Part shown: piece after piece, positions 1-64,000 of the stretch
How positions within the stretch are numbered: the first letter of the stretch is position 1
Layout of the letters: the number at the start of each line of letters is the position of its first letter
Assembly: GCA_031213475.1 (NCBI GenBank)
Contig: JARUPZ010000017.1
Location: 9,561,587-9,625,586 of the forward strand
DNA from: Nereocystis luetkeana
Lineage: Eukaryota > Sar > Phaeophyceae > Laminariales > Laminariaceae
Length of the DNA stretch: 64,000 nt
Direction: 5' to 3'
The notes under the pieces: model-generated
The model's database searches: none
What the model saw: the letters and a program-made list of their open reading frames with translations, nothing else
What the model was told of the DNA's origin: nothing
Made by a program: the position numbers and the translations under genes

Positions 1-183
1 GCATTGCATTGCCCACTGCTGCTGTGCTTACTGCATGCGTGGCAACGTAATATCTCTGTGGCGTAGCTTTGTGGCCACAAAACTTGTATCTCTTCTATTG
101 ATAGGATTGAGGAATCGGCACGGACTCTGGTTGCGCTGGATGTCGACGGGTAGAAAGAACGGTTTGATGTGAAGAGCACACAC
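1..183 (+). mobile_element. LINE-A 3' fragment
   Basis: This is the 3'-terminal part of the LINE-A family described at 25-30 kb. It runs from the GCATTGCATTGCCCACTGC block through the GTGGCGTAGCTTTGTGGCCAC block to the terminal motif GACGGGTAGAAAGAACGG and a short AC-rich tail (GAGCACACAC). The window edge cuts its 5' side. At about 102-110 it carries CTATTGATAG where other copies have CTAG, a decayed TA-TTAA-TA micro-insertion. Confidence 0.75.
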
Positions 184-220
184 AACCAGTGTCCGTGCCG
201 ATTCTTCAATCCTAGAAAAA
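184..220 (-). mobile_element. LINE-A short inverted fragment
   Basis: Directly after the tail of the preceding copy, the block ending CCGATTCTTCAATCCTAG appears in opposite orientation. The junction is therefore a small inverted LINE-A chimera. The following stretch to about 380 is T-rich and shows no further recognisable element. Confidence 0.55.
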
Positions 221-379
221 AACTGGTAGACGTTGTGTGGCAACAAAACTATTCATGTACCAGCAATCCTACATTGCTCATGTTATGCACACTATATAGA
301 GACGTACCGAATGTTTTTTTTTATGTTCGTTTTTAATTCGAAAAAGGAGATACTCGATGCTGTACTTTTTTCTTTTTTT

Positions 380-637
380 TTGTCTCCTTTTGTAATATCT
401 ATTTCATAGAATGTGTATGTCGAGCCTGTCGTATCCAGTAGGATGACACGGCATTGCGTTAACTACCTTGCTTACTACTATATAACAATGTAGTATATCT
501 GGGGCGTAGTTCTGTGACCACAGAGCTTGTACCTCTCTATTAAATAATAGGCTTGAGGAATCGGCACGGACACTGGTTGTGCTGGATGTCGACGGGTAGA
601 AATGACAGTTTAATGTGGAGAATACACACACATTAGG
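380..637 (+). mobile_element. LINE-A 3' fragment
   Basis: This copy holds the T-rich stretch, the TAGAATGTGTATGTCG block, the CACAGAGCTTGTACC block and the terminal GACGGGTAGAAATGACAG, ending in ATACACACACA. The CTAG site of other copies is replaced here by a longer palindromic insertion (CTATTAAATAATAG, about 537-550). Confidence 0.75.
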
Positions 638-989
638 CGACAGACCCTTATCTTGATTCACTTGGACAAAGTGAGAAATTCAGTACAACGACAGGTCGCT
701 CTGTGGTCACAAACTGCGAGACAGCAGAGGAAATAATACATCGAAAAAATATACCAGGTACCAGGTACCAGGTATGGATTAGACATCGTAACGCAAAAAT
801 CATGCCAGCATCGTAAAACCAAATTAAGACGCAAAAAAAGACATAATGACAACATAATAGATACGAACGAAAAATGTACCGTATTGGGCACCACAGAAAG
901 TAGGTACAGGTATCATACAACGCACACGAACACGAGCAAGCGCAAACCAGACAAATTGCAGAAGGGAAAGAGGAAGACACTTTTTCTTT
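638..989. other. No gene recognised; triple CCAGG micro-insertion
   Basis: No element or convincing coding exon is seen. At about 756-777 three overlapping TACCAGGTA units sit in tandem, which looks like repeated micro-insertion into the same TA site. Confidence 0.4.
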
Positions 990-1205
990 GTTTTTTGCTC
1001 ATCCCATTTATTATCTTCGCACATCTTCTTCTCTCTCTCCTTCCAACTCGTAACTCAGATCCGGGGTCACCTAGCAGGCTCTTCTACCCCCTTCCCGCTA
1101 CGGTACGTGCCTTCATTTTTATCGCGAGAAGATTTCAGCCTTTTCTCCCCTCGTCGACTCGCATCGAATTGTGCCTACCCACGCTGCAAGCCGCTCTCAA
1201 CCTGT
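990..1205 (-). mobile_element. SINE-1 copy, head truncated
   Basis: SINE-1 body in minus orientation: poly-T (the poly-A tail), CATCCCATTTATTATCTTCG, the GGATCTGAGTTACGAGTTGG block in reverse, and the CGAGTCGACGAGG block. Similarity stops at CGCTCTCAACC, so the tRNA-related promoter head present in full-length copies (for example 47.7 kb) is missing. Confidence 0.8.
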
Positions 1206-1245
1206 TACTGTTGAAGGTGTGTGCTGAATGTCGGTGGGTGGAAAT

Positions 1246-1357
1246 GCCGGTTTGACCGGTTTTTAGAACTATAGCCCCATTTTGGGGATAAACCGATCAC
1301 AAAATATACCTGGTAAGTAGTTTGTCCCCCAACCGGGACTGCACTCCTAGTCCTTCG
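1246..1357. mobile_element. MITE-B, degenerate, with an internal TACCTGGTA
   Basis: Both arms of the MITE-B hairpin are recognisable (TTTAGAACTATAG... and ...CCGGGACTGCACTCCTAG). The loop of other copies reads ATTATAAGTAGTTTG. Here the TA is replaced by TACCTGGTA (about 1308-1316), so this copy is a filled micro-insertion site inside a MITE. Confidence 0.6.
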
Positions 1358-1779
1358 TAACACAATACCACACACGTAGAGATGGCGGTATGGTACGGGT
1401 CGTGCTTGGAGGCAGCAGACAATTTGATGGTTCAAGTCGTGGTTGGTTTGGGTCGATCGGTGTCGAAGCAGCAGTTAGTTGAGGTTGGACGGAGCAGAGA
1501 GCAAAGCCGCGGAGAAAAAGAAGGTGAATCCTGAATCCACGATAGATACGGCGGGCTCCCAATCCATCGCCCATGAGCTACATAGGTCCGCTCGTCACTG
1601 AAAACCTACTCTGGTAGGACTACGCGTGAGTTAATCTTCATAGTAAAGATAATTTCTACACAACAGCATCCTAATGTAGTTGTATACCTGGTACGCTATA
1701 CTTGGAGAGATGACCAACAAAACAAAAAAGGGTACCAGATGCATATTAGTATCGACATACTACAGCAGCCATAGCCCAC
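1358..1779. other. No gene or element recognised
   Basis: Low similarity to anything else in the window. A TACCTGGTA motif occurs at about 1685. No convincing coding or RNA signal. Confidence 0.3.
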
Positions 1780-1935
1780 TTTGTGTGTTCCTCACATAAA
1801 ACCGCTCTTTTTACCAGTCGATATCCAGCACATATCCAGCGCAGTGCCGTTCTGATTCCTCAATCCTAGAGAGAAACAAGCCCTTGTTACATTGACATTA
1901 TTCAGTATGCAGAGTAGGCAGGGCAATGCCATACC
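1780..1935 (-). mobile_element. LINE-A 3' fragment, diverged
   Basis: Minus-orientation copy beginning with the reverse of the AC tail (GTGTGTTCCTCACAT), followed by the CGTTC/CCAGTCGATATCCAGC block and CCTCAATCCTAGAGAG. The CTAG micro-insertion site is empty here. Confidence 0.6.
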
Positions 1936-1945
1936 AAGTATGTAG

Positions 1946-2054
1946 TATTGCGGGGAACTTTAGTTAATAGGGCCTGCGGTACACACAAAAACCTCTATAT
2001 TATCATTTTTTTCCAAACAACATTTGGTCCTACATACTATGGTCCCCCGAAATA
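1946..2054. mobile_element. MITE-A copy, diverged
   Basis: Ends TATTGCGGGGAAC and GGTCCCCCGAAATA match the MITE-A inverted repeats (TTACGGGGGACC, flanked by TA). The centre has AAAAACCTCTATATTA and AACATTTGGTCCT, as in the other copies. Too short to encode anything; a non-autonomous DNA transposon. Confidence 0.75.
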
Positions 2055-2139
2055 GGCGGTTGTTGTATTTTCTGTTCTCACATCAACTCTCGAAGCAAGG
2101 AGTCCGTGGTCACACAAAGGTGCTGCAGCCCGAAGACCC

Positions 2140-2260
2140 TGCACCCGTTCATGCTACTCGTACCACAAACTGCTGCGTCTGCCTGGAGGGTGTTTTTTTT
2201 TTTTTCAGCTATATACGGTTTGCCTGTTATTGCCCTCGGTTCTCGGTATCACATCAATCT
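2140..2260 (+). mobile_element. LINE-A 3' UTR fragment
   Basis: Matches the section around 29.68 kb of the long LINE-A copy (ACTCGTACCACAAACTGCTG then CCTGGAGGGTG) and then runs into a T-rich stretch. Truncated on both sides. Confidence 0.55.
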
Positions 2261-2302
2261 GTAAATATAACATCATGTTGGTGAAACGAGTAACAAAAGG
2301 CG

Positions 2303-2398
2303 TTAACCCCTTAGAACCGCAGTCCCGTTTTGGGGACAAACCAGTCAAATTTCAAGTAGTTTGTCCCCAGAACGGGACTGCGGTGCTAAAGGGGTTAA
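2303..2398. mobile_element. MITE-B copy, intact
   Basis: Near-perfect hairpin of about 90 bp flanked by TTAA on both sides. The left arm begins CCCCTTAGAACCGCAGTCCC and the right arm is its complement; the loop is CAGTCAAATTTCAAGTAG. TTAA duplications plus CCC-starting ends are the signature of piggyBac-type elements (family knowledge). The element has no coding capacity. Confidence 0.85.
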
Positions 2399-2780
2399 GA
2401 AGAACAAGCCGATACCCGCAGCTTTTCGTGGGTTTGGGACGACGATAGTTTCTTCGAAGATTTTCTGCCTTCTCAGAAGTGATCGCGGTCGGCGTGGAGT
2501 CCGACGGGTAGAAAACACCGTTCGATGTGGAAAACACACACAGCAGCAGCCCTCAGGAGAAAAAAAAACGCGTCCATCTTCGGGGACAAAAGTCGTTGAG
2601 TCTCACAAAAGTGGTCGGTTCCAAAACACGAAAATGCCCCCAAAAACTTTTGTTTCCGGTTTTTTATTGAAAACCGATATTTTTGTGCCGATCCGCGGGA
2701 GGATCGGGAAAAAAAAGAAAAAAAAAGGAAGAAAACCGATAGGCATACACAGTTCGAGGGGATACTGAACCTTGCGCGCT

Positions 2781-2880
2781 TTAACCCTTTTTTTAGAACC
2801 GCAGTCCCGTTTTGGGGACAAACCAGTCAAATTATAAGTAATTTGTCCCCAAAACGGGACTGCGGTTCTTAAAGGGTTAA
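2781..2880. mobile_element. MITE-B copy, intact
   Basis: Second MITE-B about 380 bp from the previous one, flanked by TTAA on both sides, with arms starting CCCTTTTTTTAGAACCGCAG and a loop CAGTCAAATTATAAGTAATT. This copy serves as an empty-site reference for the TA in the loop that is filled at 1308. Confidence 0.85.
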
Positions 2881-2894
2881 GCGTGAAGGCCTTT

Positions 2895-2972
2895 TGTACC
2901 GTGGGGAAAAGGGGAGAGAGACACCTTCGACCACTTTTGTCCAGAAGGCCGCTCAGGGTAGCACTACAAAAA
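2895..2972 (+). mobile_element. SINE-2 3' fragment
   Basis: The GGGGAAAAGGGGAGAGAGAC, CACTTTTGTCCAGAAGG and CTCAGGGTAGCAC blocks match the 3' part of SINE-2 at 50.4-50.5 kb and, in reverse, at 14.1 kb. No promoter head is present. Confidence 0.55.
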
Positions 2973-3194
2973 AAAGGCGTGATAATAAGAACAAAGACGA
3001 CGCCGATCGAGTACGAGCAAAGTGTGGCATTTGAAATTTCGATCAACGGCTACAAAATCACCATGTTGCCTTGTTCGTCTTGGCGGAGTTCTTTCGACGA
3101 ATATAATGTTACGTATTGAAATAGTGGTATCGTTTCTTCAGCTCGTTTTGTATTGTCTGCCACATCCTGGGCACAACATCTTTTTTCATTTATT

Positions 3195-3440
3195 TTTTCT
3201 TTCCATTTGCTTTTTTTGTTTTTGTTATTCCCTTTTTCGTGAAATGTGAAATGTGTATGTATGTCGTGCCTGTCGTATCCAGTGCAACGACACAGCATCG
3301 CAGCTTGTGTTCGTTCTTTCTACCCGTCGGCATCCAGCACAACCAGTGTCCGTGCCGATTCTTCAATCCTAAATGTGAAGAGAAACAAGCTCTGCGGTAA
3401 CAAAACTACGCCACATCAGAGATACTATTTGTACATTGTT
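3195..3440. mobile_element. Inverted chimera of two LINE-A fragments
   Basis: Positions 3195-3303 are LINE-A in plus orientation (T-rich stretch to GTCGTATCCAGTGCAACGAC). Positions 3304-3440 are LINE-A in minus orientation, beginning GTTCGTTCTTTCTACCCGTC and ending with the reverse of the GTGGCGTAG block. The switch is abrupt, as in twin-priming or microhomology joins (inference). Confidence 0.65.
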
Positions 3441-3499
3441 ATCTCGTGTGCGCTTTCTCCGTCTCGTGTATTTTTAGGCAGCCGAATTTCGAGTTCATC

Positions 3500-3768
3500 A
3501 TACCAGGTACTGGGTACGACAGGCACTACATACACATTCTTTAAAAGAGAGATAACAAAAGAAACACACACAATAAGAACAACAAAAACAGATAAACAGA
3601 GGAACACTGCTGTCCACTCTGCGTTTTACTGCATAAAACATTGACCTGTGGTTTCTGTGGCGTACTTTTGACAGGAGCTTGCATCTCTCCACAATGTGTC
3701 CACGGTTGAAAGGTCGGCACAAACACTGGTTGTGCTGGATGTCGACGGTTACAAAGACAAGAGCACAC
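3500..3768. mobile_element. Inverted LINE-A pair
   Basis: Positions 3500-3590 are a minus-orientation fragment (GTACGACAGGCACTACATAC, then an A-rich stretch). Positions 3640-3768 are a plus-orientation 3' end finishing at AAGAGCACACACATA. A TACCAGGTA lies at about 3504, where other copies read GTATCCAGTA. Confidence 0.6.
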
Positions 3769-3792
3769 ACATATCATTATATATTTTTTAAT

Positions 3793-3856
3793 ATATATTT
3801 TTCTCATCCCATTCATTGTCTTCGCACATCTTCTTCTCTCTCTCCTTCCAACTCAA
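3793..3856 (-). mobile_element. SINE-1 tail fragment
   Basis: Only the tail-proximal 60 bp of SINE-1 in minus orientation (CATCCCATTCATTGTCTTCG up to CTTCCAACTC). It then switches without a gap to a plus-orientation SINE-1 body. Confidence 0.75.
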
Positions 3857-4040
3857 TGGCACAATTCGATGCGAGCCGACGAGGGAAGAAAAGGCTGAAA
3901 TCTTCTCGCGATAAAAATGAAGGCACGTACCGTAGCGGGAAGGGGGGAGAAGAGCCTGCTGTGTGACCCCGGATCTGAGTTACGAGTTGGAAGGAGAGAG
4001 AGAAGAAGATGTGCGGAGATAATGAATGGGATGAGAAAAA
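3857..4040 (+). mobile_element. SINE-1 body with poly-A tail
   Basis: Plus-orientation SINE-1 body from GGCACAATTCGATGCGAG to GATAATGAATGGGATGAG, followed by about 19 A residues. Its tRNA-like head is missing. It is the middle part of a three-segment inverted SINE-1 cluster (3793-4301). Confidence 0.85.
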
Positions 4041-4055
4041 AAAAAAAAAAAAAAA

Positions 4056-4301
4056 ACTCGTAACTCAGATCCGGGGTCACCTAGCAGGCTCTTCTACCCC
4101 CTTCCCGCTACGGTACGTGCCTTCATTTTTATCGCGAGTAGATTTCAGCCTTTTCTTCCCTCGTCGACTCGCATCAAATTGGGCCTACCCACGCTGCAAA
4201 GCGCTCTCAACAATTGAATCCTTTTTTATTTTTATTTTCGCAAATAAAGTCAAAGTCCGACCCACCTGGGGCTCGACCCCAGGACTCAAACAAGTAGAAT
4301 A
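4056..4301 (-). mobile_element. SINE-1 body with partial tRNA-like head
   Basis: Minus-orientation copy abutting the poly-A of the previous one. It contains the body, the AT-rich linker (TTTTTATTTTTATTTTCGC) and the B-box side of the tRNA-related head (reverse of TGGGGTCGAGCCCCAGG). It breaks off at CAAGTAGAAT, before the A box. Its tail-side 60 bp is also missing, so it begins exactly inside the element. Confidence 0.8.
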
Positions 4302-4407
4302 TCATCGTATTATACAGTACTGGATGCCGACAGGCACGGCATAAGCATAAGCATTTCTAGCGCGCGTTGAAACTGAGGAAAAACAAAGGAAATCAAAGGA
4401 AATCAAG

Positions 4408-4855
4408 TCGCCCCGGTGGTTCAAGTGGTTAACCGTTTACCCTTTTAGGACTGCAGTCTCGTTTTGGGGGCAATTGGGGACAGATTACTTGGAATTTGAA
4501 TGCTTTGTCCCCGAAACGGGACTGGAGTTCTAAAGGGGTTAACCTCGAATTCTACTTGTGTTTGAGTCCTGGGTTCGAGCCCCAGGTGGGTCGGACTTTG
4601 ACTTTATTTGCAAAAATAAAAATAAAAAAGGATTCAATTGTTGAGAGCGCCTTGCAGCGTGGGTAGGCACAATTCGATGCGAGTCGACGAGGGAAGAAAA
4701 GGCTGAAATCTTCTCGCGATAAAAATGAAGGCACGTACCGTAGCGGAAAGGGGGTAGAAGAGCCTGCTATATGACCCCGGATCTGAGTTACGAGTTGGAA
4801 GGAGAGAGAGAAGAAGATGTGCGAAGATGATAAATGGGATGAACAAAAAAAAAAA
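4408..4855 (+). mobile_element. SINE-1, full length, interrupted by MITE-B
   Basis: tRNA-derived SINE. The head begins GTCGCCCCGGTGGTTCAAGT (A-box-like TGGTTCAAGTGG) and continues after the insertion to GGGTTCGAGCCCC (B-box-like). Then follow the linker GGACTTTGACTTTATTTGC, a 230-bp body and a poly-A tail. A and B boxes indicate an internal Pol III promoter (family knowledge). A MITE-B splits the head between the two boxes, which probably weakens the promoter (inference). Confidence 0.85.
4429..4542. mobile_element. MITE-B inserted in a SINE-1 head
   Basis: The hairpin lies at the TTAA of the SINE head; the uninterrupted head is seen at 39.9 and 48.0 kb. The left side carries seven extra bases (CCGTTTA) between TTAA and CCCTTTTAGGAC; the right side is a clean TTAACCTCG. 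A MITE-B occupies the same TTAA in another SINE-1 at 33.5 kb. Confidence 0.8.
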
Positions 4856-4860
4856 AGAGC

Positions 4861-5084
4861 CGAACAAAAAATATACTCAGACAGTACCGGGTAAGCACAA
4901 ATAATATTGCTGATAGTAATCCTGTCTGTAAGTTTGGCAGTGAGTCAGCAGTACGTTCCTATACGAAGCTCGTTATTTCTACGTGTCGACCACATCTCCT
5001 GAAGAAGGCTCGACAAATGTTTCCTTCATTTTTCATTTTTCACCCTCCCTTGTCTTTGATTTGATTCTTTGCTTCCTGTTGGTT
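4861..5084. other. No gene or element recognised
   Basis: Short unique-looking stretch between the SINE-1 tail and the next LINE-A fragment; nothing supported. Confidence 0.3.
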
Positions 5085-5333
5085 TTTGGTTTTTATTTGT
5101 TTTATGTTTTCGTTTCCTTTCGTTACCTCTAATTTGTAGAATGCGTATGTCCTACCTGTCGTATCCAGTACGATGAACATGGCCGGACGGAACAGCAGTA
5201 GTATCTCTTTAGCGTAATATGCGACCACCGAACTTGTAATTCTCTAGGATTGAAGAATCGGCGCGGTCACTTACTTGTTGTGCTGCGTGTCCACGGCTAG
5301 GAAGACCGGTTTGATGTGAAGAATACACACACT
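5085..5333 (+). mobile_element. LINE-A 3' fragment
   Basis: Copy from the T-rich stretch through GTCGTATCCAGTACGATG to the terminal GGTTTGATGTGAAGAATACA and CACACAC. The CTAG site (CTCTCTAGGATTG) is empty. An internal stretch around the CATTGC block is deleted. Confidence 0.75.
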
Positions 5334-5366
5334 ACAGAGTACATGACATGGGATCGCATTGTCCAC

Positions 5367-5481
5367 TATTTCGGGGGGCCATAGTTAATAGAACCTATGG
5401 TATACATAAAAAGGTATATATTCAACAATTTTTACTATTGGTTACAATATTTGGTCCTATTAACTATGATCCCCCGTAATA
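5367..5481. mobile_element. MITE-A copy
   Basis: Ends TATTTCGGGGGGCCATAG and TATGATCCCCCGTAATA, with the typical internal CCTATGGTATACATAAAA and AATATTTGGTCCTATTAA. The right end continues into TATTAATATTAATAT, a doubled footprint-like motif. Confidence 0.85.
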
Positions 5482-5489
5482 TTAATATT

Positions 5490-5658
5490 AATATCTGCTG
5501 TGCTTACTGCATACCTGGTACGTACCAACGTAGTTAGTATCTCTGTGGCGTAGTTTTGTCTCCACAAAACCGGGGTCTCTCTAGGATTGAAGAATCGGCA
5601 CGAACACCGGTTGTGCTGGATGTCGACGGGTAGAAAGAACGGTTTAATGTGAAGAACG
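5490..5658 (+). mobile_element. LINE-A 3' fragment with filled TA site
   Basis: Starts near the CTGTGCTTACTGCA block and ends AAGAACGCACAC. Where other copies read GCATACGTGGCAACG or GCGTACGTGAC, this one has GCATACCTGGTACGTACC, a TA-CCTGG-TA insertion. The CTAG site is empty. Confidence 0.75.
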
Positions 5659-6070
5659 CACACTGGTGTAAACAGCAGTGTAACAGGCGTGATGAGATAA
5701 CATACGGGTGGAAAAATATACACCCCCTTGGATGAAGAATTTCCAAGCAGATGCTCTCCAACCAAGGGGGGGCACTATCGCTTTTTTGTCCCTTCTTTGT
5801 ATTCATTTTTCTTTCATTCCCGTTTGTACCTCTTTGTGTCTTTGTTAGTATGGTCCGTTTTGCCTTGCCTTTTTTTCGCGTTTTGCTATCTGCGTCTGTT
5901 TTAGTTTTGTTTTTGTTTTTGTTTTGCTTAGCTTCATCTTCTTTTTTTAGGTTTTTGTCTGCTATTAATAGTCTCCTTTTTGCTTCCCTGGTGTCCGCAG
6001 TGGTGGAGTGCGTATGCCTGTTTTTTGTTTTTTTTGCCTCTGTTTTTACTTGAGGTATTTCTTCCACTCC
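5659..6070. other. T-rich stretch without a recognised gene
   Basis: The plus-strand frame here (5751-6053) translates to a hydrophobic Phe/Leu/Val-rich string simply because the DNA is T-rich. There is no homology or start context to support a gene. Confidence 0.3.
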
Positions 6071-6073
6071 AGA

Positions 6074-6155
6074 GTTATTGGAGCCTGTCCTGCGACCACG
6101 GACTGCATTGAATTGTGAGTTAATGTGAGAACAACAACAACAACAACAAACAACT
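6074..6155 (+). repeat. Short repeat with (AAC)n tail
   Basis: GGAGCCTGTCCTGCGACCAC, then GAGTTAATGTGAGAACAAC and a run of AAC units. The same order appears in reverse at 46.73-46.86 kb, and a partial copy lies near 34.09 kb. The shared flank plus tail suggests a small dispersed retroelement rather than a simple microsatellite. Confidence 0.5.
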
Positions 6156-6214
6156 CTCTACGAAACCAGTGGTGATGGAATTTTCTCGTCGAAATATCTC
6201 CAGATACACACATA

Positions 6215-6838
6215 CACAGCGGCTGGGCATAGTTGACGAACGCAGGGCGGAGACGGCAGTCTGGGTGGCAAGGTACCAGGCGGATTCGCAGGGAGAACCT
6301 GGCTATACTACTCGTACCACAAGCTGCTGCCGCCACCTGGAGGGTGCGTTGGGCTTTGGTCCGCCTGTTATTTTCTCTTTGTTATTTTTTCCTTGGTTCT
6401 TTGTCCTACTCTGTTCACAAGCGGTGGTGTTGTTGTTATTTTATTTATTTATTTATTTATATATTGTTTCCAGCTCGTTCTCTTTCAAGTGTTGGCCGCC
6501 TCGCCTGCGGGGGGGGGGCACGACAGATTGTTTCTTCTAGTCTTTGCTTTAATTTTTTTCTTTTTCTCTTTTGATTTGTCTTTTTTGTTTTATCTTTGAT
6601 TGTTTCCTTTCGTTCTGAATTTAATAGAATGTGTATGTCGTGTCTGTCGTATCTAGTATGTGACATGGCATTGCATTGCCCACTGCTGTGCTTACTGCGT
6701 ACGTGACAACGTAGCATCTCCGTGGCGTAGCTTTGTGACCACAGACCTTGTATTTCTTCTAGGATTGAAGAATCGGCACGGACACTGGTTGTGCTGGATG
6801 TCGACGGATAGAAAGAACGGTAGAACACACACAGCGGT
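6215..6838 (+). mobile_element. LINE-A 3' UTR copy, about 620 bp
   Basis: Starts at GGCTGGGCATAGTTGACGAA, the same point reached about 245 bp after the last coding block of the long LINE-A copy. It runs through CTCGTACCACAAGCTGCTGC, the CGCCTGCGGGGG block and the terminal GACGGATAGAAAGAACGG to ACACACAC. Both the TA site (GCGTACGTGAC) and the CTAG site are empty, so this is a useful reference copy. Confidence 0.8.
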
Positions 6839-6844
6839 AGACGC

Positions 6845-7425
6845 ACTCTCGGCGTTGTTTATTCTCCCCCCTTGCCGTCGAGTGGTAAACTTCCGTGACA
6901 CTGCGCACGAAACCAAGAAAAAAAAATCCACCCCGGGTGAGAAAATCAGCCAGGCAACTCGTCGGAGGGGGTTCGTTGTTCTACAGGAGTAGTATGCGAC
7001 AGCAGTCCATAGTATCCTACTGTAGTTCGGCTAAGGCTCCAGGAAGATAGTGACGTCGACGCTGAGCATACCTGGTAGTCTGTAGGATCTAGAGTACGAG
7101 ATAGTGTTCTTCGCTGAGCACAAATGCTTGGCTGTACGTTCCAAAATTTGCTACGAGCCTCAGCCTGAAATTCGTAACTCCCAAAATATCAACACACGTC
7201 GCGTACTCTTACATCCATATTATCTTGTCACGCGTGTTACACTGTATTGTGAACTCTTTTCCTTCCTGGAAGCTGCGCCCGGGTTGATTCTCGCCGGGTG
7301 CATCTCGGTATAAGCCCGATTTGTTTTCTCAGAGATGGACGAGAAAAAAAAGAGAAAACGGAGCCACACTCGCCACCATGTCGGCATTGACTACTGTGTA
7401 GCGCGGTGTCATGAAATTAGGTCAG
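6845..7425. other. No gene or element recognised
   Basis: Unique-looking DNA. One TACCTGGTA at about 7069. No supported coding exon. Confidence 0.3.
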
Positions 7426-7429
7426 GTAC

Positions 7430-7538
7430 TATTACGGGGGACTATAGTTAACAGGACCTATGGTATACATAAAAACCTCCATGTTTAACCATTTTTACTA
7501 ACAATATTTGGTCCTGTTAACTATGGCCTCCCGTTATA
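7430..7538. mobile_element. MITE-A copy
   Basis: Ends TATTACGGGGGACTATAG and TATGGCCTCCCGTTATA with the standard interior (GGACCTATGGTATACATA, AACAATATTTGGTCCTG). Confidence 0.85.
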
Positions 7539-7674
7539 AATAAAACGTCATTTTTTCAGTTCTTGTACGTGATTTTAGGATACCCCCCCCCTCCCCCTGT
7601 CTGAGACTCGGAGAAAAAGAGTGGGGTGTTGTTTTATTTTCCCCATACACCCTTGATTTTCTTTCTCTCGGTTT

Positions 7675-7872
7675 TCTCCCGTCGCCTGAAGGGTGAGAGA
7701 GCGCGGCGAGTTGGCAAACTCCGTCGATGCAAATCGACGAGTCGTGGGAATGCTGAGCCCATTGCGCGATCAAAATGAAGGTAGATATATGTGCCGGGGG
7801 GAAGAAGGGACGACATATGTGCCAAGCCGCTTACTCTGTCCAGAATCGCTGAGGGTAAAGCCTGCCGTACTA
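7675..7872 (+). mobile_element. SINE-2 related fragment
   Basis: Blocks AAATCGACGAGTCGTGGGAA, TGCTGAGCCCATTGCGC and ATCAAAATGAAGGTAG align with SINE-2 at 50.38-50.45 kb. The 3' part (CAGAATCGCTGAGGGTAA) is diverged, and no tRNA-like head is visible. Confidence 0.5.
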
Positions 7873-8010
7873 CTTTAACATCGGTACGAGTTACTGGAAA
7901 ATACAAAGGGTGACAAATACCTACCAGGTATATAAAACACGAGAGAAAGAAAAAACAGAGTACAGGAACCGCAGTATTTTATTAATAGTGCTGCCCTGGT
8001 ACAAGCAGTA

Positions 8011-8107
8011 TTAACCCTTTTAGGACCGCAGTCCCGTTTTGGGGACAAACCTCTGAGCATTTGAGTGGTTTGTCCCCAAACCGGGACCGCGGTTCTAAAA
8101 GGGTCAA
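8011..8107. mobile_element. MITE-B copy
   Basis: Left TTAACCCTTTTAGGACC; the right arm ends GGTTCTAAAAGGGTCAA, so the right duplication is TCAA (a one-base change from TTAA). A TACCTGGTA lies just outside at about 8111. Confidence 0.85.
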
Positions 8108-8254
8108 GTAATACCTGGTAGTGATCACTCCAGAATGTGTGTGTTTTGCACATCGTGCCCTATGTTGATGTGCGACAGCCAACAAAATCGGCGTTATGAT
8201 ATAGCGGCAACCAGCGTTACTGACTCAGCAAACTGCCACGCTGGTGAATCTGAT

Positions 8255-8295
8255 TTGTACTATTAATATTAATACGTTAGCGATTTCACTAACTG
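8255..8295. repeat. Doubled TATTAATA motif
   Basis: ACTATTAATATTAATACG: two overlapping TATTAATA units, like the tandem footprints next to MITE-A ends at 5.48 and 19.86 kb. Confidence 0.5.
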
Positions 8296-8424
8296 TTGTG
8301 TTGTGTAGTTTTGTTACCACAGAGCTTGTATCTCTCTATAAGAGTCGGCACGAACACTGGTTGTGCTGGATGACGACGGGTACAAAGAACGGTATATACT
8401 GTATATTGTGAAGAGCACACACAG
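8295..8424 (+). mobile_element. LINE-A 3' fragment
   Basis: Starts within the GTTGTGTAGTTTTG block and ends GTGAAGAGCACACACA. The bases around the CTAG site are deleted. Confidence 0.7.
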
Positions 8425-8534
8425 GCCCTGTAGCGAGCAGCCGGGGCTACTCAACCCGCATCATGTATAGAGGAACCACTATTATACTGCTGGAATACTA
8501 TAATATTAATAATCGTACTGAATGAGTGTTTCTT

Positions 8535-9056
8535 CGCTGCTGATGTGTGTGTTCTTCACACTAAACCGTCCTTCCCACCCGTCGACAATTTCCTACCCCA
8601 GGTACTCTTTTTCTGGCTTCCTCTCTGTTTCGTAGCTCGGTACGTACGCGCCTTGATTTTCATTGATCGGGTGGAGCCGTCTCAGCCAACGCCGACACTC
8701 CCGTCCTTCCTGTCGCACATGCGTACCCACGCGGTGGCCGGCCTCTCCACTCCCCAGGCTGCACACGTGATGCTCTCTTGTATGTGGTGATGTTCCCGCG
8801 CCGCTCTTGTACGTAGGGACCAACTCCATAGCTTTAGGTTGAAAAACAAATAAGGCATCACCACCGCCCGACGCCGTATTTAGAGTAGAGTGACAGGTCC
8901 GCCAGCCAGACCGCGCAGGGTTCCCTCGCTACCCAGCCCGAAGCTCGAGGCCCGTGTGGGTGTCGCTAGGCCATTGCAGGTCCTGGCGGGCTTCGTCGGC
9001 CCGCCCCAGGTCGGGGAAGGCCGAAACGGAGTGAATCTGGTCCGCTGGCGTGTGTA
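8535..9056 (-). mobile_element. Internally deleted LINE-A (5' leader joined to 3' tail)
   Basis: Read on the minus strand, this starts with the segment that precedes the ORF of the long LINE-A copy (equivalent to about 25.44-25.87 kb: GACCTGCA..GGCC, GAACCCTGCGCGGTC, GGTGGTGATG, GAGTGGAGAGGCCGG, GACAGGAAGG..GGGAGTG). It then jumps straight to the LINE-A terminus (GTCGACGGGTGGGAAGGACG, TGTGAAGAACACACACA). All EN/RT coding is missing. It keeps both ends of the parent, like RIME or NARTc of trypanosomes (family knowledge), rather than showing ordinary 5' truncation. Confidence 0.75.
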
Positions 9057-9195
9057 TGCCGTGCTTGTCGTATCGAGTGCGATGGCATGGCATTGCATTG
9101 TCTGCCCTTCTTACTGCATTACACAGCAGCTGCTATTCAGCACGGAGCAAATCTGTGCCGTAGTTCCGTTACCACATAACTTGCATCTACCTTGT
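9050..9195 (+). mobile_element. LINE-A fragment
   Basis: GTGTGTATGCCGTGCTTGTC, ATGGCATGGCATTGCATTG and the CGTAGTTCCGTTACCAC block match the LINE-A 3' region in plus orientation. It abuts the start of the minus-strand deleted element. Confidence 0.6.
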
Positions 9196-9525
9196 GTATT
9201 GGCCGCTGTGCTGTGCGTTGGGCAAGGTGGTCGAAGCAATATGCAGCTGTCACACGAAGAGAACCCCAGAGCGTGGAAGTATGGGTAGGGAGAAACCCAG
9301 CCACAAACGGGGGCACGATCTACGTGAGGCGGCGGACGGGATAGGTGGTCAAAACGATCAGAGTACCACTACTCCTGCGTGAAGCCAAAGCAGCCGGACA
9401 ACAGCAGTATGGGTGATCATCACCAGGAAAGGCTGAAGGCTTCAATCCAACCGAATACATGATAAATGGCAGAATATGTACTCATTTCACAAGTATTAAT
9501 AGAACACAGCATAATATGCCAATAT
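9196..9525. other. No gene or element recognised
   Basis: No supported exon or repeat, apart from a TATTAATA at about 9493. Confidence 0.3.
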
Positions 9526-9526
9526 G

Positions 9527-9621
9527 AAGCCCTTTAGAACCGCAGTCCCGTTTTGAGGACAAGCTAGTTAGAATTCCACTGGCTTGTCCCCAAACGGGAC
9601 TGCAGTCCTAAAAGGGTCAAG
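9527..9621. mobile_element. MITE-B copy
   Basis: Arms CCCTTTAGAACCGCAGTCCC and CGGGACTGCAGTCCTAAAAG; flanks TGAAG on the left and TCAAG on the right, i.e. a decayed TTAA duplication. Confidence 0.8.
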
Positions 9622-9764
9622 AAGTACATTCATGTAATATTTCGTCACAATGTGTTGGTTCGACGGAATGGCTTACTGGGATACAGGTAGCCTACCGGCC
9701 TACCTACTCCGCCTACCTCAGTCACCTGCTGACCGAGTCAGCTAAGGGGTCGCCGTGAGAAGCG

Positions 9765-10005
9765 TTTACTCCGCACAGAGCACAGAGGTGTATGCGATCG
9801 TCTTTCAGCGCTCCATTTTTCTATCATTCAATACTTCTAGGACGGGAAGGTTTGCCAGTACCAAAGAATAAAAGGTGTTTTCGAAAATATCCGGTAGAAA
9901 GAGCCTTCCGAGGATATATCCTGTGATGTTCGGCTTTGGAACCCTTTCCGCGTTCCGTTGTCGAGGAAACTATGAACAGCGCCGGAAAACAATCACGCTT
10001 TTTCT
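9765..10005. mobile_element. MITE-D copy, diverged
   Basis: Left end AGGTGTATGCGATCGTCTTT with CAGCGCTCC; the right end is the approximate complement (CGGAAAACAATCACGC). The interior AGGTGTTTTCGAAAATATCC with GAGCCTTCCGAGG matches copies at 42.1 and 44.4 kb. Confidence 0.55.
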
Positions 10006-10164
10006 CTCTGTGCGAACTCAGGAGTCGGAACTCGACCCTCTTTGTCAGATCAGATCAGCGGCTGCCAGAAAATTTTAGGAAACAGCAGCAGCAGCAGCGG
10101 CAGTACCAATAGCACCAGTCAGTACAAACAAGATAGGTTAATATCGTTAAGAGTACATGGGACG

Positions 10165-10510
10165 CCGGTCACCCCGTGTGGTCGAGGGGTTAGCCTCGTG
10201 AAGCACTACCTCGTTTAGGACTGCAATGCCGTTTCTGGGACAAAGCACGCAAATTGTAAGTAGTTTGTTCCCGAAACGAGACCGCAGTCCTAAACGTCGA
10301 AGGTCGGCGTGTTCAAGCCCTGCTGTATTGTGGGGTTCTTTGTTTTGCATAAAATCGACCGCTCTTGGAAGGGCATAGCCTGGGTAGAGGCGCAATTCGA
10401 AACAAGTCAACGGGGGAAGAAAGTACAGAACCCCTCTCGCGATACAAAATTGAGGAAAGTACTACGTGGGAGTGGGACGGGGGGAGAAGAGCCTGATATG
10501 TGCCTCTCAT
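10165..10510 (+). mobile_element. Diverged SINE-1 with a MITE-B in its head
   Basis: Head CACCCCGTGTGGTCGAGGGG (A-box-like TGGTCGAGGGG) and, after a hairpin insertion, GCGTGTTCAAGCCCTGC (B-box-like). The body (CGCAATTCG..CAAGTCAACG, CTCTCGCGAT, GGGGGGAGAAGAGCCTG) is a diverged SINE-1. This is the third SINE in the window with a MITE-B between A and B boxes. Confidence 0.7.
10206..10302. mobile_element. MITE-B hairpin inside the diverged SINE-1
   Basis: CGTTTAGGACTGCAATGCCG pairs with CGAGACCGCAGTCCTAAACG. The terminal CCC of other copies is lost and no clear target duplication remains, so an old insertion is likely. Confidence 0.7.
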
Positions 10511-10659
10511 AGCCTTTTTTACCGTGATCTTGACCCACAAAACGTACCAGATACATACCCCAAAAATATTACCCTGGCACAATTTTTGTGGCGGTTCGCA
10601 CATTTTTTTTTTTCAGATTGCCCAAGACACGGGGCAGAGCCGCGCTCGGGTCGAGTCTC

Positions 10660-10715
10660 CGCCTGGACTGGGGTCGCGGTTAGGGTTTTAGGGTTGGGAT
10701 GGGTCGACGTCTTCT
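10660..10715 (+). repeat. Interstitial telomere-like tract
   Basis: GGTTAGGGTTTTAGGGTTGG, a degenerate TTAGGG/TTTAGGG run. It is preceded by GCAGAGCCGCGCTCGGG, which resembles the GCGGAGCCGCGC in front of the tract at 17.9 kb. Confidence 0.55.
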
Positions 10716-11714
10716 CGTGATTCTTGTGAACAGAAAATATCCAAACGCACGTAAAAACAGCAAAAAAGCATACCTGGTATCATAATGCACTTTGTACATT
10801 ATTACCTGGTATGACGGCGAAGGCGCGTCGCTGTGTGACTCGATTCTGAGGGACGACCATTAATAATATTGAAATCGAAACACTATTGATATTATAATGG
10901 AGAGAAAAGAAGGGCGGAGAAAAAAAAAGAGATGCAAAAACGAAGGGGAAAACAAAAAGGGTGCAACACAGTAGCAGCGACGCATATCTTTTCAGCTAAA
11001 AACCACAGAGCAATCAAAGCAGGAACGAACCCAGTCATTCAATGTTGTTGTCGAGGGTTGGCGAGCGCGAGCCGAGACAACCTTGCGCACCACCACCACC
11101 AACCAGCAACCTACAGAGAGCGGTATGACGGAACGTCCATGCCAGCCCAGACATTTTCAAGACAAATTAAACTAACTGACTACTCTGTCGTTGTTCGTGC
11201 GGCTTACCCTGAGCCAAGGGCGGCTTGGCGACCAGGCAGGTGCGTGCCCTTCTTTTTTTTTAAGCAGCGTTGAATGGTGTGTCTTCTGTTACAATTAATA
11301 CCAGTTATACCCGTGGTGCCTGGCTTTACCAAGATACCACGTACCAGGTATGTGTTACCAGGTATATAACAGAGTAGTGTCGTGTATTTTTTTATTTTTT
11401 TCAAGCACCGTGCATCGAAAGGTATTATACCTGACACTACAAGCAGTATACCAGTATAATCAAGACTATCAACAAGCAAGATACGATGAATCGAATACTG
11501 CAATATAAATAAACGTAACGTTTCGTCTTTTCAACCAACAGGGCTGTCCGCGGCACATCTATGGGAAGATATTACCATCTTACGTAACTACCTAGAACTT
11601 TTAGTTTAATTCTCTCTGTCGCTCTCCCTCCTATATTTTTCATTGTTATTTTATGGTCTTCTCCCTCTCTGTCGTCCATGTGTACACGGACACCAGCAGC
11701 ACTCGTGGGTGTGG
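10716..11714. other. No gene recognised
   Basis: Contains several TACCAGGTA/TACCTGGTA motifs (about 10774, 10802, 11338, 11355) but no alignable element and no supported exon. Confidence 0.3.
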
Positions 11715-11757
11715 GTGGGTGTTCTTCACATTAAACCGTTCTTTCTAGCCGTCACTC
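11715..11757 (-). mobile_element. LINE-A terminal fragment
   Basis: Only the last 45 bp of LINE-A in reverse (GGTGTTCTTCACATTAAACC then CGTTCTTTCTAGCCGTC). Confidence 0.6.
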
Positions 11758-12183
11758 GTAGGCAAACATGGCAAAACGAAGCAGTAGTGCAGCAGCAGCA
11801 GCGGTGGCGCAACGATACCACACCACTCCCATTGACCACAGCGGGCGCGAGCAGCTACTGTAGTAATAGCAGTGGGGCGCAGCGCCCCTCCTGGAGTAAA
11901 ATGCACCATCAACGAAAGCGTCCATTGCACCCCCTAGGATGAGGCGGAATAAGCCCGCGCGCATTCTTGTTTCTTCTAATAATTCAACATGTTGCTTCAG
12001 CGAGCGAAATGGTTTTCGTTATGTATATACAGGTCCGTCATGCATAACGTTGCCATGAATCATACCACCTCCACCCCGTAGACTGCTGTGGCCACAGAGA
12101 GACGTCGCACATATATTATATATATATATATATATATATGTCGGGTGAACAGGTAGCAGGGACGCTGGGGGTACTGGGTGAAG
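11758..12183. other. No gene recognised; (TA)n microsatellite
   Basis: A CAG-rich patch at about 11790-11815 and a TA dinucleotide run at about 12114-12139. No supported exon. Confidence 0.35.
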
Positions 12184-12256
12184 AAAACCAGCACGAACGC
12201 TAGATGTCGACGAGCAATAAAAACGGTTTTATTTTGAAGAACGCACGCACACGCTC
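12184..12256 (+). mobile_element. LINE-A terminal fragment
   Basis: AAACCAGCACGAACGC, TAGATGTCGACGAGC and TTTTGAAGAACGCACGCACA match the LINE-A 3' end with some divergence. Confidence 0.55.
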
Positions 12257-12750
12257 CTCGTGCACTGATTTTGCTGTTGTGTAGACTCAGGCCCCTGCTT
12301 CTATCCTTAGCATGGGTGATACGATCCTATTGCTGTCATGTCGACACTTACCAGGTATAGTATGCCCGTCGGCCGTTGGGTGGACGCGGCATCAGGCATG
12401 AACATCACTGCTTACCCGCACTCCAACCTCAGCTAGCTGTTTGTGTTGGTCACATATAACACATGAAGGACTCTCGCTACAGTACAACGCCACCTGCCGA
12501 CATTCAGCAGACACAGCAGTGTCCGTGCCGACTCTTGCTCGTACAGAGATACCACCAGCCGGTCGAAAACTATTTCCAGGTACGAGTACGTAGTTCGAAC
12601 ATGTATCTGTCGTAATATACTTGTTATGTTTAACTACTACCGATATACCGGTATATATACGAGATGGAGAAACCGTGTAGCATGCCCACAACGACAAACG
12701 TACCGGGTACGACAAGCAGGTCACGTCCATACCAGTAGTAGACACACTGT
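12257..12750. other. No gene or element recognised
   Basis: TACCAGGTA at about 12350 and short LINE-A-like words (GTGTCCGTGCCGACTCTTG at about 12518) without a continuous alignment. Confidence 0.3.
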
Positions 12751-12751
12751 G

Positions 12752-12943
12752 GTCAGTGTGTGTTCGTTCTTCCCACCAAGCGGGTCATTCAACCCGTCGA
12801 CGTCCACCACAACCGGTGTCCGTGCCGATTCTTCGATCCTAGAGAGATACAAGCTCTGTGGCCACAAAGCTACGACACAGATATACTACGTTGTTACGCA
12901 GTGAGCAAAGTAGACAATGCCATGCCATGTCATCGTACTGCAC
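12752..12943 (-). mobile_element. LINE-A 3' fragment
   Basis: Minus-orientation copy from the reversed tail (GTGTGTGTTCGTTCTTCC) through GTGTCCGTGCCGATTCTTCG and CCTAGAGAGATACAAGC to the CATGCCATGTCATCG block. CTAG and TA sites are empty. Confidence 0.75.
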
Positions 12944-14090
12944 AGTTTCTGAAATAGAAAACAACACGTTGTATCAAGAAAAGAGCGAGATATAAAACAA
13001 ACAAAAAACTCTCCCTAGCGTATCCCCACTATGTCTCGTTTTCCTTCTGAGCTCACCGAGTGGAAGAGCTGCGGCTGCTCATCGTGGATCGTTGACGGCT
13101 CGAAAACAAGCACTGCTGTACTACGTACCGGCTGTATTGCTGTGCTGCTCGCTTGGAAGTGCGCAGGGGGGGGCGGGGGGGGGGTATGGTCGATGTCAGA
13201 TTGAAAAAACAAAAAGCGGCGGGATTTCTATCGAAACGCTAATTTTGGGCCAGCTGGCACGCGTTCATGTTCGCCTGATACAGACGTATGTTACACGCAT
13301 CAGATTCCTTCTGATCCCTTTTCTCATGTTTTCTAGTGCACGCATACCTGGTACATGGTATTTGTTTGCTGTTAGAGTTGTATGAAATAAAGCTATAAAT
13401 AGTAAGACGTTGATGTAGAACAACGGCAGATACTGCTACTCAGAAAAATATCATGACGGCATAAGTATGTACACAAATTGACAACTTCGACGCGGGCAGC
13501 TTGCAATCTTGACGCAATATCAATCGTGGTTACATAGGTTGAAATTGTTATGAGCAACGGAGAACCGAGAATGTCAGACTGGGTCTAGTCGCGATTGTAG
13601 AGTGTAGATTCGAGGCTAAAGAGCGTGGTTGGTGGTGTTCTGTATTTGATTGTTTACTCCAACGAAAAAAAAGGCAGCTGCTACTGATGCTGCAGTCCGT
13701 ACTATTTCACGATAATACCGATCATTATACCATTAGACCCTTAGACATTAGACTACATATATGTATAGCCTACGTACGTACCAGGTGAATATATATTCTG
13801 CGCCACTTTTTTTTCAGTCACCCATCAGTTCTACTTTCCAGCTCATCTCGTAACATACTACAGTGTGGGCCCACCAACAAGAAACGCCTGACCTGGGCAA
13901 GCCTGAGATTCTTACTGGGGCGCCATCTTCAAACAACCTTGAGCATAGGCTAATATATAGGATTTAGTGTAGAGTCCACAACTGAGCCGTTTTTCTTAAC
14001 CCAATTTTCTTAGCGTTCTCCAGAGAGTGAGCCTTTTGTTCTTATTAGACTCTTTCTAAATCGTGGACCTACCAGGTACTATGCTACTAA
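12944..14090. other. No gene or element recognised
   Basis: A poly-G patch at about 13166-13185 and footprint motifs at about 13346, 13780 and 14070. No supported exon. Confidence 0.3.
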
Positions 14091-14094
14091 TAGT

Positions 14095-14445
14095 GCTACC
14101 CTGAGCGGCCTTCTGGGCAAAAGTGGTCGAAGGTGTCTCCCCTTTTCCCCCCCCGGTACACTAGGCCTTCATGTCTAAAGCGCACAAGGTTCAGTCCCTC
14201 AAACTATTTCTGCTGATCGGTTTTCCTCTTTGTTTTCCCCTTTAATCTCCAATCCTCCTGTGGATCGGTAAAAATGTATCGGTTTCCACCCAATTATTCC
14301 GTTATAACTTATGCTCTCGCGCTTTCCGCGAAGTGAAGAGCAAAAAAAGCATCGAGTGTATGAGCGTCGTTCAGTTTTTTGTTCACCCGCCGAGGCGTCG
14401 AACCCCGGCCCTCATGCCGCACCAAACACCAAGGTGTAAGAATAC
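14095..14445 (-). mobile_element. SINE-2 copy
   Basis: On the minus strand the head carries GGCCGGGGTTCGACGCC (B-box-like) near 14410-14375. The shared block TTCGCGGAAAGCGCGAGAG follows, then, after unrelated sequence, the 3' block ACCTTCGACCACTTTTGCCC and AGAAGGCCGCTCAGGGTAG near 14150-14095. These match SINE-2 at 50.2-50.6 kb; the middle is diverged or interrupted. Confidence 0.55.
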
Positions 14446-14504
14446 TCGCTCGTTTTTTTGCTTTGTTTTTTCCATCCCGTACCTGGTATATGGTAGCTTT
14501 TATT

Positions 14505-14760
14505 GCCCTTTGTACTTCTCCAACTCTTTCGCACAATGTTGGTAACTCAAATCTCAGAACCGGGTTCACTCGGCGGGCACTCCTCCCCCCCTCCCCCTAC
14601 GTACAGTGCGGACCCTCAGTTTTATCGGGGGGGGGGGGTGGAAGAGTTAGTCAGCATTTTCTCCCCTGGTCGACTCGCGTCGAATTGTGCATACACGCGC
14701 CAATAAATGGAGCATCGCGCGGAACAAATCCTGCGCGGGCAGGATTCAACTGAAGACCTT
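14505..14760 (-). mobile_element. Diverged SINE-1
   Basis: CTCCAACTCTTTCGCAC, GGTAACTCAAATCTCAGAAC, the TACGTACAGTGCGGACC block and GTCGACTCGCGTCGAATTG follow the order of the SINE-1 body. A poly-G run (about 14627-14638) replaces part of the ATCGCGAGAAG region. Confidence 0.6.
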
Positions 14761-14889
14761 GACGCTTACCTGGTATAATACTGATCTAACAGTTGTGAGG
14801 ATGAACCACTAATATACTGATGTAGATAGACCCTTGTTGTACCGTAAATCGCAATATAGGAGGTCCAAAATAAGAAGTTGTGTATGTAT

Positions 14890-15005
14890 ATACGTGTGTG
14901 TTCTTAAGCTAAAATCGTTGCTTTTATCCATCAACACCCATCACACCAACGTCCGTGCCGATTGTTATCCATCCTACTAGTAGAGAGCTGTGGTCACGGG
15001 TTACG
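14890..15005 (-). mobile_element. Diverged LINE-A 3' fragment
   Basis: GTGTGTGTTCTTAAGC, then ATCCATCAACACCCATCAC and GTCCGTGCCGATTGTTATCC match the reversed LINE-A terminus. A CTAGTAGAGAGC follows. Confidence 0.5.
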
Positions 15006-15975
15006 CGGCAAGAGAAAATAAAAGTACGAAGTTGTGTATTAGACGAACGTGCTCACGTCGAAATAGGGCAAAGAATGCGTCAGCTGTGATACTTCATACT
15101 GGTGTATACACAGCTTTGCAGCAGAGATGCGCGATGTCCATACGGCTGTACGCCCGCCGCGCGTAATCTAAACTCTATATAATAAAGTAAGTGAAGCAGA
15201 GTTTACGTTGATACGAGACCTAGCCACAACAACAGCAGTGCGCGGCAGCAGCTAATAATCTTTATTTAGCCAACGGCTCGCGGTTTATTGTGATGCCAAC
15301 GTTAAGCATAGGTCGTTTCTGATAAGGTATCCCGTCTCCCCTGTTGCGGCATTATGATTTGTAGCAAGCGTCCCCTCATCGTACCCGGCAGGCGTTATTG
15401 CCTGCCTTTCTGATGAATGCCTAAAAGGCTAGTATATACCTGGTAGGATTTAGAGTAGCGTTTCCCGCTGAGCACAAACGCTTCCAGTAGCTGCATATTC
15501 TTAAATAAAGACAAAAACACCTCGAAATTCTTGGCTGCCAAATTATTTTACACCTACATGTCGCATAATTTAATTCCACAAGGCCGTGTTATGCCCCTCC
15601 CAACGAGAAACCGAGTGGCGTTTTGCACCGCAATTCATACCACGGACCGTAAAGGGGGTATGTATCGATCTACTTCTTCCACCTGGGATGCGCGCTAGGT
15701 GTACGACATTCGCTTGCGCTTGCAAAATTCCGTCGACGTTGTAAAAAGCATTGCCTTTCGCGAAATTTGCAAGTGGCCCATCCTGGTGGGAAATGCCTGC
15801 GCATAAAATAGAAACTTCGAGAGAAGGGATGATAGCGATCACCCCCCCACACCTTTCGACAGTGTGTCGCCTTTCCAGAGTTTTTTGGCGGGTGTTGAAT
15901 CAACGACGCTTGCACATTGGCTAGTTGAAGGCGAACTGCCGAGGTTCACCTTTTCATTTTGCCGTAACGCGCGTC
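15006..15975. other. No gene or element recognised
   Basis: Unique-looking. A minus-strand frame at 15570-15915 has no recognisable domain. One TACCTGGTA at about 15437. Confidence 0.3.
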
Positions 15976-15979
15976 CTAC

Positions 15980-16087
15980 TATTACGGGGGACCATAGAAA
16001 TAGGACCTATGGTACACATAAAAACCTATATATTTACCTATTTCTACTAACAATATTTGGTCCTATTTACTATGGTCCCCCGTAATA
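15980..16087. mobile_element. MITE-A copy, near intact
   Basis: TATTACGGGGGACCATAG and TATGGTCCCCCGTAATA ends, with the interior CCTATGGTACACATAAAA and AACAATATTTGGTCC. One of the best-conserved copies. Confidence 0.9.
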
Positions 16088-17870
16088 ATATCTAAATAGG
16101 TATATAGGTAAATACGTTTGAGTGGTGGGCGTGGTGGTGTCTGCAATCACTTAGAGTTAGTGTACATTGCCTTTCTGTTGGAGTTTCGTAGTGCAGTCTA
16201 CAATATCAATAATCGATGTCGTAAAACAATACCAGGTAGAAGCTGAGGACCTCGCCCTGAAAAAACGGTTTTGGAGGTAAAGCGAACCCGCTTCTCAACA
16301 GACCACCGCATGGGCTACTTGTTTGTAGAGCCTGTCCCAGAGATACTCCTGCTTCGTACGTATAGCGCAAGATGTATTCTAGCCAACACCAAACGAATGG
16401 GGCACGCAAACAACATACCTCGCACGAATATATAAAAAAATTCAGGGCAGTTGCTCAGATGAGCAGCCCTGGCAGCCAGAACATTTTGGGTCGAAAAGTA
16501 CCCCCCCCCCCCCCCAACCCTGACTGCACTGACAACAATCACAGGCTCCGCTCACTATAAGGAGAGGCGATACGTCCACCAGAAATGCAACTCGGACGAG
16601 GTGGCGAGGTGCAAATACGTCGGCTGACCCCTGCTGTCTAGGTTTGGCCCGTCGAGGCCTCATAATGCTTGATGCACCACATACAGTCAGTAGGTCTAAT
16701 ATGAGGAATTATTTAGACGGCTGTCCGTCAAGCGGCAGGAAAAAAATCGTAAAATACGATACACCGGGTACACTTCTTGCGAGGTGGAGTGGGCGGGTTC
16801 GTCGCAAAGTGGCGAAACAACCACGGTCGAACCTACTACTCGTCGAGCCGGAAGCACAAACGACTGCAATACCTACGTACCTGGTATCATGTAATTGTTA
16901 CATACCAGGTACAAAGGGTAGCTCACGCCATTAATAGGAACTCGTCCTTGTTCGTACCGTGCAACACGCAAGATAACACACGGGTGATAAAATATAGCAC
17001 ACACCCTCGGGACGAAGCTCGGAGCTGATTTTCTCGGCAGCGGGGAGAGTGTGGACACCGAGCGACACGCGTCAACGAGATATTTCAAAGCCACCATGTT
17101 CGTCTTGCATGTGCCAAGCCCCCCCCATGTATTGGAGAAAACGAGAAAATGGCTCCGATCGGCTCCGAACTTCGTGCCAGGGAGTGCGATAACTTGCGCG
17201 AAATAATACGGTATGTGCAACTGTCATCAACTATTATTGCCGTCTGTGTGCGGTGGTGGTGGAAGGCCTGAGACGAAAATACCGGTAGCTTGGTTGGGCG
17301 GCGCGGGCCTCCGGTTTATTCCAGCTCAAGGCGCATTGAACCGGCAACTCACATATTCGCTTCGCTCGTAGATGAGAAACAGCAGGTACGTACGAATAGC
17401 AGACAAATAACTAAAGAAGGCAGCGGCAGCAGAGTAAAATATAAAATAAGCCCGATCGGTAGACCGCGGTCCTCGAATTCTGGGCGTCGAACACAGCGGT
17501 GGCAGGCCTAAAGTACGTGACACGGACTCGAACACGTAGTGGATGATAATGATGTTTTCGAAGAGCTATAAAGTAGTGGCATACCGGCATATACCAAAGC
17601 CACACCGGCATACACATCATGGGGCATATTAAGGTAAGATGTATCACATCATCACCACAAAATAATATTGGGGAGGGGGAAAATAAAATAAACATGGACG
17701 GGGCCTAGCGAATGAAGGAGGGCCTTGCAAATCGCTCCCTGCAGGTCGTTAGTCTGATCGGTCGAGCCTGCACTGTCGGGCCCCGGCCCCGGTTTTTAGG
17801 GAGAACGCGACCGAAACAAGTTGCGGAGCCGCGCGACCACGCGTGCCGACCTCGGGCTACCCAAATGGTT
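16088..17870. other. No gene recognised; poly-C tract
   Basis: A run of about 16 C at 16501. TACCTGGTA/TACCAGGTA at about 16229, 16876 and 16903. A CTAATTATT-rich patch occurs but no alignable repeat and no supported exon. Confidence 0.3.
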
Positions 17871-17871
17871 G

Positions 17872-17925
17872 GGGTTGCGAGGGTTAGGGTTGGGTTATGG
17901 GATAAGGGTAGGGTTAGTGTAAGAC
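17872..17925 (+). repeat. Interstitial telomere-like tract
   Basis: GAGGGTTAGGGTTGGGTTAT and GGGTAGGGTTAG form a degenerate TTAGGG array, preceded by GCGGAGCCGCGCGACC. It sits next to a MITE-D. Confidence 0.55.
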
Positions 17926-17947
17926 CTGGAGTTGGGTTACCGTGCAT

Positions 17948-18300
17948 ACCGCTGAGTTCGCACAGGCCGGGGTGCGATCGTTTTTCAGCGCTCGTTTTCC
18001 CGACAACGGTGATAAAGCGATAATGTCGAGCATTTGTACCTGGTGAAGGCTCTCAACCAGATACCACGTGTTTTCCTGAGCACACTTTTTGCTCTGTATT
18101 AGCAACCTCGACAAAGCTAAAAAGAGCGCTAAAAAGTCGATCGTTTATGCCTGGTATGTTTTCGGAAGGTTCTCAACCAGATACCAGGTATTTCCTCAAA
18201 ACACCCATTGCTCGGTATTGGATAACTTTAACCTCGTTTCCTGTCCTGGAAAACTCTAGCTCTGAAAAACGATGGCACCCCTGCGCGAATCCAACGCTCT
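17948..18300. mobile_element. MITE-D copy
   Basis: Left end GGGGTGCGATCGTTTTTCAG and right end CTGAAAAACGATGGCACCCC are inverted repeats, followed by the outer CGCGAATCC side. The interior holds two similar segments with CTCTCAACCAGATACCA, each next to a CCTGGT/CCAGGT motif. Confidence 0.65.
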
Positions 18301-18798
18301 TCACGGTGGTCTGCCCGACGTGCGAGCTTGAGACTAACCGCAGTAGTCCTGCAGGGGGGTGTTTTAGAGGGCCCTCTCCTGCAGGTAGGGGTACCCCAAA
18401 ACCTGCGGGCTTCTTGTGTGTAGCATGCGCAGGCTTCGCGCAAGAGGTACCGAAAGTGGTGGAGTCGGTGCGACACTTAACTACGAATACGTACGTCAGA
18501 TACTCGTCGTCGTAGACGCGAAGAGATACGAGGCAATCTGTAGTATTACGAACAACGGCCCCGGCAGACCCATGCTTTACTTACGTACTAATTCGTAGAG
18601 CCCAAGGCTGAAGGCCAAGCCGATTACATTTGGCGATGACGAAATAAAATGCCGTGCGAGTGTCGTACACAGTACCGAAAAAGACAGGACGACATAGACC
18701 AAAGAGAACACATTTAACTCCAAGCTGAACTTCTCGACAACTGGGGCTAAAAATAAGCTACTACTGCAAACACGCCGAGCGACGCCGTTAGACCAATT
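18301..18798. other. No gene or element recognised
   Basis: GC-rich stretch, then A-rich. No supported exon. Confidence 0.3.
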
Positions 18799-19277
18799 AT
18801 TATGCCGTCGGATTTGCAGTCAGTTGAAAAAGTCCCTTTCCGCATGTTCGAATGAGTTTTTGCCCCGGAATGTTAGGAATTAGTATTTCTCGCCTCAGAA
18901 TGTGCCGGAGTTCTCTCCAAGATCTACCTGGAGGTGTTTCCCGCTTCTCAAGAGGGGCCTTTGCAAGAAATCACCGTCGGCATTTTTTCGATCCAAATGA
19001 GGAGGAAATGCGATCGGGGATCGGATCGAGAAATAAGTTTTTTTGGATCCGATCGGGGGGTTGGATCGTGTTTGACCCAGTTGGATCCAAAAAGTGCGGA
19101 CGGCATTTTCCTGTTTCTGGCTGCCTGGAGAAGCGGGGAACACCCATAGATAGATCTTGGAGAGAGATCTGACACAATTCTGAGGCGAGAAAGACCAATT
19201 TCCAACATTTCTTGGGCAAGAGCTCATATGAACGCGATGAAGTTTTTTTTCAACTGGCAGCAAATCCGAGGGCATAC
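18799..19277. mobile_element. Foldback element with arms of about 190 bp
   Basis: The left arm (ATGCCGTCGGATTTGCAGTC, CAGTTGAAAAAGTCC, TTTCTCGCCTCAGAATGTG, CCAAGATCTACC, GGTGTTTCCCGCTTCTC) is mirrored by the right arm read in reverse (TATGCCCTCGGATTTGC, TTTCTCGCCTCAGAATTG, CCAAGATCTATC). The centre is rich in GGATC words. No coding capacity. Arms differ at roughly one base in five or six by eye, so it is old. No second copy is seen in the window. Confidence 0.7.
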
Positions 19278-19289
19278 GAATTTTGTTAT

Positions 19290-19405
19290 AAGGGTTACCG
19301 TGGGCTGGGTAAGTGATCGGTCTTTGGCCCCTATAGCTCAGTAGGGAACACCTTCACATATGACGTCGTCGAGGACACAGGTTCGAATCCCAATTCAAAC
19401 GTTTC
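19290..19405 (+). other. tRNA-like unit with A and B boxes
   Basis: CTATAGCTCAGTAGGGAAC (A-box consensus TAGCTCAGTAGG) is followed about 45 bp later by AGGTTCGAATCCC (perfect B box). The arms do not fold into a convincing acceptor stem, so it is a SINE head or tRNA-derived relic rather than a functional tRNA. The upstream flank AAGGGTTACCGTGGGCTG recurs at 19.57 kb. Confidence 0.45.
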
Positions 19406-19567
19406 TTTCATAAAAACGCTCGCGCGTGCGTTCCTAAAAACGTACCAGGTACCAGGTATCTCCTTGGTTCAACAGGTACTGAAACGAAGCGGGTAGGCCA
19501 GCGTACGGTCGTATAGGGTACCGACGCCCCAAAGATCCCGCGGTTTAGAGGGGGGGAGAGTGTCGTA

Positions 19568-19660
19568 AGGGTGACCCTGGGCTGCATTGATCTGTGTCAC
19601 ATCTATAGCTCAGTATTAATAGGTAAGAACTGCACAAATTGACCTTGGGGGAACAACTCG
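19568..19660 (+). repeat. Second tRNA-like unit, split by TATTAATA
   Basis: AAGGGTGACCCTGGGCTG and CTATAGCTCAG repeat the unit at 19.29 kb. Where that unit reads CAGTAGGG, this one reads CAGTATTAATAGG, a TA to TA-TTAA-TA insertion inside the A box. No B box is recognisable downstream. Confidence 0.5.
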
Positions 19661-19863
19661 TCCAGATCCTTTGAAAGCCACTATTAATATTTCGTTTTCG
19701 TCTCCCCCAATTCGGAAAAATAAATCATTCAAGTTTTTTTCTATATACCGCCCCCACTACAACAATCCACCTACCCATCCATGTTTGCTTGCAAAACTTG
19801 CCGGAAATTCATCCCGCGTGTTATAGTACCAGGTACAGCAGTACAGGACACCTACAGTATTAA

Positions 19864-19975
19864 TATTATGGGGGACCATATTTAATAGGACCTGTATGGT
19901 ATACATAAAAATCTATATACTTGACCATTTTTACTAACAATATTTGGTCCTATGAACTATGGTCCCCCCGTAATA
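19864..19975. mobile_element. MITE-A copy
   Basis: TATTATGGGGGACCATAT to TATGGTCCCCCCGTAATA. The left flank is TATTAA, so the element sits in or beside a TATTAATA motif. Confidence 0.85.
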
Positions 19976-20214
19976 GTTACAATACGAAACAGCAAATTTG
20001 ATCCAGGCTGGATTTATTTTCTTGTTCGAGAATGGGTGACATGTTCAATATTGGTACGAAACGACTCCCGAATTTCAAAGACGTCGGGAGAGAACACCTT
20101 TACCCCTAGACAGACACCGTCAAGGACAGACAGCCTTGACAGCCAAAACCTGGGGGCGGTAGGAAAAATCCCCGCTCTTCCGGAAACGCCTGCAAATATT
20201 GTCGAAAGCAATGT

Positions 20215-20335
20215 GTTTTCTGTAGGGAATGTAGACTAAAAATGTTACCTGGCACCGGTACCTGGTACGTAACAAGCGCCGAACTTAAGGTTAATAAACT
20301 CGATTTCCACCACTTTTTCCCTCACTAAACCTGAT
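20215..20335. repeat. Direct repeat unit 1, with double CCTGG insertion
   Basis: GGAATGTAGACTAAAAATG..., GAACTTAAGG and AATAAACTCGATTTCCACC recur at 20.56 kb. Between ATGTTA and CGTAACAA this unit carries an extra 20 bp containing two CCTGG cores (TACCTGG, CACCGG, TACCTGGTA). Confidence 0.6.
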
Positions 20336-20559
20336 GTATCTCTCCTTGCGAGTGAGTCAGGAGCCCCGATGAGACTCTGAGCATCGAAGTTTTACCTCCG
20401 ACTTTTCGGTAGTATTGATCGGATTGCACTCATCGTTCCTTCCTGGGTGTTTTCTAAGGGAGTGAGTTTTGCAGGGCCTTGAACATGAGATAATCCCCTT
20501 TTTGTTCCTCTTTTTCAGGGGATGAAGGCGAGGATCGTCCTGCCGTCGATGCCATCGTA

Positions 20560-20640
20560 CGGAATGTAGACTACAAATGTTACGTAACAAACGCTACTCG
20601 AATTTAAGGTTTATAAACTCGATTTCCACCACGTTGCCTG
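20560..20640. repeat. Direct repeat unit 2, empty site
   Basis: GGAATGTAGACTACAAATG, TTACGTAACAAACGC and TATAAACTCGATTTCCACC. Reads straight through the TA that is expanded in unit 1. Confidence 0.6.
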
Positions 20641-22400
20641 TCTTTTTTTGTTTTTTTCGGCATTTTGATAAATTTCCGAGTCCGATCAGATCTACAGGAA
20701 AATGCAATTTAATTCACTGCAGAATATCGATATTTTAAAATGAGCTCCATTCGAGTATAAAACTAGTAGAACAGCTGTACGTTGGAACCAAATTAATATG
20801 GGATTTCCACACACGTAATGAGTTTTTTTCTGTCAGGGAGGGTACGGGACGAATGTCTAGACGTATGGATTTGCCTTGACAGACAGACAGCTTGACACTG
20901 ACATGTCTCCTGACATCTTTGCCGAATTCCGTAGTGTCTGGCAAACCTCAGCTTGTCTTTCTTGTTACTCGTTTTCATGTGAGGTGTCCTTGACTGCTGT
21001 CGTCCTGGTGCCTGGTATTACTATTAATACATACCAGGTATAGCAGTACTCTTGACCTCTGGGAAACGCCCCGACTTTCATATGGCGAACAGGATAAGAT
21101 TACGGGCAGTATGTTATCAGGCAGGGCGTCGGGGTTTGCGTGGCAGGAAAGACAGAACGTGTAATTTAGACCAGTTGCCAATTGGATGGAATCACTGTCC
21201 TTTTCTATGCACACCTCTTCCACGAGACTTGAGTCGCTCCTGCTGTCGCTGCTGTGGTTGTTGTTGCTGCTGCTGCCGCTGCCACACTCATTCAGAAGTA
21301 GCGATACTCGTAGCCTCTTGATTCAGCCTTCTTTGTTTGCCTCACAAGCACCACGTACCAGCACACCAGAACATGGTAGACACCAACCAGTGCACGTACG
21401 TACACAGCCGGGCCTCTCACCGCTATCGTGCTCATGTTTCCGGCCTGTGTGCTCATCCACGATGGGTGCCACGGTTGTGTTTCGGGCGCAGCCCGGCGCC
21501 TGACTTCTTGTTGTCCTCGAGTGACCAGACATGTTCGCGGGGGCAGCGGATTTCGGGTATGCTGACTCCTGATCAAGCTGGCTGCTGCAGCTGCAGGTGG
21601 TCCCCTGGTGGCCGCTATTGGTATGTAAACCTCCATAAATAACATCTCTATCCTGTGTACGGAAATATAAGGACCATTTTATCACAAATATGAAATAAAA
21701 AATACCTTACATTTATATCAAGAGTTTCAGTAGATGACAGTCCTGTGTCCCATCCCATTGCTACATCGTATGATTGCTGCGGTTATATGACGATAATATA
21801 AGAACCGTTTACTGCTTCATATGAAACCAACAAGGTCCTTATTACACTACTACCGGTTATTCATGGTATCTCCTCTCCCCAATAGGACCACAGCGGAAAG
21901 CAACAATAATCAATCGGCGTACAACCAAATCACACTGCTGTTGTTGCGTACTGCTGTGTGACTACTACCAGGTATTATGTAGCTCCTAGCTGCTGCAGCG
22001 TGGTGTCATTTTAGACCCTCGTCGACCCTCCACACTGCACACACACAGCGCGATCGGGCCCATTTTATACGGAACATATCCGGCATCTGGTTTTCTGGTC
22101 TGGTATATGGTACGGTACTGAAAACTAAAATCGAAATTCTACGGGACGGGACGGTCAATAGGCGATTCACGAGTCTTCTCGTTCACGGGGCGGGACTGTC
22201 ATTCATTTAGATTATGGAAACTGGCCGGTATTCCTTGTTGCTCAAGGCTCCATCAAGAGTAACCAACAATATGCGAGGTGCGAGGCGCTCGGCTGCACCC
22301 GGAGTATAACCGGGGCTTCCATGAAATGGGGGCAAAAGCCGCAAACATGGGCACCAAAGCGGCAGGTGGACGCGCGCGTGATTTGCAGCTTGCATTTAGC
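20641..22400. other. No gene recognised; weak inverted similarity inside
   Basis: The stretch 21.43-21.53 kb (GCTCATGTTTCCGGCC, CGGGCGCAGCCCGGCGCC) resembles the reverse of 22.26-22.36 kb, with perhaps 30 percent mismatch by eye. A CTG/TGC-rich patch lies at about 21240-21290. Neither stretch contains a domain that can be named. Confidence 0.3.
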
Positions 22401-22499
22401 TAACAAAGCAAGCCGAAAACATCGCTTATGACATTGCTTGCAGGGCGTGCACACCCTCACGTACACCGCAACACTGACCAGGACCGGACTAGGACCGTC

Positions 22500-22860
22500 G
22501 GCAGCAACAGCACCATCCCCAGCGGTGGTAGCAGCAGCAGCAATAGCACCAGCACCAGCACCAGCAACACCGGCGCCTGCACCAGCCTGCAATAGTCCTC
22601 CCTGGAAAAGCAGACAGCAGCAGCGGCAGCGCCGGTGGCAACGGCGGAGCGGCAGCACCACCACCAACAGCAGTAGCAACGCCAAAACTAACGCCAGCCT
22701 GCAACCGCCAGCAGCAGTAGCACCAGCGGCAGCACCAGCACCAGCACAGCACCAGCAGTAACAACACCAGCGCCAGCACCAGCCTGCAGCAACCAGTACC
22801 AGCAGTAGCGGCAACAGCAGGAGGAGCAACAGCAGCAGCAGCAGAAGCAGGAGTTGCTCC
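22500..22860 (+). repeat. CAG/CAC-rich imperfect trinucleotide repeat
   Basis: Long stretch of CAGCAGCAG, CACCAGCACCAG and similar words. It gives Ala/Gln/Pro-rich or Cys/Leu-rich frames on both strands, which are products of the repeat and not evidence for a gene. Confidence 0.75.
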
Positions 22861-23084
22861 GTAAATATGTACTACAGTCGTAGTCTCGATCCAGAGAGAT
22901 GCACCAAGAAGGCAAGTGACCCTTTATCAACCAATTCGTTTAATCCCATTAGCTATCCTCGCAGCTTAACTTACGTGCACCACATCCTTCAGTATAACAT
23001 GGCGCATGGCTAATGGCGCACACGTGGTACCTACAAGTGCTAAAAACACTTATCCATATCCAAGGAAGGGATGGCAAGGGGCTA

Positions 23085-23740
23085 CACCCCGGACAGCTCA
23101 TGAGTAGCTCATGGGCTAGCTTATCTATCGTGAATAGCTCGAGCTTCGAAAACATGCGCAGATGAGCTACCGCCAATAGCTCAGGCCGGGAGAAACATGT
23201 GAAGCTCCTGTACCTCCTGTACCTCATATCGGGAACAGATGAGCTACTGCTGTAGCTTATGTAGCTCCTACAGCTCAGCCTGGCAAATATGTGTAGATGA
23301 TCTATCCTCTTTAGCTCAAGCTTTGAAAAAATGTGCAGATGAGCTACCGCCTGTAGATCAAGCCAGGGGAAACATGTGTAGCTAATATAATGTAGCTCCT
23401 ATAGCTCAGCCTGGAAACAAATATATATAGATGAGCTATCCTCTACTCAAGCCTTCAAAACATGTGCAGATGTGCTACCGCCTGTAGCTCATGCCTTCAA
23501 ATGTGCAGATGAGCTATTAATACCACCTACTACCTGGTATAGCTCAAGCCGGAAAAAACATGTGCACATGAGCCATCGCCTATAGCTCGAGCCGGGGGGA
23601 ACATGTACCTGGTACAGATGAGCTACCGCCTATCGCTCAAGCAGGGATAACGTGTGCAGATGAGCTATCGCCTGCCTGGTTTAGCTCACTCCCGGACGAC
23701 GTAATCACAGCTCATGTACCCAGCTCATTGTAGCTCTTTC
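23085..23740. repeat. AGCTC-rich satellite, locus 1
   Basis: Degenerate tandem array, period about 60-70 bp. Each unit contains GCAGATGAGCTACCGCC, TATAGCTCAAGCCGGG and AACATGTG. Some units are interrupted by TATTAATA (about 23513) and TACCTGGTA (about 23530 and 23605) relative to their neighbours. A second locus lies at 30.3 kb. Confidence 0.8.
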
Positions 23741-23994
23741 TTGGCAACATGATGTGTGTACGCTAGGTTGCTGAAAAAGCCCACCCTCCCGGACAAATGG
23801 TGATGAATGCATAGGAATAATATGGGTTGTACAGACTACTATGCATACTAATAGTAATTTCAACGACGATACGAGCGAATCAAAATTGATATTGTTAGAA
23901 TGTATTCGCATCCTAATACATGACTCATATACAAAAATATATATCGTGATTAATATGGCTACTGCTAATGGTGCGCTCCGACGCCAGCCCAAAA

Positions 23995-24050
23995 CCTTCC
24001 CGCCAACCAACCCACCCACCCACCCACCCACCCACCCACCCACCCACCGC
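23995..24050 (+). repeat. (CCCA)n microsatellite
   Basis: About ten CCCA units between 24005 and 24047. A TATTAATA-like CCATTAATAAGG follows. Confidence 0.85.
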
Positions 24051-24254
24051 CCATTAATAAGGTTGTTTTGAATCACAGCATCATCTGAATCCCGTACAAA
24101 CCGTTCCTTGAACACGACTTCCATGGCTGGAGCCTACCACTAAAAGGAGCAAAGAAGAGACCGAGGCAGAAACTAAAAACTATCCACACCGCCAAAAAAC
24201 AAGCAGACAACAAATAAAGCCCCATCGAAAACAAAACACAGAAGATCCCCCCTG

Positions 24255-24625
24255 CCCCCATTCATCCCCAAGGCGTCTACGTGAAGCTTGAGCTTTCCAC
24301 TTTGTACTCATCGAAGAAGTCCTCGTCCCTCTCTTCGCCCGCACAAAGGGCCACAATCTCTGCCGATGGGTTAGAAAGCCTCCGAGGTACGGTCTAAAGC
24401 GCCTGCTCAGGTGACAAGGCGGGCACTTCGTTGATGCCCGGCAGGATTTCGAACACGCACAGAACCAGCGCTGTTTCTTGGGGTCTGGCTCCGAGCAATC
24501 TTGCTCGAATCGCACGCCATGGTCGTACGCGATAGATCGAATAGCTGTTTTGCCGGGTACGGTACACCGCCTAAACCCGCTTCTTGGTGGTTTGTCGCGA
24601 ATGGCTGCCTCTTTGGGCTCCTGGT
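24255..24625 (-). CDS. Possible Cys-rich exon, unidentified
   Basis: A minus-strand frame stays open for about 110 codons. It includes KTAIRSIAYDHGVRFEQD, then CSEPDPKKQRWFCACSKSC and KCPPCH. The Cys/His spacing (C-x12-C-x-C-x3-C-x5-C-x2-C-H) looks like a zinc-binding motif, but I do not recognise the family. There is no ATG at the start and no clear splice sites, so it could be an exon, a transposase remnant or chance. It was picked only because of the Cys pattern and the compositional contrast with the surrounding simple DNA. Confidence 0.3.
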
Positions 24626-25090
24626 GGTGAGCACAGCGTGAGCAGATTCACATCACGCGCAAGAGCGCTGAACATGCGAGGCATCTCGGCCACACATCAT
24701 GTACGGTATTGCTGTATTATTTGGAAAAAAAAAAAGAAAAAAAAACGTCAGCTGCGAAAGAACCATAACAAAAGCACACCGCCGACAAAAAACAACAAAC
24801 TGCTGTACGGTCATCGTTACTGCTGTACTCGTGCGAGTACGGTTTACAAACATAAAACACCGGGACTATTGATGAAACCCCGCACAGCTGCGAGTACAGC
24901 TCGCTACATACATGTGCATCCACCTTGCGACTACTGTAGTACACTCCCCTACCCCTCAAGTACTGCAGAGACAGAGAGGCATACAGATTGGATGATGCAG
25001 CTCGAACAGCAGCATCATGGTGTAGGTGGGGAAATCACACGACCTGCGAAGCACACACCTTACTTTGAACCTGGGTTTGATCGTTATCCT
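24626..25090. other. No gene or element recognised
   Basis: A/T-rich patches; no supported exon. Confidence 0.3.
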
Positions 25091-25091
25091 C

Positions 25092-25138
25092 ATCCACGAC
25101 GGGTAGAAAGAACGGTTTAATGTGAAGAACACACACAC
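25092..25138 (+). mobile_element. LINE-A terminal fragment abutting a LINE-A start
   Basis: CGACGGGTAGAAAGAACGG, TTTAATGTGAAGAACAC and an AC run form the last 45 bp of LINE-A. The leader of the long LINE-A copy begins within a few bases, giving a tail-to-head arrangement. Confidence 0.65.
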
Positions 25139-25615
25139 ACATATCGATGGCGTTGTTGGTGGGGTCCACATCCATCGATGGATCCGGGGGTTGCTGCCCG
25201 CCGCCAGCCTGGTCTACGGACGAAGTGCCACTGGGGCTGCTACCTCGGGTCGAGGGCATGCTAGGGGTGTTGCTGGGTGGTGTCGGTGTTGTGTTTGGTG
25301 CGAGCGCCTCTTGTGGTGTGTGTGGTGGTAGCTGACAGCTGTTGTAGCTGTTGTTGTCAAAAAACGATTTTTTCAAAATCTGCCGGGTGTCGACCTATCG
25401 TCAGGTGTATTCAGAACAGAAGCAGATCCGATCTCATGCAATATACTCCTCCTCCACTTCGGCCTGCCCCGTCCTTGGAGGGGGCCGAGGAAGTCCGCCA
25501 GGACCTGCAGCGGTCTAGCGACAGTCACACGAACATCGAGCTTCGGACTAGGTAGGTAGGGAGGGAACCTTGCGCGGTCCGACTGGTGGCCTGCTCGCTT
25601 TAAGGACCGCATGGG

Positions 25616-28168
25616 GTGGTGGTGATGTTTTTTCTTCTTAACCCCGATGCCGAGGAGTTCATCCCCCAGGCGAGACGGGTACATCACCACAGCAGAGAGT
25701 GCTACGTGGGCAACCGGTGGAGTGGAGAGGCTGGGCACAGCGTGGGTATGCATGCACGACAGGAAGGATGGGAGTGTCGGCGCGCGTTGGGACGGCCGCA
25801 CCCAGCCAACGGAAAGCAAGGCGCGTATCGGACTACGAAACGGAGAGCCACTTTCGCCATAGAGAAGAAAAAGAAACAAAAGAAGAAAAAAAGGAGGCGG
25901 GGACGAGCCTCACGTCGGCTGGCAAAGAAAGCAGCACGCGAGGCTCGTAAGAGACAGAAGGAGGCACTTGTGGCTGTAGCGACCTACAATGTGCGCACCC
26001 TGGCTGTAAAGGGGAAGAACGGGTACGGACATGACGAGCGTGTACTGGCGAAGGGACGGCAACTCAGCTGTGACTTCATTGGCCTGCAGGAAACTCGGAG
26101 GTCCGGCAGCACGACGTTCCGTGTGGCAGGGTATCGCGTTTTATGTTCAGGACAGGAAAGAACAGCTACCAGGCAAGGGCTGTACGGAGTAGGCCTAGCT
26201 GTCAAGGAATCGTTGTGCAGTAAGTCTGTGTACACTCATCAGTTCGTTGACGAGCGGCTAATGTATACGCGCTTTGAGTTGGCTGGTAGATGCGAGGCAG
26301 TCAATTTCGTCGTTGCGTATGCTCCAACTGATTGTACCAAGGATGCCGAACTGAAACGTATTTTCTGGCAGAAGCTGGAGGACTTGGTGGAAAAGATCCC
26401 GATGAAAGAGTGTCTGTTTGTACTGATGGATGCCAACGCGCGAACTGGACAGCGGAAGGAAGGGTGCGGTGATGATGAAAGTAGAGTGCTGGGAGCGTAT
26501 GGACGTGATGTTCGTAACGATAATGGCAGACGGCTCCTGTCGTTCGCCACTAATTGCAAGTTAGCTCTCACCAACACGTTTTTCAGCACGCGCAAGGGTG
26601 GGATATCGCATACACACAACGGCACCAGCCCGAATGACCGTAAGCGGATCGACTACATCCTAACCCGTCAAGTCCATCGACCTAGAGTACAATATGCTAA
26701 AGTTGTCCCACAGCCTCCTGCCCCAGCTAAGGCTGACTCAGACCACAACATCTTGTATATCAAAGTCCGACTCGGTGGTCACTTTGCGTCCAACAGACAA
26801 GCACGTAGACCGACAAAACGCCGAGAGTTCGACAGGCAGCTTTTTATGTCCGATGGGAAGTGTCGTGAACGAGTAGTCGCCAGGGTCATTTCCGCTCTCA
26901 ACCAGCCTATCCAGCCCCGTAATACGTCTGGTATGGTTGAGTTTATCACTGCGGCTATTATTGATGCGGTCGAAAAAGAAGTACCACCCCCTGTACGTCG
27001 CCACCGCAGACATGGATGGTGTGAGTCTGCCGAAACCTTGGCCGCATTCATTCCAGCATGGACAGCGAGGGAGGATGCACGACAATTCTTGCGTGCCCAC
27101 CCCCGGGATAGAACCGCGTGGAAGGCACTGAGATCTGCGTGTGCGAACCTGCAGAAGGTGGTTGCTGCAGGACTGCATGCGTACTTCGAAGCGTACCTTG
27201 CCGAAACCGAACGACTCCTAACGAACAACGACCAGAGAGGCTTTTACAAGCACCTTAAGAGCACGGTAGGATTGGAAGGGACAAAAGCGAGGAGCGAACA
27301 GTTCATTAGGGACGAGGATGGCACGCTCTTACGGGGTAAGGTGCGAATTCGTGAACGATGGGCGGGGTTTTGCCACAAACTCTTGAACACGAAGTCGCTG
27401 AAACTCGATCCCACGATCATCGACCTCTTGCCACCGCGACCGCCTAAACTGTCGCTTGAAGATAAACCATCCATGGACGACATGACAGAAACACTTAAGG
27501 GGATGTCAAATTGGAAAGCTGCGGGGCCAGATGGTCTCCCGGCCGAACTCCTGAAAATCGACCACCCGGCATTCGCTCAGTGCTTTCACAACATCCTTGT
27601 CACTGTTTGGTTAACAGGAGAAATCCCCCAGGAATGGAAAAATGCGATCATCAAGGTCCTTCACAAAAAGAAGGACCGAACTGACTGCAACAACTACCGA
27701 GAGATTTCGCTTGTTGCCCACGCAGGCAAGGTTTTGTTGAAAATCGTCGCGTCCCGCCTCAGCAACTACTGCGAGACCGAGGAACTACTCCCTGAGGAAC
27801 AGTGCGGTTTCCGCCCCGCACGATCAACGATTGATATGTTGTTCGTCGTGCGCCGGTTGCAAGAGCTCGGACGACAGAGGAAAATCCCCTTAGACGTGTG
27901 CTTCATCGATCAGCAGAAAGCGTACGACTCTGTCGACCGAGAGCTGTTATGGGAGGTACTTACACGCTTTGGCGTACCAATCAAGATTATGAGACTTATC
28001 CGTAATTTCCACGATGGCATGCGGGCTCGCGTGCGTACTGATGACGGCGAGCACTCGGAATGGTTTGATGTCACGCAGGGGCTGCGGCAAGGCTGTGTAC
28101 TATCACCGTTACTGTTCAACTTGTTCTTCGCTGCTGCGTTACAGGTCGTACTATTACGCTTCAGCTAA
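25616..28168 (+). pseudogene. LINE-A ORF: APE endonuclease and N-terminal RT
   Basis: 850 codons open; the first ATG is at 25625. A basic N-terminal region (about residues 80-115, Lys/Arg-rich) is followed by an apurinic-type endonuclease from about residue 120 to 380. It shows TYNVRTL, GLQETRR (catalytic Glu), YAPT, DANAR, RIDYIL and SDH, so all expected catalytic motifs are visible. The reverse transcriptase starts near residue 620: NNYREISLV (usually YRGISL in relatives), FIDQQKAYDSVD (catalytic Asp) and QGLRQGCVLSP. The frame then meets TAA at 28166, before the YADD box. I cannot assign the clade securely; C-terminal features recall jockey/RTE-like groups. Inactive as it stands unless the stops are read through. 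Confidence 0.85.
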
Positions 28169-29190
28169 GACGAAGCCATCGTAAGGGATTTGGTCTAAGT
28201 CAGTGATGCTGGAGTAGTTCGAACAGAGAAGCAGGAGCCGTTGGCGTGCGTGCGAAGGGCTGTATGGGGTATGTTGTACGCCGATGATGCAGGAATTGTC
28301 TCGAAGTCGGCTGAAGGGCTCGCGAAAATGATGACAGTCATCGTGACTGCCTTCGAAGCAGCAGGCCTCACGGTGTCGGAAAAGAATACAGAGACAATCA
28401 TCCTACATACACCAGACCGGACAACCCCCGCACCACCGCTCGTCATCGAAGCGGCAGGCCAGAGGTAATAGCAGACGACCCAGTTCTTATACCTAGGCGG
28501 CATTATCCACGAAAACGCTGACCTCTCGCTCGAAATCGTCCGATGGATTCGCCTCATGCGAGCATGCCTCAAACGGTTCGGCCCGGAGTTGTATGATAGG
28601 ACGGCCGCCCCCCTTAGCCTTAAATTCCGAATGCTGAAGGACGAGGTGATTGAGACCCTGCTGTACGGGGGTGTAACGTGGACCCTCAGAGCGGAACCCT
28701 TAGTTTGCCAAGCTTCGAACGGCTCGCCACCGAGTCCTGTTGCGAGTCATTGGTTTCCAGCGCCGACTTGGTACTGACCATGCCATCCTCTCATACGCGA
28801 AGGCCCTCAAGATGACACGTTGCGAGAGCATCGAAACGACCATTCGTAAACGGCGGTCCTTCTTCGCGGGGGGCGTGGCACGGCAAAGCAAGGAGCGATT
28901 ACCCAGTCGGGTAATGTTCGGGATGATAGCTGGTGGGGAGAACCCGAGACCAGGCGGACAGTGTAAGACTTGGCATAGATGCATAGTCGAAGACCTTGGG
29001 GAGTTCCGAGCCACCTAAGGGTCAACGGAAGTTGCCCCCTTGGTGTTTGGAGTTGAGACCGCGTTGTGGTCCACTGCAGACAAAAAGGCGGGGAAGTGGT
29101 ACCGGGGGATCCTTGAAGCAGCCGAACGGTTCATGGTGAGGTGGCACGAGGCTGAGGCTGAGATGAGTAGGCAACGCCGTGCATCCGCCG
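28169..29190 (+). pseudogene. LINE-A ORF: RT palm (YADD) and C-terminal region, broken
   Basis: Same reading frame as the upstream ORF after the TAA at 28166. A second TAA lies at 28196, then GMLYADDAGIVSKS (RT catalytic YADD, about 28276-28290). A TAA-TAG pair at 28466-28471 is followed by the thumb-like QFLYLGG. A frameshift occurs near 28700-28740. The next frame has LLRVIGFQRRL, RKRRSFFAGGVARQ and VEDLGEFRAT, then TAA at 29016, with similar sequence (PLVFGVETALW) continuing in frame. The TAA-TAG pair and the 29016 stop are also present in the 49-kb copy. Confidence 0.8.
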
Positions 29191-29339
29191 TGAATGGTGA
29201 CCAAGGGAACGGGGGGGGGGGAGGCAACAGGAGAAGTGGCAGAAAACCCGACCAAGGGAATGCGCAGAGGGGGGGGAACAGGAGGAGTAGAAGGGAAACG
29301 GCGGTGGACGAAAAAGTAGGAAGGAGATGGCAGAGAGGG

Positions 29340-30236
29340 TAGCAAGGCACCAGGCCGACTAGGGAGTAGAACATGACTATACTACTAGTGCCACCAGCTG
29401 GTGCAGCTGGTTCGAACGTGTTATTCCCTTATCTTCCCTTTAGTTTAGTTTTTTTCTTTCTTGCGCTGATTCCCCGTGATTCTCATTTTATTTCTTTCTC
29501 TTCCTTTTTTGATTGATAAGCCGTATTGAAGGAGTCGTGTGGCGTGGTTGGATGACGAACCTGCTCTGCTCGTTTCGTATTGTCTGACGCCAAGGGGCTG
29601 GGCATAGTTGACGAACGCAGGGCGGAGACGGCAGCCTGCGTAGCAAGGTGCCAGGCGGATTAGTAGGGAGAACCTGGCTATACTACTCGTACCACAAACT
29701 GCTGCCGCCACACCCGGAGGGTGCTTTGGGCTTTGGCCTGCCAGTTATTTTGCCCCTTATTATTTTTTCCTTGGTTCTTCGTCTCACTCTGTTTACAAGC
29801 AGCGGTGTTTTTGTTATTTATCTATTTTCTTTTCTTTTCTTTCCAGCTCGTTCTTTTTCAAATGTTGGCCACCTCGCCTGCGGGGGAGGGGCACGACAGA
29901 TTGTTTCTTCTAGTTTTTTTCTTTCATTTTTTTCTTTTTTTATTTCGATTGTCTTCTTCGTTTTTTGTTTGCTCTTTGATTGTTTCCTTTCGTTTCTCTA
30001 TTTCATAGAATGTGTATGTCGTGCCTGTCGTACCTATTTATGATGGCATGGCATTGCACTGCCCACTGCTGTGCTTACGGCATACATACGTGGCAACGTG
30101 GTATATCTGTGGCGTAGCTTTGTGACCACAGAACTTGTATCTCTTTTATTAATAGGATTGAAGAATCGGCACGGACACTGGTTGTGCTGGATGTCGACGG
30201 GTAGAAAGAACGGTTTATTGTGAAGAACACACACAA
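29340..30236 (+). repeat. LINE-A 3' region and AC-repeat tail
   Basis: About 900 bp of non-coding 3' region: GTGCCACCAGCTGGTGCAGC, the TTCTTGCGCTGATTCCCCG block, CCGTATTGAAGGAGTCG (empty site for the SINE-2 seen at 50.2 kb), GGCTGGGCATAGTTGACG, a T-rich stretch, and the terminal 230 bp found in most truncated copies. It carries a filled TA-TTAA-TA at about 30147 and TACATA at about 30089. Confidence 0.8.
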
Positions 30237-30304
30237 TATAACATACTGTACTTGTAACTACAAATGGTTGTTTGTGTTGATGTCGTTCTGTTCTGCGTAC
30301 TTGT

Positions 30305-30725
30305 ATTGGTCACTTGTACAGCTCATGAGCTAGCTCATCTGTCCTGTATAGCTGAAGCCGTGAAAACTGTGCAGATGAGCCATCGCCTATAGCTCACGCT
30401 TCGAAAACATGTGCAGATGAGCTACCGCCTATAGCTCAAGCCGGGGGGAACTTATGTAGTTCATGTAGCTCCTATAACTCATTTGGGGGGCAGACAAGCT
30501 ATTAATAGTTCATGTAGCTCCTGTAGCTCACTCTGGACATGTATGTGCAGATGAGCTATTCTACATACCTCAAGCTTTTAAAACATGTTAGATCACTTAC
30601 CCTTCAATAGCTCTAACCAGGCACACATGCGGAGCTCATGCAGCTCACGTAGCTCACCGGATAACTATTAATAGATCCTTAGAGGGCTAGCTCGAGCTAC
30701 CGTGAGCCGATCTGTCCGAGGTGTG
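30305..30725. repeat. AGCTC-rich satellite, locus 2
   Basis: Same units as at 23.1 kb (GCAGATGAGCCATCGCC, TATAGCTCAAGCCGGGG, ATGTAGCTCCTATA), starting about 70 bp after the LINE-A tail. TATTAATA insertions at about 30503 and 30664. Confidence 0.75.
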
Positions 30726-30952
30726 CAAGCGCGCTATTTCTTATGCAGATATATTAGAGGTTGAAAAATGGGCAAAATGTCAAAACATCAAAAAGGTTAA
30801 AAATACATAATTTTGCCACCACGGGTACTTTATTAGTCTTTTTAATAGTAATAAAGTATTAGGGTCATACAATATCAATCACAATGGTTGATTGTGAAAA
30901 TTATTGTGTTGACCCGCGGGTACAGTAGCATCCAGGGGAGTAACTATATCCT

Positions 30953-31035
30953 CAACCCCTTCAGGACTGCACTCTCGTTTTAGGGACAACCACTCAAATT
31001 GTAAGTAATTCATCCCCCAAAGGGGAATGCAGCAG
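30953..31035. mobile_element. MITE-B, decayed right arm
   Basis: AACCCCTTCAGGACTGC, CTCTCGTTTTAGGGAC and AATTGTAAGTAATTC match MITE-B. The right arm breaks up after CCCCAAAGGGG. Confidence 0.65.
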
Positions 31036-31039
31036 TCGG

Positions 31040-31520
31040 TGTCGAACATGCTTCGGGGGGCAAAACTACTTTCCCCTGAAGGGTAGTAAACTCTTGGGCC
31101 AAAGAAGGCAAAACAGGGTTACCCTGGTATAGCTCAGGATACGTGTGCATTTTGTATTTGCATCAACTATCTACGTTCTTCTCCCAGTGCCTATGAACCA
31201 GTTGTAGAGGGCACAAAATGATGAAAGATCTGTAGGTGGTGCGGACCTCTGGGCCTTTCCATCCTGATCCCGGCCGCACCCTGATCCCACCTGGATATGA
31301 TTCCTTTGGGTACACCCTGCTCCCATCCATAAGGTGCAGAAACGAAGTCGATCCTCCACAGGGGCCGCCGGAGGCCCACCAGCTACCCTGATCCCATCCA
31401 TAGGCACGCCGCCGGGCTACCTTGACCCGATGGAGGCAGCAGCGGTCGTCCAGAGCCTCCAAAATTGAATACAATAAAAAAAAATAACGAAGTCGCATCC
31501 ATGATCACTTTTACTCTCCA
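31040..31520. other. No gene recognised
   Basis: GC-rich stretch 31.2-31.45 kb open in minus frames but without a recognisable domain; similar in style to 41.0-41.3 kb. Confidence 0.3.
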
Positions 31521-31522
31521 GC

Positions 31523-31619
31523 TTAACCCCTTTAGGGCCGCAGTCCCGTTTTGGGGGCAAACTACTTGAAATTTAAGTGGTGTGTCCCCAAAATGGGACT
31601 GCGGTTCTAAGAGAGTGAA
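31523..31619. mobile_element. MITE-B copy
   Basis: TTAACCCCTTTAGGGCCGC to GCGGTTCTAAGAGAGTGAA; right duplication decayed to TGAA. Confidence 0.85.
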
Positions 31620-31649
31620 TATACTCGTATATAATAGGAGGTGTTACCC

Positions 31650-31812
31650 TCAGCGATCTTGTGGACAAGTCGTGATCACAGGTGACGTTCCTTCTCCCCT
31701 CCGGCGCGTGCTTTCGTTTTTTTTTCGCGTATTGGGTTCAGCATTCCCACGGCTCGTCGATTTTCATCGAATGTTGCTATTAATAACTCACACCCTCGCG
31801 CTTTCCACTAAT
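31650..31812 (-). mobile_element. SINE-2 copy with filled TA site
   Basis: Minus orientation: GTTACCCTCAGCGATCTTG, GGGTTCAGCATTCCCACGG, CTCGTCGATTTTCATCG and CTCACACCCTCGCGCTTTCC match SINE-2 at 50.34-50.52 kb in reverse. Where that copy reads GTAGCTAACTC (reverse), this one reads GTTGCTATTAATAACTC, a TA-TTAA-TA insertion. Confidence 0.65.
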
Positions 31813-31984
31813 CATTTTTTTTGCAAGAAAAGGCCCCTACGAGTACAAAGCTGGTGTCGAACCCGCCAGAACAGCAACGTGTCGGGGTAGGCCGCGGTTT
31901 TAGCAAAGGAAAGATAGTTCACGACACGCGGCCGAAGAAATTTCCTGGGATCAAGTTGCTCTATAAGTCGCGTTGATATAATCT

Positions 31985-32220
31985 CTCTTCTCCCCCTTCC
32001 CCGCTAAGGTACACGCTTTGCCTCATTATTGCTAGCAGAGTGAGGCACAGTCTGCCCTCGTCGACTGGTGTCGAACTGCGTCTACCCACGCTGTAATATA
32101 CTCTATCGATAGGTGGTGTGTTCGTTTGATAAAACGAAACTCAATACGCACGGAGAATTGAACTTACGCTATAATAGCAGTCTTCGAGGTTAAGCCCCTT
32201 GACCACATGGGTGATGCTTT
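31985..32220 (-). mobile_element. Diverged SINE-1 with tRNA-like head
   Basis: On the minus strand: ACATGTGGTCAAGGGGC style head (actual CCCATGTGGTCAAGGGGCTT, A-box-like) and TAAGTTCAATTCTCC (B-box-like), then a body related to SINE-1 (CGTGGGTAGACGCAGTTCG, GTCGACGAGGGCAG). Same head variant as the copy at 10.17 kb, but uninterrupted. Confidence 0.6.
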
Positions 32221-32915
32221 GAAACCGTCGTATATCGACGATATCCAACACTACTACTGGTATATACTATAGTATGTGCCCGTTACCAAACATGACAGGG
32301 TTACATACTAAAGCAGCACCAGCATGCTACACGTGCGACGTCCGCTCTGTTGGAGACGAATAGCAAGAAATACCGCACCTGGCATTTACTTGTGAACTGC
32401 AGTATCTTACGGGCTGGATCCGCAATCGACTAGAACCTGGCGCACTGCTGTCCTAGGTCGCCGTCTTATCGAATAACACGTACCTGGTAAGATAAAACGC
32501 CCCCTCCAGGGAAGTTTTCCGACCCGATCCTATCTAAACCACCGCAGGAAGGGCGGTGGGCACATCTAAAATTGTGGATTGTGTACAGATTTCGACGGGA
32601 TATCCTCATAGCCGCATACACAAGCTCGGCGCTAGCATCCCCCCTATTGCCGAGAAAACCAGCCTGGGGCTTCGTCCAAGTGTGTGCAGTTGTCTTGCGT
32701 GTTTTACGGTGTGCCTGGGTCGACATTCAACCTGACACTCCATGTGCTCGAAGCTCGGCTCCTGAGACCAGTCAGTGATGTTGTTGTTGATCTCATAATA
32801 GCTCATTGCCGTTACACCCCCTCCCGCGGTGCACACGATCGAAGTATGCATCGCGCCAACCTTGCAGAGATGAGGTTTAAGGAGACCTTCGATCTCTCAT
32901 CACAGCTGAGCTTGT
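32221..32915. other. No gene or element recognised
   Basis: No supported exon; one TACCTGGTA at about 32480. Confidence 0.3.
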
Positions 32916-32916
32916 C

Positions 32917-32965
32917 CCCCCCCCCCCCCCCCCCCCCACACACACACACATATATATATATATTT
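32917..32965 (+). repeat. Poly-C, (CA)n and (TA)n compound tract
   Basis: About 20 C, then CA repeats, then TA repeats, directly before a SINE-1 tail. Confidence 0.9.
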
Positions 32966-33085
32966 ATTTTTTCTTATCCCATTCATTATCTTCGCACATC
33001 TTCTTCTCTCTCTCCTCCCAATTCGTAACTCAGATCCGGGGTCACATAGCAGGCTCTTCTCCCCCCTTCCCGCTACGGTATATAC
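32966..33085 (-). mobile_element. SINE-1, tail part only
   Basis: CATCCCATTCATTATCTTCG to CCCGCTACGGTATA; stops in the middle of the body. Confidence 0.8.
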
Positions 33086-33476
33086 CGAGTGGTGACTGGC
33101 GACAAGGCTTATTTCTGTGAGCAGTCAGCAATCTGTACTACTGCTGTATTGATAATTGCTGTACTCGTAGGGACAGCAGTGGTGGTTGTCCCTCGGTGTG
33201 CCGGTTGAGTAGTGCCGTTACTTTTGGCTGGCACGGTTTTTCACCCCTATACTAAACCCCAGATATATTCCCCAACACAGAGTGGTGCCGGTTTCCGCCA
33301 TAGTGCCGGTTTATCTGGAGGGCACACCGGCACTCTGAGGGGCCATCACTCCTGTATCATACGTGGGAACACAATCAAACGGCACTATTTCGGGGTCGGT
33401 ATGATGATGAATATAGCGAGCGCCACGACCTGTTGTTACGGTGTACAGACTACAGACACAAGAGAACAGTAGGCCG
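33086..33476. other. No gene or element recognised
   Basis: Two similar words GTGCCGGTTT near 33285 and 33303; nothing else. Confidence 0.3.
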
Positions 33477-33907
33477 GTCGCCCCGGTGGTTCAAGTGGTT
33501 AACCCTTTCAGGACCCCAGTCCCGTTTTGGGGACAAACTACTTATAATTAGACTGTTTTGTCCCCACACATGGGAGTGCGGTTCTAAAAGGGTGAACCTC
33601 GAATTCTGCTTGGGTTTGAGTCCTGGGTTCGAGCCCCAGGTGGGTCGGACATTTGACTTTATTCGCAAAAATAAAAATAAAAAGGATTCAATTGTTGAGA
33701 GCGCCTTGCAGCGTGGGTAGGCACAATTCGATGCGAGTCGACGAGGGAAGAAAATGCTGAAATCTTCTCGCGATAAAAATAAAGGCAGGTACCGTAGCGG
33801 GAAGGGGGTAGAAGAGCCTGCTATGTGACCCCGGATCTGAGTTATGAGTTGGAAGGAGAGAGAGAAGACGATGTGCGAAGATAATAAATGGGATGAGCAA
33901 AAAAATA
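33477..33907 (+). mobile_element. SINE-1, full length, interrupted by MITE-B
   Basis: Head GTCGCCCCGGTGGTTCAAGT, B-box GGGTTCGAGCCCC, linker, body and A-rich tail. The MITE-B is inserted at the TTAA directly after the A box, the same TTAA as in the copy at 4.43 kb. Confidence 0.85.
33499..33596. mobile_element. MITE-B inserted in a SINE-1 head
   Basis: TTAACCCTTTCAGGACCCC to GCGGTTCTAAAAGGGTGAA, left TTAA and right TGAA. The loop and right arm (GACTGTTTTGTCCCCACACA, TGGGAGTGCGG) mark a subfamily shared with the copy at 46.0 kb but not with the one at 4.43 kb. Confidence 0.85.
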
Positions 33908-35070
33908 AATTAAAAAAAATGAACATTCCATCCATAAGTGCGACATAGAAGTGATGCACCTGGTGGTACAGAGCAGTTCTCCTGCTGGGCATGACACGTG
34001 TAGTGCCAGGTGGTGCTGTGTTTTATTTTTTACAGAGAGAGGAGTTATCCCTGTACCACGTTCTATTCGTATACAAAATGGCGATGAGTTAATAAATGTG
34101 AGAACAAGTATTAATACTATTAATAACAGCGACGATGTCGTGCTGTGCTACTCCTTGCAATTACAACGAATGCTCGATGTTTATGTATATACTCGTACAC
34201 ATACACAGATGCAGCCGTAAACAACCCCGACGTCTGCACTGCTGCTACTGCTGTATGCTACCAGCTGGGTCAGCCACGGCACTCCAACAGTAGTGCGGTG
34301 GGTCGGCTATGCACCGCTCAGTATTGTTTCACGTATTTGGACAAAATTGGATCATGCACCATCCAGGAAATGGGAAAGGCCTTTTTCTTCTTCTTTTCGT
34401 AACAGAGATACCAGGTATATATGACCGATACAACGATCCGAAAAACATTCAAAAGCGACCATCCCTTCTCCGAGTACGGAACAAAAAACAATAGAAACAG
34501 GCTTTCCATCGGCGTGGATATACATGCATGCTGTACAAACACGAGGTTGAGGACAAATCAGATCGAAAGTCGCGAAATTGAGCGGGCCATGGCAGGGAGG
34601 ACAATTGTCCTCGCCACTACTTGTTTATTGTATACGAACGTTTTTTTAATGTCTCTTGAAGGAGCGACGAATTGGGCATCGCAACCGTCATATACTTGTG
34701 TCTTCAGGACTACATATACTACTACTGCTTCTGTAGTGTACCCCAAAATCCACTTTGGTCGGAAACAACGATTTTTTCAGCTGTTATTCTGACTTTTTTT
34801 TTTGTCTAATTGTCGGTAAAAGCTGGAATGATAGTTTCGAGGTTTCTTGGTTATCTCGGCAAGATCGAGCCGGATTCTCGCAGCATTTGGGCTTGCATGC
34901 ATACTGTTGCATGCTATTGGGCCAGGGTCAGTGCTTCCAAGTTCGAGTCCTGACTTGTTCAGTTGTTTGACGGGATGCGACCTTCGGATCCCTCATCAGT
35001 TTTTTGGCTGGCCCAGCTCGAACTGGCTACAGCAGTACCTGGTAGTACGTATTAAATAGTAGTGTTGGTG
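33908..35070. other. No gene recognised
   Basis: GAGTTAATAAATGTGAGAAC near 34.09 kb is a partial copy of the (AAC)n-tailed repeat, with TATTAATA motifs at about 34108 and 34117. TACCAGGTA at about 34408 and TACCTGGTA at about 35034. Confidence 0.35.
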
Positions 35071-35072
35071 TC

Positions 35073-35181
35073 TATTACGGGGGACCCTAGTTAACAGGAC
35101 CTATGGTGAACATAAAAACCTATATGTTTAACCATTTTTACTAACAATATTTGGTCCTGTTAACTATGGCCCACCGTAATA
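35073..35181. mobile_element. MITE-A copy
   Basis: TATTACGGGGGACCCTAG to TATGGCCCACCGTAATA. Confidence 0.88.
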
Positions 35182-35271
35182 GAGTGCTTTCTGTATCCAC
35201 CACCAACCTTCTTCACTGCCTGACACTATAGGGCTATACACGGCCACGCTCAATCTAAAATGCGCCCCCAG

Positions 35272-35470
35272 CCCTTTTAGTACGGCACTATTACGGGGGG
35301 CCATAGTTAACAGGACCAAATATTGTTAGTAAAAATGGTTAAGCATATAGGTTTTTATGTATACCATAGGTCCTGTTAACTATGGTCCCCCGTAATAACA
35401 CGTACGTCAATTTAACTCTAATTCCAAGTGTTTTTGTCCCCACAATGGTACATGCGGTCCTAAAGGCCCT
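35272..35470. mobile_element. MITE-B split by a MITE-A
   Basis: Left remnant CCCTTTTAGTACGGCA. After the MITE-A come CTCTAATTCCAAGTG, TTTTTGTCCCCACAATGG and GCGGTCCTAAAGG. Parts of the left arm are missing. Confidence 0.55.
35289..35397. mobile_element. MITE-A copy, inverted relative to its neighbour, nested in MITE-B
   Basis: TATTACGGGGGGCCATAG to GTCCCCCGTAATA. The interior is reversed compared with the copy 108 bp upstream. The left flank CCCTTTTAGTACGGCAC and the right flank (35.40-35.47 kb) are two parts of a MITE-B, so this element inserted into a MITE-B. Confidence 0.85.
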
Positions 35471-35763
35471 CAGCCGTACTATTAATGTAGCAGGAATGGG
35501 TGCACCCGCAATTTCCTGAGGTTTCTCACTCGAAAATGCTCTGTGAATCGCTTATCACCCAAATTGACAGGTCCCTTTATTCATCGTCATACGTAGCCCA
35601 TATTAGCCCAAACATGTATTCAATAAAAGGTGTTTCGGTTCGTTAGCCCGATGAGCAATCCCGTGGCCTGTTTTTAATACTCGTAGTAGGTCTGTGTCGA
35701 ACAGAAAAAAACTCAAAACATAGGTATGATATGGCATGCCTTATTGGGTAGTTCCTCGGCGCC

Positions 35764-35854
35764 CTTTCCCTTTTAGGACCGCAGTCCCTTTTTGAGGACA
35801 AACTACTAGAGAGTTTTTGTCCCCAAAATGGGGCTGCAGTTTTAAAAGGGTTAA
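35764..35854. mobile_element. MITE-B copy
   Basis: CCCTTTTAGGACCGCAGTCC to GCTGCAGTTTTAAAAGGGTT with right TTAA; the left TTAA is decayed (TTTCCC). Confidence 0.8.
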
Positions 35855-35967
35855 GGAGCCCCATCAGTCAGAAACATTGCCTCACTAGGCAAAAAAGTGC
35901 TAACCCTATCAGGGTAAGTGAAACGAAAAGTCCTGGACACACACTCCATTTTTTTCATTTTGGGCCG

Positions 35968-36666
35968 GCCGGGGGGGGGGGGGGGGGGGGGTGTACTCGA
36001 TAAGGAGAGATGTACTTGATCTCATGCATGGCCGTGGTCGTATGACCATAGACCCTCGCATACCTACAATGCCGGGACGGAGTATGTCGGGTTTTCACCG
36101 ACCAGGCAGACAGTGCTTGCACCAAGCGCGAAGCGCCGTGAGGTGTCTGGCGAGTCGCATGAAGGGTGAGCTGCATCCTACTAAGAACCGCTTGTAAGGC
36201 GGACTTGCATATGGACGACAGCTTCAATGAGTTGATTTAATTTCCGGTGTAGGCATTTCCAGAGACAGCAATGGGAGTACTATGTAACTGCCTCTTGGGT
36301 GCCTTACCTTGAATACTACGTGGTGCGATCAATTCCCGTGTGCGGAGTCTAAAACCACTTGTGAGGATATGGATGACAGCTTCGATGAATTAATTTAATT
36401 TCCGGTGCAGCCACTTCCAGAGACAGCAATGGGTGCAATATGTAACTGCCTCTTGGGTGCCTTACCATGAACACTATGTGATACGATCAATTCCCTTGTG
36501 CGGAGTAAAGGTTCTTTACCTCGCACAAATGATCTAACTCGACGACCAGCTGTGGGCAACCGCCCAAAAAAAAAAAACGGTACCCTGGTTGTCGAGCTCG
36601 CATAGTGTGCGCCATGTTTTAGAGTGTCGTTGCCAACCGACGCCAACCTAACCTCCATATAATAGG
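35968..36666 (-). mobile_element. LINE-B associated unit with poly-C end and internal duplication
   Basis: Minus sense: starts GGTTAGGTTGGCGTCGGTTG and ends CATGCATGAGATC...GAGTACACCCCC with about 20 C. A 160-bp block (CTTCAATGAGTTGATTTAAT, TTTCCGGTG, GCCTCTTGGGTGCCTTACC on the plus strand) is present twice in tandem (36.19-36.35 and 36.36-36.51 kb), unlike the copies at 37.1 and 42.5 kb. Confidence 0.7.
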
Positions 36667-37072
36667 GGGGGGGGGGGCGTACTCATTTGTTGCTTGCCTT
36701 AGTCATTAGACCATTGACCACGCATCCCTTTCGAGACGGAGCACCGTTCCTACTCCTAATAGAGACACTCCAACAATTGGGCGCTCATAACGTTGTTTCC
36801 ATATATTACATAGAAACGTTTTGCTAATCGTATCCCCTTCCTGTTTGGCCGCCTGTGGCCACCATCTATCTCCTAGGATAGTGATCGTTTTCTCGCTGCT
36901 ATCTAGTGTGTCAAACTCCTCCATGTCACATTCTTATATTTCCCTCATCTCCTCTTCTAACACATCCCGTTCCTCCTTGTATATTTCACATTCTCCTACT
37001 ATGTGAGTTCTACTCTCTATCGCTTTGCCACACGGGCACATCTGTGCATCTATTTCCTCCTCATCATATAAT
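36667..37072 (-). pseudogene. LINE-B ORF C-terminus with CCHC-like motif
   Basis: Minus-strand frame: DAQMCPCGKAIESRTHIVGE, CEIYKEERDVLEEEMREI, TAA, then ECDMEEFDTLDSSEKT, ILGDRWWPQA and WKQRYERPIVG. The Cys/His spacing plus the following acidic helix is typical of LINE ORF C-terminal ends (family knowledge). The related piece at 60.55-60.88 kb reads MDECD where this one has the stop, so the stop is a private lesion. The unit ends on the minus strand in AACAAATGAGTACG and 13 C. Confidence 0.65.
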
Positions 37073-37625
37073 AGGGGGGGTGTACTCGATAGGAGAGATG
37101 TACTCGATCTCATGCATGGCCGTAGTCGTATGACCATTGACCCTCGCATCCCTACAATGCCGGGACGGAGCATGTCGGGTTTTCACCGACCAGGCAGACA
37201 TTGCTTGCACCAAGCGCGAAGCACCGTGAGGTGCCTGGCGAGTCGCATGAAGGGTGAGCTGCATCCTACTAAGAACCGCTTTTGAGGCGGACTTGCATAT
37301 GGACGACAGCTTCAATGAGTTGATTTAATTTCCGGTGTAGGCATTTCCAGAGACAGCAATGGGAGTACTATGTAACAGCCTCTTGGGTGCCTTACCTTGA
37401 ACACTACGTGATACGATCATTCCCAATTGCGCGGAGTAAAAGTTCTTTACCTCGCACAAATGATCTAACTCGACAACCAGCTGTGGTGCGGCCAAAAAAA
37501 ACAAAAAAAACAAACAAACAAAACGGTAACCAGGTTGTCTAGCGCACGTAGTGAGCGGCATGTTTTACAGCGTCGTTGCCAACCGACGCCAACCCAACCT
37601 ATAAAAAATAGGGGGGGGGGGGTAA
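37073..37625 (-). mobile_element. LINE-B associated unit with poly-C end
   Basis: Minus sense from GGTTGGGTTGGCGTCGG to GATCGAGTACATCTCTCC and GAGTACACCCCCCC. On its 5' side it is again preceded by a run of C (37.61 kb), so three units with C tracts follow each other head-to-tail over 1.65 kb. Confidence 0.75.
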
Positions 37626-38525
37626 TTTCACAAAGTACACTATTAATAAATCATTGATAAACAGCGACTTGACACTGATTCCTATACACAACAAGTCACT
37701 TGACCTTAAACTAGGGGTTGCTGGGGACGAACATACTTGTACTTAGCACTATCAAGTCACAGGATCATTGATCAGAGCACTCAGAGTTCAGAGATGAAAG
37801 AAACAGCACTCCGCTCACTTCGGTGGACTGCTGTGTATATAGGCGAACAAACACCGCCTGATCCGTTGCCTGGTGCAACCTGATCCTACAATTTAGCAGC
37901 CTAGGCAACGTAGATGAGGTAGGTGACTCGAGCCCAGTACACCACGAGGCTCTGCTTTGAAAGCCACATATGAATACGTAGGATTTTGTACAACGGGAAG
38001 AAGAAGCCGACGGGGAGGGGGCGAGGGCGGGCGGGGGGGGGTGGGTAGCGACCATGGCACGTCCAATGAAACTCTGTCTATGAGTAGGTTTGGCCGGAGA
38101 ATAGTACCGAGGAGGAGGTGGAGGGAAAGATCCGATGGTGAGTAGGGGAGGGGGTGCTCGAGGCGAGGGGGGGGGGGGGACTGTTGATATGCAACGAAAC
38201 GCCGAAACATGTTCCGCCTCTGACTGCTGCGACAAAAGGAACGGCCGAAGCTTTGCCTATGACATGCCGAAGGGTGGGGGGGGGGGGGAGTGGTCGGAGG
38301 AACGTCTGGGTGGGCTACTCCAAGTTGCTCCTTTTTTATATGTGTTGGTCGTCTTCTTGTGGGCGCCATTCGTTCAATCAGCGTTTGGTTGGGTTGCTGT
38401 GGACCAGTCAGTGTGGTGGGCGGTTCCAAAAGCGACGGCGCGTCTTACTTTCGTCGAAAAGAAAGTCATTTTGCCGGGGGTTTTTTCCGACCACATCTTG
38501 GCGGCGCTGGTTTGTTCAAATTTGG
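37626..38525. other. No gene recognised; G-rich patches
   Basis: Poly-G runs at about 38030-38040, 38167-38178 and 38276-38288. The minus-strand frame 37893-38429 is Pro-rich because of these runs. Confidence 0.3.
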
Positions 38526-38530
38526 ACTTA

Positions 38531-38792
38531 GGGTCGTTCTTGTCGGAGAGTTTTTTCCCCCATAATTTCGACATTTTCTTCGCGCAATTTTTCAATCTTC
38601 CAAATTTTCCTGTTTTTTTTCCCCCCCCCAAATACGTGAAATTTAACGAACATGTTTTTTTTTGCTTTCTGGAGAATTTCACGAATAGTGACAGAACGCC
38701 TACGTATATTGATCCATACCTCCCATTAATTACAAACTTTGGAAATTATTTTGGAAATTATGGAAAAAACGTTCTCCGATAAGAATGAACCC
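38531..38792. mobile_element. MITE-C copy
   Basis: Ends GGGTCGTTCTTGTCGGAGAG and CTCCGATAAGAATGAACCC are inverted repeats. The interior (TTCAATCTTCCAAATTTTCC, GAGAATTTCACGAATAGTG, CAGAACGCCTACGTATATTG) matches the element at 52.1 kb. Confidence 0.75.
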
Positions 38793-38799
38793 AAGTTGG

Positions 38800-39212
38800 A
38801 ACGAAAAAAAACTTTGGTCAGTGCCAGCCTTGGCCAGCCAATTGTTTTGCGCAAAACCCAATAGACAGCAATTAAACCAACGTTAAAAAAAAATAGCGTG
38901 ACTAGCAAATAAGAACAACCCAACTACACACACATACAAAACATGAACACGATCTTAACAACAACGCACGCACGGCTTATATGTAGCGTTTCGACAGCTT
39001 CTTGCTGACTCAACAACTGGCGTCAACAAGGCTTTCGAAGTACATACCTCGTTCGGTTCAAAAACAAGAAACAAAAAATGGGCCGGCCGAGGGGGAGGGA
39101 GGGGGTCCAATTTTGTTTTTCACTTGCTTGCCCTTGATCCCTTTTGTAGCACGCGCCCCCTCCGTAGCTGCACCCGCGTCATTGGGGACAAGCTACAGTA
39201 CTTGAGAGTTGT
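38800..39212. other. No gene or element recognised
   Basis: AT-rich then GC-rich; nothing supported. Confidence 0.3.
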
Positions 39213-39214
39213 AC

Positions 39215-39329
39215 TATTACAGGGGACCATACCGTAGTAAATAGGACCAAATATTGTTGAGTAAAAATATCTAAATACAAAGGTTTTTGTGTGTACCATA
39301 GGTCCTATTTATTATGGTCCCCCATAATA
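39215..39329. mobile_element. MITE-A copy with TACCGTA inside
   Basis: TATTACAGGGGACCATAC to TATGGTCCCCCATAATA. Where other copies read CCATAGTAAATAGG, this one reads CCATACCGTAGTAAATAG, an internal TA-CCG-TA insertion. Confidence 0.85.
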
Positions 39330-39584
39330 TTTCTGATTAGAATCCGATAAATACTATTTGTAAGTACGTTTGGGAATAGAATGCGATAGCTTTCTGCACT
39401 GCAAGAACATTTGCCTAGAAGCAGAGAAATCGAGAAGAAAAAAAAAGGTGCTACTAATACCGCACGAATGGTGACAGCAGGGACTTCCGGCGCAAGCTGT
39501 GATTTGAAGACCATACTGAAAAGTAACTTACGAGGGGCACGCGCTATTGATGTACCATTGGTATTTATATATATATATATATAT

Positions 39585-39925
39585 TTTTTGTCCCCTCATC
39601 CCATTCATTATCTTCGCCCATCTTCTTCTCTCTCTCCTTCCAACTCGTAACTCAGATCCGGGGTCACATAGCAGGCTCTTCTCCCCCCTTCCCGCTACGG
39701 TACGTGCCTTCAATTTTTATCGCGAGAAGATTTCAGCCTTTTCTTCCCTCGTCGACTCGCATCGAATTGTGCCTACCCACGCTGCAAGGCGCTCTCAACA
39801 ATTGAATCCTTTTTATTTTTATTTTTGCGAATAAAGTCAAAGTCCGACCCACCTGGGGCTCGAACCCAGGACTCAAACAAGTAGAATTCGAGGTTAACCA
39901 CTTGAACCACCGGGGCGACCGGCAC
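39585..39925 (-). mobile_element. SINE-1, full length
   Basis: Complete minus-strand copy: T-rich tail, body, AT linker, then reversed B box (GGGGCTCGAACCC) and A box region (GGTTAACCACTTGAACCACC), ending GGGGCGACCGGC. This is the uninterrupted head used as empty-site reference for MITE-B. Confidence 0.9.
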
Positions 39926-39929
39926 TACT

Positions 39930-40835
39930 ATACTTCGGTTCGTTATTGTTGTGTTATGCTAGTGTTGCCCTGAAATACCTTGAAAACACCGGTGATTACC
40001 CGAGTTTACTTTTTTTTTTTTCGTATTTTCGATTGTTCGGAGCCGTATCCTAAATGGGAAACAAGGGGTAAGGGGCTAATCCCGTCCGTTTGGTCAGTCT
40101 TCGTTCCAGGAATTGGAATAAAGCGTGCCCTTCTTATGTACGTCTTACATCTCCGATGAAACAAACACGCGGGGGTGACAACTAGAAGCTGCTCAAGAGG
40201 CGAACCTCACCCAGAGGGTATATACATATATATACGATATATATACCACCAGGTATGGTATTAAATACGTTCCCCTACGGTAGCCACCTCACAAAATTGC
40301 CTGTGGTAGTCACCTCAGTCGAACGCCACATGTATACTGTTGTAACACTAAAAATACCACGCTTTTGCTTTTGCTAATACTACGAATAAGGTTATTAATA
40401 CTGAAACCGGCACTTCGCCAAAACTTAGAGATCCCTGTTCGAGCCGGCTGACGCCGGTTCTACGAGCGCCGATCGAGATCTTTCAAAAAAAAAAGAAGAC
40501 ACGGCGATTTTTTTGTTCCACCAATAACGACATACCAACGCAAAACATCACCCCGGCGAAAGCCACACACGCCGACGACAAAAAAAATGAGGCTAGATCC
40601 CCCAGCGCGAGCTCCTATCGACCGCCGCAAATTCTATGTTTTTTACCCGCCTGGGTCGTTTTATGTGTGGCGTGAAACAACGGTTGATCGCTTCTGTTTT
40701 TCCGTTCGATACAATGGTTGAGCTGTTTGACGGTTGGCCTCGATTTCTTCGTTCCCCCTTCCCTGCTCTCTGCGCTGTGTGTCTCTCTGTGTCCTTCGAT
40801 TTGTTTTCTCCTTTGCTGCTGTAACATGGTTGAGC
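39930..40835. other. No gene recognised
   Basis: A TA-rich run at about 40218-40250 with CACCAGGTATGG. No supported exon. Confidence 0.3.
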
Positions 40836-40838
40836 TTG

Positions 40839-40935
40839 TTAATCCCTTTAGAACCGCTGTCCCGTTTTATGGACAATCTACTTGAAATTTGAGTTGTTTG
40901 TCCCCAAAACGGGACTGCGGTTCTAAAAGGGTGAA
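40839..40935. mobile_element. MITE-B copy
   Basis: TTAATCCCTTTAGAACCGC to GCGGTTCTAAAAGGGTGAA. Confidence 0.85.
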
Positions 40936-41995
40936 GCGTTTCTCTCACCAGGGCCCTCTTGCATTGCCGTCTTTTATAGTAGGCCAGTTTTTTACTAGTC
41001 CGGATGGGGCCTGGTCGCGGTGAGATCAGGGTTTCAAGCGGGAGCGCCATTATATGCTTCGTAAACAGTTCCTCTGTAATTTCAGGCACCCTGCTCCCAC
41101 TTGGCATCCCGACCCCACGGCGATCTGACACCGCCCGAATCTGGTCCCTCCCAAGCTGGCCTACAAAGCAGGAAGCAGGGAGGGGCTCTGGCGCCCTGCT
41201 TGCACCCCGATACCACGGCAACCTGGCCACACCTGGGCCTGAGCCCGCCAAAGCTGACACACAAAGCAGGGGCTCGAGCGAACAAAACGCTCAAATGAAT
41301 GCTCTGCCAGCCCGTCGCAGATATACGGAGGAACAAATGGAAGGGCGGAGAGGGAAAAAGCGGGAACTACTGTGCGGAAGGTGGAGGGGGGGGGGACTGA
41401 GAACAAGCCAAGGTCAATCGCGATTTGCTCAACCATAGCATCAAACGGAAAGCAGGTGTAATTGCTCAACCATTTCTCCCGCCACGTAACATGACTCAGG
41501 CGGGGTAAAGATTGCGGCACTATCTAGGAAATCGCGAGGCTGGATCTTGGTAACGGTCGTCAACTTTGAGTGCGTTGGCAGAGGCGTTGATCTGTCGGTC
41601 TATCGTATAATTGGTGGTCAAACTAAAAAGTTGCCGGTCCTGGTTATACTTTTTTTTTTCTCAAGAGTTTTGGTCGGCGCTCGTAGGACCGCCTTCAGCC
41701 GACTCGAAACGGGCCCCAAGTATTTTTGGCGCGGCGGTGTAGATTCGGATTCCGCCCTCTTCGCCCGGCTCGAAAACTATCTTGAAAGCAATGACTACTG
41801 CTGCTTCCCCCCCTTATGGTATTTTTTTTTAAGTGAACAACGTTATGTGACCGCGCGATAGGAAGATTTTGCTTTGTTCAGAATTACCCAATGAGCTTCC
41901 CTTTCACCGTTTGTGATTCCTAACGCTGACCCTGGCTTCTGAGTAACCTTGAATTTAATCTCAAACCTAACTATCCTGAACCGAACATGCCGTCA
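40936..41995. other. GC-rich stretch without a recognised gene
   Basis: Open frames on both strands at 41.0-41.4 kb reflect GC-rich composition; no domain or splice structure convinced me. Confidence 0.3.
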
Positions 41996-41999
41996 AGTT

Positions 42000-42245
42000 G
42001 CGTTGAGATCGCGCAGGGGTGTTGTGTGCGATCGTTTTTCGGCGCTCGATGTTTCCAGGACGGGGGAAGGGAAGGTTTGCCAAATACCGAATTATACGGT
42101 GTTTTCGGAAGTATCTGGTCGAGCGAGAGAGAGCCTTCCGAAAAATAGAATGTGCGGCTTTTAGGCGCACCCTTAACGTCGTTGAGAGAAACCTATCGAT
42201 ATGCGCTGAATAGCGATCGCGCCCCCACGTGAAGTCAACGCTCTT
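42000..42245. mobile_element. MITE-D copy
   Basis: CGTTGAGATCGCGCAGGGGT, TGTGTGCGATCGTTTTTC and GGCGCTCG at the left; ATGCGCTGAATAGCGATCGC at the right. Interior GGTGTTTTCGGAAGTATC, TGGTCGAG and GAGCCTTCCGAAAA. Confidence 0.7.
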
Positions 42246-42251
42246 ACGGTA

Positions 42252-42352
42252 AATGCACCCTTTTAGGACAGCAGTTCCGTTTTAGGGACAAAACACTTGG
42301 AATTAGAATAGTTTGTCCCCCTAAAACAGGATTGTGGTCCCATAAGGGCAGA
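42252..42352. mobile_element. MITE-B copy, diverged
   Basis: CCCTTTTAGGACAGCAGTTC to GGATTGTGGTCCCATAAGGG; no TTAA retained. Confidence 0.75.
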
Positions 42353-42513
42353 CGCGTCCTTTGTGTTCGTCCCCCCCGACATTGTGTTCTTCCCTTTGAT
42401 GCGTATATAACAGAGAAAAAACAAACAAACTGCGAGGCCGAACGTTTATGGTTCGAGATCTTGGCAGGGGAAAAGAGGATGCATAGAGATGTCGGGGGCG
42501 CGGCGCGGGGAGG

Positions 42514-43075
42514 GGGGGGGGGGGGGGGGGTGTACTCGATAACGAGAGATGTACTCGATTTCATGCGTGCCCGTAGTCGTATGGCCATAGACCCTCGCAC
42601 ACCTGCGATAATGCCGGGACGGAGCATGTCGGGTTTTCACCGACCAGGCAGACATTGCTTGCACCAAGCGCGAAGAGCCGTGAGGTGTCTGGCGAGTCGC
42701 ATGAAGGGTGAGCTGCATCCTACTAAGAACCGCGTTTGAGGCGGACTTGCACATGGACGACAGCTTCAATGAGTTGATTTAGTTTCCGGTGCAGGCATTT
42801 CCTGAGACAGGAATGGGAGCACTATGTAACTGCCTCTTGGGTGCCTTACCTTGAACACTACGTGAAACGACCATTCCCAATTGTGCGGAGTAAAGGTTCT
42901 TTACCTCGCACAAAGTATCTAACTCGACAACCAGCTGTGGGCGGCGGCCAAAAAAAACAAAAAACAAAAAAACGGTACCCTGGTTGTCTAGCTCACGTAG
43001 TGAGCGGCATGTTTTACAGCGTCGTTGCCAAACGACGCCAACCCAACCTATAGAAATAGGGGGAGGACGCGGGGA
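42514..43075 (-). mobile_element. LINE-B associated unit with poly-C end
   Basis: Same 560-bp unit as at 37.1 kb. The minus-strand end is GAGTACACC followed by about 18 C. Its 5' side (GGTTGGGTTGGCGTCGTTTG) is again next to a C-rich tract. Confidence 0.75.
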
Positions 43076-43186
43076 GGGGAGGGTGATTAATTTATCACAA
43101 ACCACCGGCGCAGTGTTATACTGGTACAGAAACAGTACAGTAGTACAGGACACTCACGTACCTTCGAAAAGGACCACTAAACAACC

Positions 43187-43595
43187 AGGCTATTTTTAGT
43201 AGGGCTGTTGGTTGCTGAGTTGACTATAGGAAGTCGCCGACTAGGCACTATTATTAAAGATTGGCTAGGTAGCTTCCATGACCAGACTGGTAGGTCTGTT
43301 AGTTTTCTGACTATTTGTCACCGACTAGTCATTAGTTGGCTAGGTATGTTCCATGCTTAGCAGGACTGCTGTGAGTTGGCTGGCTATAAGTCGCCGACTA
43401 TTACGGGGCATCATAGTAAATAGGACCTATGATACACACAAAGCACGTATATTTACCTAATTTTATTGACAATATTGGTCCTATTTGCTATGGTCCCCCG
43501 TAATAGTTATTAGTTGTCTAGGCATCAGTAGACCTGGGAGTTGGCTGACTATAAGTAAGTCGCCGACTAGATGTTAGTTGGCTAGGTAATATATC
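43187..43595. repeat. Degenerate tandem repeat, about 110-bp units, split by MITE-A
   Basis: Units contain GTCGCCGACTAG, ATTAGTTGGCTAGGTA and GTTGGCTGACTATA. Four units are recognisable. The third is interrupted after GTCGCCGAC by a MITE-A, which gives a paralogous empty site. Confidence 0.7.
43399..43505. mobile_element. MITE-A copy with proven TA target duplication
   Basis: TATTACGGGGCATCATAG to TATGGTCCCCCGTAATA. Neighbouring tandem units read CGACTAG; here CGACTA precedes and TAG follows the element, so the duplicated target is TA. Confidence 0.9.
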
Positions 43596-44262
43596 CAGTT
43601 GCGTGCGAGTATTTACGGACTTTTTTGTTACGTATCTGACTGTGGCGCGTTTGTAACTCGACGTCTTTTATATGCTGATGAAGTCAGTCATCATTCTCCG
43701 GTCAGTTTTGTTGGCTTAATTTTCGCGCCCTAGCTACGTAGTACCTGAAGGTAGCCGTGAACTCCTCTACAGCCCTATCGGCTAGGGGTGCTGCTAAAGC
43801 TGCTTGTTCAGTTGGGTTACCTTTCGCCACTCAGCCACAATAGACGTAGTATTCACTGGCCGTGACTTCCAGATATGTTTTTTTGCAGCCGTACAGGTTA
43901 AAGGTTATACTGCCTGTACTACAGGGAAAATAGTCAAATTCGGGAGCCGATGGGGCTATGGTGCGCACCATTCTTGAAAAGAAACCCAGCCCGGGTCGGC
44001 TTTCCTGTTTCTGGGATCAAATACACGTGCGTACGGTGCGGTATGCTGTACCATGTGGACGGAAAAATAAGGATCGTTAGGCTATAAAGATGAATACCCC
44101 ATGATCCTTACATTTCGTCCAGGCTGATATAGTCTATGTACGAAACCGTTATTGTCTTGGAGCATTAATGATGAGTTATCTTTTGGCCTTACTTATAGTT
44201 CCTACTGGCTTGAATGTACGCGCGGCCAGCCAACGGGCCAAACCGCGGTGTATGTATCACCG
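43596..44262. other. No gene or element recognised
   Basis: GTGGACGGAAAAATAAGGATC and CATGATCCTTACATTTCGTCC around 44.05-44.12 kb form a short imperfect palindrome of unknown nature. Confidence 0.3.
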
Positions 44263-44264
44263 CG

Positions 44265-44482
44265 AAGCACGTTGAGTTGGCGATCGCTCCTCAGCGCTCG
44301 TTCTCTCTATATACAACGATAAAAAGGCTGTAAAAAACCGTCGTACCTTCGATTCTCGGGTGTGGCCCTCTCGACCAGATATTTCCGAAATCGCCGTGTT
44401 CGGAGTTTGCAACTGGCAACCTTCCCGTTTAGGAAAGGTTGAGCGCTCAAGGACGATCGCACACCTCCGCGCGATGACCCGC
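44265..44482. mobile_element. MITE-D copy
   Basis: CGTTGAGTTGGCGATCGC and CAGCGCTCGTT at the left; TTGAGCGCTCAAGGACGATC and GCACACCTCCGCGCGATG at the right. Interior CTCGACCAGATATTTCCG matches the 42.1-kb copy in reverse. Confidence 0.7.
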
Positions 44483-44580
44483 ATCTTTATGGTACGTCCT
44501 TTTCTCGCGTGGATATCATGACAGGTGTATGTTCTTCGTGCTGCTGTAGTTTTACGACAGCAAAGCTTCTGTATCTCTTT

Positions 44581-44700
44581 TATTACGGGAAACCTATACC
44601 TGGTAGTAAATAGGACCTATTATTGTCAGTACGAATACATAACTGTTTAGTTTTTTTTTGTGTGTAACGTAGGTCCTATTTAGTATGGCCCCCCGTAATA
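44581..44700. mobile_element. MITE-A copy with TACCTGGTA inside
   Basis: TATTACGGGAAACCTATA to GGCCCCCCGTAATA. At about 44597-44605 TACCTGGTA replaces the TA of CCATAGTAAATAGG, the same TA that is TACCGTA in the 39.2-kb copy. Confidence 0.85.
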
Positions 44701-44702
44701 GG

Positions 44703-44905
44703 GGGAATATTCAACACGGACACCCGATGCGCGCTGGGTGTCGGCGGGTAGAATGCACGACCTCAGTGTGAAGAGCAGACGGACCCGTTGTTTCGTTTGT
44801 TTTCCCTCCTTCGTCGACACCCAGCTCACCCAGTGTGTACGTACCACAATACTGATTCCTCCCCCTACAGGGACAAAAGCTTTGTGGTCACAAAGGATAC
44901 GTAGT
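44703..44905. mobile_element. Inverted pair of diverged LINE-A ends
   Basis: 44705-44785 plus: CAACACGGACACCCGATGCG, GTCGGCGGGTAGAATGC, GTGTGAAGAGCAGAC. 44786-44905 minus: CTTCGTCGACACCCAGC, ACTGATTCCTCCC and AAGCTTTGTGGTCACAAAGG. MITE-A abuts the 5' side. Confidence 0.5.
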
Positions 44906-45109
44906 GCTGAGAAAAATAAAATCAAATGCTGCGAGGAGAATTTTGGCAATGCAAGGGCGAGTAGGTTTAGCAATCTGGGAGAAAAAGGATCTTTAGGGAT
45001 GTTTTTGACTTGAAGAATGCCTGGCGTGGTCTGCACTGCGGAATCGTCGTCCGCAACTGAGAAATTTCCTGGTTCGATGCAAACACGGCTCGAGTTTTGG
45101 CCCGTTTTG

Positions 45110-45165
45110 GCTGCGGTTTGGGGTCAGGGTCAGGGTTAGGGTTAGAGTCAGGGGCTGGGTTGGGT
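45110..45165 (+). repeat. Interstitial telomere-like tract
   Basis: GGGTCAGGGTCAGGGTTAGG and GTTAGAGTCAGGGG; degenerate TTAGGG-type units, third such tract in the window. Confidence 0.5.
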
Positions 45166-45329
45166 CTTCGCCCGTACCTTGATCCCAACAGGAACCAAAA
45201 CATCCGAACAGCCTACCAACCTAAAGATCCCTTCTCCCAGATTGTTTAAGGTCCTCGAGTAGGCATGGCGGCGGAACTGTGGTTGTGTGACACGCGGGCA
45301 TACACAAGCCGTCCCATTTTTCTCTTTCG

Positions 45330-45634
45330 AGTTTTGTCTTCTTTGTTTTTGCTTTTTTTGTTTGTTTGTTTCCTTTCGTTTCTCTAAGTCATAGAATGTG
45401 TATGTCGTGCCTGTCGTATCCAGTATGATGACATGGCATTGCATTGCCCCCTACTATTGTGCTTACGTGTTTACTGCATACCAGGTACGTGGCAACGTAT
45501 TCATATTATCTCTGTGGCGTAGCTTTGTGTCCACATAACTTGTATCTCTTCTAGGATTGAAGAATCGGCACGGACACTGTGGTTGTGCTGGATGTCGACG
45601 GGTAGAAAGACGGTTTAATGTGAAGAACACACAC
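45330..45634 (+). mobile_element. LINE-A 3' fragment with filled TA site
   Basis: T-rich stretch, TAGAATGTGTATGTCG, CATTGCATTGCCCCC, then GCATACCAGGTACGTGGC (TA-CCAGG-TA at the site that is TA in the 6.7-kb copy), an empty CTAG site, and the tail GTGAAGAACACACACACC. Confidence 0.8.
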
Positions 45635-45988
45635 ACCAGATCAGAAGATGCAGATGAGTTGCAAGAGAGAAAAGAGAAGGAAACAGAAAAAGTCCTGCCG
45701 GAAGCGTAACGAACCCATGGGGGAAAAGTCGTAGGTCACTTCGTATCTGCACAAAAATGGAGCGGAAGAAAGAGTACCAGGTATTTAATGCCATGGTAGT
45801 CTGATGGGTGTCTGTATTGTAATAAGCCCCAGCAGCACCAACTCATTGAATAAATACAAAGTGCTTGATTAATTAATCAACAATCGTCGGCCAAACGAAG
45901 GGACCGAGCGAGCAATGCCCCGAAGCCGCAACACTCAAAAGCTCACACAATCGCTTCGAACGATAAATGTCTTCATACGCGAATCAAC
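45635..45988. other. No gene or element recognised
   Basis: TACCAGGTA at about 45776; no supported exon. Confidence 0.3.
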
Positions 45989-45990
45989 TA

Positions 45991-46089
45991 CTAACCCTTT
46001 TAGGACCCCAGTGCCGCTTTGGGGAGAAACTACCTTTAATTAGATTGTTTTGTCCCCACATATGGAAGTGCGGTTCTAAAAAGGTTGAA
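45991..46089. mobile_element. MITE-B copy, subfamily of the 33.5-kb insertion
   Basis: CTAACCCTTTTAGGACCCC to GCGGTTCTAAAAAGGTTGAA, with CCCCACATATGGAAGTGCGG in the right arm as in the SINE-inserted copy at 33.5 kb. Confidence 0.8.
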
Positions 46090-46235
46090 CAATTCAACTA
46101 ATAGCAACAAAAGATACATTACTTTTTTTTTTCCCCCATAGAGTTCGTATACTTATTTCATCCCATCTAAAAATGTTTGCTCTTCTGTTCTCTCTTCCTC
46201 CTTTCGATAGTCGTACCTCAAACACGGGGCCACAT

Positions 46236-46350
46236 TGCACCCCCCCCCCCCCCACACACTACCAATCGCTCCGTCTCGAAAGGGATGCATGGCCAATGGT
46301 CAAATGACTAAGACACGCAACAAATGAGTACGCGCCCCCTCCCCCCCCCG
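46236..46350 (+). mobile_element. LINE-B 3' end between two poly-C tracts
   Basis: After about 17 C: CGTCTCGAAAGGGATGC, GGCCAATGGTCAAATGAC, TAAGACACGCAACAAATGAG and TACGCGCCCCC with further C. This is the terminal block of the LINE-B lineage, and the tail is poly-C. Confidence 0.65.
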
Positions 46351-46406
46351 ACTACTAACGTTTGGTGCCTTGCGTTTAAATCCTATTGATAGGAACTTCA
46401 GGATCT

Positions 46407-46490
46407 TACAAAGCCCTTTCTTCCCTTCCTTGTCGACCCGCGTGAAAATGTGCCTACCAACGCTCGGCGCTCTCAGCGGTTGATTTCTCT
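46407..46490 (-). mobile_element. SINE-1 fragment
   Basis: CTTCCCTTCCTTGTCGACCC, GTGCCTACCAACGCTC and GGCGCTCTCAGCGGTTGA match the head-proximal SINE-1 body in reverse. Confidence 0.55.
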
Positions 46491-46729
46491 TCTCTTCTTT
46501 TTATCACATATATTCAAAGAAGCCTGCAACTTGATATTGCAATGGTTGGGACGCCGGCAAACAGTGAAAACGCCAAGATCGCAAGATCGCAAGATCGTGG
46601 AGTGGTCGTCGAATCACCAACCAAGGCGTCAAACCGACAAGAATAAAACGAGGCGTTCTCACAACCCGTCATCCGATGTCGTCCCAACGGAAAAAGGCAA
46701 CCATTGGCTGTTGGCTAGTTTAAATACAC

Positions 46730-46733
46730 CTGG

Positions 46734-46764
<31 letters not shown>

Positions 46765-46858
46765 ATTGTTGTTGTTATTGTTGTTTTTCTCACATTAACT
46801 CGTCGCCACACTATTAATAATAGCAGTGCAGTCCGTGGTCGCGGGACAGGCTCCAAAA
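46730..46858 (-). repeat. Short repeat with (AAC)n tail
   Basis: Reverse of the 6.07-kb unit: a TTG run of about 15 units, CTCACATTAACTCG, then GTGCAGTCCGTGGTCGCG and GGACAGGCTCC. A TATTAATA lies between the two blocks. Confidence 0.55.
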
Positions 46859-46859
46859 A

Positions 46860-47055
46860 TAGGTAGGCACAATTCGATGCGAGTCGACGAGGGAAGAAAA
46901 GGCTGAAATCTTCTCGCGATAAAAATGAAGGCACGTACCGTAGCGGGAAGGGGGGAGAAGAGCCTGCTATGTGACCCCGGATCTGAGTTACGAGTTGGAA
47001 GGAGAGAGAGAAGAAGATGTGCGAAGATAATAAATGGGATGAGGAGGAAAAAAAA
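46860..47055 (+). mobile_element. SINE-1 body, head missing
   Basis: GGTAGGCACAATTCGATGCG to GATAATAAATGGGATGAGG, followed by a short A-rich tail. It joins directly to the (AAC)n repeat. Confidence 0.85.
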
Positions 47056-47738
47056 ACTCTGGAATGGAAGAAATACCTCGGGGAAAATAAAACATGCAAA
47101 TAATACACGTACGTGATAATAATAATGAAGAACATGTACATCTACTCTCAGACTGAAAATAAAAAGTGAGGTCCGCGCACGTTCGTATCAGGTGTATGCG
47201 GTACCAGTACGCTGTACAAGCCGCCACAGAAACCGAGAAGACCGCATACTGCCCAAAAGAAATACCACAGGATTGAAAAAACAAATCGACATCGAAAAAT
47301 TGAAAACGAAGTCGCAAAATCGAAATCGAGTCGGAAAAAACAAACATCAAAAAGGGAAGAGAGAGAGAGAAACGTTCAATTCAAACAAGAAAGCCAAACA
47401 GAAAGAAAAAGGAAACACACAAGAGAAAGAATGCGCAGTTATTTGCAGATTGCAGGCTCGCAAGGTACGCGAGGGGTGTAAAACAGAGATAATAACTATT
47501 CATAAAAGGGAAACACACTTACTCCACTCCTACATGAGAACACCAGGGAAGCAAAAATGAACTATTCTATTAATAATAGACAAAGAACGAAAAGGAAAGA
47601 CGAAGCAGAGCAAAAAGAAAAAACAAATGGCAAAAGGCGAAGCGGAAGACACAAACAGAGACACACAGAGAGGCAAACGGGAAAAAACGAAAGCCGAGAA
47701 AAAAGGTAAACGATTTTCTTACATATTTTTATTTTAGT
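47056..47738. other. A-rich stretch without a recognised gene
   Basis: Lys/Arg-rich frames result from A-rich DNA. TATTAATA at about 47567. Confidence 0.3.
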
Positions 47739-47739
47739 T

Positions 47740-48078
47740 TAGTTTTGCTCATCCCATTCATTATCTTCGCACATCTTCTTCTCTCTCTCCTTCCCACTCG
47801 TAACTCAGATCCGGGGTCACATAGCAGGCTCTTCTCCCCCCTTCCCGCTACGGTACGTGCCTTCATTTTTATCGCGAGAAGATTTCAGCCTTTTCTTCCC
47901 TCGTCGACTCGCATCGAATTGTGCCTACCCACGCTGCAAGGCGTTCTCAACAATTGAATCCTTTTTTTTATTTTTATTTTTGCAAATAAAGTCAAAATCC
48001 GACCCACCTGGGGCTCGAACCCAGGACTCAAACAAGTAGAATTCGAGGTTAACCACTTGAACCACCGGGGCGACCGGC
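47740..48078 (-). mobile_element. SINE-1, full length
   Basis: Complete minus-strand copy with reversed B box and A box, ending CCGGGGCGACCGGC. Head uninterrupted. Confidence 0.9.
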
Positions 48079-48850
48079 TATTACACTACCACTATTATTA
48101 TTTCGCTTGCCATCCGACAATGTGCAGCATGATCTTCAACATGGATCACTCATAACTTTCCCGAAAGAAGAAAACCTCGGAAACAAAAGGAAACCCATGC
48201 ACCAACTATTGATGTGATAGGATGCAAACGGTTTTGAGGTTTTATCAAGTTCCATCATATATATGTAAATTCGACGGAGATAGAGTACTTGCAAATATGA
48301 CGGAGTATTCCAGCTTTCCGATGGTGCTGCTTGTGAGCGAAAGCGCGGGTTTGCAGAGGAGGCAGAGGTGATCGAGGGGGATTGAGGTTTCCTTCTTGGA
48401 ACGGTTATAGCTCATGAACGACCGCGGTTCTTGCAAAACTAGTCAGAGCGTTGCACGGCCCAAATCGTGAACTTTCCTGTGATGCCAAATACCATGGTAC
48501 GTATCTTTTCTAGCACAAGGTGGGTCGGGGGCTCCTCCCCCGTTGAAAAATAGTACCAGGTATGTTTTTGTTTACTCCTTTTTACCCATCTCTTCCTCAC
48601 CTAAAACCGTGTAATTTCGGCTACACGTAGGATCGTTGGGAAGCTGATGTCTTCAGCTTTCCATCGAACCTACCCACTACCCACATGGTTTAGATGTCCC
48701 TCTGTGTGTCCGTGTGGTCGAAAGCTACAGTTAGGTGAGGTGCAAATACGTTTCGTCATAGAAAGAGGGAATGCTTTGGGCCCAAAACAATAATTCCGAG
48801 ATGAGCAGAATGCTGTTTTGAGGGGTTGTTTATTCTGGGCCACCGTATGC
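48079..48850. other. No gene or element recognised
   Basis: TACCAGGTA at about 48555; no supported exon. Confidence 0.3.
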
Positions 48851-48865
48851 AATAATAGTACGCTT

Positions 48866-49920
48866 CAGCCAAGACAAAGCCATCGTAAGAGATGTGGTCC
48901 AACTCAGTGATGCTGGTGTAGTTCGAACATAGAAGCAGGAGCCGTTGGCGTGCGTGCGAAGGGCTGTATGGGGCATGTTGTACGCCGATGACGCAGTAAT
49001 TGTCTCGAAGTCGGCTGAAGGGCTCGCGAATGATGACAGTCACCGAGACTGTCTTCGAAGCAGCAGGCCTCACGATGTCGGAAAAGAAGACAGAGACCAT
49101 GTTTCCACAAACACCGGACCAGACAACCCCCGCACCACCGCTCGTCATCGAAGCGGCAGGCCAGAGGTAATAGCAGACGACCCAGTTCTTATACCTAGGC
49201 GGCCTTATCCACGAAAACGCTGGCTCTCGCTCGAAATCGACCGACGGATCCGTCTCATGCGAGCATGCCTCGAACGGTTCGGCCCGGAGTTGTATGTTAG
49301 GACGACCGCCCCCCTTAGCATTAGAGTCCGAATGCTGAAGGCCGAGGTGATTGAGACCCTGCTGTACGGGGGTGTGACGTGGACCCTCAGAGCGGAACAC
49401 TTTGCTTAGCTTCGAACGGCTCACCACCAAGTCCTTTTGCGCGTCATTGGCTTCCAGCGCCGACTTCGTACTGTCCATGCCACCCTCTCGTACGCGAAGG
49501 CCCTCAAGATGACACGTTGCGAGAGCATCGAAACGGCCATTCGTAAACGGCGGCTCTTCTTTGCGGGGGGCGTGGCACGGCAAAGCAAGGAGCGATTACC
49601 CAGTCGGGTAATGTTCGGGACGATGGCTGGCGGGGAGAACCCGAGACCAGGCGGACAGTGTAAGACTTGGCATAGATGCATAGTCGAAGACCTTGGGGAG
49701 TTCCGAGCCACCTAAGGGTCAACGGAAGTTGCCCCCTTGGTGTTTGGAGCTGAGACCGCGTTGTGGTCCACTGCAGCAAAGAAATCGGGGAAGTGGTACC
49801 GGGGGATCCTTGAAGCCGCCGAACGGTTCATGGTGAGGTGGTACGAGGCTGAGGCTGAGCTGAATAGGCAGCTCTGCGCATCCGCCGTGGGTGGTGTACA
49901 AGGGAATCGAGGGGGGGAGG
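48866..49920 (+). pseudogene. LINE-A RT and C-terminal remnant, copy 2
   Basis: Contains GMLYADDAVIVSKS (RT YADD). It has CAA where copy 1 has the 28166 and 28196 TAA stops, but TAG where copy 1 has GAG. A 2-bp deletion shifts the frame after EGLA. The TAA-TAG pair (about 49168-49173) and the TAA after EDLGEFRAT (about 49713) are shared with copy 1. A private TAG interrupts HFA/LRTAHHQ. Confidence 0.8.
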
Positions 49921-50235
49921 AGTGGCAGAAAACCCGACCAAGGGAATGCGCAGAGGGGGGGGGAACAGGAGGAGTAGAAGGGAAACGGCGGTGGACGAAA
50001 AAGTAGGAAGGAGATGGCAGAGAGGGTAGCAAGGCACCAGGCCGACTAGGGAGTAGAACATGACCATACTACTAGTGCCACCAACTGGTGCAGCTGGTTC
50101 GAACGTGATCTTCCTTTGTCTTCTCTTCTTTTTGTTTCGTTTTTTTTTTTTTTCTTTTTTTTTTTCTTGCGCTGATTCCCCGTGATTTTTATTTTATTTA
50201 CTTCTCTCCCTTTTTTCGATTGATAAGCCGTATTC

Positions 50236-50580
50236 TCCCTGGTGGCTTGGTAGGTGGTCCGCGAGCCTATCAAGATCAATTTCGTGGGTTCGAGTCTCAC
50301 CGAGTGCATGCTCGTAGGGGCTTTCTCTTGCATAAGAAAACTAATTCGCGGAAAGCGCGAGAGTGTGAGTTAGCTACATTCGATAAAAAATCGACGAGCA
50401 GTAGGAATGCTGAACCCTATGCGCAACAAAAAATGAAGGCACGTACCGGGGGGGAGAAGGGTAGACACCTGTGACCACGGCTTTGTCCAGAAGGTCGTTG
50501 GGGGTAACACCTCCAACGAGTTAGGCTGGAAAGTAAAAGTGATGACTAAAAAAGAATAACTAAAAATAAAAAAATGAAGG
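50236..50580 (+). mobile_element. SINE-2 inserted in the LINE-A 3' region
   Basis: tRNA-derived head: CCTGGTGGCTTGGTAGGTGG (A-box-like TGGCTTGGTAGG) and CGTGGGTTCGAGTCTCACC, where GTGGG and CTCAC pair as a T stem around TTCGAGT. The body has TTCGCGGAAAGCGCGAGAG, AAAATCGACGAGCAGTAGG, ATGCTGAACCCTATGCGC and GTCCAGAAGGTCGTTGGGGG, and the tail is A-rich. The homologous LINE-A at 29.53 kb reads straight from CCGTATT to GAAGGAGTCG, so this is a filled site. Confidence 0.8.
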
Positions 50581-51105
50581 AATCGTATGGCGTGGTTGGA
50601 TGACGAGCCTGCTCTGCTTGTTTCGTATTGTCTGACACCAAGGGGCTGGGCATAGTTGACGAACGCAGTTCGGAGACGGCAGTCAGTGTAGCAAGGTACC
50701 AGGCGGGCGAGCAGGGAGAACCTGGCTATGATACTCGTACCACAAACTGCTGCCGCTACCTGGAGGATGCCTTGTGCTTCGGCTTGCCCGTTGTTTTCCC
50801 TTTTATTTTCCCTTGGTTCTTTGTCCTACGCTGTTTACAAGTAATGGTGTTTTTCTTCGTTTTTCTTTTTTCCCCAGCTCTTTCTTTTCAAGTGTTTGCC
50901 ACATCGCCTGCGGGGGGGGGGGGCACGACAGTTTGTTTTTCTATTTTTTCTTTTTTTTTCGTTTTTTTCCTTCTTCTCTTTTGATTTGTGTTCTTTGTTT
51001 TTGGTTTTTCTTTGTTTCCTTTCCTTTTTTTTTTTAGAATGTGCCTGTCGTATCTACTAATAGTATGATGGCATGACATTGCATTGCCCACTGCTGTGCT
51101 TAGGG

Positions 51106-51775
51106 CCCCTCTTAACGGGGATTTTTATTTTTTTCAATTTGATTTATTTCTTTTTTTCCTAATTTAATTTGCATCTGATTGGCCGAAGAGTGAACGACCA
51201 AGCAGGCAAAGCAGAAAATTTGAATTTGAGTGAAAAGTCTTTTGGGAGTTTTTTCGTGTGATTTTTTTGTTTCAATTTGGAATTTGGGAGTTCCTCGGTC
51301 TTGACGTAGCATGTTCATGGTGGGTCAACACCCTCGGTGGTGTCTGGGGTGATTCTTGGCCGCTTCGGTGACCTCGATCGAGGCGATAAAACGCGAACCT
51401 CAACGAGAGGTGACCGGAGCAATAACCGCGCCCACGCCTACACACCATAGAAGATCGTACCCCGGCGGTGGCGCCTCAAAAGTAATCATGGCGGCCGCAA
51501 TCCCTATTTTGCGGCCTGCTTGATCGGCCAACAATCGCGAAACCCGAGCGAACGAGCATAAAAACGGAGGATACGCGCACGTGGCGCTTGAGGGCTTCCT
51601 CCACCCACCCAAGAAACCCTGAGAGTGATAGCTTCCTATCCTGCGCGACCAAAAAGAAAAAGAGGCTGGCGGCGGCGCGCACGCGGCAGCGCAAACCTTC
51701 GCTCTCGTCTACGCGCGTCGTTATTTGTCGGCTGGACGTTGTGTGACGCGGTGCGTTTTTTCCGATTTATTTTTT
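51106..51775. other. No gene recognised
   Basis: AT-rich then GC-rich; no supported exon. Confidence 0.3.
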
Positions 51776-52123
51776 TATTGACAACTATCACTGTCCCGAG
51801 CATTACCCGACTGGGTAATCGCTCCTTGCTCTGCCGTGCCACGGCCCCCGCAAAAAAGAGCCGCCGTGTACGGATGGTCGTTTCGATGCTCTCGCTACGT
51901 GTCATCTGGAGGACCTTTTCGCGTACGAGAGGGTGACATTGTCGGTACGTGGCGCTGGAAGCCGATGACTCGCAGGAGGGCTTGGTTGTGAGCCGTTGGA
52001 AGCTTGGCAAACAAAGGGTTCCGCTCTGAGGGTCCAAATCACGCACCCGTACAGCAAGCTCTCAATCACGTCGGCCTCTAGCAGTCGGACTTTCAGACTA
52101 AGCGAGACGGTCGTTCTGTCTTA

Positions 52124-52348
52124 GGTTCATTCTTATCGGAGAGCGTTTTTTTCCGTTGGAGATATGTATCAATATACGGAGGCGTTCTGTCACTATTATT
52201 GAAATTCTCCATAACAAATAATATCAAGTTCGTTAACATTCCTATTTTTTGGGGGGAAAAAAACAGGAAAAGCTGGAAGATTGAAAAATTGCGCGAAAAA
52301 AAAGTCGAAAATTTGGAGAAAAAAAAAACTCTCCGATAAGAATGACCC
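52124..52348. mobile_element. MITE-C inserted in LINE-A copy 3, TTA duplication
   Basis: GGTTCATTCTTATCGGAGAG to CTCCGATAAGAATGACCC, flanked by TTA on both sides. The LINE-A sequence resumes on each side (GGTCGTTCTGTC / CACCTCCGAGCC), which fixes the element borders. Confidence 0.8.
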
Positions 52349-53074
52349 TTACACCTCCGAGCCGAACCGTTTGAGGCATGCCCACATGACATGGATTCGT
52401 CGATCGATTTCTGGCTAGAGGTTAGCGTTTTCGTGGATGATGCCGCCTACAGCAGGTGTAAGAACTGAGCCGTCTGTCTATACCTCTGGCCTGATGCTTC
52501 GATGACGACCGGTGGGGGGAGGGTTGCTTGGTCTGGAGTTCGTAGAAGCAACGTCTCCGTGTTATTTTATGATACCGTGAGGCCTGCTGCTCTGAAGGCA
52601 GTCACGGTGACTGTAATCATTTTTAGCGAGTCAGCCGACTTCGAGACGATTCCTACGTCGTCGGTGTACATCATGGCCCGTACAGCCCTGCGTACGCATG
52701 CCAACCCAACGGCTCCTGCTCCTCTGTTTCGACTATTCTAGCATCATTGAGTTGAACCAAATCCCTTGCGATAGCTTCGTCTTTGCTGAAGCGTACCAGT
52801 ACGAACGACTGGTAACGCAGCAGCGAAGAACCTTAAATAGCAACGGCAGTAGCGCGCAGCCTTGCTGCAGCCCCTGCGAGACATCAACCCGTTCCGAGTC
52901 CTTGTCGTTATCCGTATACGCACGCAAGCCCGCTTGCCTTCGTGGAAATTGCGAAAAAATACGACTTGCCAGCATCTTGGTTAGTACGCCAGAGCGTGTG
53001 TGAGTACCTCCCACGGCAGCTCTCGGTCGACAGAGGCGTGCCCTTTTTGCACATCGATGAAGCACACGTACAGG

Positions 53075-53093
53075 GGGGGGGGGGGGGGGGGTT
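53075..53093. repeat. Poly-G/C expansion inside RT coding sequence
   Basis: About 18 C (sense strand) between GACAAAGGAAC and TGTACGTGTGCTTCATCG, where copy 1 has only a CCCC. This is an in-place homopolymer expansion. Confidence 0.8.
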
Positions 53094-53239
53094 CCTTTGT
53101 CGCCCGAGCTCTTGCAACCGGCGCACGACGAGCAGCACATCGGTCGTCGATCGTGCGGGACGGAACTCGCACTGTTCCTCCGGGAGTAATCCCTCGGTCC
53201 CCACTCGCAGTAGTTGCCACCATAAGTTGGGACTGAGAA

Positions 53240-53575
53240 GATTTATTTGTGTTCTTCACATTGAACCGTTCTTTTCTACCCGTCGACATCCAGCACAACC
53301 AGTGTCCGTTCCGATTCTTCGATCCTACAGCAGCAGTATTACGGGGGACTATAGTTAACAGGACCTATGGTACACATAAAAACCTAAATGTTTCACCATT
53401 TTTACTAACAATATTTGGTCCTGTTAACTATGGCCCCCCGTAACAGTACAGATATACGAGCTCTGTTGTCACGAATTCACGACACGGAGATACCACATTG
53501 TTGATAATAAGCAGTAAAAAGGAGAGTCAACCATGCAATGCCATGCCCATCGCACTAGATACGACAGGCACGACA
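53240..53575 (-). mobile_element. LINE-A 3' end, interrupted by MITE-A
   Basis: Minus-orientation terminus starting GTGTTCTTCACATTGAACCG, then CATCCAGCACAACCAGTGTC, the MITE-A, and after it CTCTGTTGTCACGAATTCAC up to the CATGCAATGCCATG block. Its tail abuts the 5' border of LINE-A copy 3. Confidence 0.75.
53337..53445. mobile_element. MITE-A copy inside a LINE-A fragment
   Basis: TATTACGGGGGACTATAG to TATGGCCCCCCGTAACA. Confidence 0.88.
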
Positions 53576-53887
53576 GCCCCATGACGGGGTGGGACGTATT
53601 TATTTGCTCATACAGACCCCGCACACGCACAGCATGCCGTTATTATAATCCATTGCTAGACGGTATCCTGTAGTGATAAGAAGTAGATCGTGATCTGTCA
53701 GAGGCGAGGGAATATTATGGTAAGTTTTTTTCTGACGCCTTCTACGATATATAGAGGAACTACAGCAGTACGTAGCACGTTTCCGATCAAATATTTTCCT
53801 GGATGACGGGGCTCCCTTGACCTCGTCGGAATGCCAATCTCGTTTCGAAAAATGACGATTTTGTTTACTCGGGCCATTTTTTTTTTT

Positions 53888-54224
53888 TTGTTTTTTTCCA
53901 TCCCATTCATTATCTTCGCACATCTTCTTCTCTCTCTCCTTCCAACTCGTAACTCAGATCCGGGGTCACATAGCAGGCTCTTCTCCCCCCTTCCCGCTAC
54001 GGTACGTGCCTTCATTTTTATCGCGAGAATATTTCAGCATTTTCTTCCCTCGTCGACTCGCATCGAATTGTGCCTACCCACGCTCCAAGGCGCTCTCAAC
54101 AATTGAATCCTTTTTTATTTTTATTTTTGCAAATAAAGTCAAAGTCCGACCCTCCTAGGGCTCGAACCCAGGACTCAAACAAGTAGATTCGAGGTTAACC
54201 ACTTGCACCACCGGGGCGACCGGC
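53888..54224 (-). mobile_element. SINE-1, full length
   Basis: Complete minus-strand copy; the head has small changes (CTAGGGCTCGAACCC, CACTTGCACCACC). Confidence 0.88.
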
Positions 54225-54715
54225 TCCATGGGACTATTCATCGGGATGCAATTTGATTCTTGCTGAAGTCAGTTTTCGGGTGAGGTATGGACCTCCTTAA
54301 GTGAGGAGCCTCAGAAATGGTAGGGTGAACCTAAACTGTCGAAGAACGCCTCTTCTATTCTGGATATTTGATCGATTTTTTTTTTCCCGGTAGCTCAGTT
54401 CCTAGGAGGTAGATCTCTCGCGCTAGAACATCGAGGCTTAAGTTAGGTGCTGGGAAGGCTGACTCCGGTAAGCGTACTGCTGTACCAGATCACGAGCCGG
54501 TACTGGAGCTTAGACAACATCCCCAATCGAACTCTATAACCGAAAGCCGCCATTTTTACGTTTTTTAGATGCCTCCCAAGAAAGGGGGCGCCGGCCTAAG
54601 TGCAGGACGACCCTGGAAAAACGCCTCTGCAGGGCGCTCCCACTGTGCTGGTTCTACGTACAATAACTTCGTTTGCTTTTTGCTTTGTCGCCGTTTGGTT
54701 GAAACCCTCGATCTT
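54225..54715. other. tRNA-like A box; otherwise no gene recognised
   Basis: CCCGGTAGCTCAGTTCCTAG at about 54388 resembles a tRNA 5' part with an A box, but no good B box or closing acceptor stem follows. Confidence 0.3.
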
Positions 54716-54724
54716 GGTGGATCA

Positions 54725-55010
54725 GGCCCGGGTAGGTAGGTGCGTGGGTGGGTAGATAGGTGTGGCCGGGCCGCTGAGAGGGTGAAAGGATGGGTGGGTG
54801 GGTCGGTGGGTAGGTGCGTGGGTCGGTGAGTAGGTGCGTGGGTCGGTGGGTAGGTCGGTGGGTGGGCCGGTGGGAGGGTGGGTCGGTGAGTAGGTGGGTG
54901 GGTAGGTCGGGGGGTAGGTGGGCGGGTCGGCGAGTAGGTGGGGGGGTGCCTGGGTAGATGGGTGCGTGGATAGGTGGGCTGTTTGCAGGGTGGGTGGGGG
55001 ACCCGTTGGG
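54725..55010 (+). repeat. GGTGGGTCGGTGAGTA-type minisatellite
   Basis: Tandem variants of GTAGGTGGGTGGGTCGGTG with a roughly 12-20 bp hierarchy. Minus-strand translation gives Thr/His/Pro repeats; this is a property of the minisatellite. Confidence 0.85.
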
Positions 55011-57440
55011 TGGGTGAAAGGGTGCCTGCCGGGTGCTCGTTGGATTTCTGCAGGGACGTGCGGCGCAGCGAGCGTGTGGTTGTGTGGGCGAAAAGGCTGC
55101 GGCATCTGCAGGGTGTTGCCCCCGCTCTGCCGTCACTGTAGGTCAGCCACTGCTTCCTTTACTGCTCTTACTTCCGGCTTCTCTGCGTTTTGGCAAGGCG
55201 CAAAAAACGAGTTTAACGAGGCAGATTGAATCAGGAACAACAGCAGCAGTACAGCGGAAAAGTACCATATCCCTACTATTAGTAGGTGTCACCCTAAGAT
55301 CTCTGAAACTTGAAACATGTTCTTGTCCCGTCTCAAGCCCCCAATTCAGACGCTCAGGACCTACCTGGTACGCATTATCACTGTTTTCAGGGTTCTTTAC
55401 GGTTCGGCATCGTCACTGGTAATAATGCGCAAACTCCCTTGCAATTGACGTCAATACAGCAATTGAAGTGACAATAACATTATTAGTAGTAACAGCGGCA
55501 GCGGGAGGCGGCATTCTTAGCTCTTGATCGAGCCTCGCAGGTGTGCGCAACGGCCAGCTATCATACCTTTCATCAATGTCGCACACAAAATTCATAATCG
55601 TCATTATCAGTCAATTAATCAGTACACAAACTCAAGAAGAAACCGTGCAAAAAAAACGACACCCATATCATACCAACTCTCCCCCCCATAATAAAAAGTC
55701 ACACATTGTACAATTTCACGTCGATATCTGCATCCAACCGAATAGCAAAACACGCACGCAAGAGGCTGCTAGCTTCGACAAAAAACAAACACGTACCAGG
55801 TACTGTATACTATGCAGTATCGCCGTCCCGTCCCCGCTATACCGCATCATATATTTCAAGAGCGTAGACCAACCGAACAGTCCGACAAATGACGAAGAGT
55901 GCATCAGATATCGATTATTACCTCGGTCGGTGCTTGATCTAACAAGTCGGCTCTTCTTAAAAAAACAAAACATGCGCCCCATCACAAGCCGTTACAGCTT
56001 CACGAACGCGCTGCAGGCTAACGCTCAGTAAAACCGCTGCCGCATTTAGGAGTCCCAATTTTTTCCAAATGGTTGCGGAAACGGCGAGAGCTTGAAACGT
56101 CGACACTTGGCTGGACCATCTTAGACAAAGCAAGTATTACAAACATACCAGGTAGGTGTAGCAAGTAGCAAATGACAGGCTCACGGTTCTACATAACCCT
56201 ATATTGAACGTATCTGAGTACCCAAAATATCATTACCCTGGCAGGGAGAACCATGGTATTGCTTGCGCCGTCCATCGCGTCATCACCTCCACTGATCGAG
56301 GGGGGGGGGGGGAGGTCACATTCCCCCCCCCGCCAAAACATCCCGCACCGGTCAACCAAAATAGCCTGACACGTCCCATTCAAAAGGCACTTACTTGACA
56401 GCTGGGGGAAACGAAACTACTGCAGTTACACTATAATAGCCCGCCTCCCGCGACAAAATGCCGAGATTCTCATCACCGACTCGGCACAACTATAAACGCC
56501 GCCCCATCACTGACCACCGACTCGGAATGGATGAAAAGAACCGAACACAGCCCCCTCACAATCATTGGATATATTCGAAACGGCACAAGTTAGACCGCTG
56601 CATCATTACCGACTCGATATATATATAGGCAAAACGGCACAAACGCACAAATCAAGTCGCCGACCAACTACCGAAGTCGATATAGCCCAGATGACACAAA
56701 ATCAGACCGCCTCTCCCTCATTAGCCCGGCGCGGAGGGATACGACCCCCGTTCCCCCCTCCGGCTCGCCTTTTTAATTCGGACGCCAAATTACCGACGGA
56801 AAACACCCACGCAATCCCGCCGCACTTCCTTGTGTACTGCAGTAGTTAGCGCACACCAACTGTCCGGTCAGGCGAAACAAAATCAACAAAAGAAAAGGAA
56901 ACGAAAGCAACCCCGCGTCCGGCGCGCGCGAGGTTTTTACCCACCGTTACCCACCGGACCTTTACTAACCTACCCAACCGAGCCCTCTCCCTCTCCCGAC
57001 CGCACACCCCACTGCCCCTCCCTCACTAGCAAACACGGCAGAAAGATATTTCGTGGGGGAGTTAAGACCTCTTTAACCTTATCATACTGTTTTTAGTATG
57101 GGGGTCAGTCAAGGAAGGGGTGAAAACGGGATCATCCTCAACAGTTGTTCACAACCAAACCTCCTGTACGAATCGACTATTTTTCTGCAGCAGAAAACAA
57201 ACAAAAAAAAAGTCGGAATCAGAGTCCGACACTTTTTTGCTAGAATCACATTGAGGGAAGGGGAGCGAAGAGAAAAGCGAGGCCAGGCGGGGAGGGGCAA
57301 ATAAAGCAACGTAAGAAAGCGAGCGAGCAAAAAAAGCGGAACCCAAAAACGAAATAAAGGGCTGCCCGATAAGAGCGCAAGAGAAGTAAAACAGTGGCGG
57401 ACGCGAAAAAAACAAACACTAGAAAAATCTCCGTAAAACT
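55011..57440. other. No gene recognised
   Basis: Footprint motifs at about 55364, 55797 and 56149; poly-G and poly-C runs at about 56300-56331. Frames are Lys- or Pro-rich and unsupported. Confidence 0.3.
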
Positions 57441-58270
57441 CTCTCTTACATTCTAGCAGCAGCAGCAGCAGTAGTATGAAGTCCCTGTCCCGCCGCCCCG
57501 CGTGGTGGAATGCACCATGCGCATTACGTACTATATAGCGCAAACAAAAAAAAAAGAGACAATAAGCACAAAAAATCAAAAACAAAAACTTAAAACGAAG
57601 CTAAAACAAGAAACAGCGAGAAAAAAGAAAAAAAAAAAGAAGAAAAAAAGAAAAGGGAGAGCGAGTGAGATGGAGAAAGCATCGCAGCCGGCTATTTCAC
57701 AGCGCCAAACATCCCCTACAGACCAAAAAACGCCACCATCTCCCCACCCTTTGTTCGGGGTGAGCATAAACGCCTCCCCGACAATGGAGACAGACCCAGA
57801 AGCCGCACCAAAGCAGAAATGTGAAATAAAAAACCAACACAGGACAGGCACCCCCAACCCCCCCCCTCGCCTCGTCCCGAAAGCGAGCACCTAATTTCAC
57901 CAGCACTACCTCGATGCCCCCCCCCCCCCCCCCCCCAGGCCCAACCACTCGCCTCTAGCAAGCACTCAATTACATCGACGCTCAGACTAGAAGCCCCGGC
58001 CCACCCCCCTCTTCCCCTAGCCTCAAGCGACCATTCGTTTTCCCCGATGGTCTTCTATGCCACCCCGCCTCTCATGGGACTAATTAATTCTACCAGACGA
58101 TGCTCCCTGACCGGGACAATGCGTCCCACCAAACATTAACCGAAATACCCAATGCGTAGCCGCAATAGTATCAGCGTTCTTAGCCGAGTTTCTGTAGCGG
58201 CACAGTACCCGCATCGTTAAACTTGCCCACAGGCGCGGGCTGAAGGTCTCGGTATAATATACCCCTCCCC
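57441..58270. other. Simple-sequence-rich DNA, no gene recognised
   Basis: A short CAG run (57457), A-rich tracts (57540-57660) and a run of about 19 C at 57918. Confidence 0.35.
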
Positions 58271-58271
58271 C

Positions 58272-58400
58272 TCCGTCTAGAAAGGGATGCGTGGTCAATG
58301 GCCAAATGACTAAGGCAAGCAACGAGTGAGCCCCCCCCCCCCCAAATGTAAGGCAAGCAACAAATGAGCCCCCCCCCCCCCCCCCCCCCCCAACCTCCCC
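58272..58400 (+). mobile_element. LINE-B 3' end with duplicated terminus and poly-C tails
   Basis: CCGTCTAGAAAGGGATGC, GGTCAATGGCCAAATGAC, TAAGGCAAGCAACGAGTGAG then 14 C; the last block (AAGGCAAGCAACAAATGAG) is repeated and followed by about 21 C. Confidence 0.65.
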
Positions 58401-58704
58401 GCCCACTCCCATTGGGACGCGACATTTTTCGACACCCCTACCCCCACATCCCGCATGGCGCTACGTAGAGGCAGGATCGACACCACTAGAACCAACCCAC
58501 CACGAAATTGCCGGGCATCGCACGGCACGAGACGCATGAACTGGGTAACGTTCAACCCAACAAGCCCGCCGAAAAGACATCCCCTCTATCTCGTTGCGGT
58601 ATAAGAGGTATGATAGTGCCGAATCAGCATACCACCATGCCCCTCTCGGTCTGTCTCGTCGTACACACCCAACGTGCTCGTCGGGCATCCTCCCCCTCCC
58701 CCCC

Positions 58705-58775
58705 CACTGTAAGGATGCGAGGGTCTATGGTCATATGACTACGGGCATGCGAGATAATGAGTACACCCCCCGCCC
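58705..58775 (+). mobile_element. LINE-B-type 3' end, variant
   Basis: CACTGTAAGGATGCGAGGG, TCTATGGTCATATGACTACG, GAGATAATGAGTACACCCCC; same layout and C tail. Confidence 0.55.
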
Positions 58776-58814
58776 AACTGCTGGAGGTGTCTCTACTACG
58801 AGTAGGAACGGAGC

Positions 58815-58900
58815 TCCGTCTCGGAGGGGATGCGTGGTCAGTGGTCAAATGGCTAAGGCGAGAAACAAATGAGTACCCCCCTTCCCCCCCCTCCCCATCC
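58815..58900 (+). mobile_element. LINE-B 3' end
   Basis: CGTCTCGGAGGGGATGCG, GGTCAGTGGTCAAATGGC, GAAACAAATGAGTACCCCCC and a C-rich tail. Confidence 0.6.
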
Positions 58901-59091
58901 CTTCCTTACCCCCCACAGCCCCCCTCTACACGAAGCAGCATCAGCAATAGTAGCCGTAGCACCCCGTTATCTCGAATGGTTGGCTTCTTGCACCACCCAC
59001 AAAACACACTGAGAACCCCCCCCCCTCCGTTCCCTTGTCATCCCGAAATATTCCTAAAACAGAGGGCTCTTCTAGAGCCGGGTTAAACCTC

Positions 59092-59235
59092 GCAGGTCAG
59101 GTCAGGTCAGGTCGGGTCGCGTGGGAACGGGTGAGGGCGACCCGACCCGTGAGAGTTTTGAAGACATCCTGACCCGACCCGACCCAACCCGTGCGATTGG
59201 AAAAAATCGTTCCTGACCCGACCCGTGAAGAGCCC
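59092..59235. repeat. GGTCAGGTC / GACCCGACCC hairpin-like repeat
   Basis: AGGTCAGGTCAGGTCAGGTC on the left and CCTGACCCGACCCGACCC on the right form an imperfect inverted repeat with short tandem units, continuing to CCTGACCCGACCCG near 59215. Confidence 0.5.
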
Positions 59236-59345
59236 TGGAAAAAACAAGCCCGACATCATCATCTGTCATCACCGCCATCCTCCTCGTCGCGACCATAACC
59301 TTCCCCGTCACCCCCCACCCCCTTCCACCCCCTCACCACCCCCAC

Positions 59346-59830
59346 CTACTCGTGCGAGGTGTAACCATTGCGTCTCGTCGGGCGCAATATCGGAGAAGGA
59401 GAACAGGGAGGCGCGGTCCCCCCCCCCGCCCCACCCCTATCCGTGCCCGCACTCCGCAGCGTCCCCCCCGTCGCCGCCGATCTCGACCCCCGCACCTTCG
59501 AGGATGGCCCCTCATCACTGGGGGGGGGAGGGGCTTTCTTCCCACTCCGCCCCGCCTTCTCTTCCGCCGCACGCCTCCGCCTCTCCTGCAACGCCGCGGA
59601 CCCGGCTCCACTCGAGTACCCCCGCCCTCCTTTCACCACCGCCACCGACCCCTCCCCCCCCCCTACCGCCTCCCCGTCTCCCACCGCTCCCCGCACAGAT
59701 GCTGACACGGAGATAGCCTCGCTAAGCAACAACAACAGGCGACTGAACCGGAGCAGCTCGGCCGTACCAGCAAGCATGGTTATCGTCCTGTTGGCCTCCT
59801 CCTCCTGAACCCCCCTGGAGGGGTCCCCCG
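59346..59830 (-). CDS. Possible low-complexity exon of a host gene
   Basis: A long minus-strand frame, rich in Ala, Gly, Ser and Arg, with SSKVRGSRSAATGGT and EEEANRTITMLAGTAELL. No domain is recognised. GC-rich DNA also opens frames on the other strand, so coding is uncertain. It lies on the same strand as the host gene fragment further right. Confidence 0.2.
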
Positions 59831-59935
59831 CTCCCCCACCCCCTCCACCCCTTTCCCTAAACGGGGACGGCCTCCTTTCGGAAGAAGGTGTGCCCAAAGC
59901 GCTCCTGCTCCTGATGCTGCTGCTGCTGCTGGTAC

Positions 59936-59972
59936 CGTGACCACCACCACCACCACCACCACCACCACCACC
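59936..59972 (+). repeat. (CAC)n microsatellite
   Basis: ACCACCACC run of about ten units. Confidence 0.9.
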
Positions 59973-60164
59973 TCCACCGGCGTCCGAGCTTCTGCCTGCC
60001 CCTTGCGGGCTGCTCTTCGCTCGGAGTGCTGCCGTCGACCTGTGTATGTATGCCCACCATGCAGCCCAGTATTGAATAGGGCGGAGGAGGGTGGGGGGGG
60101 GGGGGGGGGGGAAGGAAGGCGACGTCAGGGGGTGAAGGTGACGGAAGAGGGGTGAGGGGGCCGT

Positions 60165-60420
60165 CGTAATATCATGCATGGCGCCATCAATAGTCGTATG
60201 ACCATACACCCTCGCATCCCTACAATGCCGGGCCGGACGGAGCACGTCGGGTTTTCACCGAGCAGGCAGATTTGCATGCACCATGCGCGAAGCGCCGTGA
60301 GGTGTCGGGCGAGTCGTATGCAGGGTGAGCTGCATCTTATCAAGAACCGCTTCTGGGGCGGACTTGCAGGGGATGGCAGCTTCAAACTGTACCGCTTTGT
60401 TGTTTGCCTTACTTACGGGA
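60165..60420 (-). mobile_element. LINE-B associated unit, partial
   Basis: CATCCCTACAATGCCGGGCC, GGGTTTTCACCGAGCAGGC, GCGCGAAGCGCCGTGAGGTG and GTGAGCTGCATCTTATCAAG match the units at 36-37 and 42.6 kb. Confidence 0.65.
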
Positions 60421-60429
60421 GGGGGGGGG

Positions 60430-60536
60430 GGGGGGGGCGGCATAGTAAACAGTACCAAATATGGTTGGTAAAAATAGAAAAATGTATAGGTTTTTGTGTT
60501 TACTGCAGGTTCTATTTACTATGGTCCTCCGTCATG
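60430..60536. mobile_element. MITE-A, decayed
   Basis: CATAGTAAACAGTACCAAAT, ATGTATAGGTTTTTGTG and ATTTACTATGGTCCTCCG; the left end runs into a poly-G tract. Confidence 0.6.
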
Positions 60537-60880
60537 ATCATTTGATCAATGACCGCGCATCCTTCTCGAGACGGAACATCGCCCCTGCTCCCAATAGAGC
60601 ACCTCCCACAGTAGGGCGCTCATTACGTATCTTCCACATCTTACAAATAAATGCCTTGCTCATATCATCCCCTTCCCGTGTCGCCGCCCGTGGCCACCAT
60701 CCATCTCCTAGGAAAGCGATCGCTTGCTCGCTAGCTACTACCCGGTGCACCAAAACTTTCTGCACGTCACATTCGTCCATTTCCCTCATCTCTCCACACA
60801 TCCAGTTCCTCGTTGTACAACTCACCTTCTCCGGGGTGTACGCATTAACAGCCAGAATGGACGTCTTCGGCGGCAATCAG
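60537..60880 (-). pseudogene. LINE-B ORF C-terminal remnant
   Basis: Minus frame CGEMREMDECDVQKVLVH, AIAFLGDGWWPRAATREG, FICKMWKIRNERPTVGG corresponds residue by residue to the 36.7-37.1 kb remnant. The Cys/His part is missing and no stop interrupts this stretch. Confidence 0.6.
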
Positions 60881-60945
60881 GGTGGGCGGCTTAGACCGAT
60901 AAAGAAGAAAGCGCCACATGAAAAAGCAGACCACACTTTTTTTTA

Positions 60946-61030
60946 AGGAAGTAACCCTTCAAAAACAGCAGTCCCCGTGTTAGGGGACAGACCACTTGGA
61001 ATTTGAATGGTTTGTTCCCAAAAAGCACCA
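60946..61030. mobile_element. MITE-B, decayed
   Basis: TAACCCTTCAAAAACAGCAG and ACTTGGAATTTGAATGGTTT; right arm lost. Confidence 0.55.
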
Positions 61031-61269
61031 CCGATTACTACGATCCTTGGTGGTAGCCGGGGTGAACGTCTTATATAGCCCCGGTAAAAGCAGGGACGCA
61101 AAGAAAATAATACAAACGCGAGGAAAGGCTCAACGGCTGATGTCATAAAAAAAATCTGAACCGTTCAACACCAGTGCCTCTCATACCTTTTTGGAAGAGG
61201 CGCTACTCGAACCCTTCACCGCACAAGAAAATAACATTCACACCATTGCGGGCGACCACAGTAAAAAGG

Positions 61270-61350
61270 GCAAAATCTTGTTGGTAAAAATACCGAAATA
61301 TATTACCGTAGGTTTTTCTGTGTACCATAGGTCCCCTATTTAACATCGTC
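61270..61350. mobile_element. MITE-A internal fragment
   Basis: AAATCTTGTTGGTAAAAATA, CGTAGGTTTTTCTGTGTACC and ATAGGTCCCCTATT; both ends lost. Confidence 0.5.
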
Positions 61351-61448
61351 AAGTGGGTGCGCTTCGTGAGGGGTTGATTAGGTTTCCAAAAAAAAGGAAA
61401 AAACCCAACCCCATCCGCGACAACAGACAAATCAAAAAGAAGCCCCAC

Positions 61449-61595
61449 CTCTCGGCCCTGAGCACGGCGGCAGCATCTCGGTGCAACTCGCTCCGCTTCC
61501 TCTGAATAGCCTCGAACACCTGAGCGCGAATCATCCTCAGCTCCTCATCGTGAACCATGTCCGTTTTTAACCAGTGCTGGGTCGCGGCCATATAC
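61449..61595 (-). CDS. Host gene, exon 3 (symmetric, 147 bp), unidentified protein
   Basis: Minus-strand exon with acceptor ...TTTCATCCCAG before and donor GAGAG|GTGGGG after. Peptide: YMAATQHWLKTDMVHDEELR then MIRAQVFEAIQRKRSELHRD and AAAVLRAE, a charged, helix-prone stretch without a family I recognise. The entering phase is 2 and the leaving phase is 2; joining to exon 2 gives ACG AG|G TAT ATG without a stop. Length divisible by three and equal phases make it duplicable without frameshift, and degenerate copies indeed lie in the preceding intron. Confidence 0.6.
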
Positions 61596-61650
61596 CTGGG
61601 ATGAAACAAAAAAAACAAAACAAAAAATAACCTGAAAACGACTCATATGA

Positions 61651-61685
61651 AACTAGGTGACCATTGAGTGACTGACCCCTGATCG
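61651..61685 (-). pseudogene. Exon-3-like relic (weakest)
   Basis: Minus: AGGGGTCAGTCACTCAATGG resembles the GCGACCCAGCACTGG start of exon 3 only loosely. Confidence 0.2.
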
Positions 61686-61889
61686 GATAGACAGACAGAC
61701 GCAGGCAAGTTTTCTGCAGACAGACAAGACACGTTTTCCGAATCCGTTGGAGAGACCACGAGTGTACCACTTGTGGAATAAAACCAAACTCCATGAAAAA
61801 GAAACGAACACAAATCGAAATAAAACAAACTCACAGCTGACATATCATACTAATACACACTGTTAAACACAAAAAGATGCACATAAGGT

Positions 61890-61926
61890 GCCACGGCCAA
61901 TCAGTCACAGTCGACCAGTATCCCAG
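61890..61926 (-). pseudogene. Exon-3-like relic
   Basis: Minus: CCTGGGATACTGGTCGACTG, TGACTGATTGGCCGTGGCAC. It matches the exon 3 start loosely and the following CCGTGGCA..CTTA matches the relic at 62.8 kb. Confidence 0.35.
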
Positions 61927-62258
61927 GGAAAACATTTATTCGCGCATACGTACAGTATGTAACATCCAGGAATTATGGTGCCAGATCTGATGTGTATCTG
62001 GCGCGTTCATAGCGGAGACGAGGCCAAGTACATAAACGTGTTTTGTGACGTCTTGCGCGTCGAAAAGCTTCGCTTGAAGATGTGAGCGTTTTAACGGTTG
62101 TTCCAATCTTTTCTCTCAAGTAAAGGGCAGTACGGGGCCGCCAATAAGGCGGTGGTGCGGTGGTGTGCCGGGGCAATGTGACCCCGCTATAGGGAGAAGC
62201 TGCCTTATTCATTCCAGGTTGTGAGTGCAACTTTCCTGTCGCGTCAATCGATCTCGAC

Positions 62259-62560
62259 CGCCTTATATCGGGATACCGCCTTGCTCAGACCGCCTTATAT
62301 CGGGATACTGCCTTGCTCAGACTGCCTTCTATCGGGATACCGCCTTACTCAGACCGCCTCATATCGGGATACTGCCTTACTCGGACCGCCTTCTATCGGG
62401 ATACCGCCTTACCCAGACCGCCTTATATCGGGAAACCACCTTACTCATACAGCCTTATATCGGGAAACCGCCTTACTCAGACCGCCTTATATTTAAGAAA
62501 CCGCCTTACTCAGACCGCCTTATATCGGGGCACCGCCTTACTCAGATATCGGAATATCGC
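62259..62560 (+). repeat. 32-bp minisatellite (CGCCTTATATCGGGATAC units)
   Basis: Exact 32-bp spacing of the first five units (starts at 62259, 62291, 62323, 62355 and 62387). Each unit consists of CGCCTTATATCGGGATAC plus CGCCTTACTCAGAC. About nine units, with later units slightly diverged. It produces repetitive frames on the plus strand that are not treated as genes. Confidence 0.9.
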
Positions 62561-62631
62561 TTTTACTCATACACCGCCATATGGGGGGGGGGACCCCAAC
62601 TGTAGGCGCTCACCAAAAATGAGGGTGCACT

Positions 62632-62684
62632 TCAGCTAAGCCAGTGTTCGGCCGCGGTCACAATCAAGAGCATGACATATACCT
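62632..62684 (-). pseudogene. Exon-3-like relic
   Basis: Minus: GAGGTATATGTCATGC, then TGACCGCGGCCGAACACTGG and CTTAGCTGA. It keeps the AG|GTATATG start and the (A)EHWL codons but has a stop soon after. Confidence 0.4.
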
Positions 62685-62769
62685 CAACGAAACAAACAAA
62701 CAATAAAAAAACTCACAACAAGACAGGAAGAAGAACAAGAAAAAAAAGTACAAACAGTAAGCTGCCACG

Positions 62770-62828
62770 GTTCAGAGCGTATGTCATTCTCCAGCCAATG
62801 CTCGGTCACCGCTATGGATACACACACC
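62770..62828 (-). pseudogene. Exon-3-like relic
   Basis: Minus: GTATCCATAGCGGTGACC, GAGCATTGGCTGGAGAATG, ACATACGCTC. The VTEHWLENDI codons parallel ATQHWLKTDM of exon 3. Confidence 0.4.
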
Positions 62829-62876
62829 CGTCAAAAAAACGAAGTAAAAAAATAGCATTGCTGCCCACGAAACCTC

Positions 62877-62985
62877 TACTACGGTGGACCATAGTTAACA
62901 GGACCTATGGTATGCATAAAAACCTATATATTTCACCATTTTTACTAACAATATTTGGTCCTATCAACTATGGACCCCCGTAATA
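62877..62985. mobile_element. MITE-A copy in a host intron
   Basis: TACTACGGTGGACCATAG to TATGGACCCCCGTAATA, about 40 bp downstream (minus sense) of the exon 2 donor. Confidence 0.88.
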
Positions 62986-63026
62986 GATACAGATTTTGTA
63001 CCCGAGGTGAAAAATTTCCCACAGAC

Positions 63027-63184
63027 CTCGTTTTGAGATCGAGTAGTTCCTTGGTGGCATCCTTGACATCGTCCTCATCCCCTTCCTCCACCACCGTCCG
63101 GGTCCCTCCGGGACTTCGCAGTGTTTTCACGGGAGACGGCGACCCCTCCTCGTGTTTTTTAGACCGGCTCCGGATCAGATAGCT
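63027..63184 (-). CDS. Host gene, exon 2, unidentified protein
   Basis: Acceptor TTGCTTCTCCCCCGCAG before AGCTATCTG. Peptide SYLIRSRSKKHEEGSPSP, VKTLRSPGGTRTVVEEG, DEDDVKDATKELLDLKTR: basic Ser/Arg start, acidic centre, amphipathic end. Donor ACGAG|GTCTGT gives phase 2, which matches exon 3. An alternative donor about 25 bp further (CGG|GTACAA) would give phase 0 and does not fit exon 3. Confidence 0.6.
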
Positions 63185-63564
63185 CTGCGGGGGAGAAGCA
63201 ACAAAAACAAAACAGGCACAAGGAACGACGTCAGTAAAACCCGGCAAGGACAGAAACAACAACAACAAAAACAACAACACTATCAGCAGCAGCACCAGCA
63301 GCAGCAGCAGCAGGACAGCCACGAGAAAATATGGGAGCCACACCCAGCCACAGCACTACACCCAAAAAAGAGAGCAACAGTACCAGCTCCCAACAACCAC
63401 ATACAACATCAACACACCAACATCAACCTCACAGAAAACAGCAGCAACAACAGCGACAACACCGCCACCACTACCACCACCACCACGAAGCCCCTCCTCT
63501 CGGCGCCTCACGCTTGCTGCAACAAAAAAACGCCTGTCCGGTCCGTGAAAACCCGAACTGCTCC

Positions 63565-63645
63565 GTCCCGGCATTGTAAAGATGCCAGGGTCCATGGGCG
63601 TACGACGCCTATGCAAGACATGAGTAATCCCCCCCCCTCCCGTGG
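63565..63645 (+). mobile_element. LINE-B-type 3' end
   Basis: CATTGTAAAGATGCCAGGG, TCCATGGGCGTACGACGCC, GACATGAGTAATCCCCCCCC; C tail. It lies in the host gene's first visible intron in antisense orientation. Confidence 0.5.
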
Positions 63646-63706
63646 ACATCACGCCAAAAAAAAACAATACCGCCTACCAAGTATATCGGAAACCCCAAAA
63701 CCGCAC

Positions 63707-63964
63707 CTTGGCGACAATGGTGTACCGAAGCACCTCATCTGCCGACCCTTCAAAAGACAGCACATTTTGGGTTTCCGAAGTCCTAGGAGGCGGCATTGAT
63801 CCGGGGCCCGCGTCTTCCCCCGCAGCTCTCGCTTGCTGGCTGGTGCGCCGATCGATCGTTGGTTGTTCGATATGAAGGGAAGTAAACATGGACAATGACG
63901 GTTGTAGGCCGGGGGGGAGGGGGAGGACGGGGAAAGAGGTATTAATAGCAGCATTGATCATCGG
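63707..63964 (-). CDS. Host gene, exon 1 of the visible part, unidentified protein
   Basis: Acceptor CCCTTGTTTTCAG before CCGATGATC; donor GCCAAG|GTGCGG; 258 bp, phase 0 at both ends. Peptide includes PMINAAINTSFPVLPLPPGL, SLHIEQPTIDRRTSQQ and TQNVLSFEGSADEVLRYT. An ATG at 63961 could be the start codon if the CAG is not used, but the polypyrimidine/AG context favours an internal exon. No domain is recognised. Confidence 0.5.
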
Positions 63965-64000
63965 CTGAAAACAAGGGGCAACCTTAGCAGGCTCTTCATT

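Follow-up and report, generated by a model that had tools for sequence, protein, structure and literature searches.

Tc1/mariner transposons leave a scar on excision: the footprint of Sleeping Beauty is given as TAG(T/A)CTA (PMC2874221) or as CAG (PMC8151067) and footprints of 2-4 bp are reported for the group (PMC7913693). In the papers considered here, footprints come mostly from plasmid assays, single sites or a few hundred alignments. Here we analyze a dispersed word, TACCWGGTA, in a 64,000-nucleotide stretch of the Nereocystis luetkeana genome (contig JARUPZ010000017.1, positions 9,561,587 to 9,625,586; hereafter, the window) and in the genome as a whole. No description of a TACCWGGTA scar was found among the footprint and transposon papers listed, judged by their titles and the beginnings of their abstracts.

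Results

The window contains 42 copies of TACCWGGTA (Table 1), while 100 dinucleotide shuffles gave a mean of 0.43 and at most 2; the start positions of 32 copies fall within the first 24 kb. The original prediction, which had put the number at 35 or more, mostly in the first 24 kb, with a chance expectation below one, is thus borne out, and its coordinates are correct to within a few bases except for 20236, where the array starts at 20246. When tandem copies are collapsed, 39 sites remain, 20 with A and 19 with T at the center. Counted genome-wide against a control, as had been proposed, the excess is far larger than was claimed: the 465-Mb genome holds 182,395 copies of TACCWGGTA versus 1,744 of the reversed pattern, and the version with C or G at the center occurs 10,882 times versus 1,899 for its control. 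On average a footprint occurs every 2.5 kb or so, and the word is present in 19 of 20 stretches sampled at round coordinates (L023 has none). Partly decayed forms are also found, with 121 one-mismatch words against 59 expected.

Table 1. Putative footprints and candidate variants in the window
Feature	Position	Evidence
three tandem footprints, TACCAGG x3 + TA	752..774	word match
footprint TACCTGGTA, MITE-B loop	1307..1315	word match; copy 2790-2863 has TA
footprint TACCTGGTA	1685..1693	word match
footprint TACCAGGTA	3501..3509	word match; 7 bp missing from copy near 45425 (- strand)
footprint TACCTGGTA, LINE-A hotspot TA	5512..5520	word match and repeat-copy alignments
footprint TACCTGGTA	7069..7077	word match
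footprint TACCAGGTA	7922..7930	word match
footprint TACCTGGTA	8112..8120	word match
footprint TACCTGGTA	10771..10779	word match
footprint TACCTGGTA	10803..10811	word match
footprint TACCAGGTA	11342..11350	word match; adjoined at 11335 by one-mismatch unit TACCACGTA
footprint TACCAGGTA	11356..11364	word match; 14 bp from footprint at 11342
footprint TACCAGGTA	12349..12357	word match
footprint TACCTGGTA, then degenerate unit TACATGGTA	13345..13353	word match
footprint TACCAGGTA	14070..14078	word match
footprint TACCTGGTA	14480..14488	word match
footprint TACCTGGTA	14767..14775	word match
footprint TACCTGGTA	15437..15445	word match
footprint TACCAGGTA	16230..16238	word match
footprint TACCTGGTA	16878..16886	word match
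footprint TACCAGGTA	16903..16911	word match
footprint TACCAGGTA	18182..18190	word match
two tandem footprints, TACCAGG x2 + TA	19443..19458	word match
footprint TACCAGGTA	19827..19835	word match
footprint TACCTGGTA, degenerate units before it from 20246	20259..20267	copy 20557-20635 lacks the entire array
footprint TACCAGGTA	21032..21040	word match
footprint TACCAGGTA	21966..21974	word match
footprint TACCTGGTA, satellite unit	23531..23539	word match; related unit 30349-30448 has TA
footprint TACCTGGTA, satellite unit	23606..23614	word match; related units have TG
footprint TACCTGGTA	32481..32489	word match
footprint TACCAGGTA	34409..34417	word match
footprint TACCTGGTA	35036..35044	word match
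footprint TACCTGGTA, MITE-A copy	44597..44605	word match; other MITE-A copies have TA
footprint TACCAGGTA, LINE-A hotspot TA	45479..45487	word match and repeat-copy alignments
footprint TACCAGGTA	45775..45783	word match
footprint TACCAGGTA	48554..48562	word match
footprint TACCTGGTA	55362..55370	word match
footprint TACCAGGTA	55794..55802	word match
footprint TACCAGGTA	56146..56154	word match
candidate 6-bp variant footprint TACCCTGGTA	31120..31129	class enriched, single copy unproved
candidate 6-bp variant footprint TACCATGGTA	48490..48499	class enriched, single copy unproved

The polarity of the change was read from a self-alignment of the window, from 20 stretches of 10 kb on 18 contigs and from loci found by two genome searches. 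A homologous copy spans the site in 24 of 129 cases, and as we read the alignments, 14 of these copies have an intact TA (for example, L041:2465 against window positions 28041-28152, 95.5% identical); the other ten are ambiguous, AT-rich, or have a copy from which the TA is absent, as at sites 23606 and 20259. Homologous repeat copies thus show TA as the ancestral state and TACCWGGTA as the derived one, which supports the predicted insertion of CCWGG at TA with TA duplication; insertion at TA and its duplication is a trait of IS630-Tc1-mariner elements. Of the filled and empty pairs named beforehand, those in the MITE-B loop and in MITE-A hold. In the satellite, the site at 23531 has its TA counterpart but that at 23606 does not, and in LINE-A, the sites at 5513 and 45482 are indeed filled where the copy at 6693 is empty, but the latter is mutated and not a clean TA: both the copy near 6693 (GCGTACGTG) and the one at 36 (GCATGCGTG) are empty but mutated, and the clean empty form, GCATACGTG, is present in L007 and L009. 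In the direct repeat (20236 against 20580), the second copy is without the whole array.

The flanks of filled TAs share a symmetric motif, WAnnnYR-TA-YRnnnTW, the left and right sides of which agree. When 121 collapsed sites were compared with 14,108 TA positions (a background without TA followed by CC), p was 6.6e-11 at position -6, 5.9e-7 at -7 and 7.5e-6 at -1, and a profile built on half of the sites separated the remaining sites from background with an AUC of 0.80 (p = 3e-16). A flank score of at least 6 is reached by 0.58 of 139 CCWGG sites and by 0.106 of all TAs, as well as by 0.50 of 32 CCAG, 0.35 of 17 CCGG and, in small numbers, 0.30 of 10 CCAGGG (3/10) and 0.67 of 3 CCATGG (2/3), versus 0.13 of 15 CCCGG, 0.14 of 43 CGAG and 0.07 of 130 CAG among the comparison cores; the score is unspecific in that AT-rich cores and GGACC, a word of the MITE-A repeat (0.71 of 14), are equally high. 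The 4-bp class clearly has the target preference in common with the 5-bp scar. The words TACGAGTA, TACAGTA and TACCCGGTA are likewise in excess, but they lack this preference and were therefore kept apart from the scar.

The spectrum of products can be seen at a single TA of LINE-A, where 59 of the 100 copies listed are filled and 41 are empty. The filled units among these copies comprise 29 CCAGG and 22 CCTGG, 6 CCAG and 2 CTGG, 5 CCAGGG, 1 CCCTGG and 1 CCATGG, 1 CCACCTGG and 11 other strings, so that A forms exceed T forms in each length class (29 to 22, 6 to 2 and 5 to 1); tandem mixtures occur, with A and T forms and 4-, 5- and 6-bp units within one array. In 341 kb, the following cores are enriched between TAs: CCAG/CTGG (32 vs. 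10.8 expected), CCGG (17 vs. 5.35), CCAGGG/CCCTGG (10 vs. 0.93), CCATGG (3 vs. 0.33) and CTAG (13 vs. 2.6). A tree, weak in that each copy contributes at most some 200 bases, requires 5 A/T changes for the 6 T of 15 rows and 4 empty/filled changes for 4 empty rows.

Most sites (114 of 121 collapsed) hold a single unit. Among 258 units abutting exact footprints, 16 are exact copies, 11 have one mismatch and 19 have two (6.2%, 4.3% and 7.4%), while next to any TA the same classes make up 0.84%, 0.58% and 2.0%. The units of an array are alike in 6 of 7 arrays and in 5 of 8 abutting pairs among 100 places listed, and since LINE-A also has an excess of A forms, some units may have been multiplied by slippage or inherited with the LINE copy.

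Discussion

Considering the footprint spectrum together with the shared target preference, we conclude that TACCWGGTA most likely marks excisions of a cut-and-paste transposon that was specific for TA and worked like Tc1/mariner, to which we assign a probability of about 0.86. Such an element would insert at TA, preferring WAnnnYR-TA-YRnnnTW, and duplicate the TA, a step whose outcome is seen in the empty and filled pairs. On exit, a staggered cut would leave each flank with TA and a 3' overhang, 5'-CCAG-3', derived from the inverted ends, or alternatively with the 5-nt overhang CCAGG. The two identical overhangs would anneal mostly by three bases, an A.A mismatch flanked on each side by a G-C pair, and the filling of gaps and repair of the mismatch would yield CCAGG or CCTGG, as the product spectrum suggests. 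An overlap of four would give CCAG, CTGG or CCGG, and an overlap of two CCAGGG, CCCTGG or CCATGG; the 4- and 6-bp variants found at one TA match this expectation and speak for the original proposal that the A/T alternation reflects repair of mismatched overhangs. The 4-bp class and CTAG favor an overhang of 4 nt, and the single CCACCTGG favors 5 nt; for an excision that leaves 2-4 nt of the element end, the spectrum fits the 4-nt CCAG, with 5 nt as the alternative. The new type of end processing suggested earlier is unnecessary, and no new chemistry is needed, because a 4-nt overhang, which lies inside the range published for Tc1/mariner, already produces a 5-bp scar when the ends overlap by three. 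The two TAs of a scar are 7 bp apart, a spacing compatible with the target preference, and sites could thus be used again, giving rise to tandem units.

The source element itself, whose ends would begin with CCAG, was sought in the window and the fetched stretches over spans of up to 9.5 kb, with one end mismatch allowed in some searches. As the original prediction had stated for ends of the CCAGG/CCTGG type, no complete element having inverted repeats and ends of the TA-CCWGG or TA-CCAG type was found there, and the matches were judged to reflect chance pairing or to belong to other repeats. Given how frequent the footprints are, this counts against the transposon explanation. Among known candidates, piggyBac, which targets TTAA and excises seamlessly, was rejected, as T occupies position -1 in only 0.07 of the symmetrized sites and a scar remains. 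The pogo elements of this genome were rejected too: the ends of L039 and L042 start with CAGTACCGGCC beside TA and would not leave CCWGG, and TACAGTA sites show no target preference. In profile searches of the genome, DDE_3 gave no matches; Transposase_1 gave none either, which is uninformative because no control genome gave a match. There were 28 DDE_1 matches, some with pogo-type ends, and 24 NF033545 matches (best E 4.2e-7, all below the curated cut-off), none of either set linked to footprints. Pfam scans of three window ORFs returned only RVT_1/Exo_endo_phos, in the window LINE, and those of nine ORFs or exons from the loci only DDE_1, in L033. Scans of viral contigs with the MITE-A pattern, the LINE protein and the C-terminal exon of the IS630-like candidate recovered no relatives.

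As a special case of the transposon explanation, the footprints might come from the IS630-like transposon found through NF033545, which is near-identical in about a dozen dispersed places; we regard this as doubtful. Its repeated group has open frames of 437-515 aa, and no other near-identical dispersed group with open frames was seen in the DDE_3, Transposase_1, DDE_1 and NF033545 searches. Over 501 bp, twelve places including the query are 99-100% identical and a further one reaches 83%, and the family runs right to C2:6048030 and left to C2:6044250, where nine places still match at 99-100%. However, the traced extent stops short of both ends, every one of the 24 NF033545 matches is under the curated cut-off, and the footprints are estimated to be older on average than the near-identical copies.

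Internal eliminated sequences of ciliates have TA boundaries, and scars here far outnumber the elements visible in the sequence examined, as they would if elements were kept in the germline or another stage and excised by program from the DNA that was sequenced. We consider this quite improbable: scars that are in tandem, partly decayed and absent from many homologous copies look inherited and accumulated, and contigs of up to 21.9 Mb are unlike what is expected of a fragmented somatic nucleus. Even less probable is an origin without any transposon, as a microsatellite of 7-bp units or through slippage, for which the arrays of two or three units, the short ones mostly uniform, might be cited; the predominance of single units, the symmetric motif common to the flanks, and the mixed units within one array stand against it, and single insertions at TA in empty and filled pairs largely refute it. 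An assembly or library artefact is very improbable in view of the word's presence in nearly all sampled stretches, its partly decayed forms, the target motif and the polarity within repeat families.

If TACCWGGTA is an excision footprint, what surprises is its scale and that the sequence examined shows no source for the scars. We tentatively entertain the possibility that a TA-specific transposon underwent some hundreds of thousands of excisions in one lineage, visiting a preferred TA in more than half of its copies (as among those listed for the one LINE-A site tested) and leaving few or no copies of itself. If true, excision would have been far more frequent than survival in this element or host system, and each scar, by restoring part of the preferred target, would attract further visits. 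At 7 bp per scar, the genome would have gained more than 1 million bases, and repeated excision, besides insertion, would seed small insertions throughout the genome and perhaps, speculatively, changes in genes. So many scars of one kind would be enough to read from the sequence of one genome the probable overhang, how the ends annealed, how mismatches were resolved, which targets were preferred and how sites were used again.

Several described systems share parts of this picture. In Paramecium, tens of thousands of internal eliminated sequences are removed (PMC3464196, PMC8354472), whereas here a scar is left that is apparently inherited and decaying. Excision scars were recognized by genome comparison in rice, where 206 excision alignments and 27,641 annotated transposons are reported (PMC5023962), while here scars far outnumber the elements visible in the sequence that was analyzed. 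The Stowaway MITEs of Triticeae, as described for one intron site, likewise show several distinct footprints per site, in which the TA duplication encloses short fragments of the inverted-repeat ends, and new insertions into a site already used (PMC1925063); here, one TA in hundreds of repeat copies and the whole genome are concerned, without a visible element. Passer, of the pogo superfamily, is a cut-and-paste element with short variable footprints of 0 to 4 bp (PMC9976928), whereas here a scar of 5 bp is the main product and dominates the spectrum, with no element recovered from the sequence examined. The preferred target of ZB is reported as the AT repeat ATATATAT, with SB said to be similar (PMC7913693), in contrast to WAnnnYR-TA-YRnnnTW. 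With Sleeping Beauty and Tc1/mariner as described, the present scar shares the TA duplication, the presumed overhang bases of the element end and the central A/T ambiguity; it differs in its main core of 5 bp instead of 3, in the probable CCAG end and in its abundance, with about 180,000 copies in a single genome.

Abundance, polarity and age of the scar

The window contains 42 exact copies of TACCAGGTA or TACCTGGTA, against a mean of 0.43 and a maximum of 2 in 100 dinucleotide shuffles, in agreement with the original prediction of a recurrent 9-mer (at least 35 copies by eye, below one by chance). After merging of tandem copies there are 39 sites; the central base is A in 20 of them and T in 19. 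The excess extends to the surrounding assembly (465,085,209 bases, 1987 contigs), where TACCWGGTA is found at 182,395 places and the reversed-pattern control at 1,744; for the version with a central C or G the numbers are 10,882 and 1,899. The scar was present in 19 of 20 10-kb stretches taken at round coordinates on 18 contigs (L023 was the one without it), and the LINE and MITE repeats of the window are a eukaryotic mark. Among the literature matches listed for the 9-mer or for footprints surveyed across whole genomes, from a coverage mostly outside subscription journals and wholly outside bioRxiv, there was no account of a TACCWGGTA scar. The scar is real: it belongs to a known kind, and its scale is unusual.

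Repeat copies aligned inside the window differ by exactly 7 bp (e.g., 3501 and 45425). A homologous copy spans 24 of the 129 sites in the window and the fetched stretches and, by reading of the printed alignments, has an intact TA at 14 of them (see the table); the remaining 10 are unclear, AT-rich or without TA. In several of these 14 cases (L003:1501, L009:9130 and L028:7056 among them) one filled copy stands against several empty ones, which means that the bare TA came first and the filled form is derived. CCWGG was thus truly inserted at TA with duplication of TA, as had been proposed, and at several sites the plain TA is the original state rather than the product of a deletion.

In 279 kb with 129 exact words, there are 121 words with one mismatch against 59 expected, and this excess of about 62, divided among nine positions, points to an average divergence of about 5% per site. 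The window alone gives about 1.6% (17 against 11 for 42 exact words, dinucleotide model). The excess of about 9,000 C/G-centre words beside 182,395 sets an upper bound only, since most of those sites do not show the target preference (2/15 do) and may be something else. From these divergence estimates, the scars probably accumulated over a period rather than in a single very recent burst.

Coordinates of the scar sites with an intact TA in a homologous copy, of the IS630-like transposon and of other repeats
Feature	Location	Remarks
Window sites with intact TA in a copy	1307, 5512, 23531, 44597, 45479	
Fetched-stretch sites with intact TA in a copy	L002:1501, L003:1501, L009:9130, L010:5266, L014:3808, L017:9581, L028:7056, L030:2269, L041:2465	
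IS630-like transposon	C2:6044250-6048030 of the assembly (G000)	pieces L069-L073
IS630-like near-identical copies	C7, C10 (two), C13, C15, C18, C19, C30, C1354	
Non-LTR retrotransposon ORF	window 25604-28165	endonuclease and reverse transcriptase domains
32-bp satellite	window 62256-62546	about 9 copies
MITE-A	window 35068-35182, 35288-35397, about a dozen other places	roughly 110 bp long, with ends TTACGGGGG adjoining TA; some are in inverted orientation to one another

Target preference and repeated use of sites

With the insert removed, 121 sites (duplicate loci left out, background excluding TA followed by CC) show a symmetric flank preference, the left side being mirrored on the right: A is favoured at -6 (0.52 against 0.25 in the background), T or A at -7 and R at -1, with a weaker preference for Y at -2. 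When a profile was built from half of the sites, it separated the other half from background with an AUC of 0.80. The flank score is unspecific, AT-rich cores and one MITE-A word scoring equally high. TA occupies -7/-6 at 0.26 of the sites against 0.08 and, since the two TAs of a scar are 7 bp apart, a scar remakes part of a good target. Abutting footprint units, exact and decayed, occur far above expectation, and the commonest neighbour spacings are 7 bp (10 pairs) and 14 bp (5 pairs) in a count that includes overlapping loci.

A single TA of the LINE-A family, CTTACTGCA-TA-CGTGGCAACGT (T form at window 5512, A form at 45479), has received many different scars. A genome search with its two flanks and a gap of 0-30 found 463 + 467 places, and none in the reversed control. 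Of the 100 places listed, which come from the first three contigs, 59 hold an insert and 41 do not. Their units are CCAGG (29), CCTGG (22), CCAG (6), CTGG (2), CCAGGG (5), CCCTGG (1), CCATGG (1), CCACCTGG (1) and 11 further strings, most of them mutated; where two or three units stand together, some arrays mix A, T and differing unit lengths. Neither point mutation nor a single inherited insertion would produce such a set. LINE copies may have inherited some forms from a common ancestor; a tree of 27 scored copies, built on short sequence, requires 5 A/T changes to account for 6 T in 15 rows. All 20 LINE-A copies fetched separately were filled, in a sample biased by a query that itself carried the footprint. 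The copy at window 30083 has TACATA at this LINE-A position, possibly a decayed or a further type of footprint.

The source element

The original prediction saw no element with CCAGG or CCTGG ends, and our search of the window and fetched stretches likewise found none with TA-CCWGG or TA-CCAG ends. Pogo-type transposases are represented in the genome by 28 matches to the DDE_1 profile. L039, L042 and, in part, L045 are pogo-type elements built around such a match; L045 has the inner part in common with the other two, and in each of the three loci the match contains at most one stop codon. The ends of L039 and L042 are CAGTACCGGCC next to TA and would not leave a CCWGG scar, so these elements were rejected as the source.

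The IS630-like family has 24 matches to the NF033545 profile, all under the curated cut-off. Its repeated group has open frames of 437-515 aa. The 3' part holds imperfect repeats of about 190 bp; 12 places (query counted) match this part at 99-100% identity and a thirteenth at 83%. Identity continues rightward to at least C2:6048030 (10 places at 100%) and leftward to at least C2:6044250 (9 places at 99-100%). The transposon is large and recently mobile, and its gene appears to be spliced; at C2:20045584-20052131 two incomplete copies face each other head to head. This family, known here from its interior, is the best candidate for the source of the scars, a tentative and rather doubtful assignment.

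The word TACGAGTA/TACTCGTA is in excess in the 341 kb fetched (43 against 11; e.g., at the start of L072), can be tandem (TACGAGTACTCGTA in L072) and lacks the CCWGG target preference. It might be the scar of another element.

Probable excision products and comparison with known transposons

If an element ending in CCAG left a 4-nt 3' overhang on each flank, the identical overhangs could anneal by 4, 3, 2 or fewer bases. Followed by mismatch repair, four-base annealing would give CCAG, CTGG, CCGG or CTAG, three-base annealing CCAGG or CCTGG, and two-base annealing CCAGGG, CCCTGG, CCATGG or CCCGGG. In 341 kb, with expectations from a trinucleotide model, CCWGG was observed 139 times against 3.2 expected, CCAG/CTGG 32 against 10.8, CCGG 17 against 5.35, CTAG 13 against 2.6, CCAGGG/CCCTGG 10 against 0.93, CCATGG 3 against 0.33 and CCCGGG 0 against 0.45. 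The CCAG variant clearly has the same target preference (16/32 at a flank score of at least 6, where the background of all TA gives 10.6%), and CCGG (6/17), CCAGGG (3/10) and CCATGG (2/3) go in the same direction with small numbers. The preference is weak for CTAG (3/13), whose excess could be partly microsatellite; CCCGG, CGAG and CAG show none by flank score against all TA.

We observe the products, polarity and target directly and infer the insertion chemistry and the overhangs. A 5-nt overhang, CCAGG, would account for the main products and those of 6 bp as well as a 4-nt one does, and for CCACCTGG, seen once, better; the 4-bp class then needs trimming, and an overhang of 4 nt is more likely. 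PMC7913693 puts Tc1/mariner footprints at 2-4 bp, and on that range a 4-nt overhang requires no new chemistry, which makes the new end processing once suggested for a 5-bp scar needless. The most plausible reading is that the scars record excisions of a Tc1/mariner-like transposon. The product set agrees with the original proposal that the A/T centre reflects repair of a mismatched overhang, and the same logic of annealing and repair applies to Sleeping Beauty, for which PMC2874221 reports the footprint TAG(T/A)CTA and PMC8151067 reports CAG.
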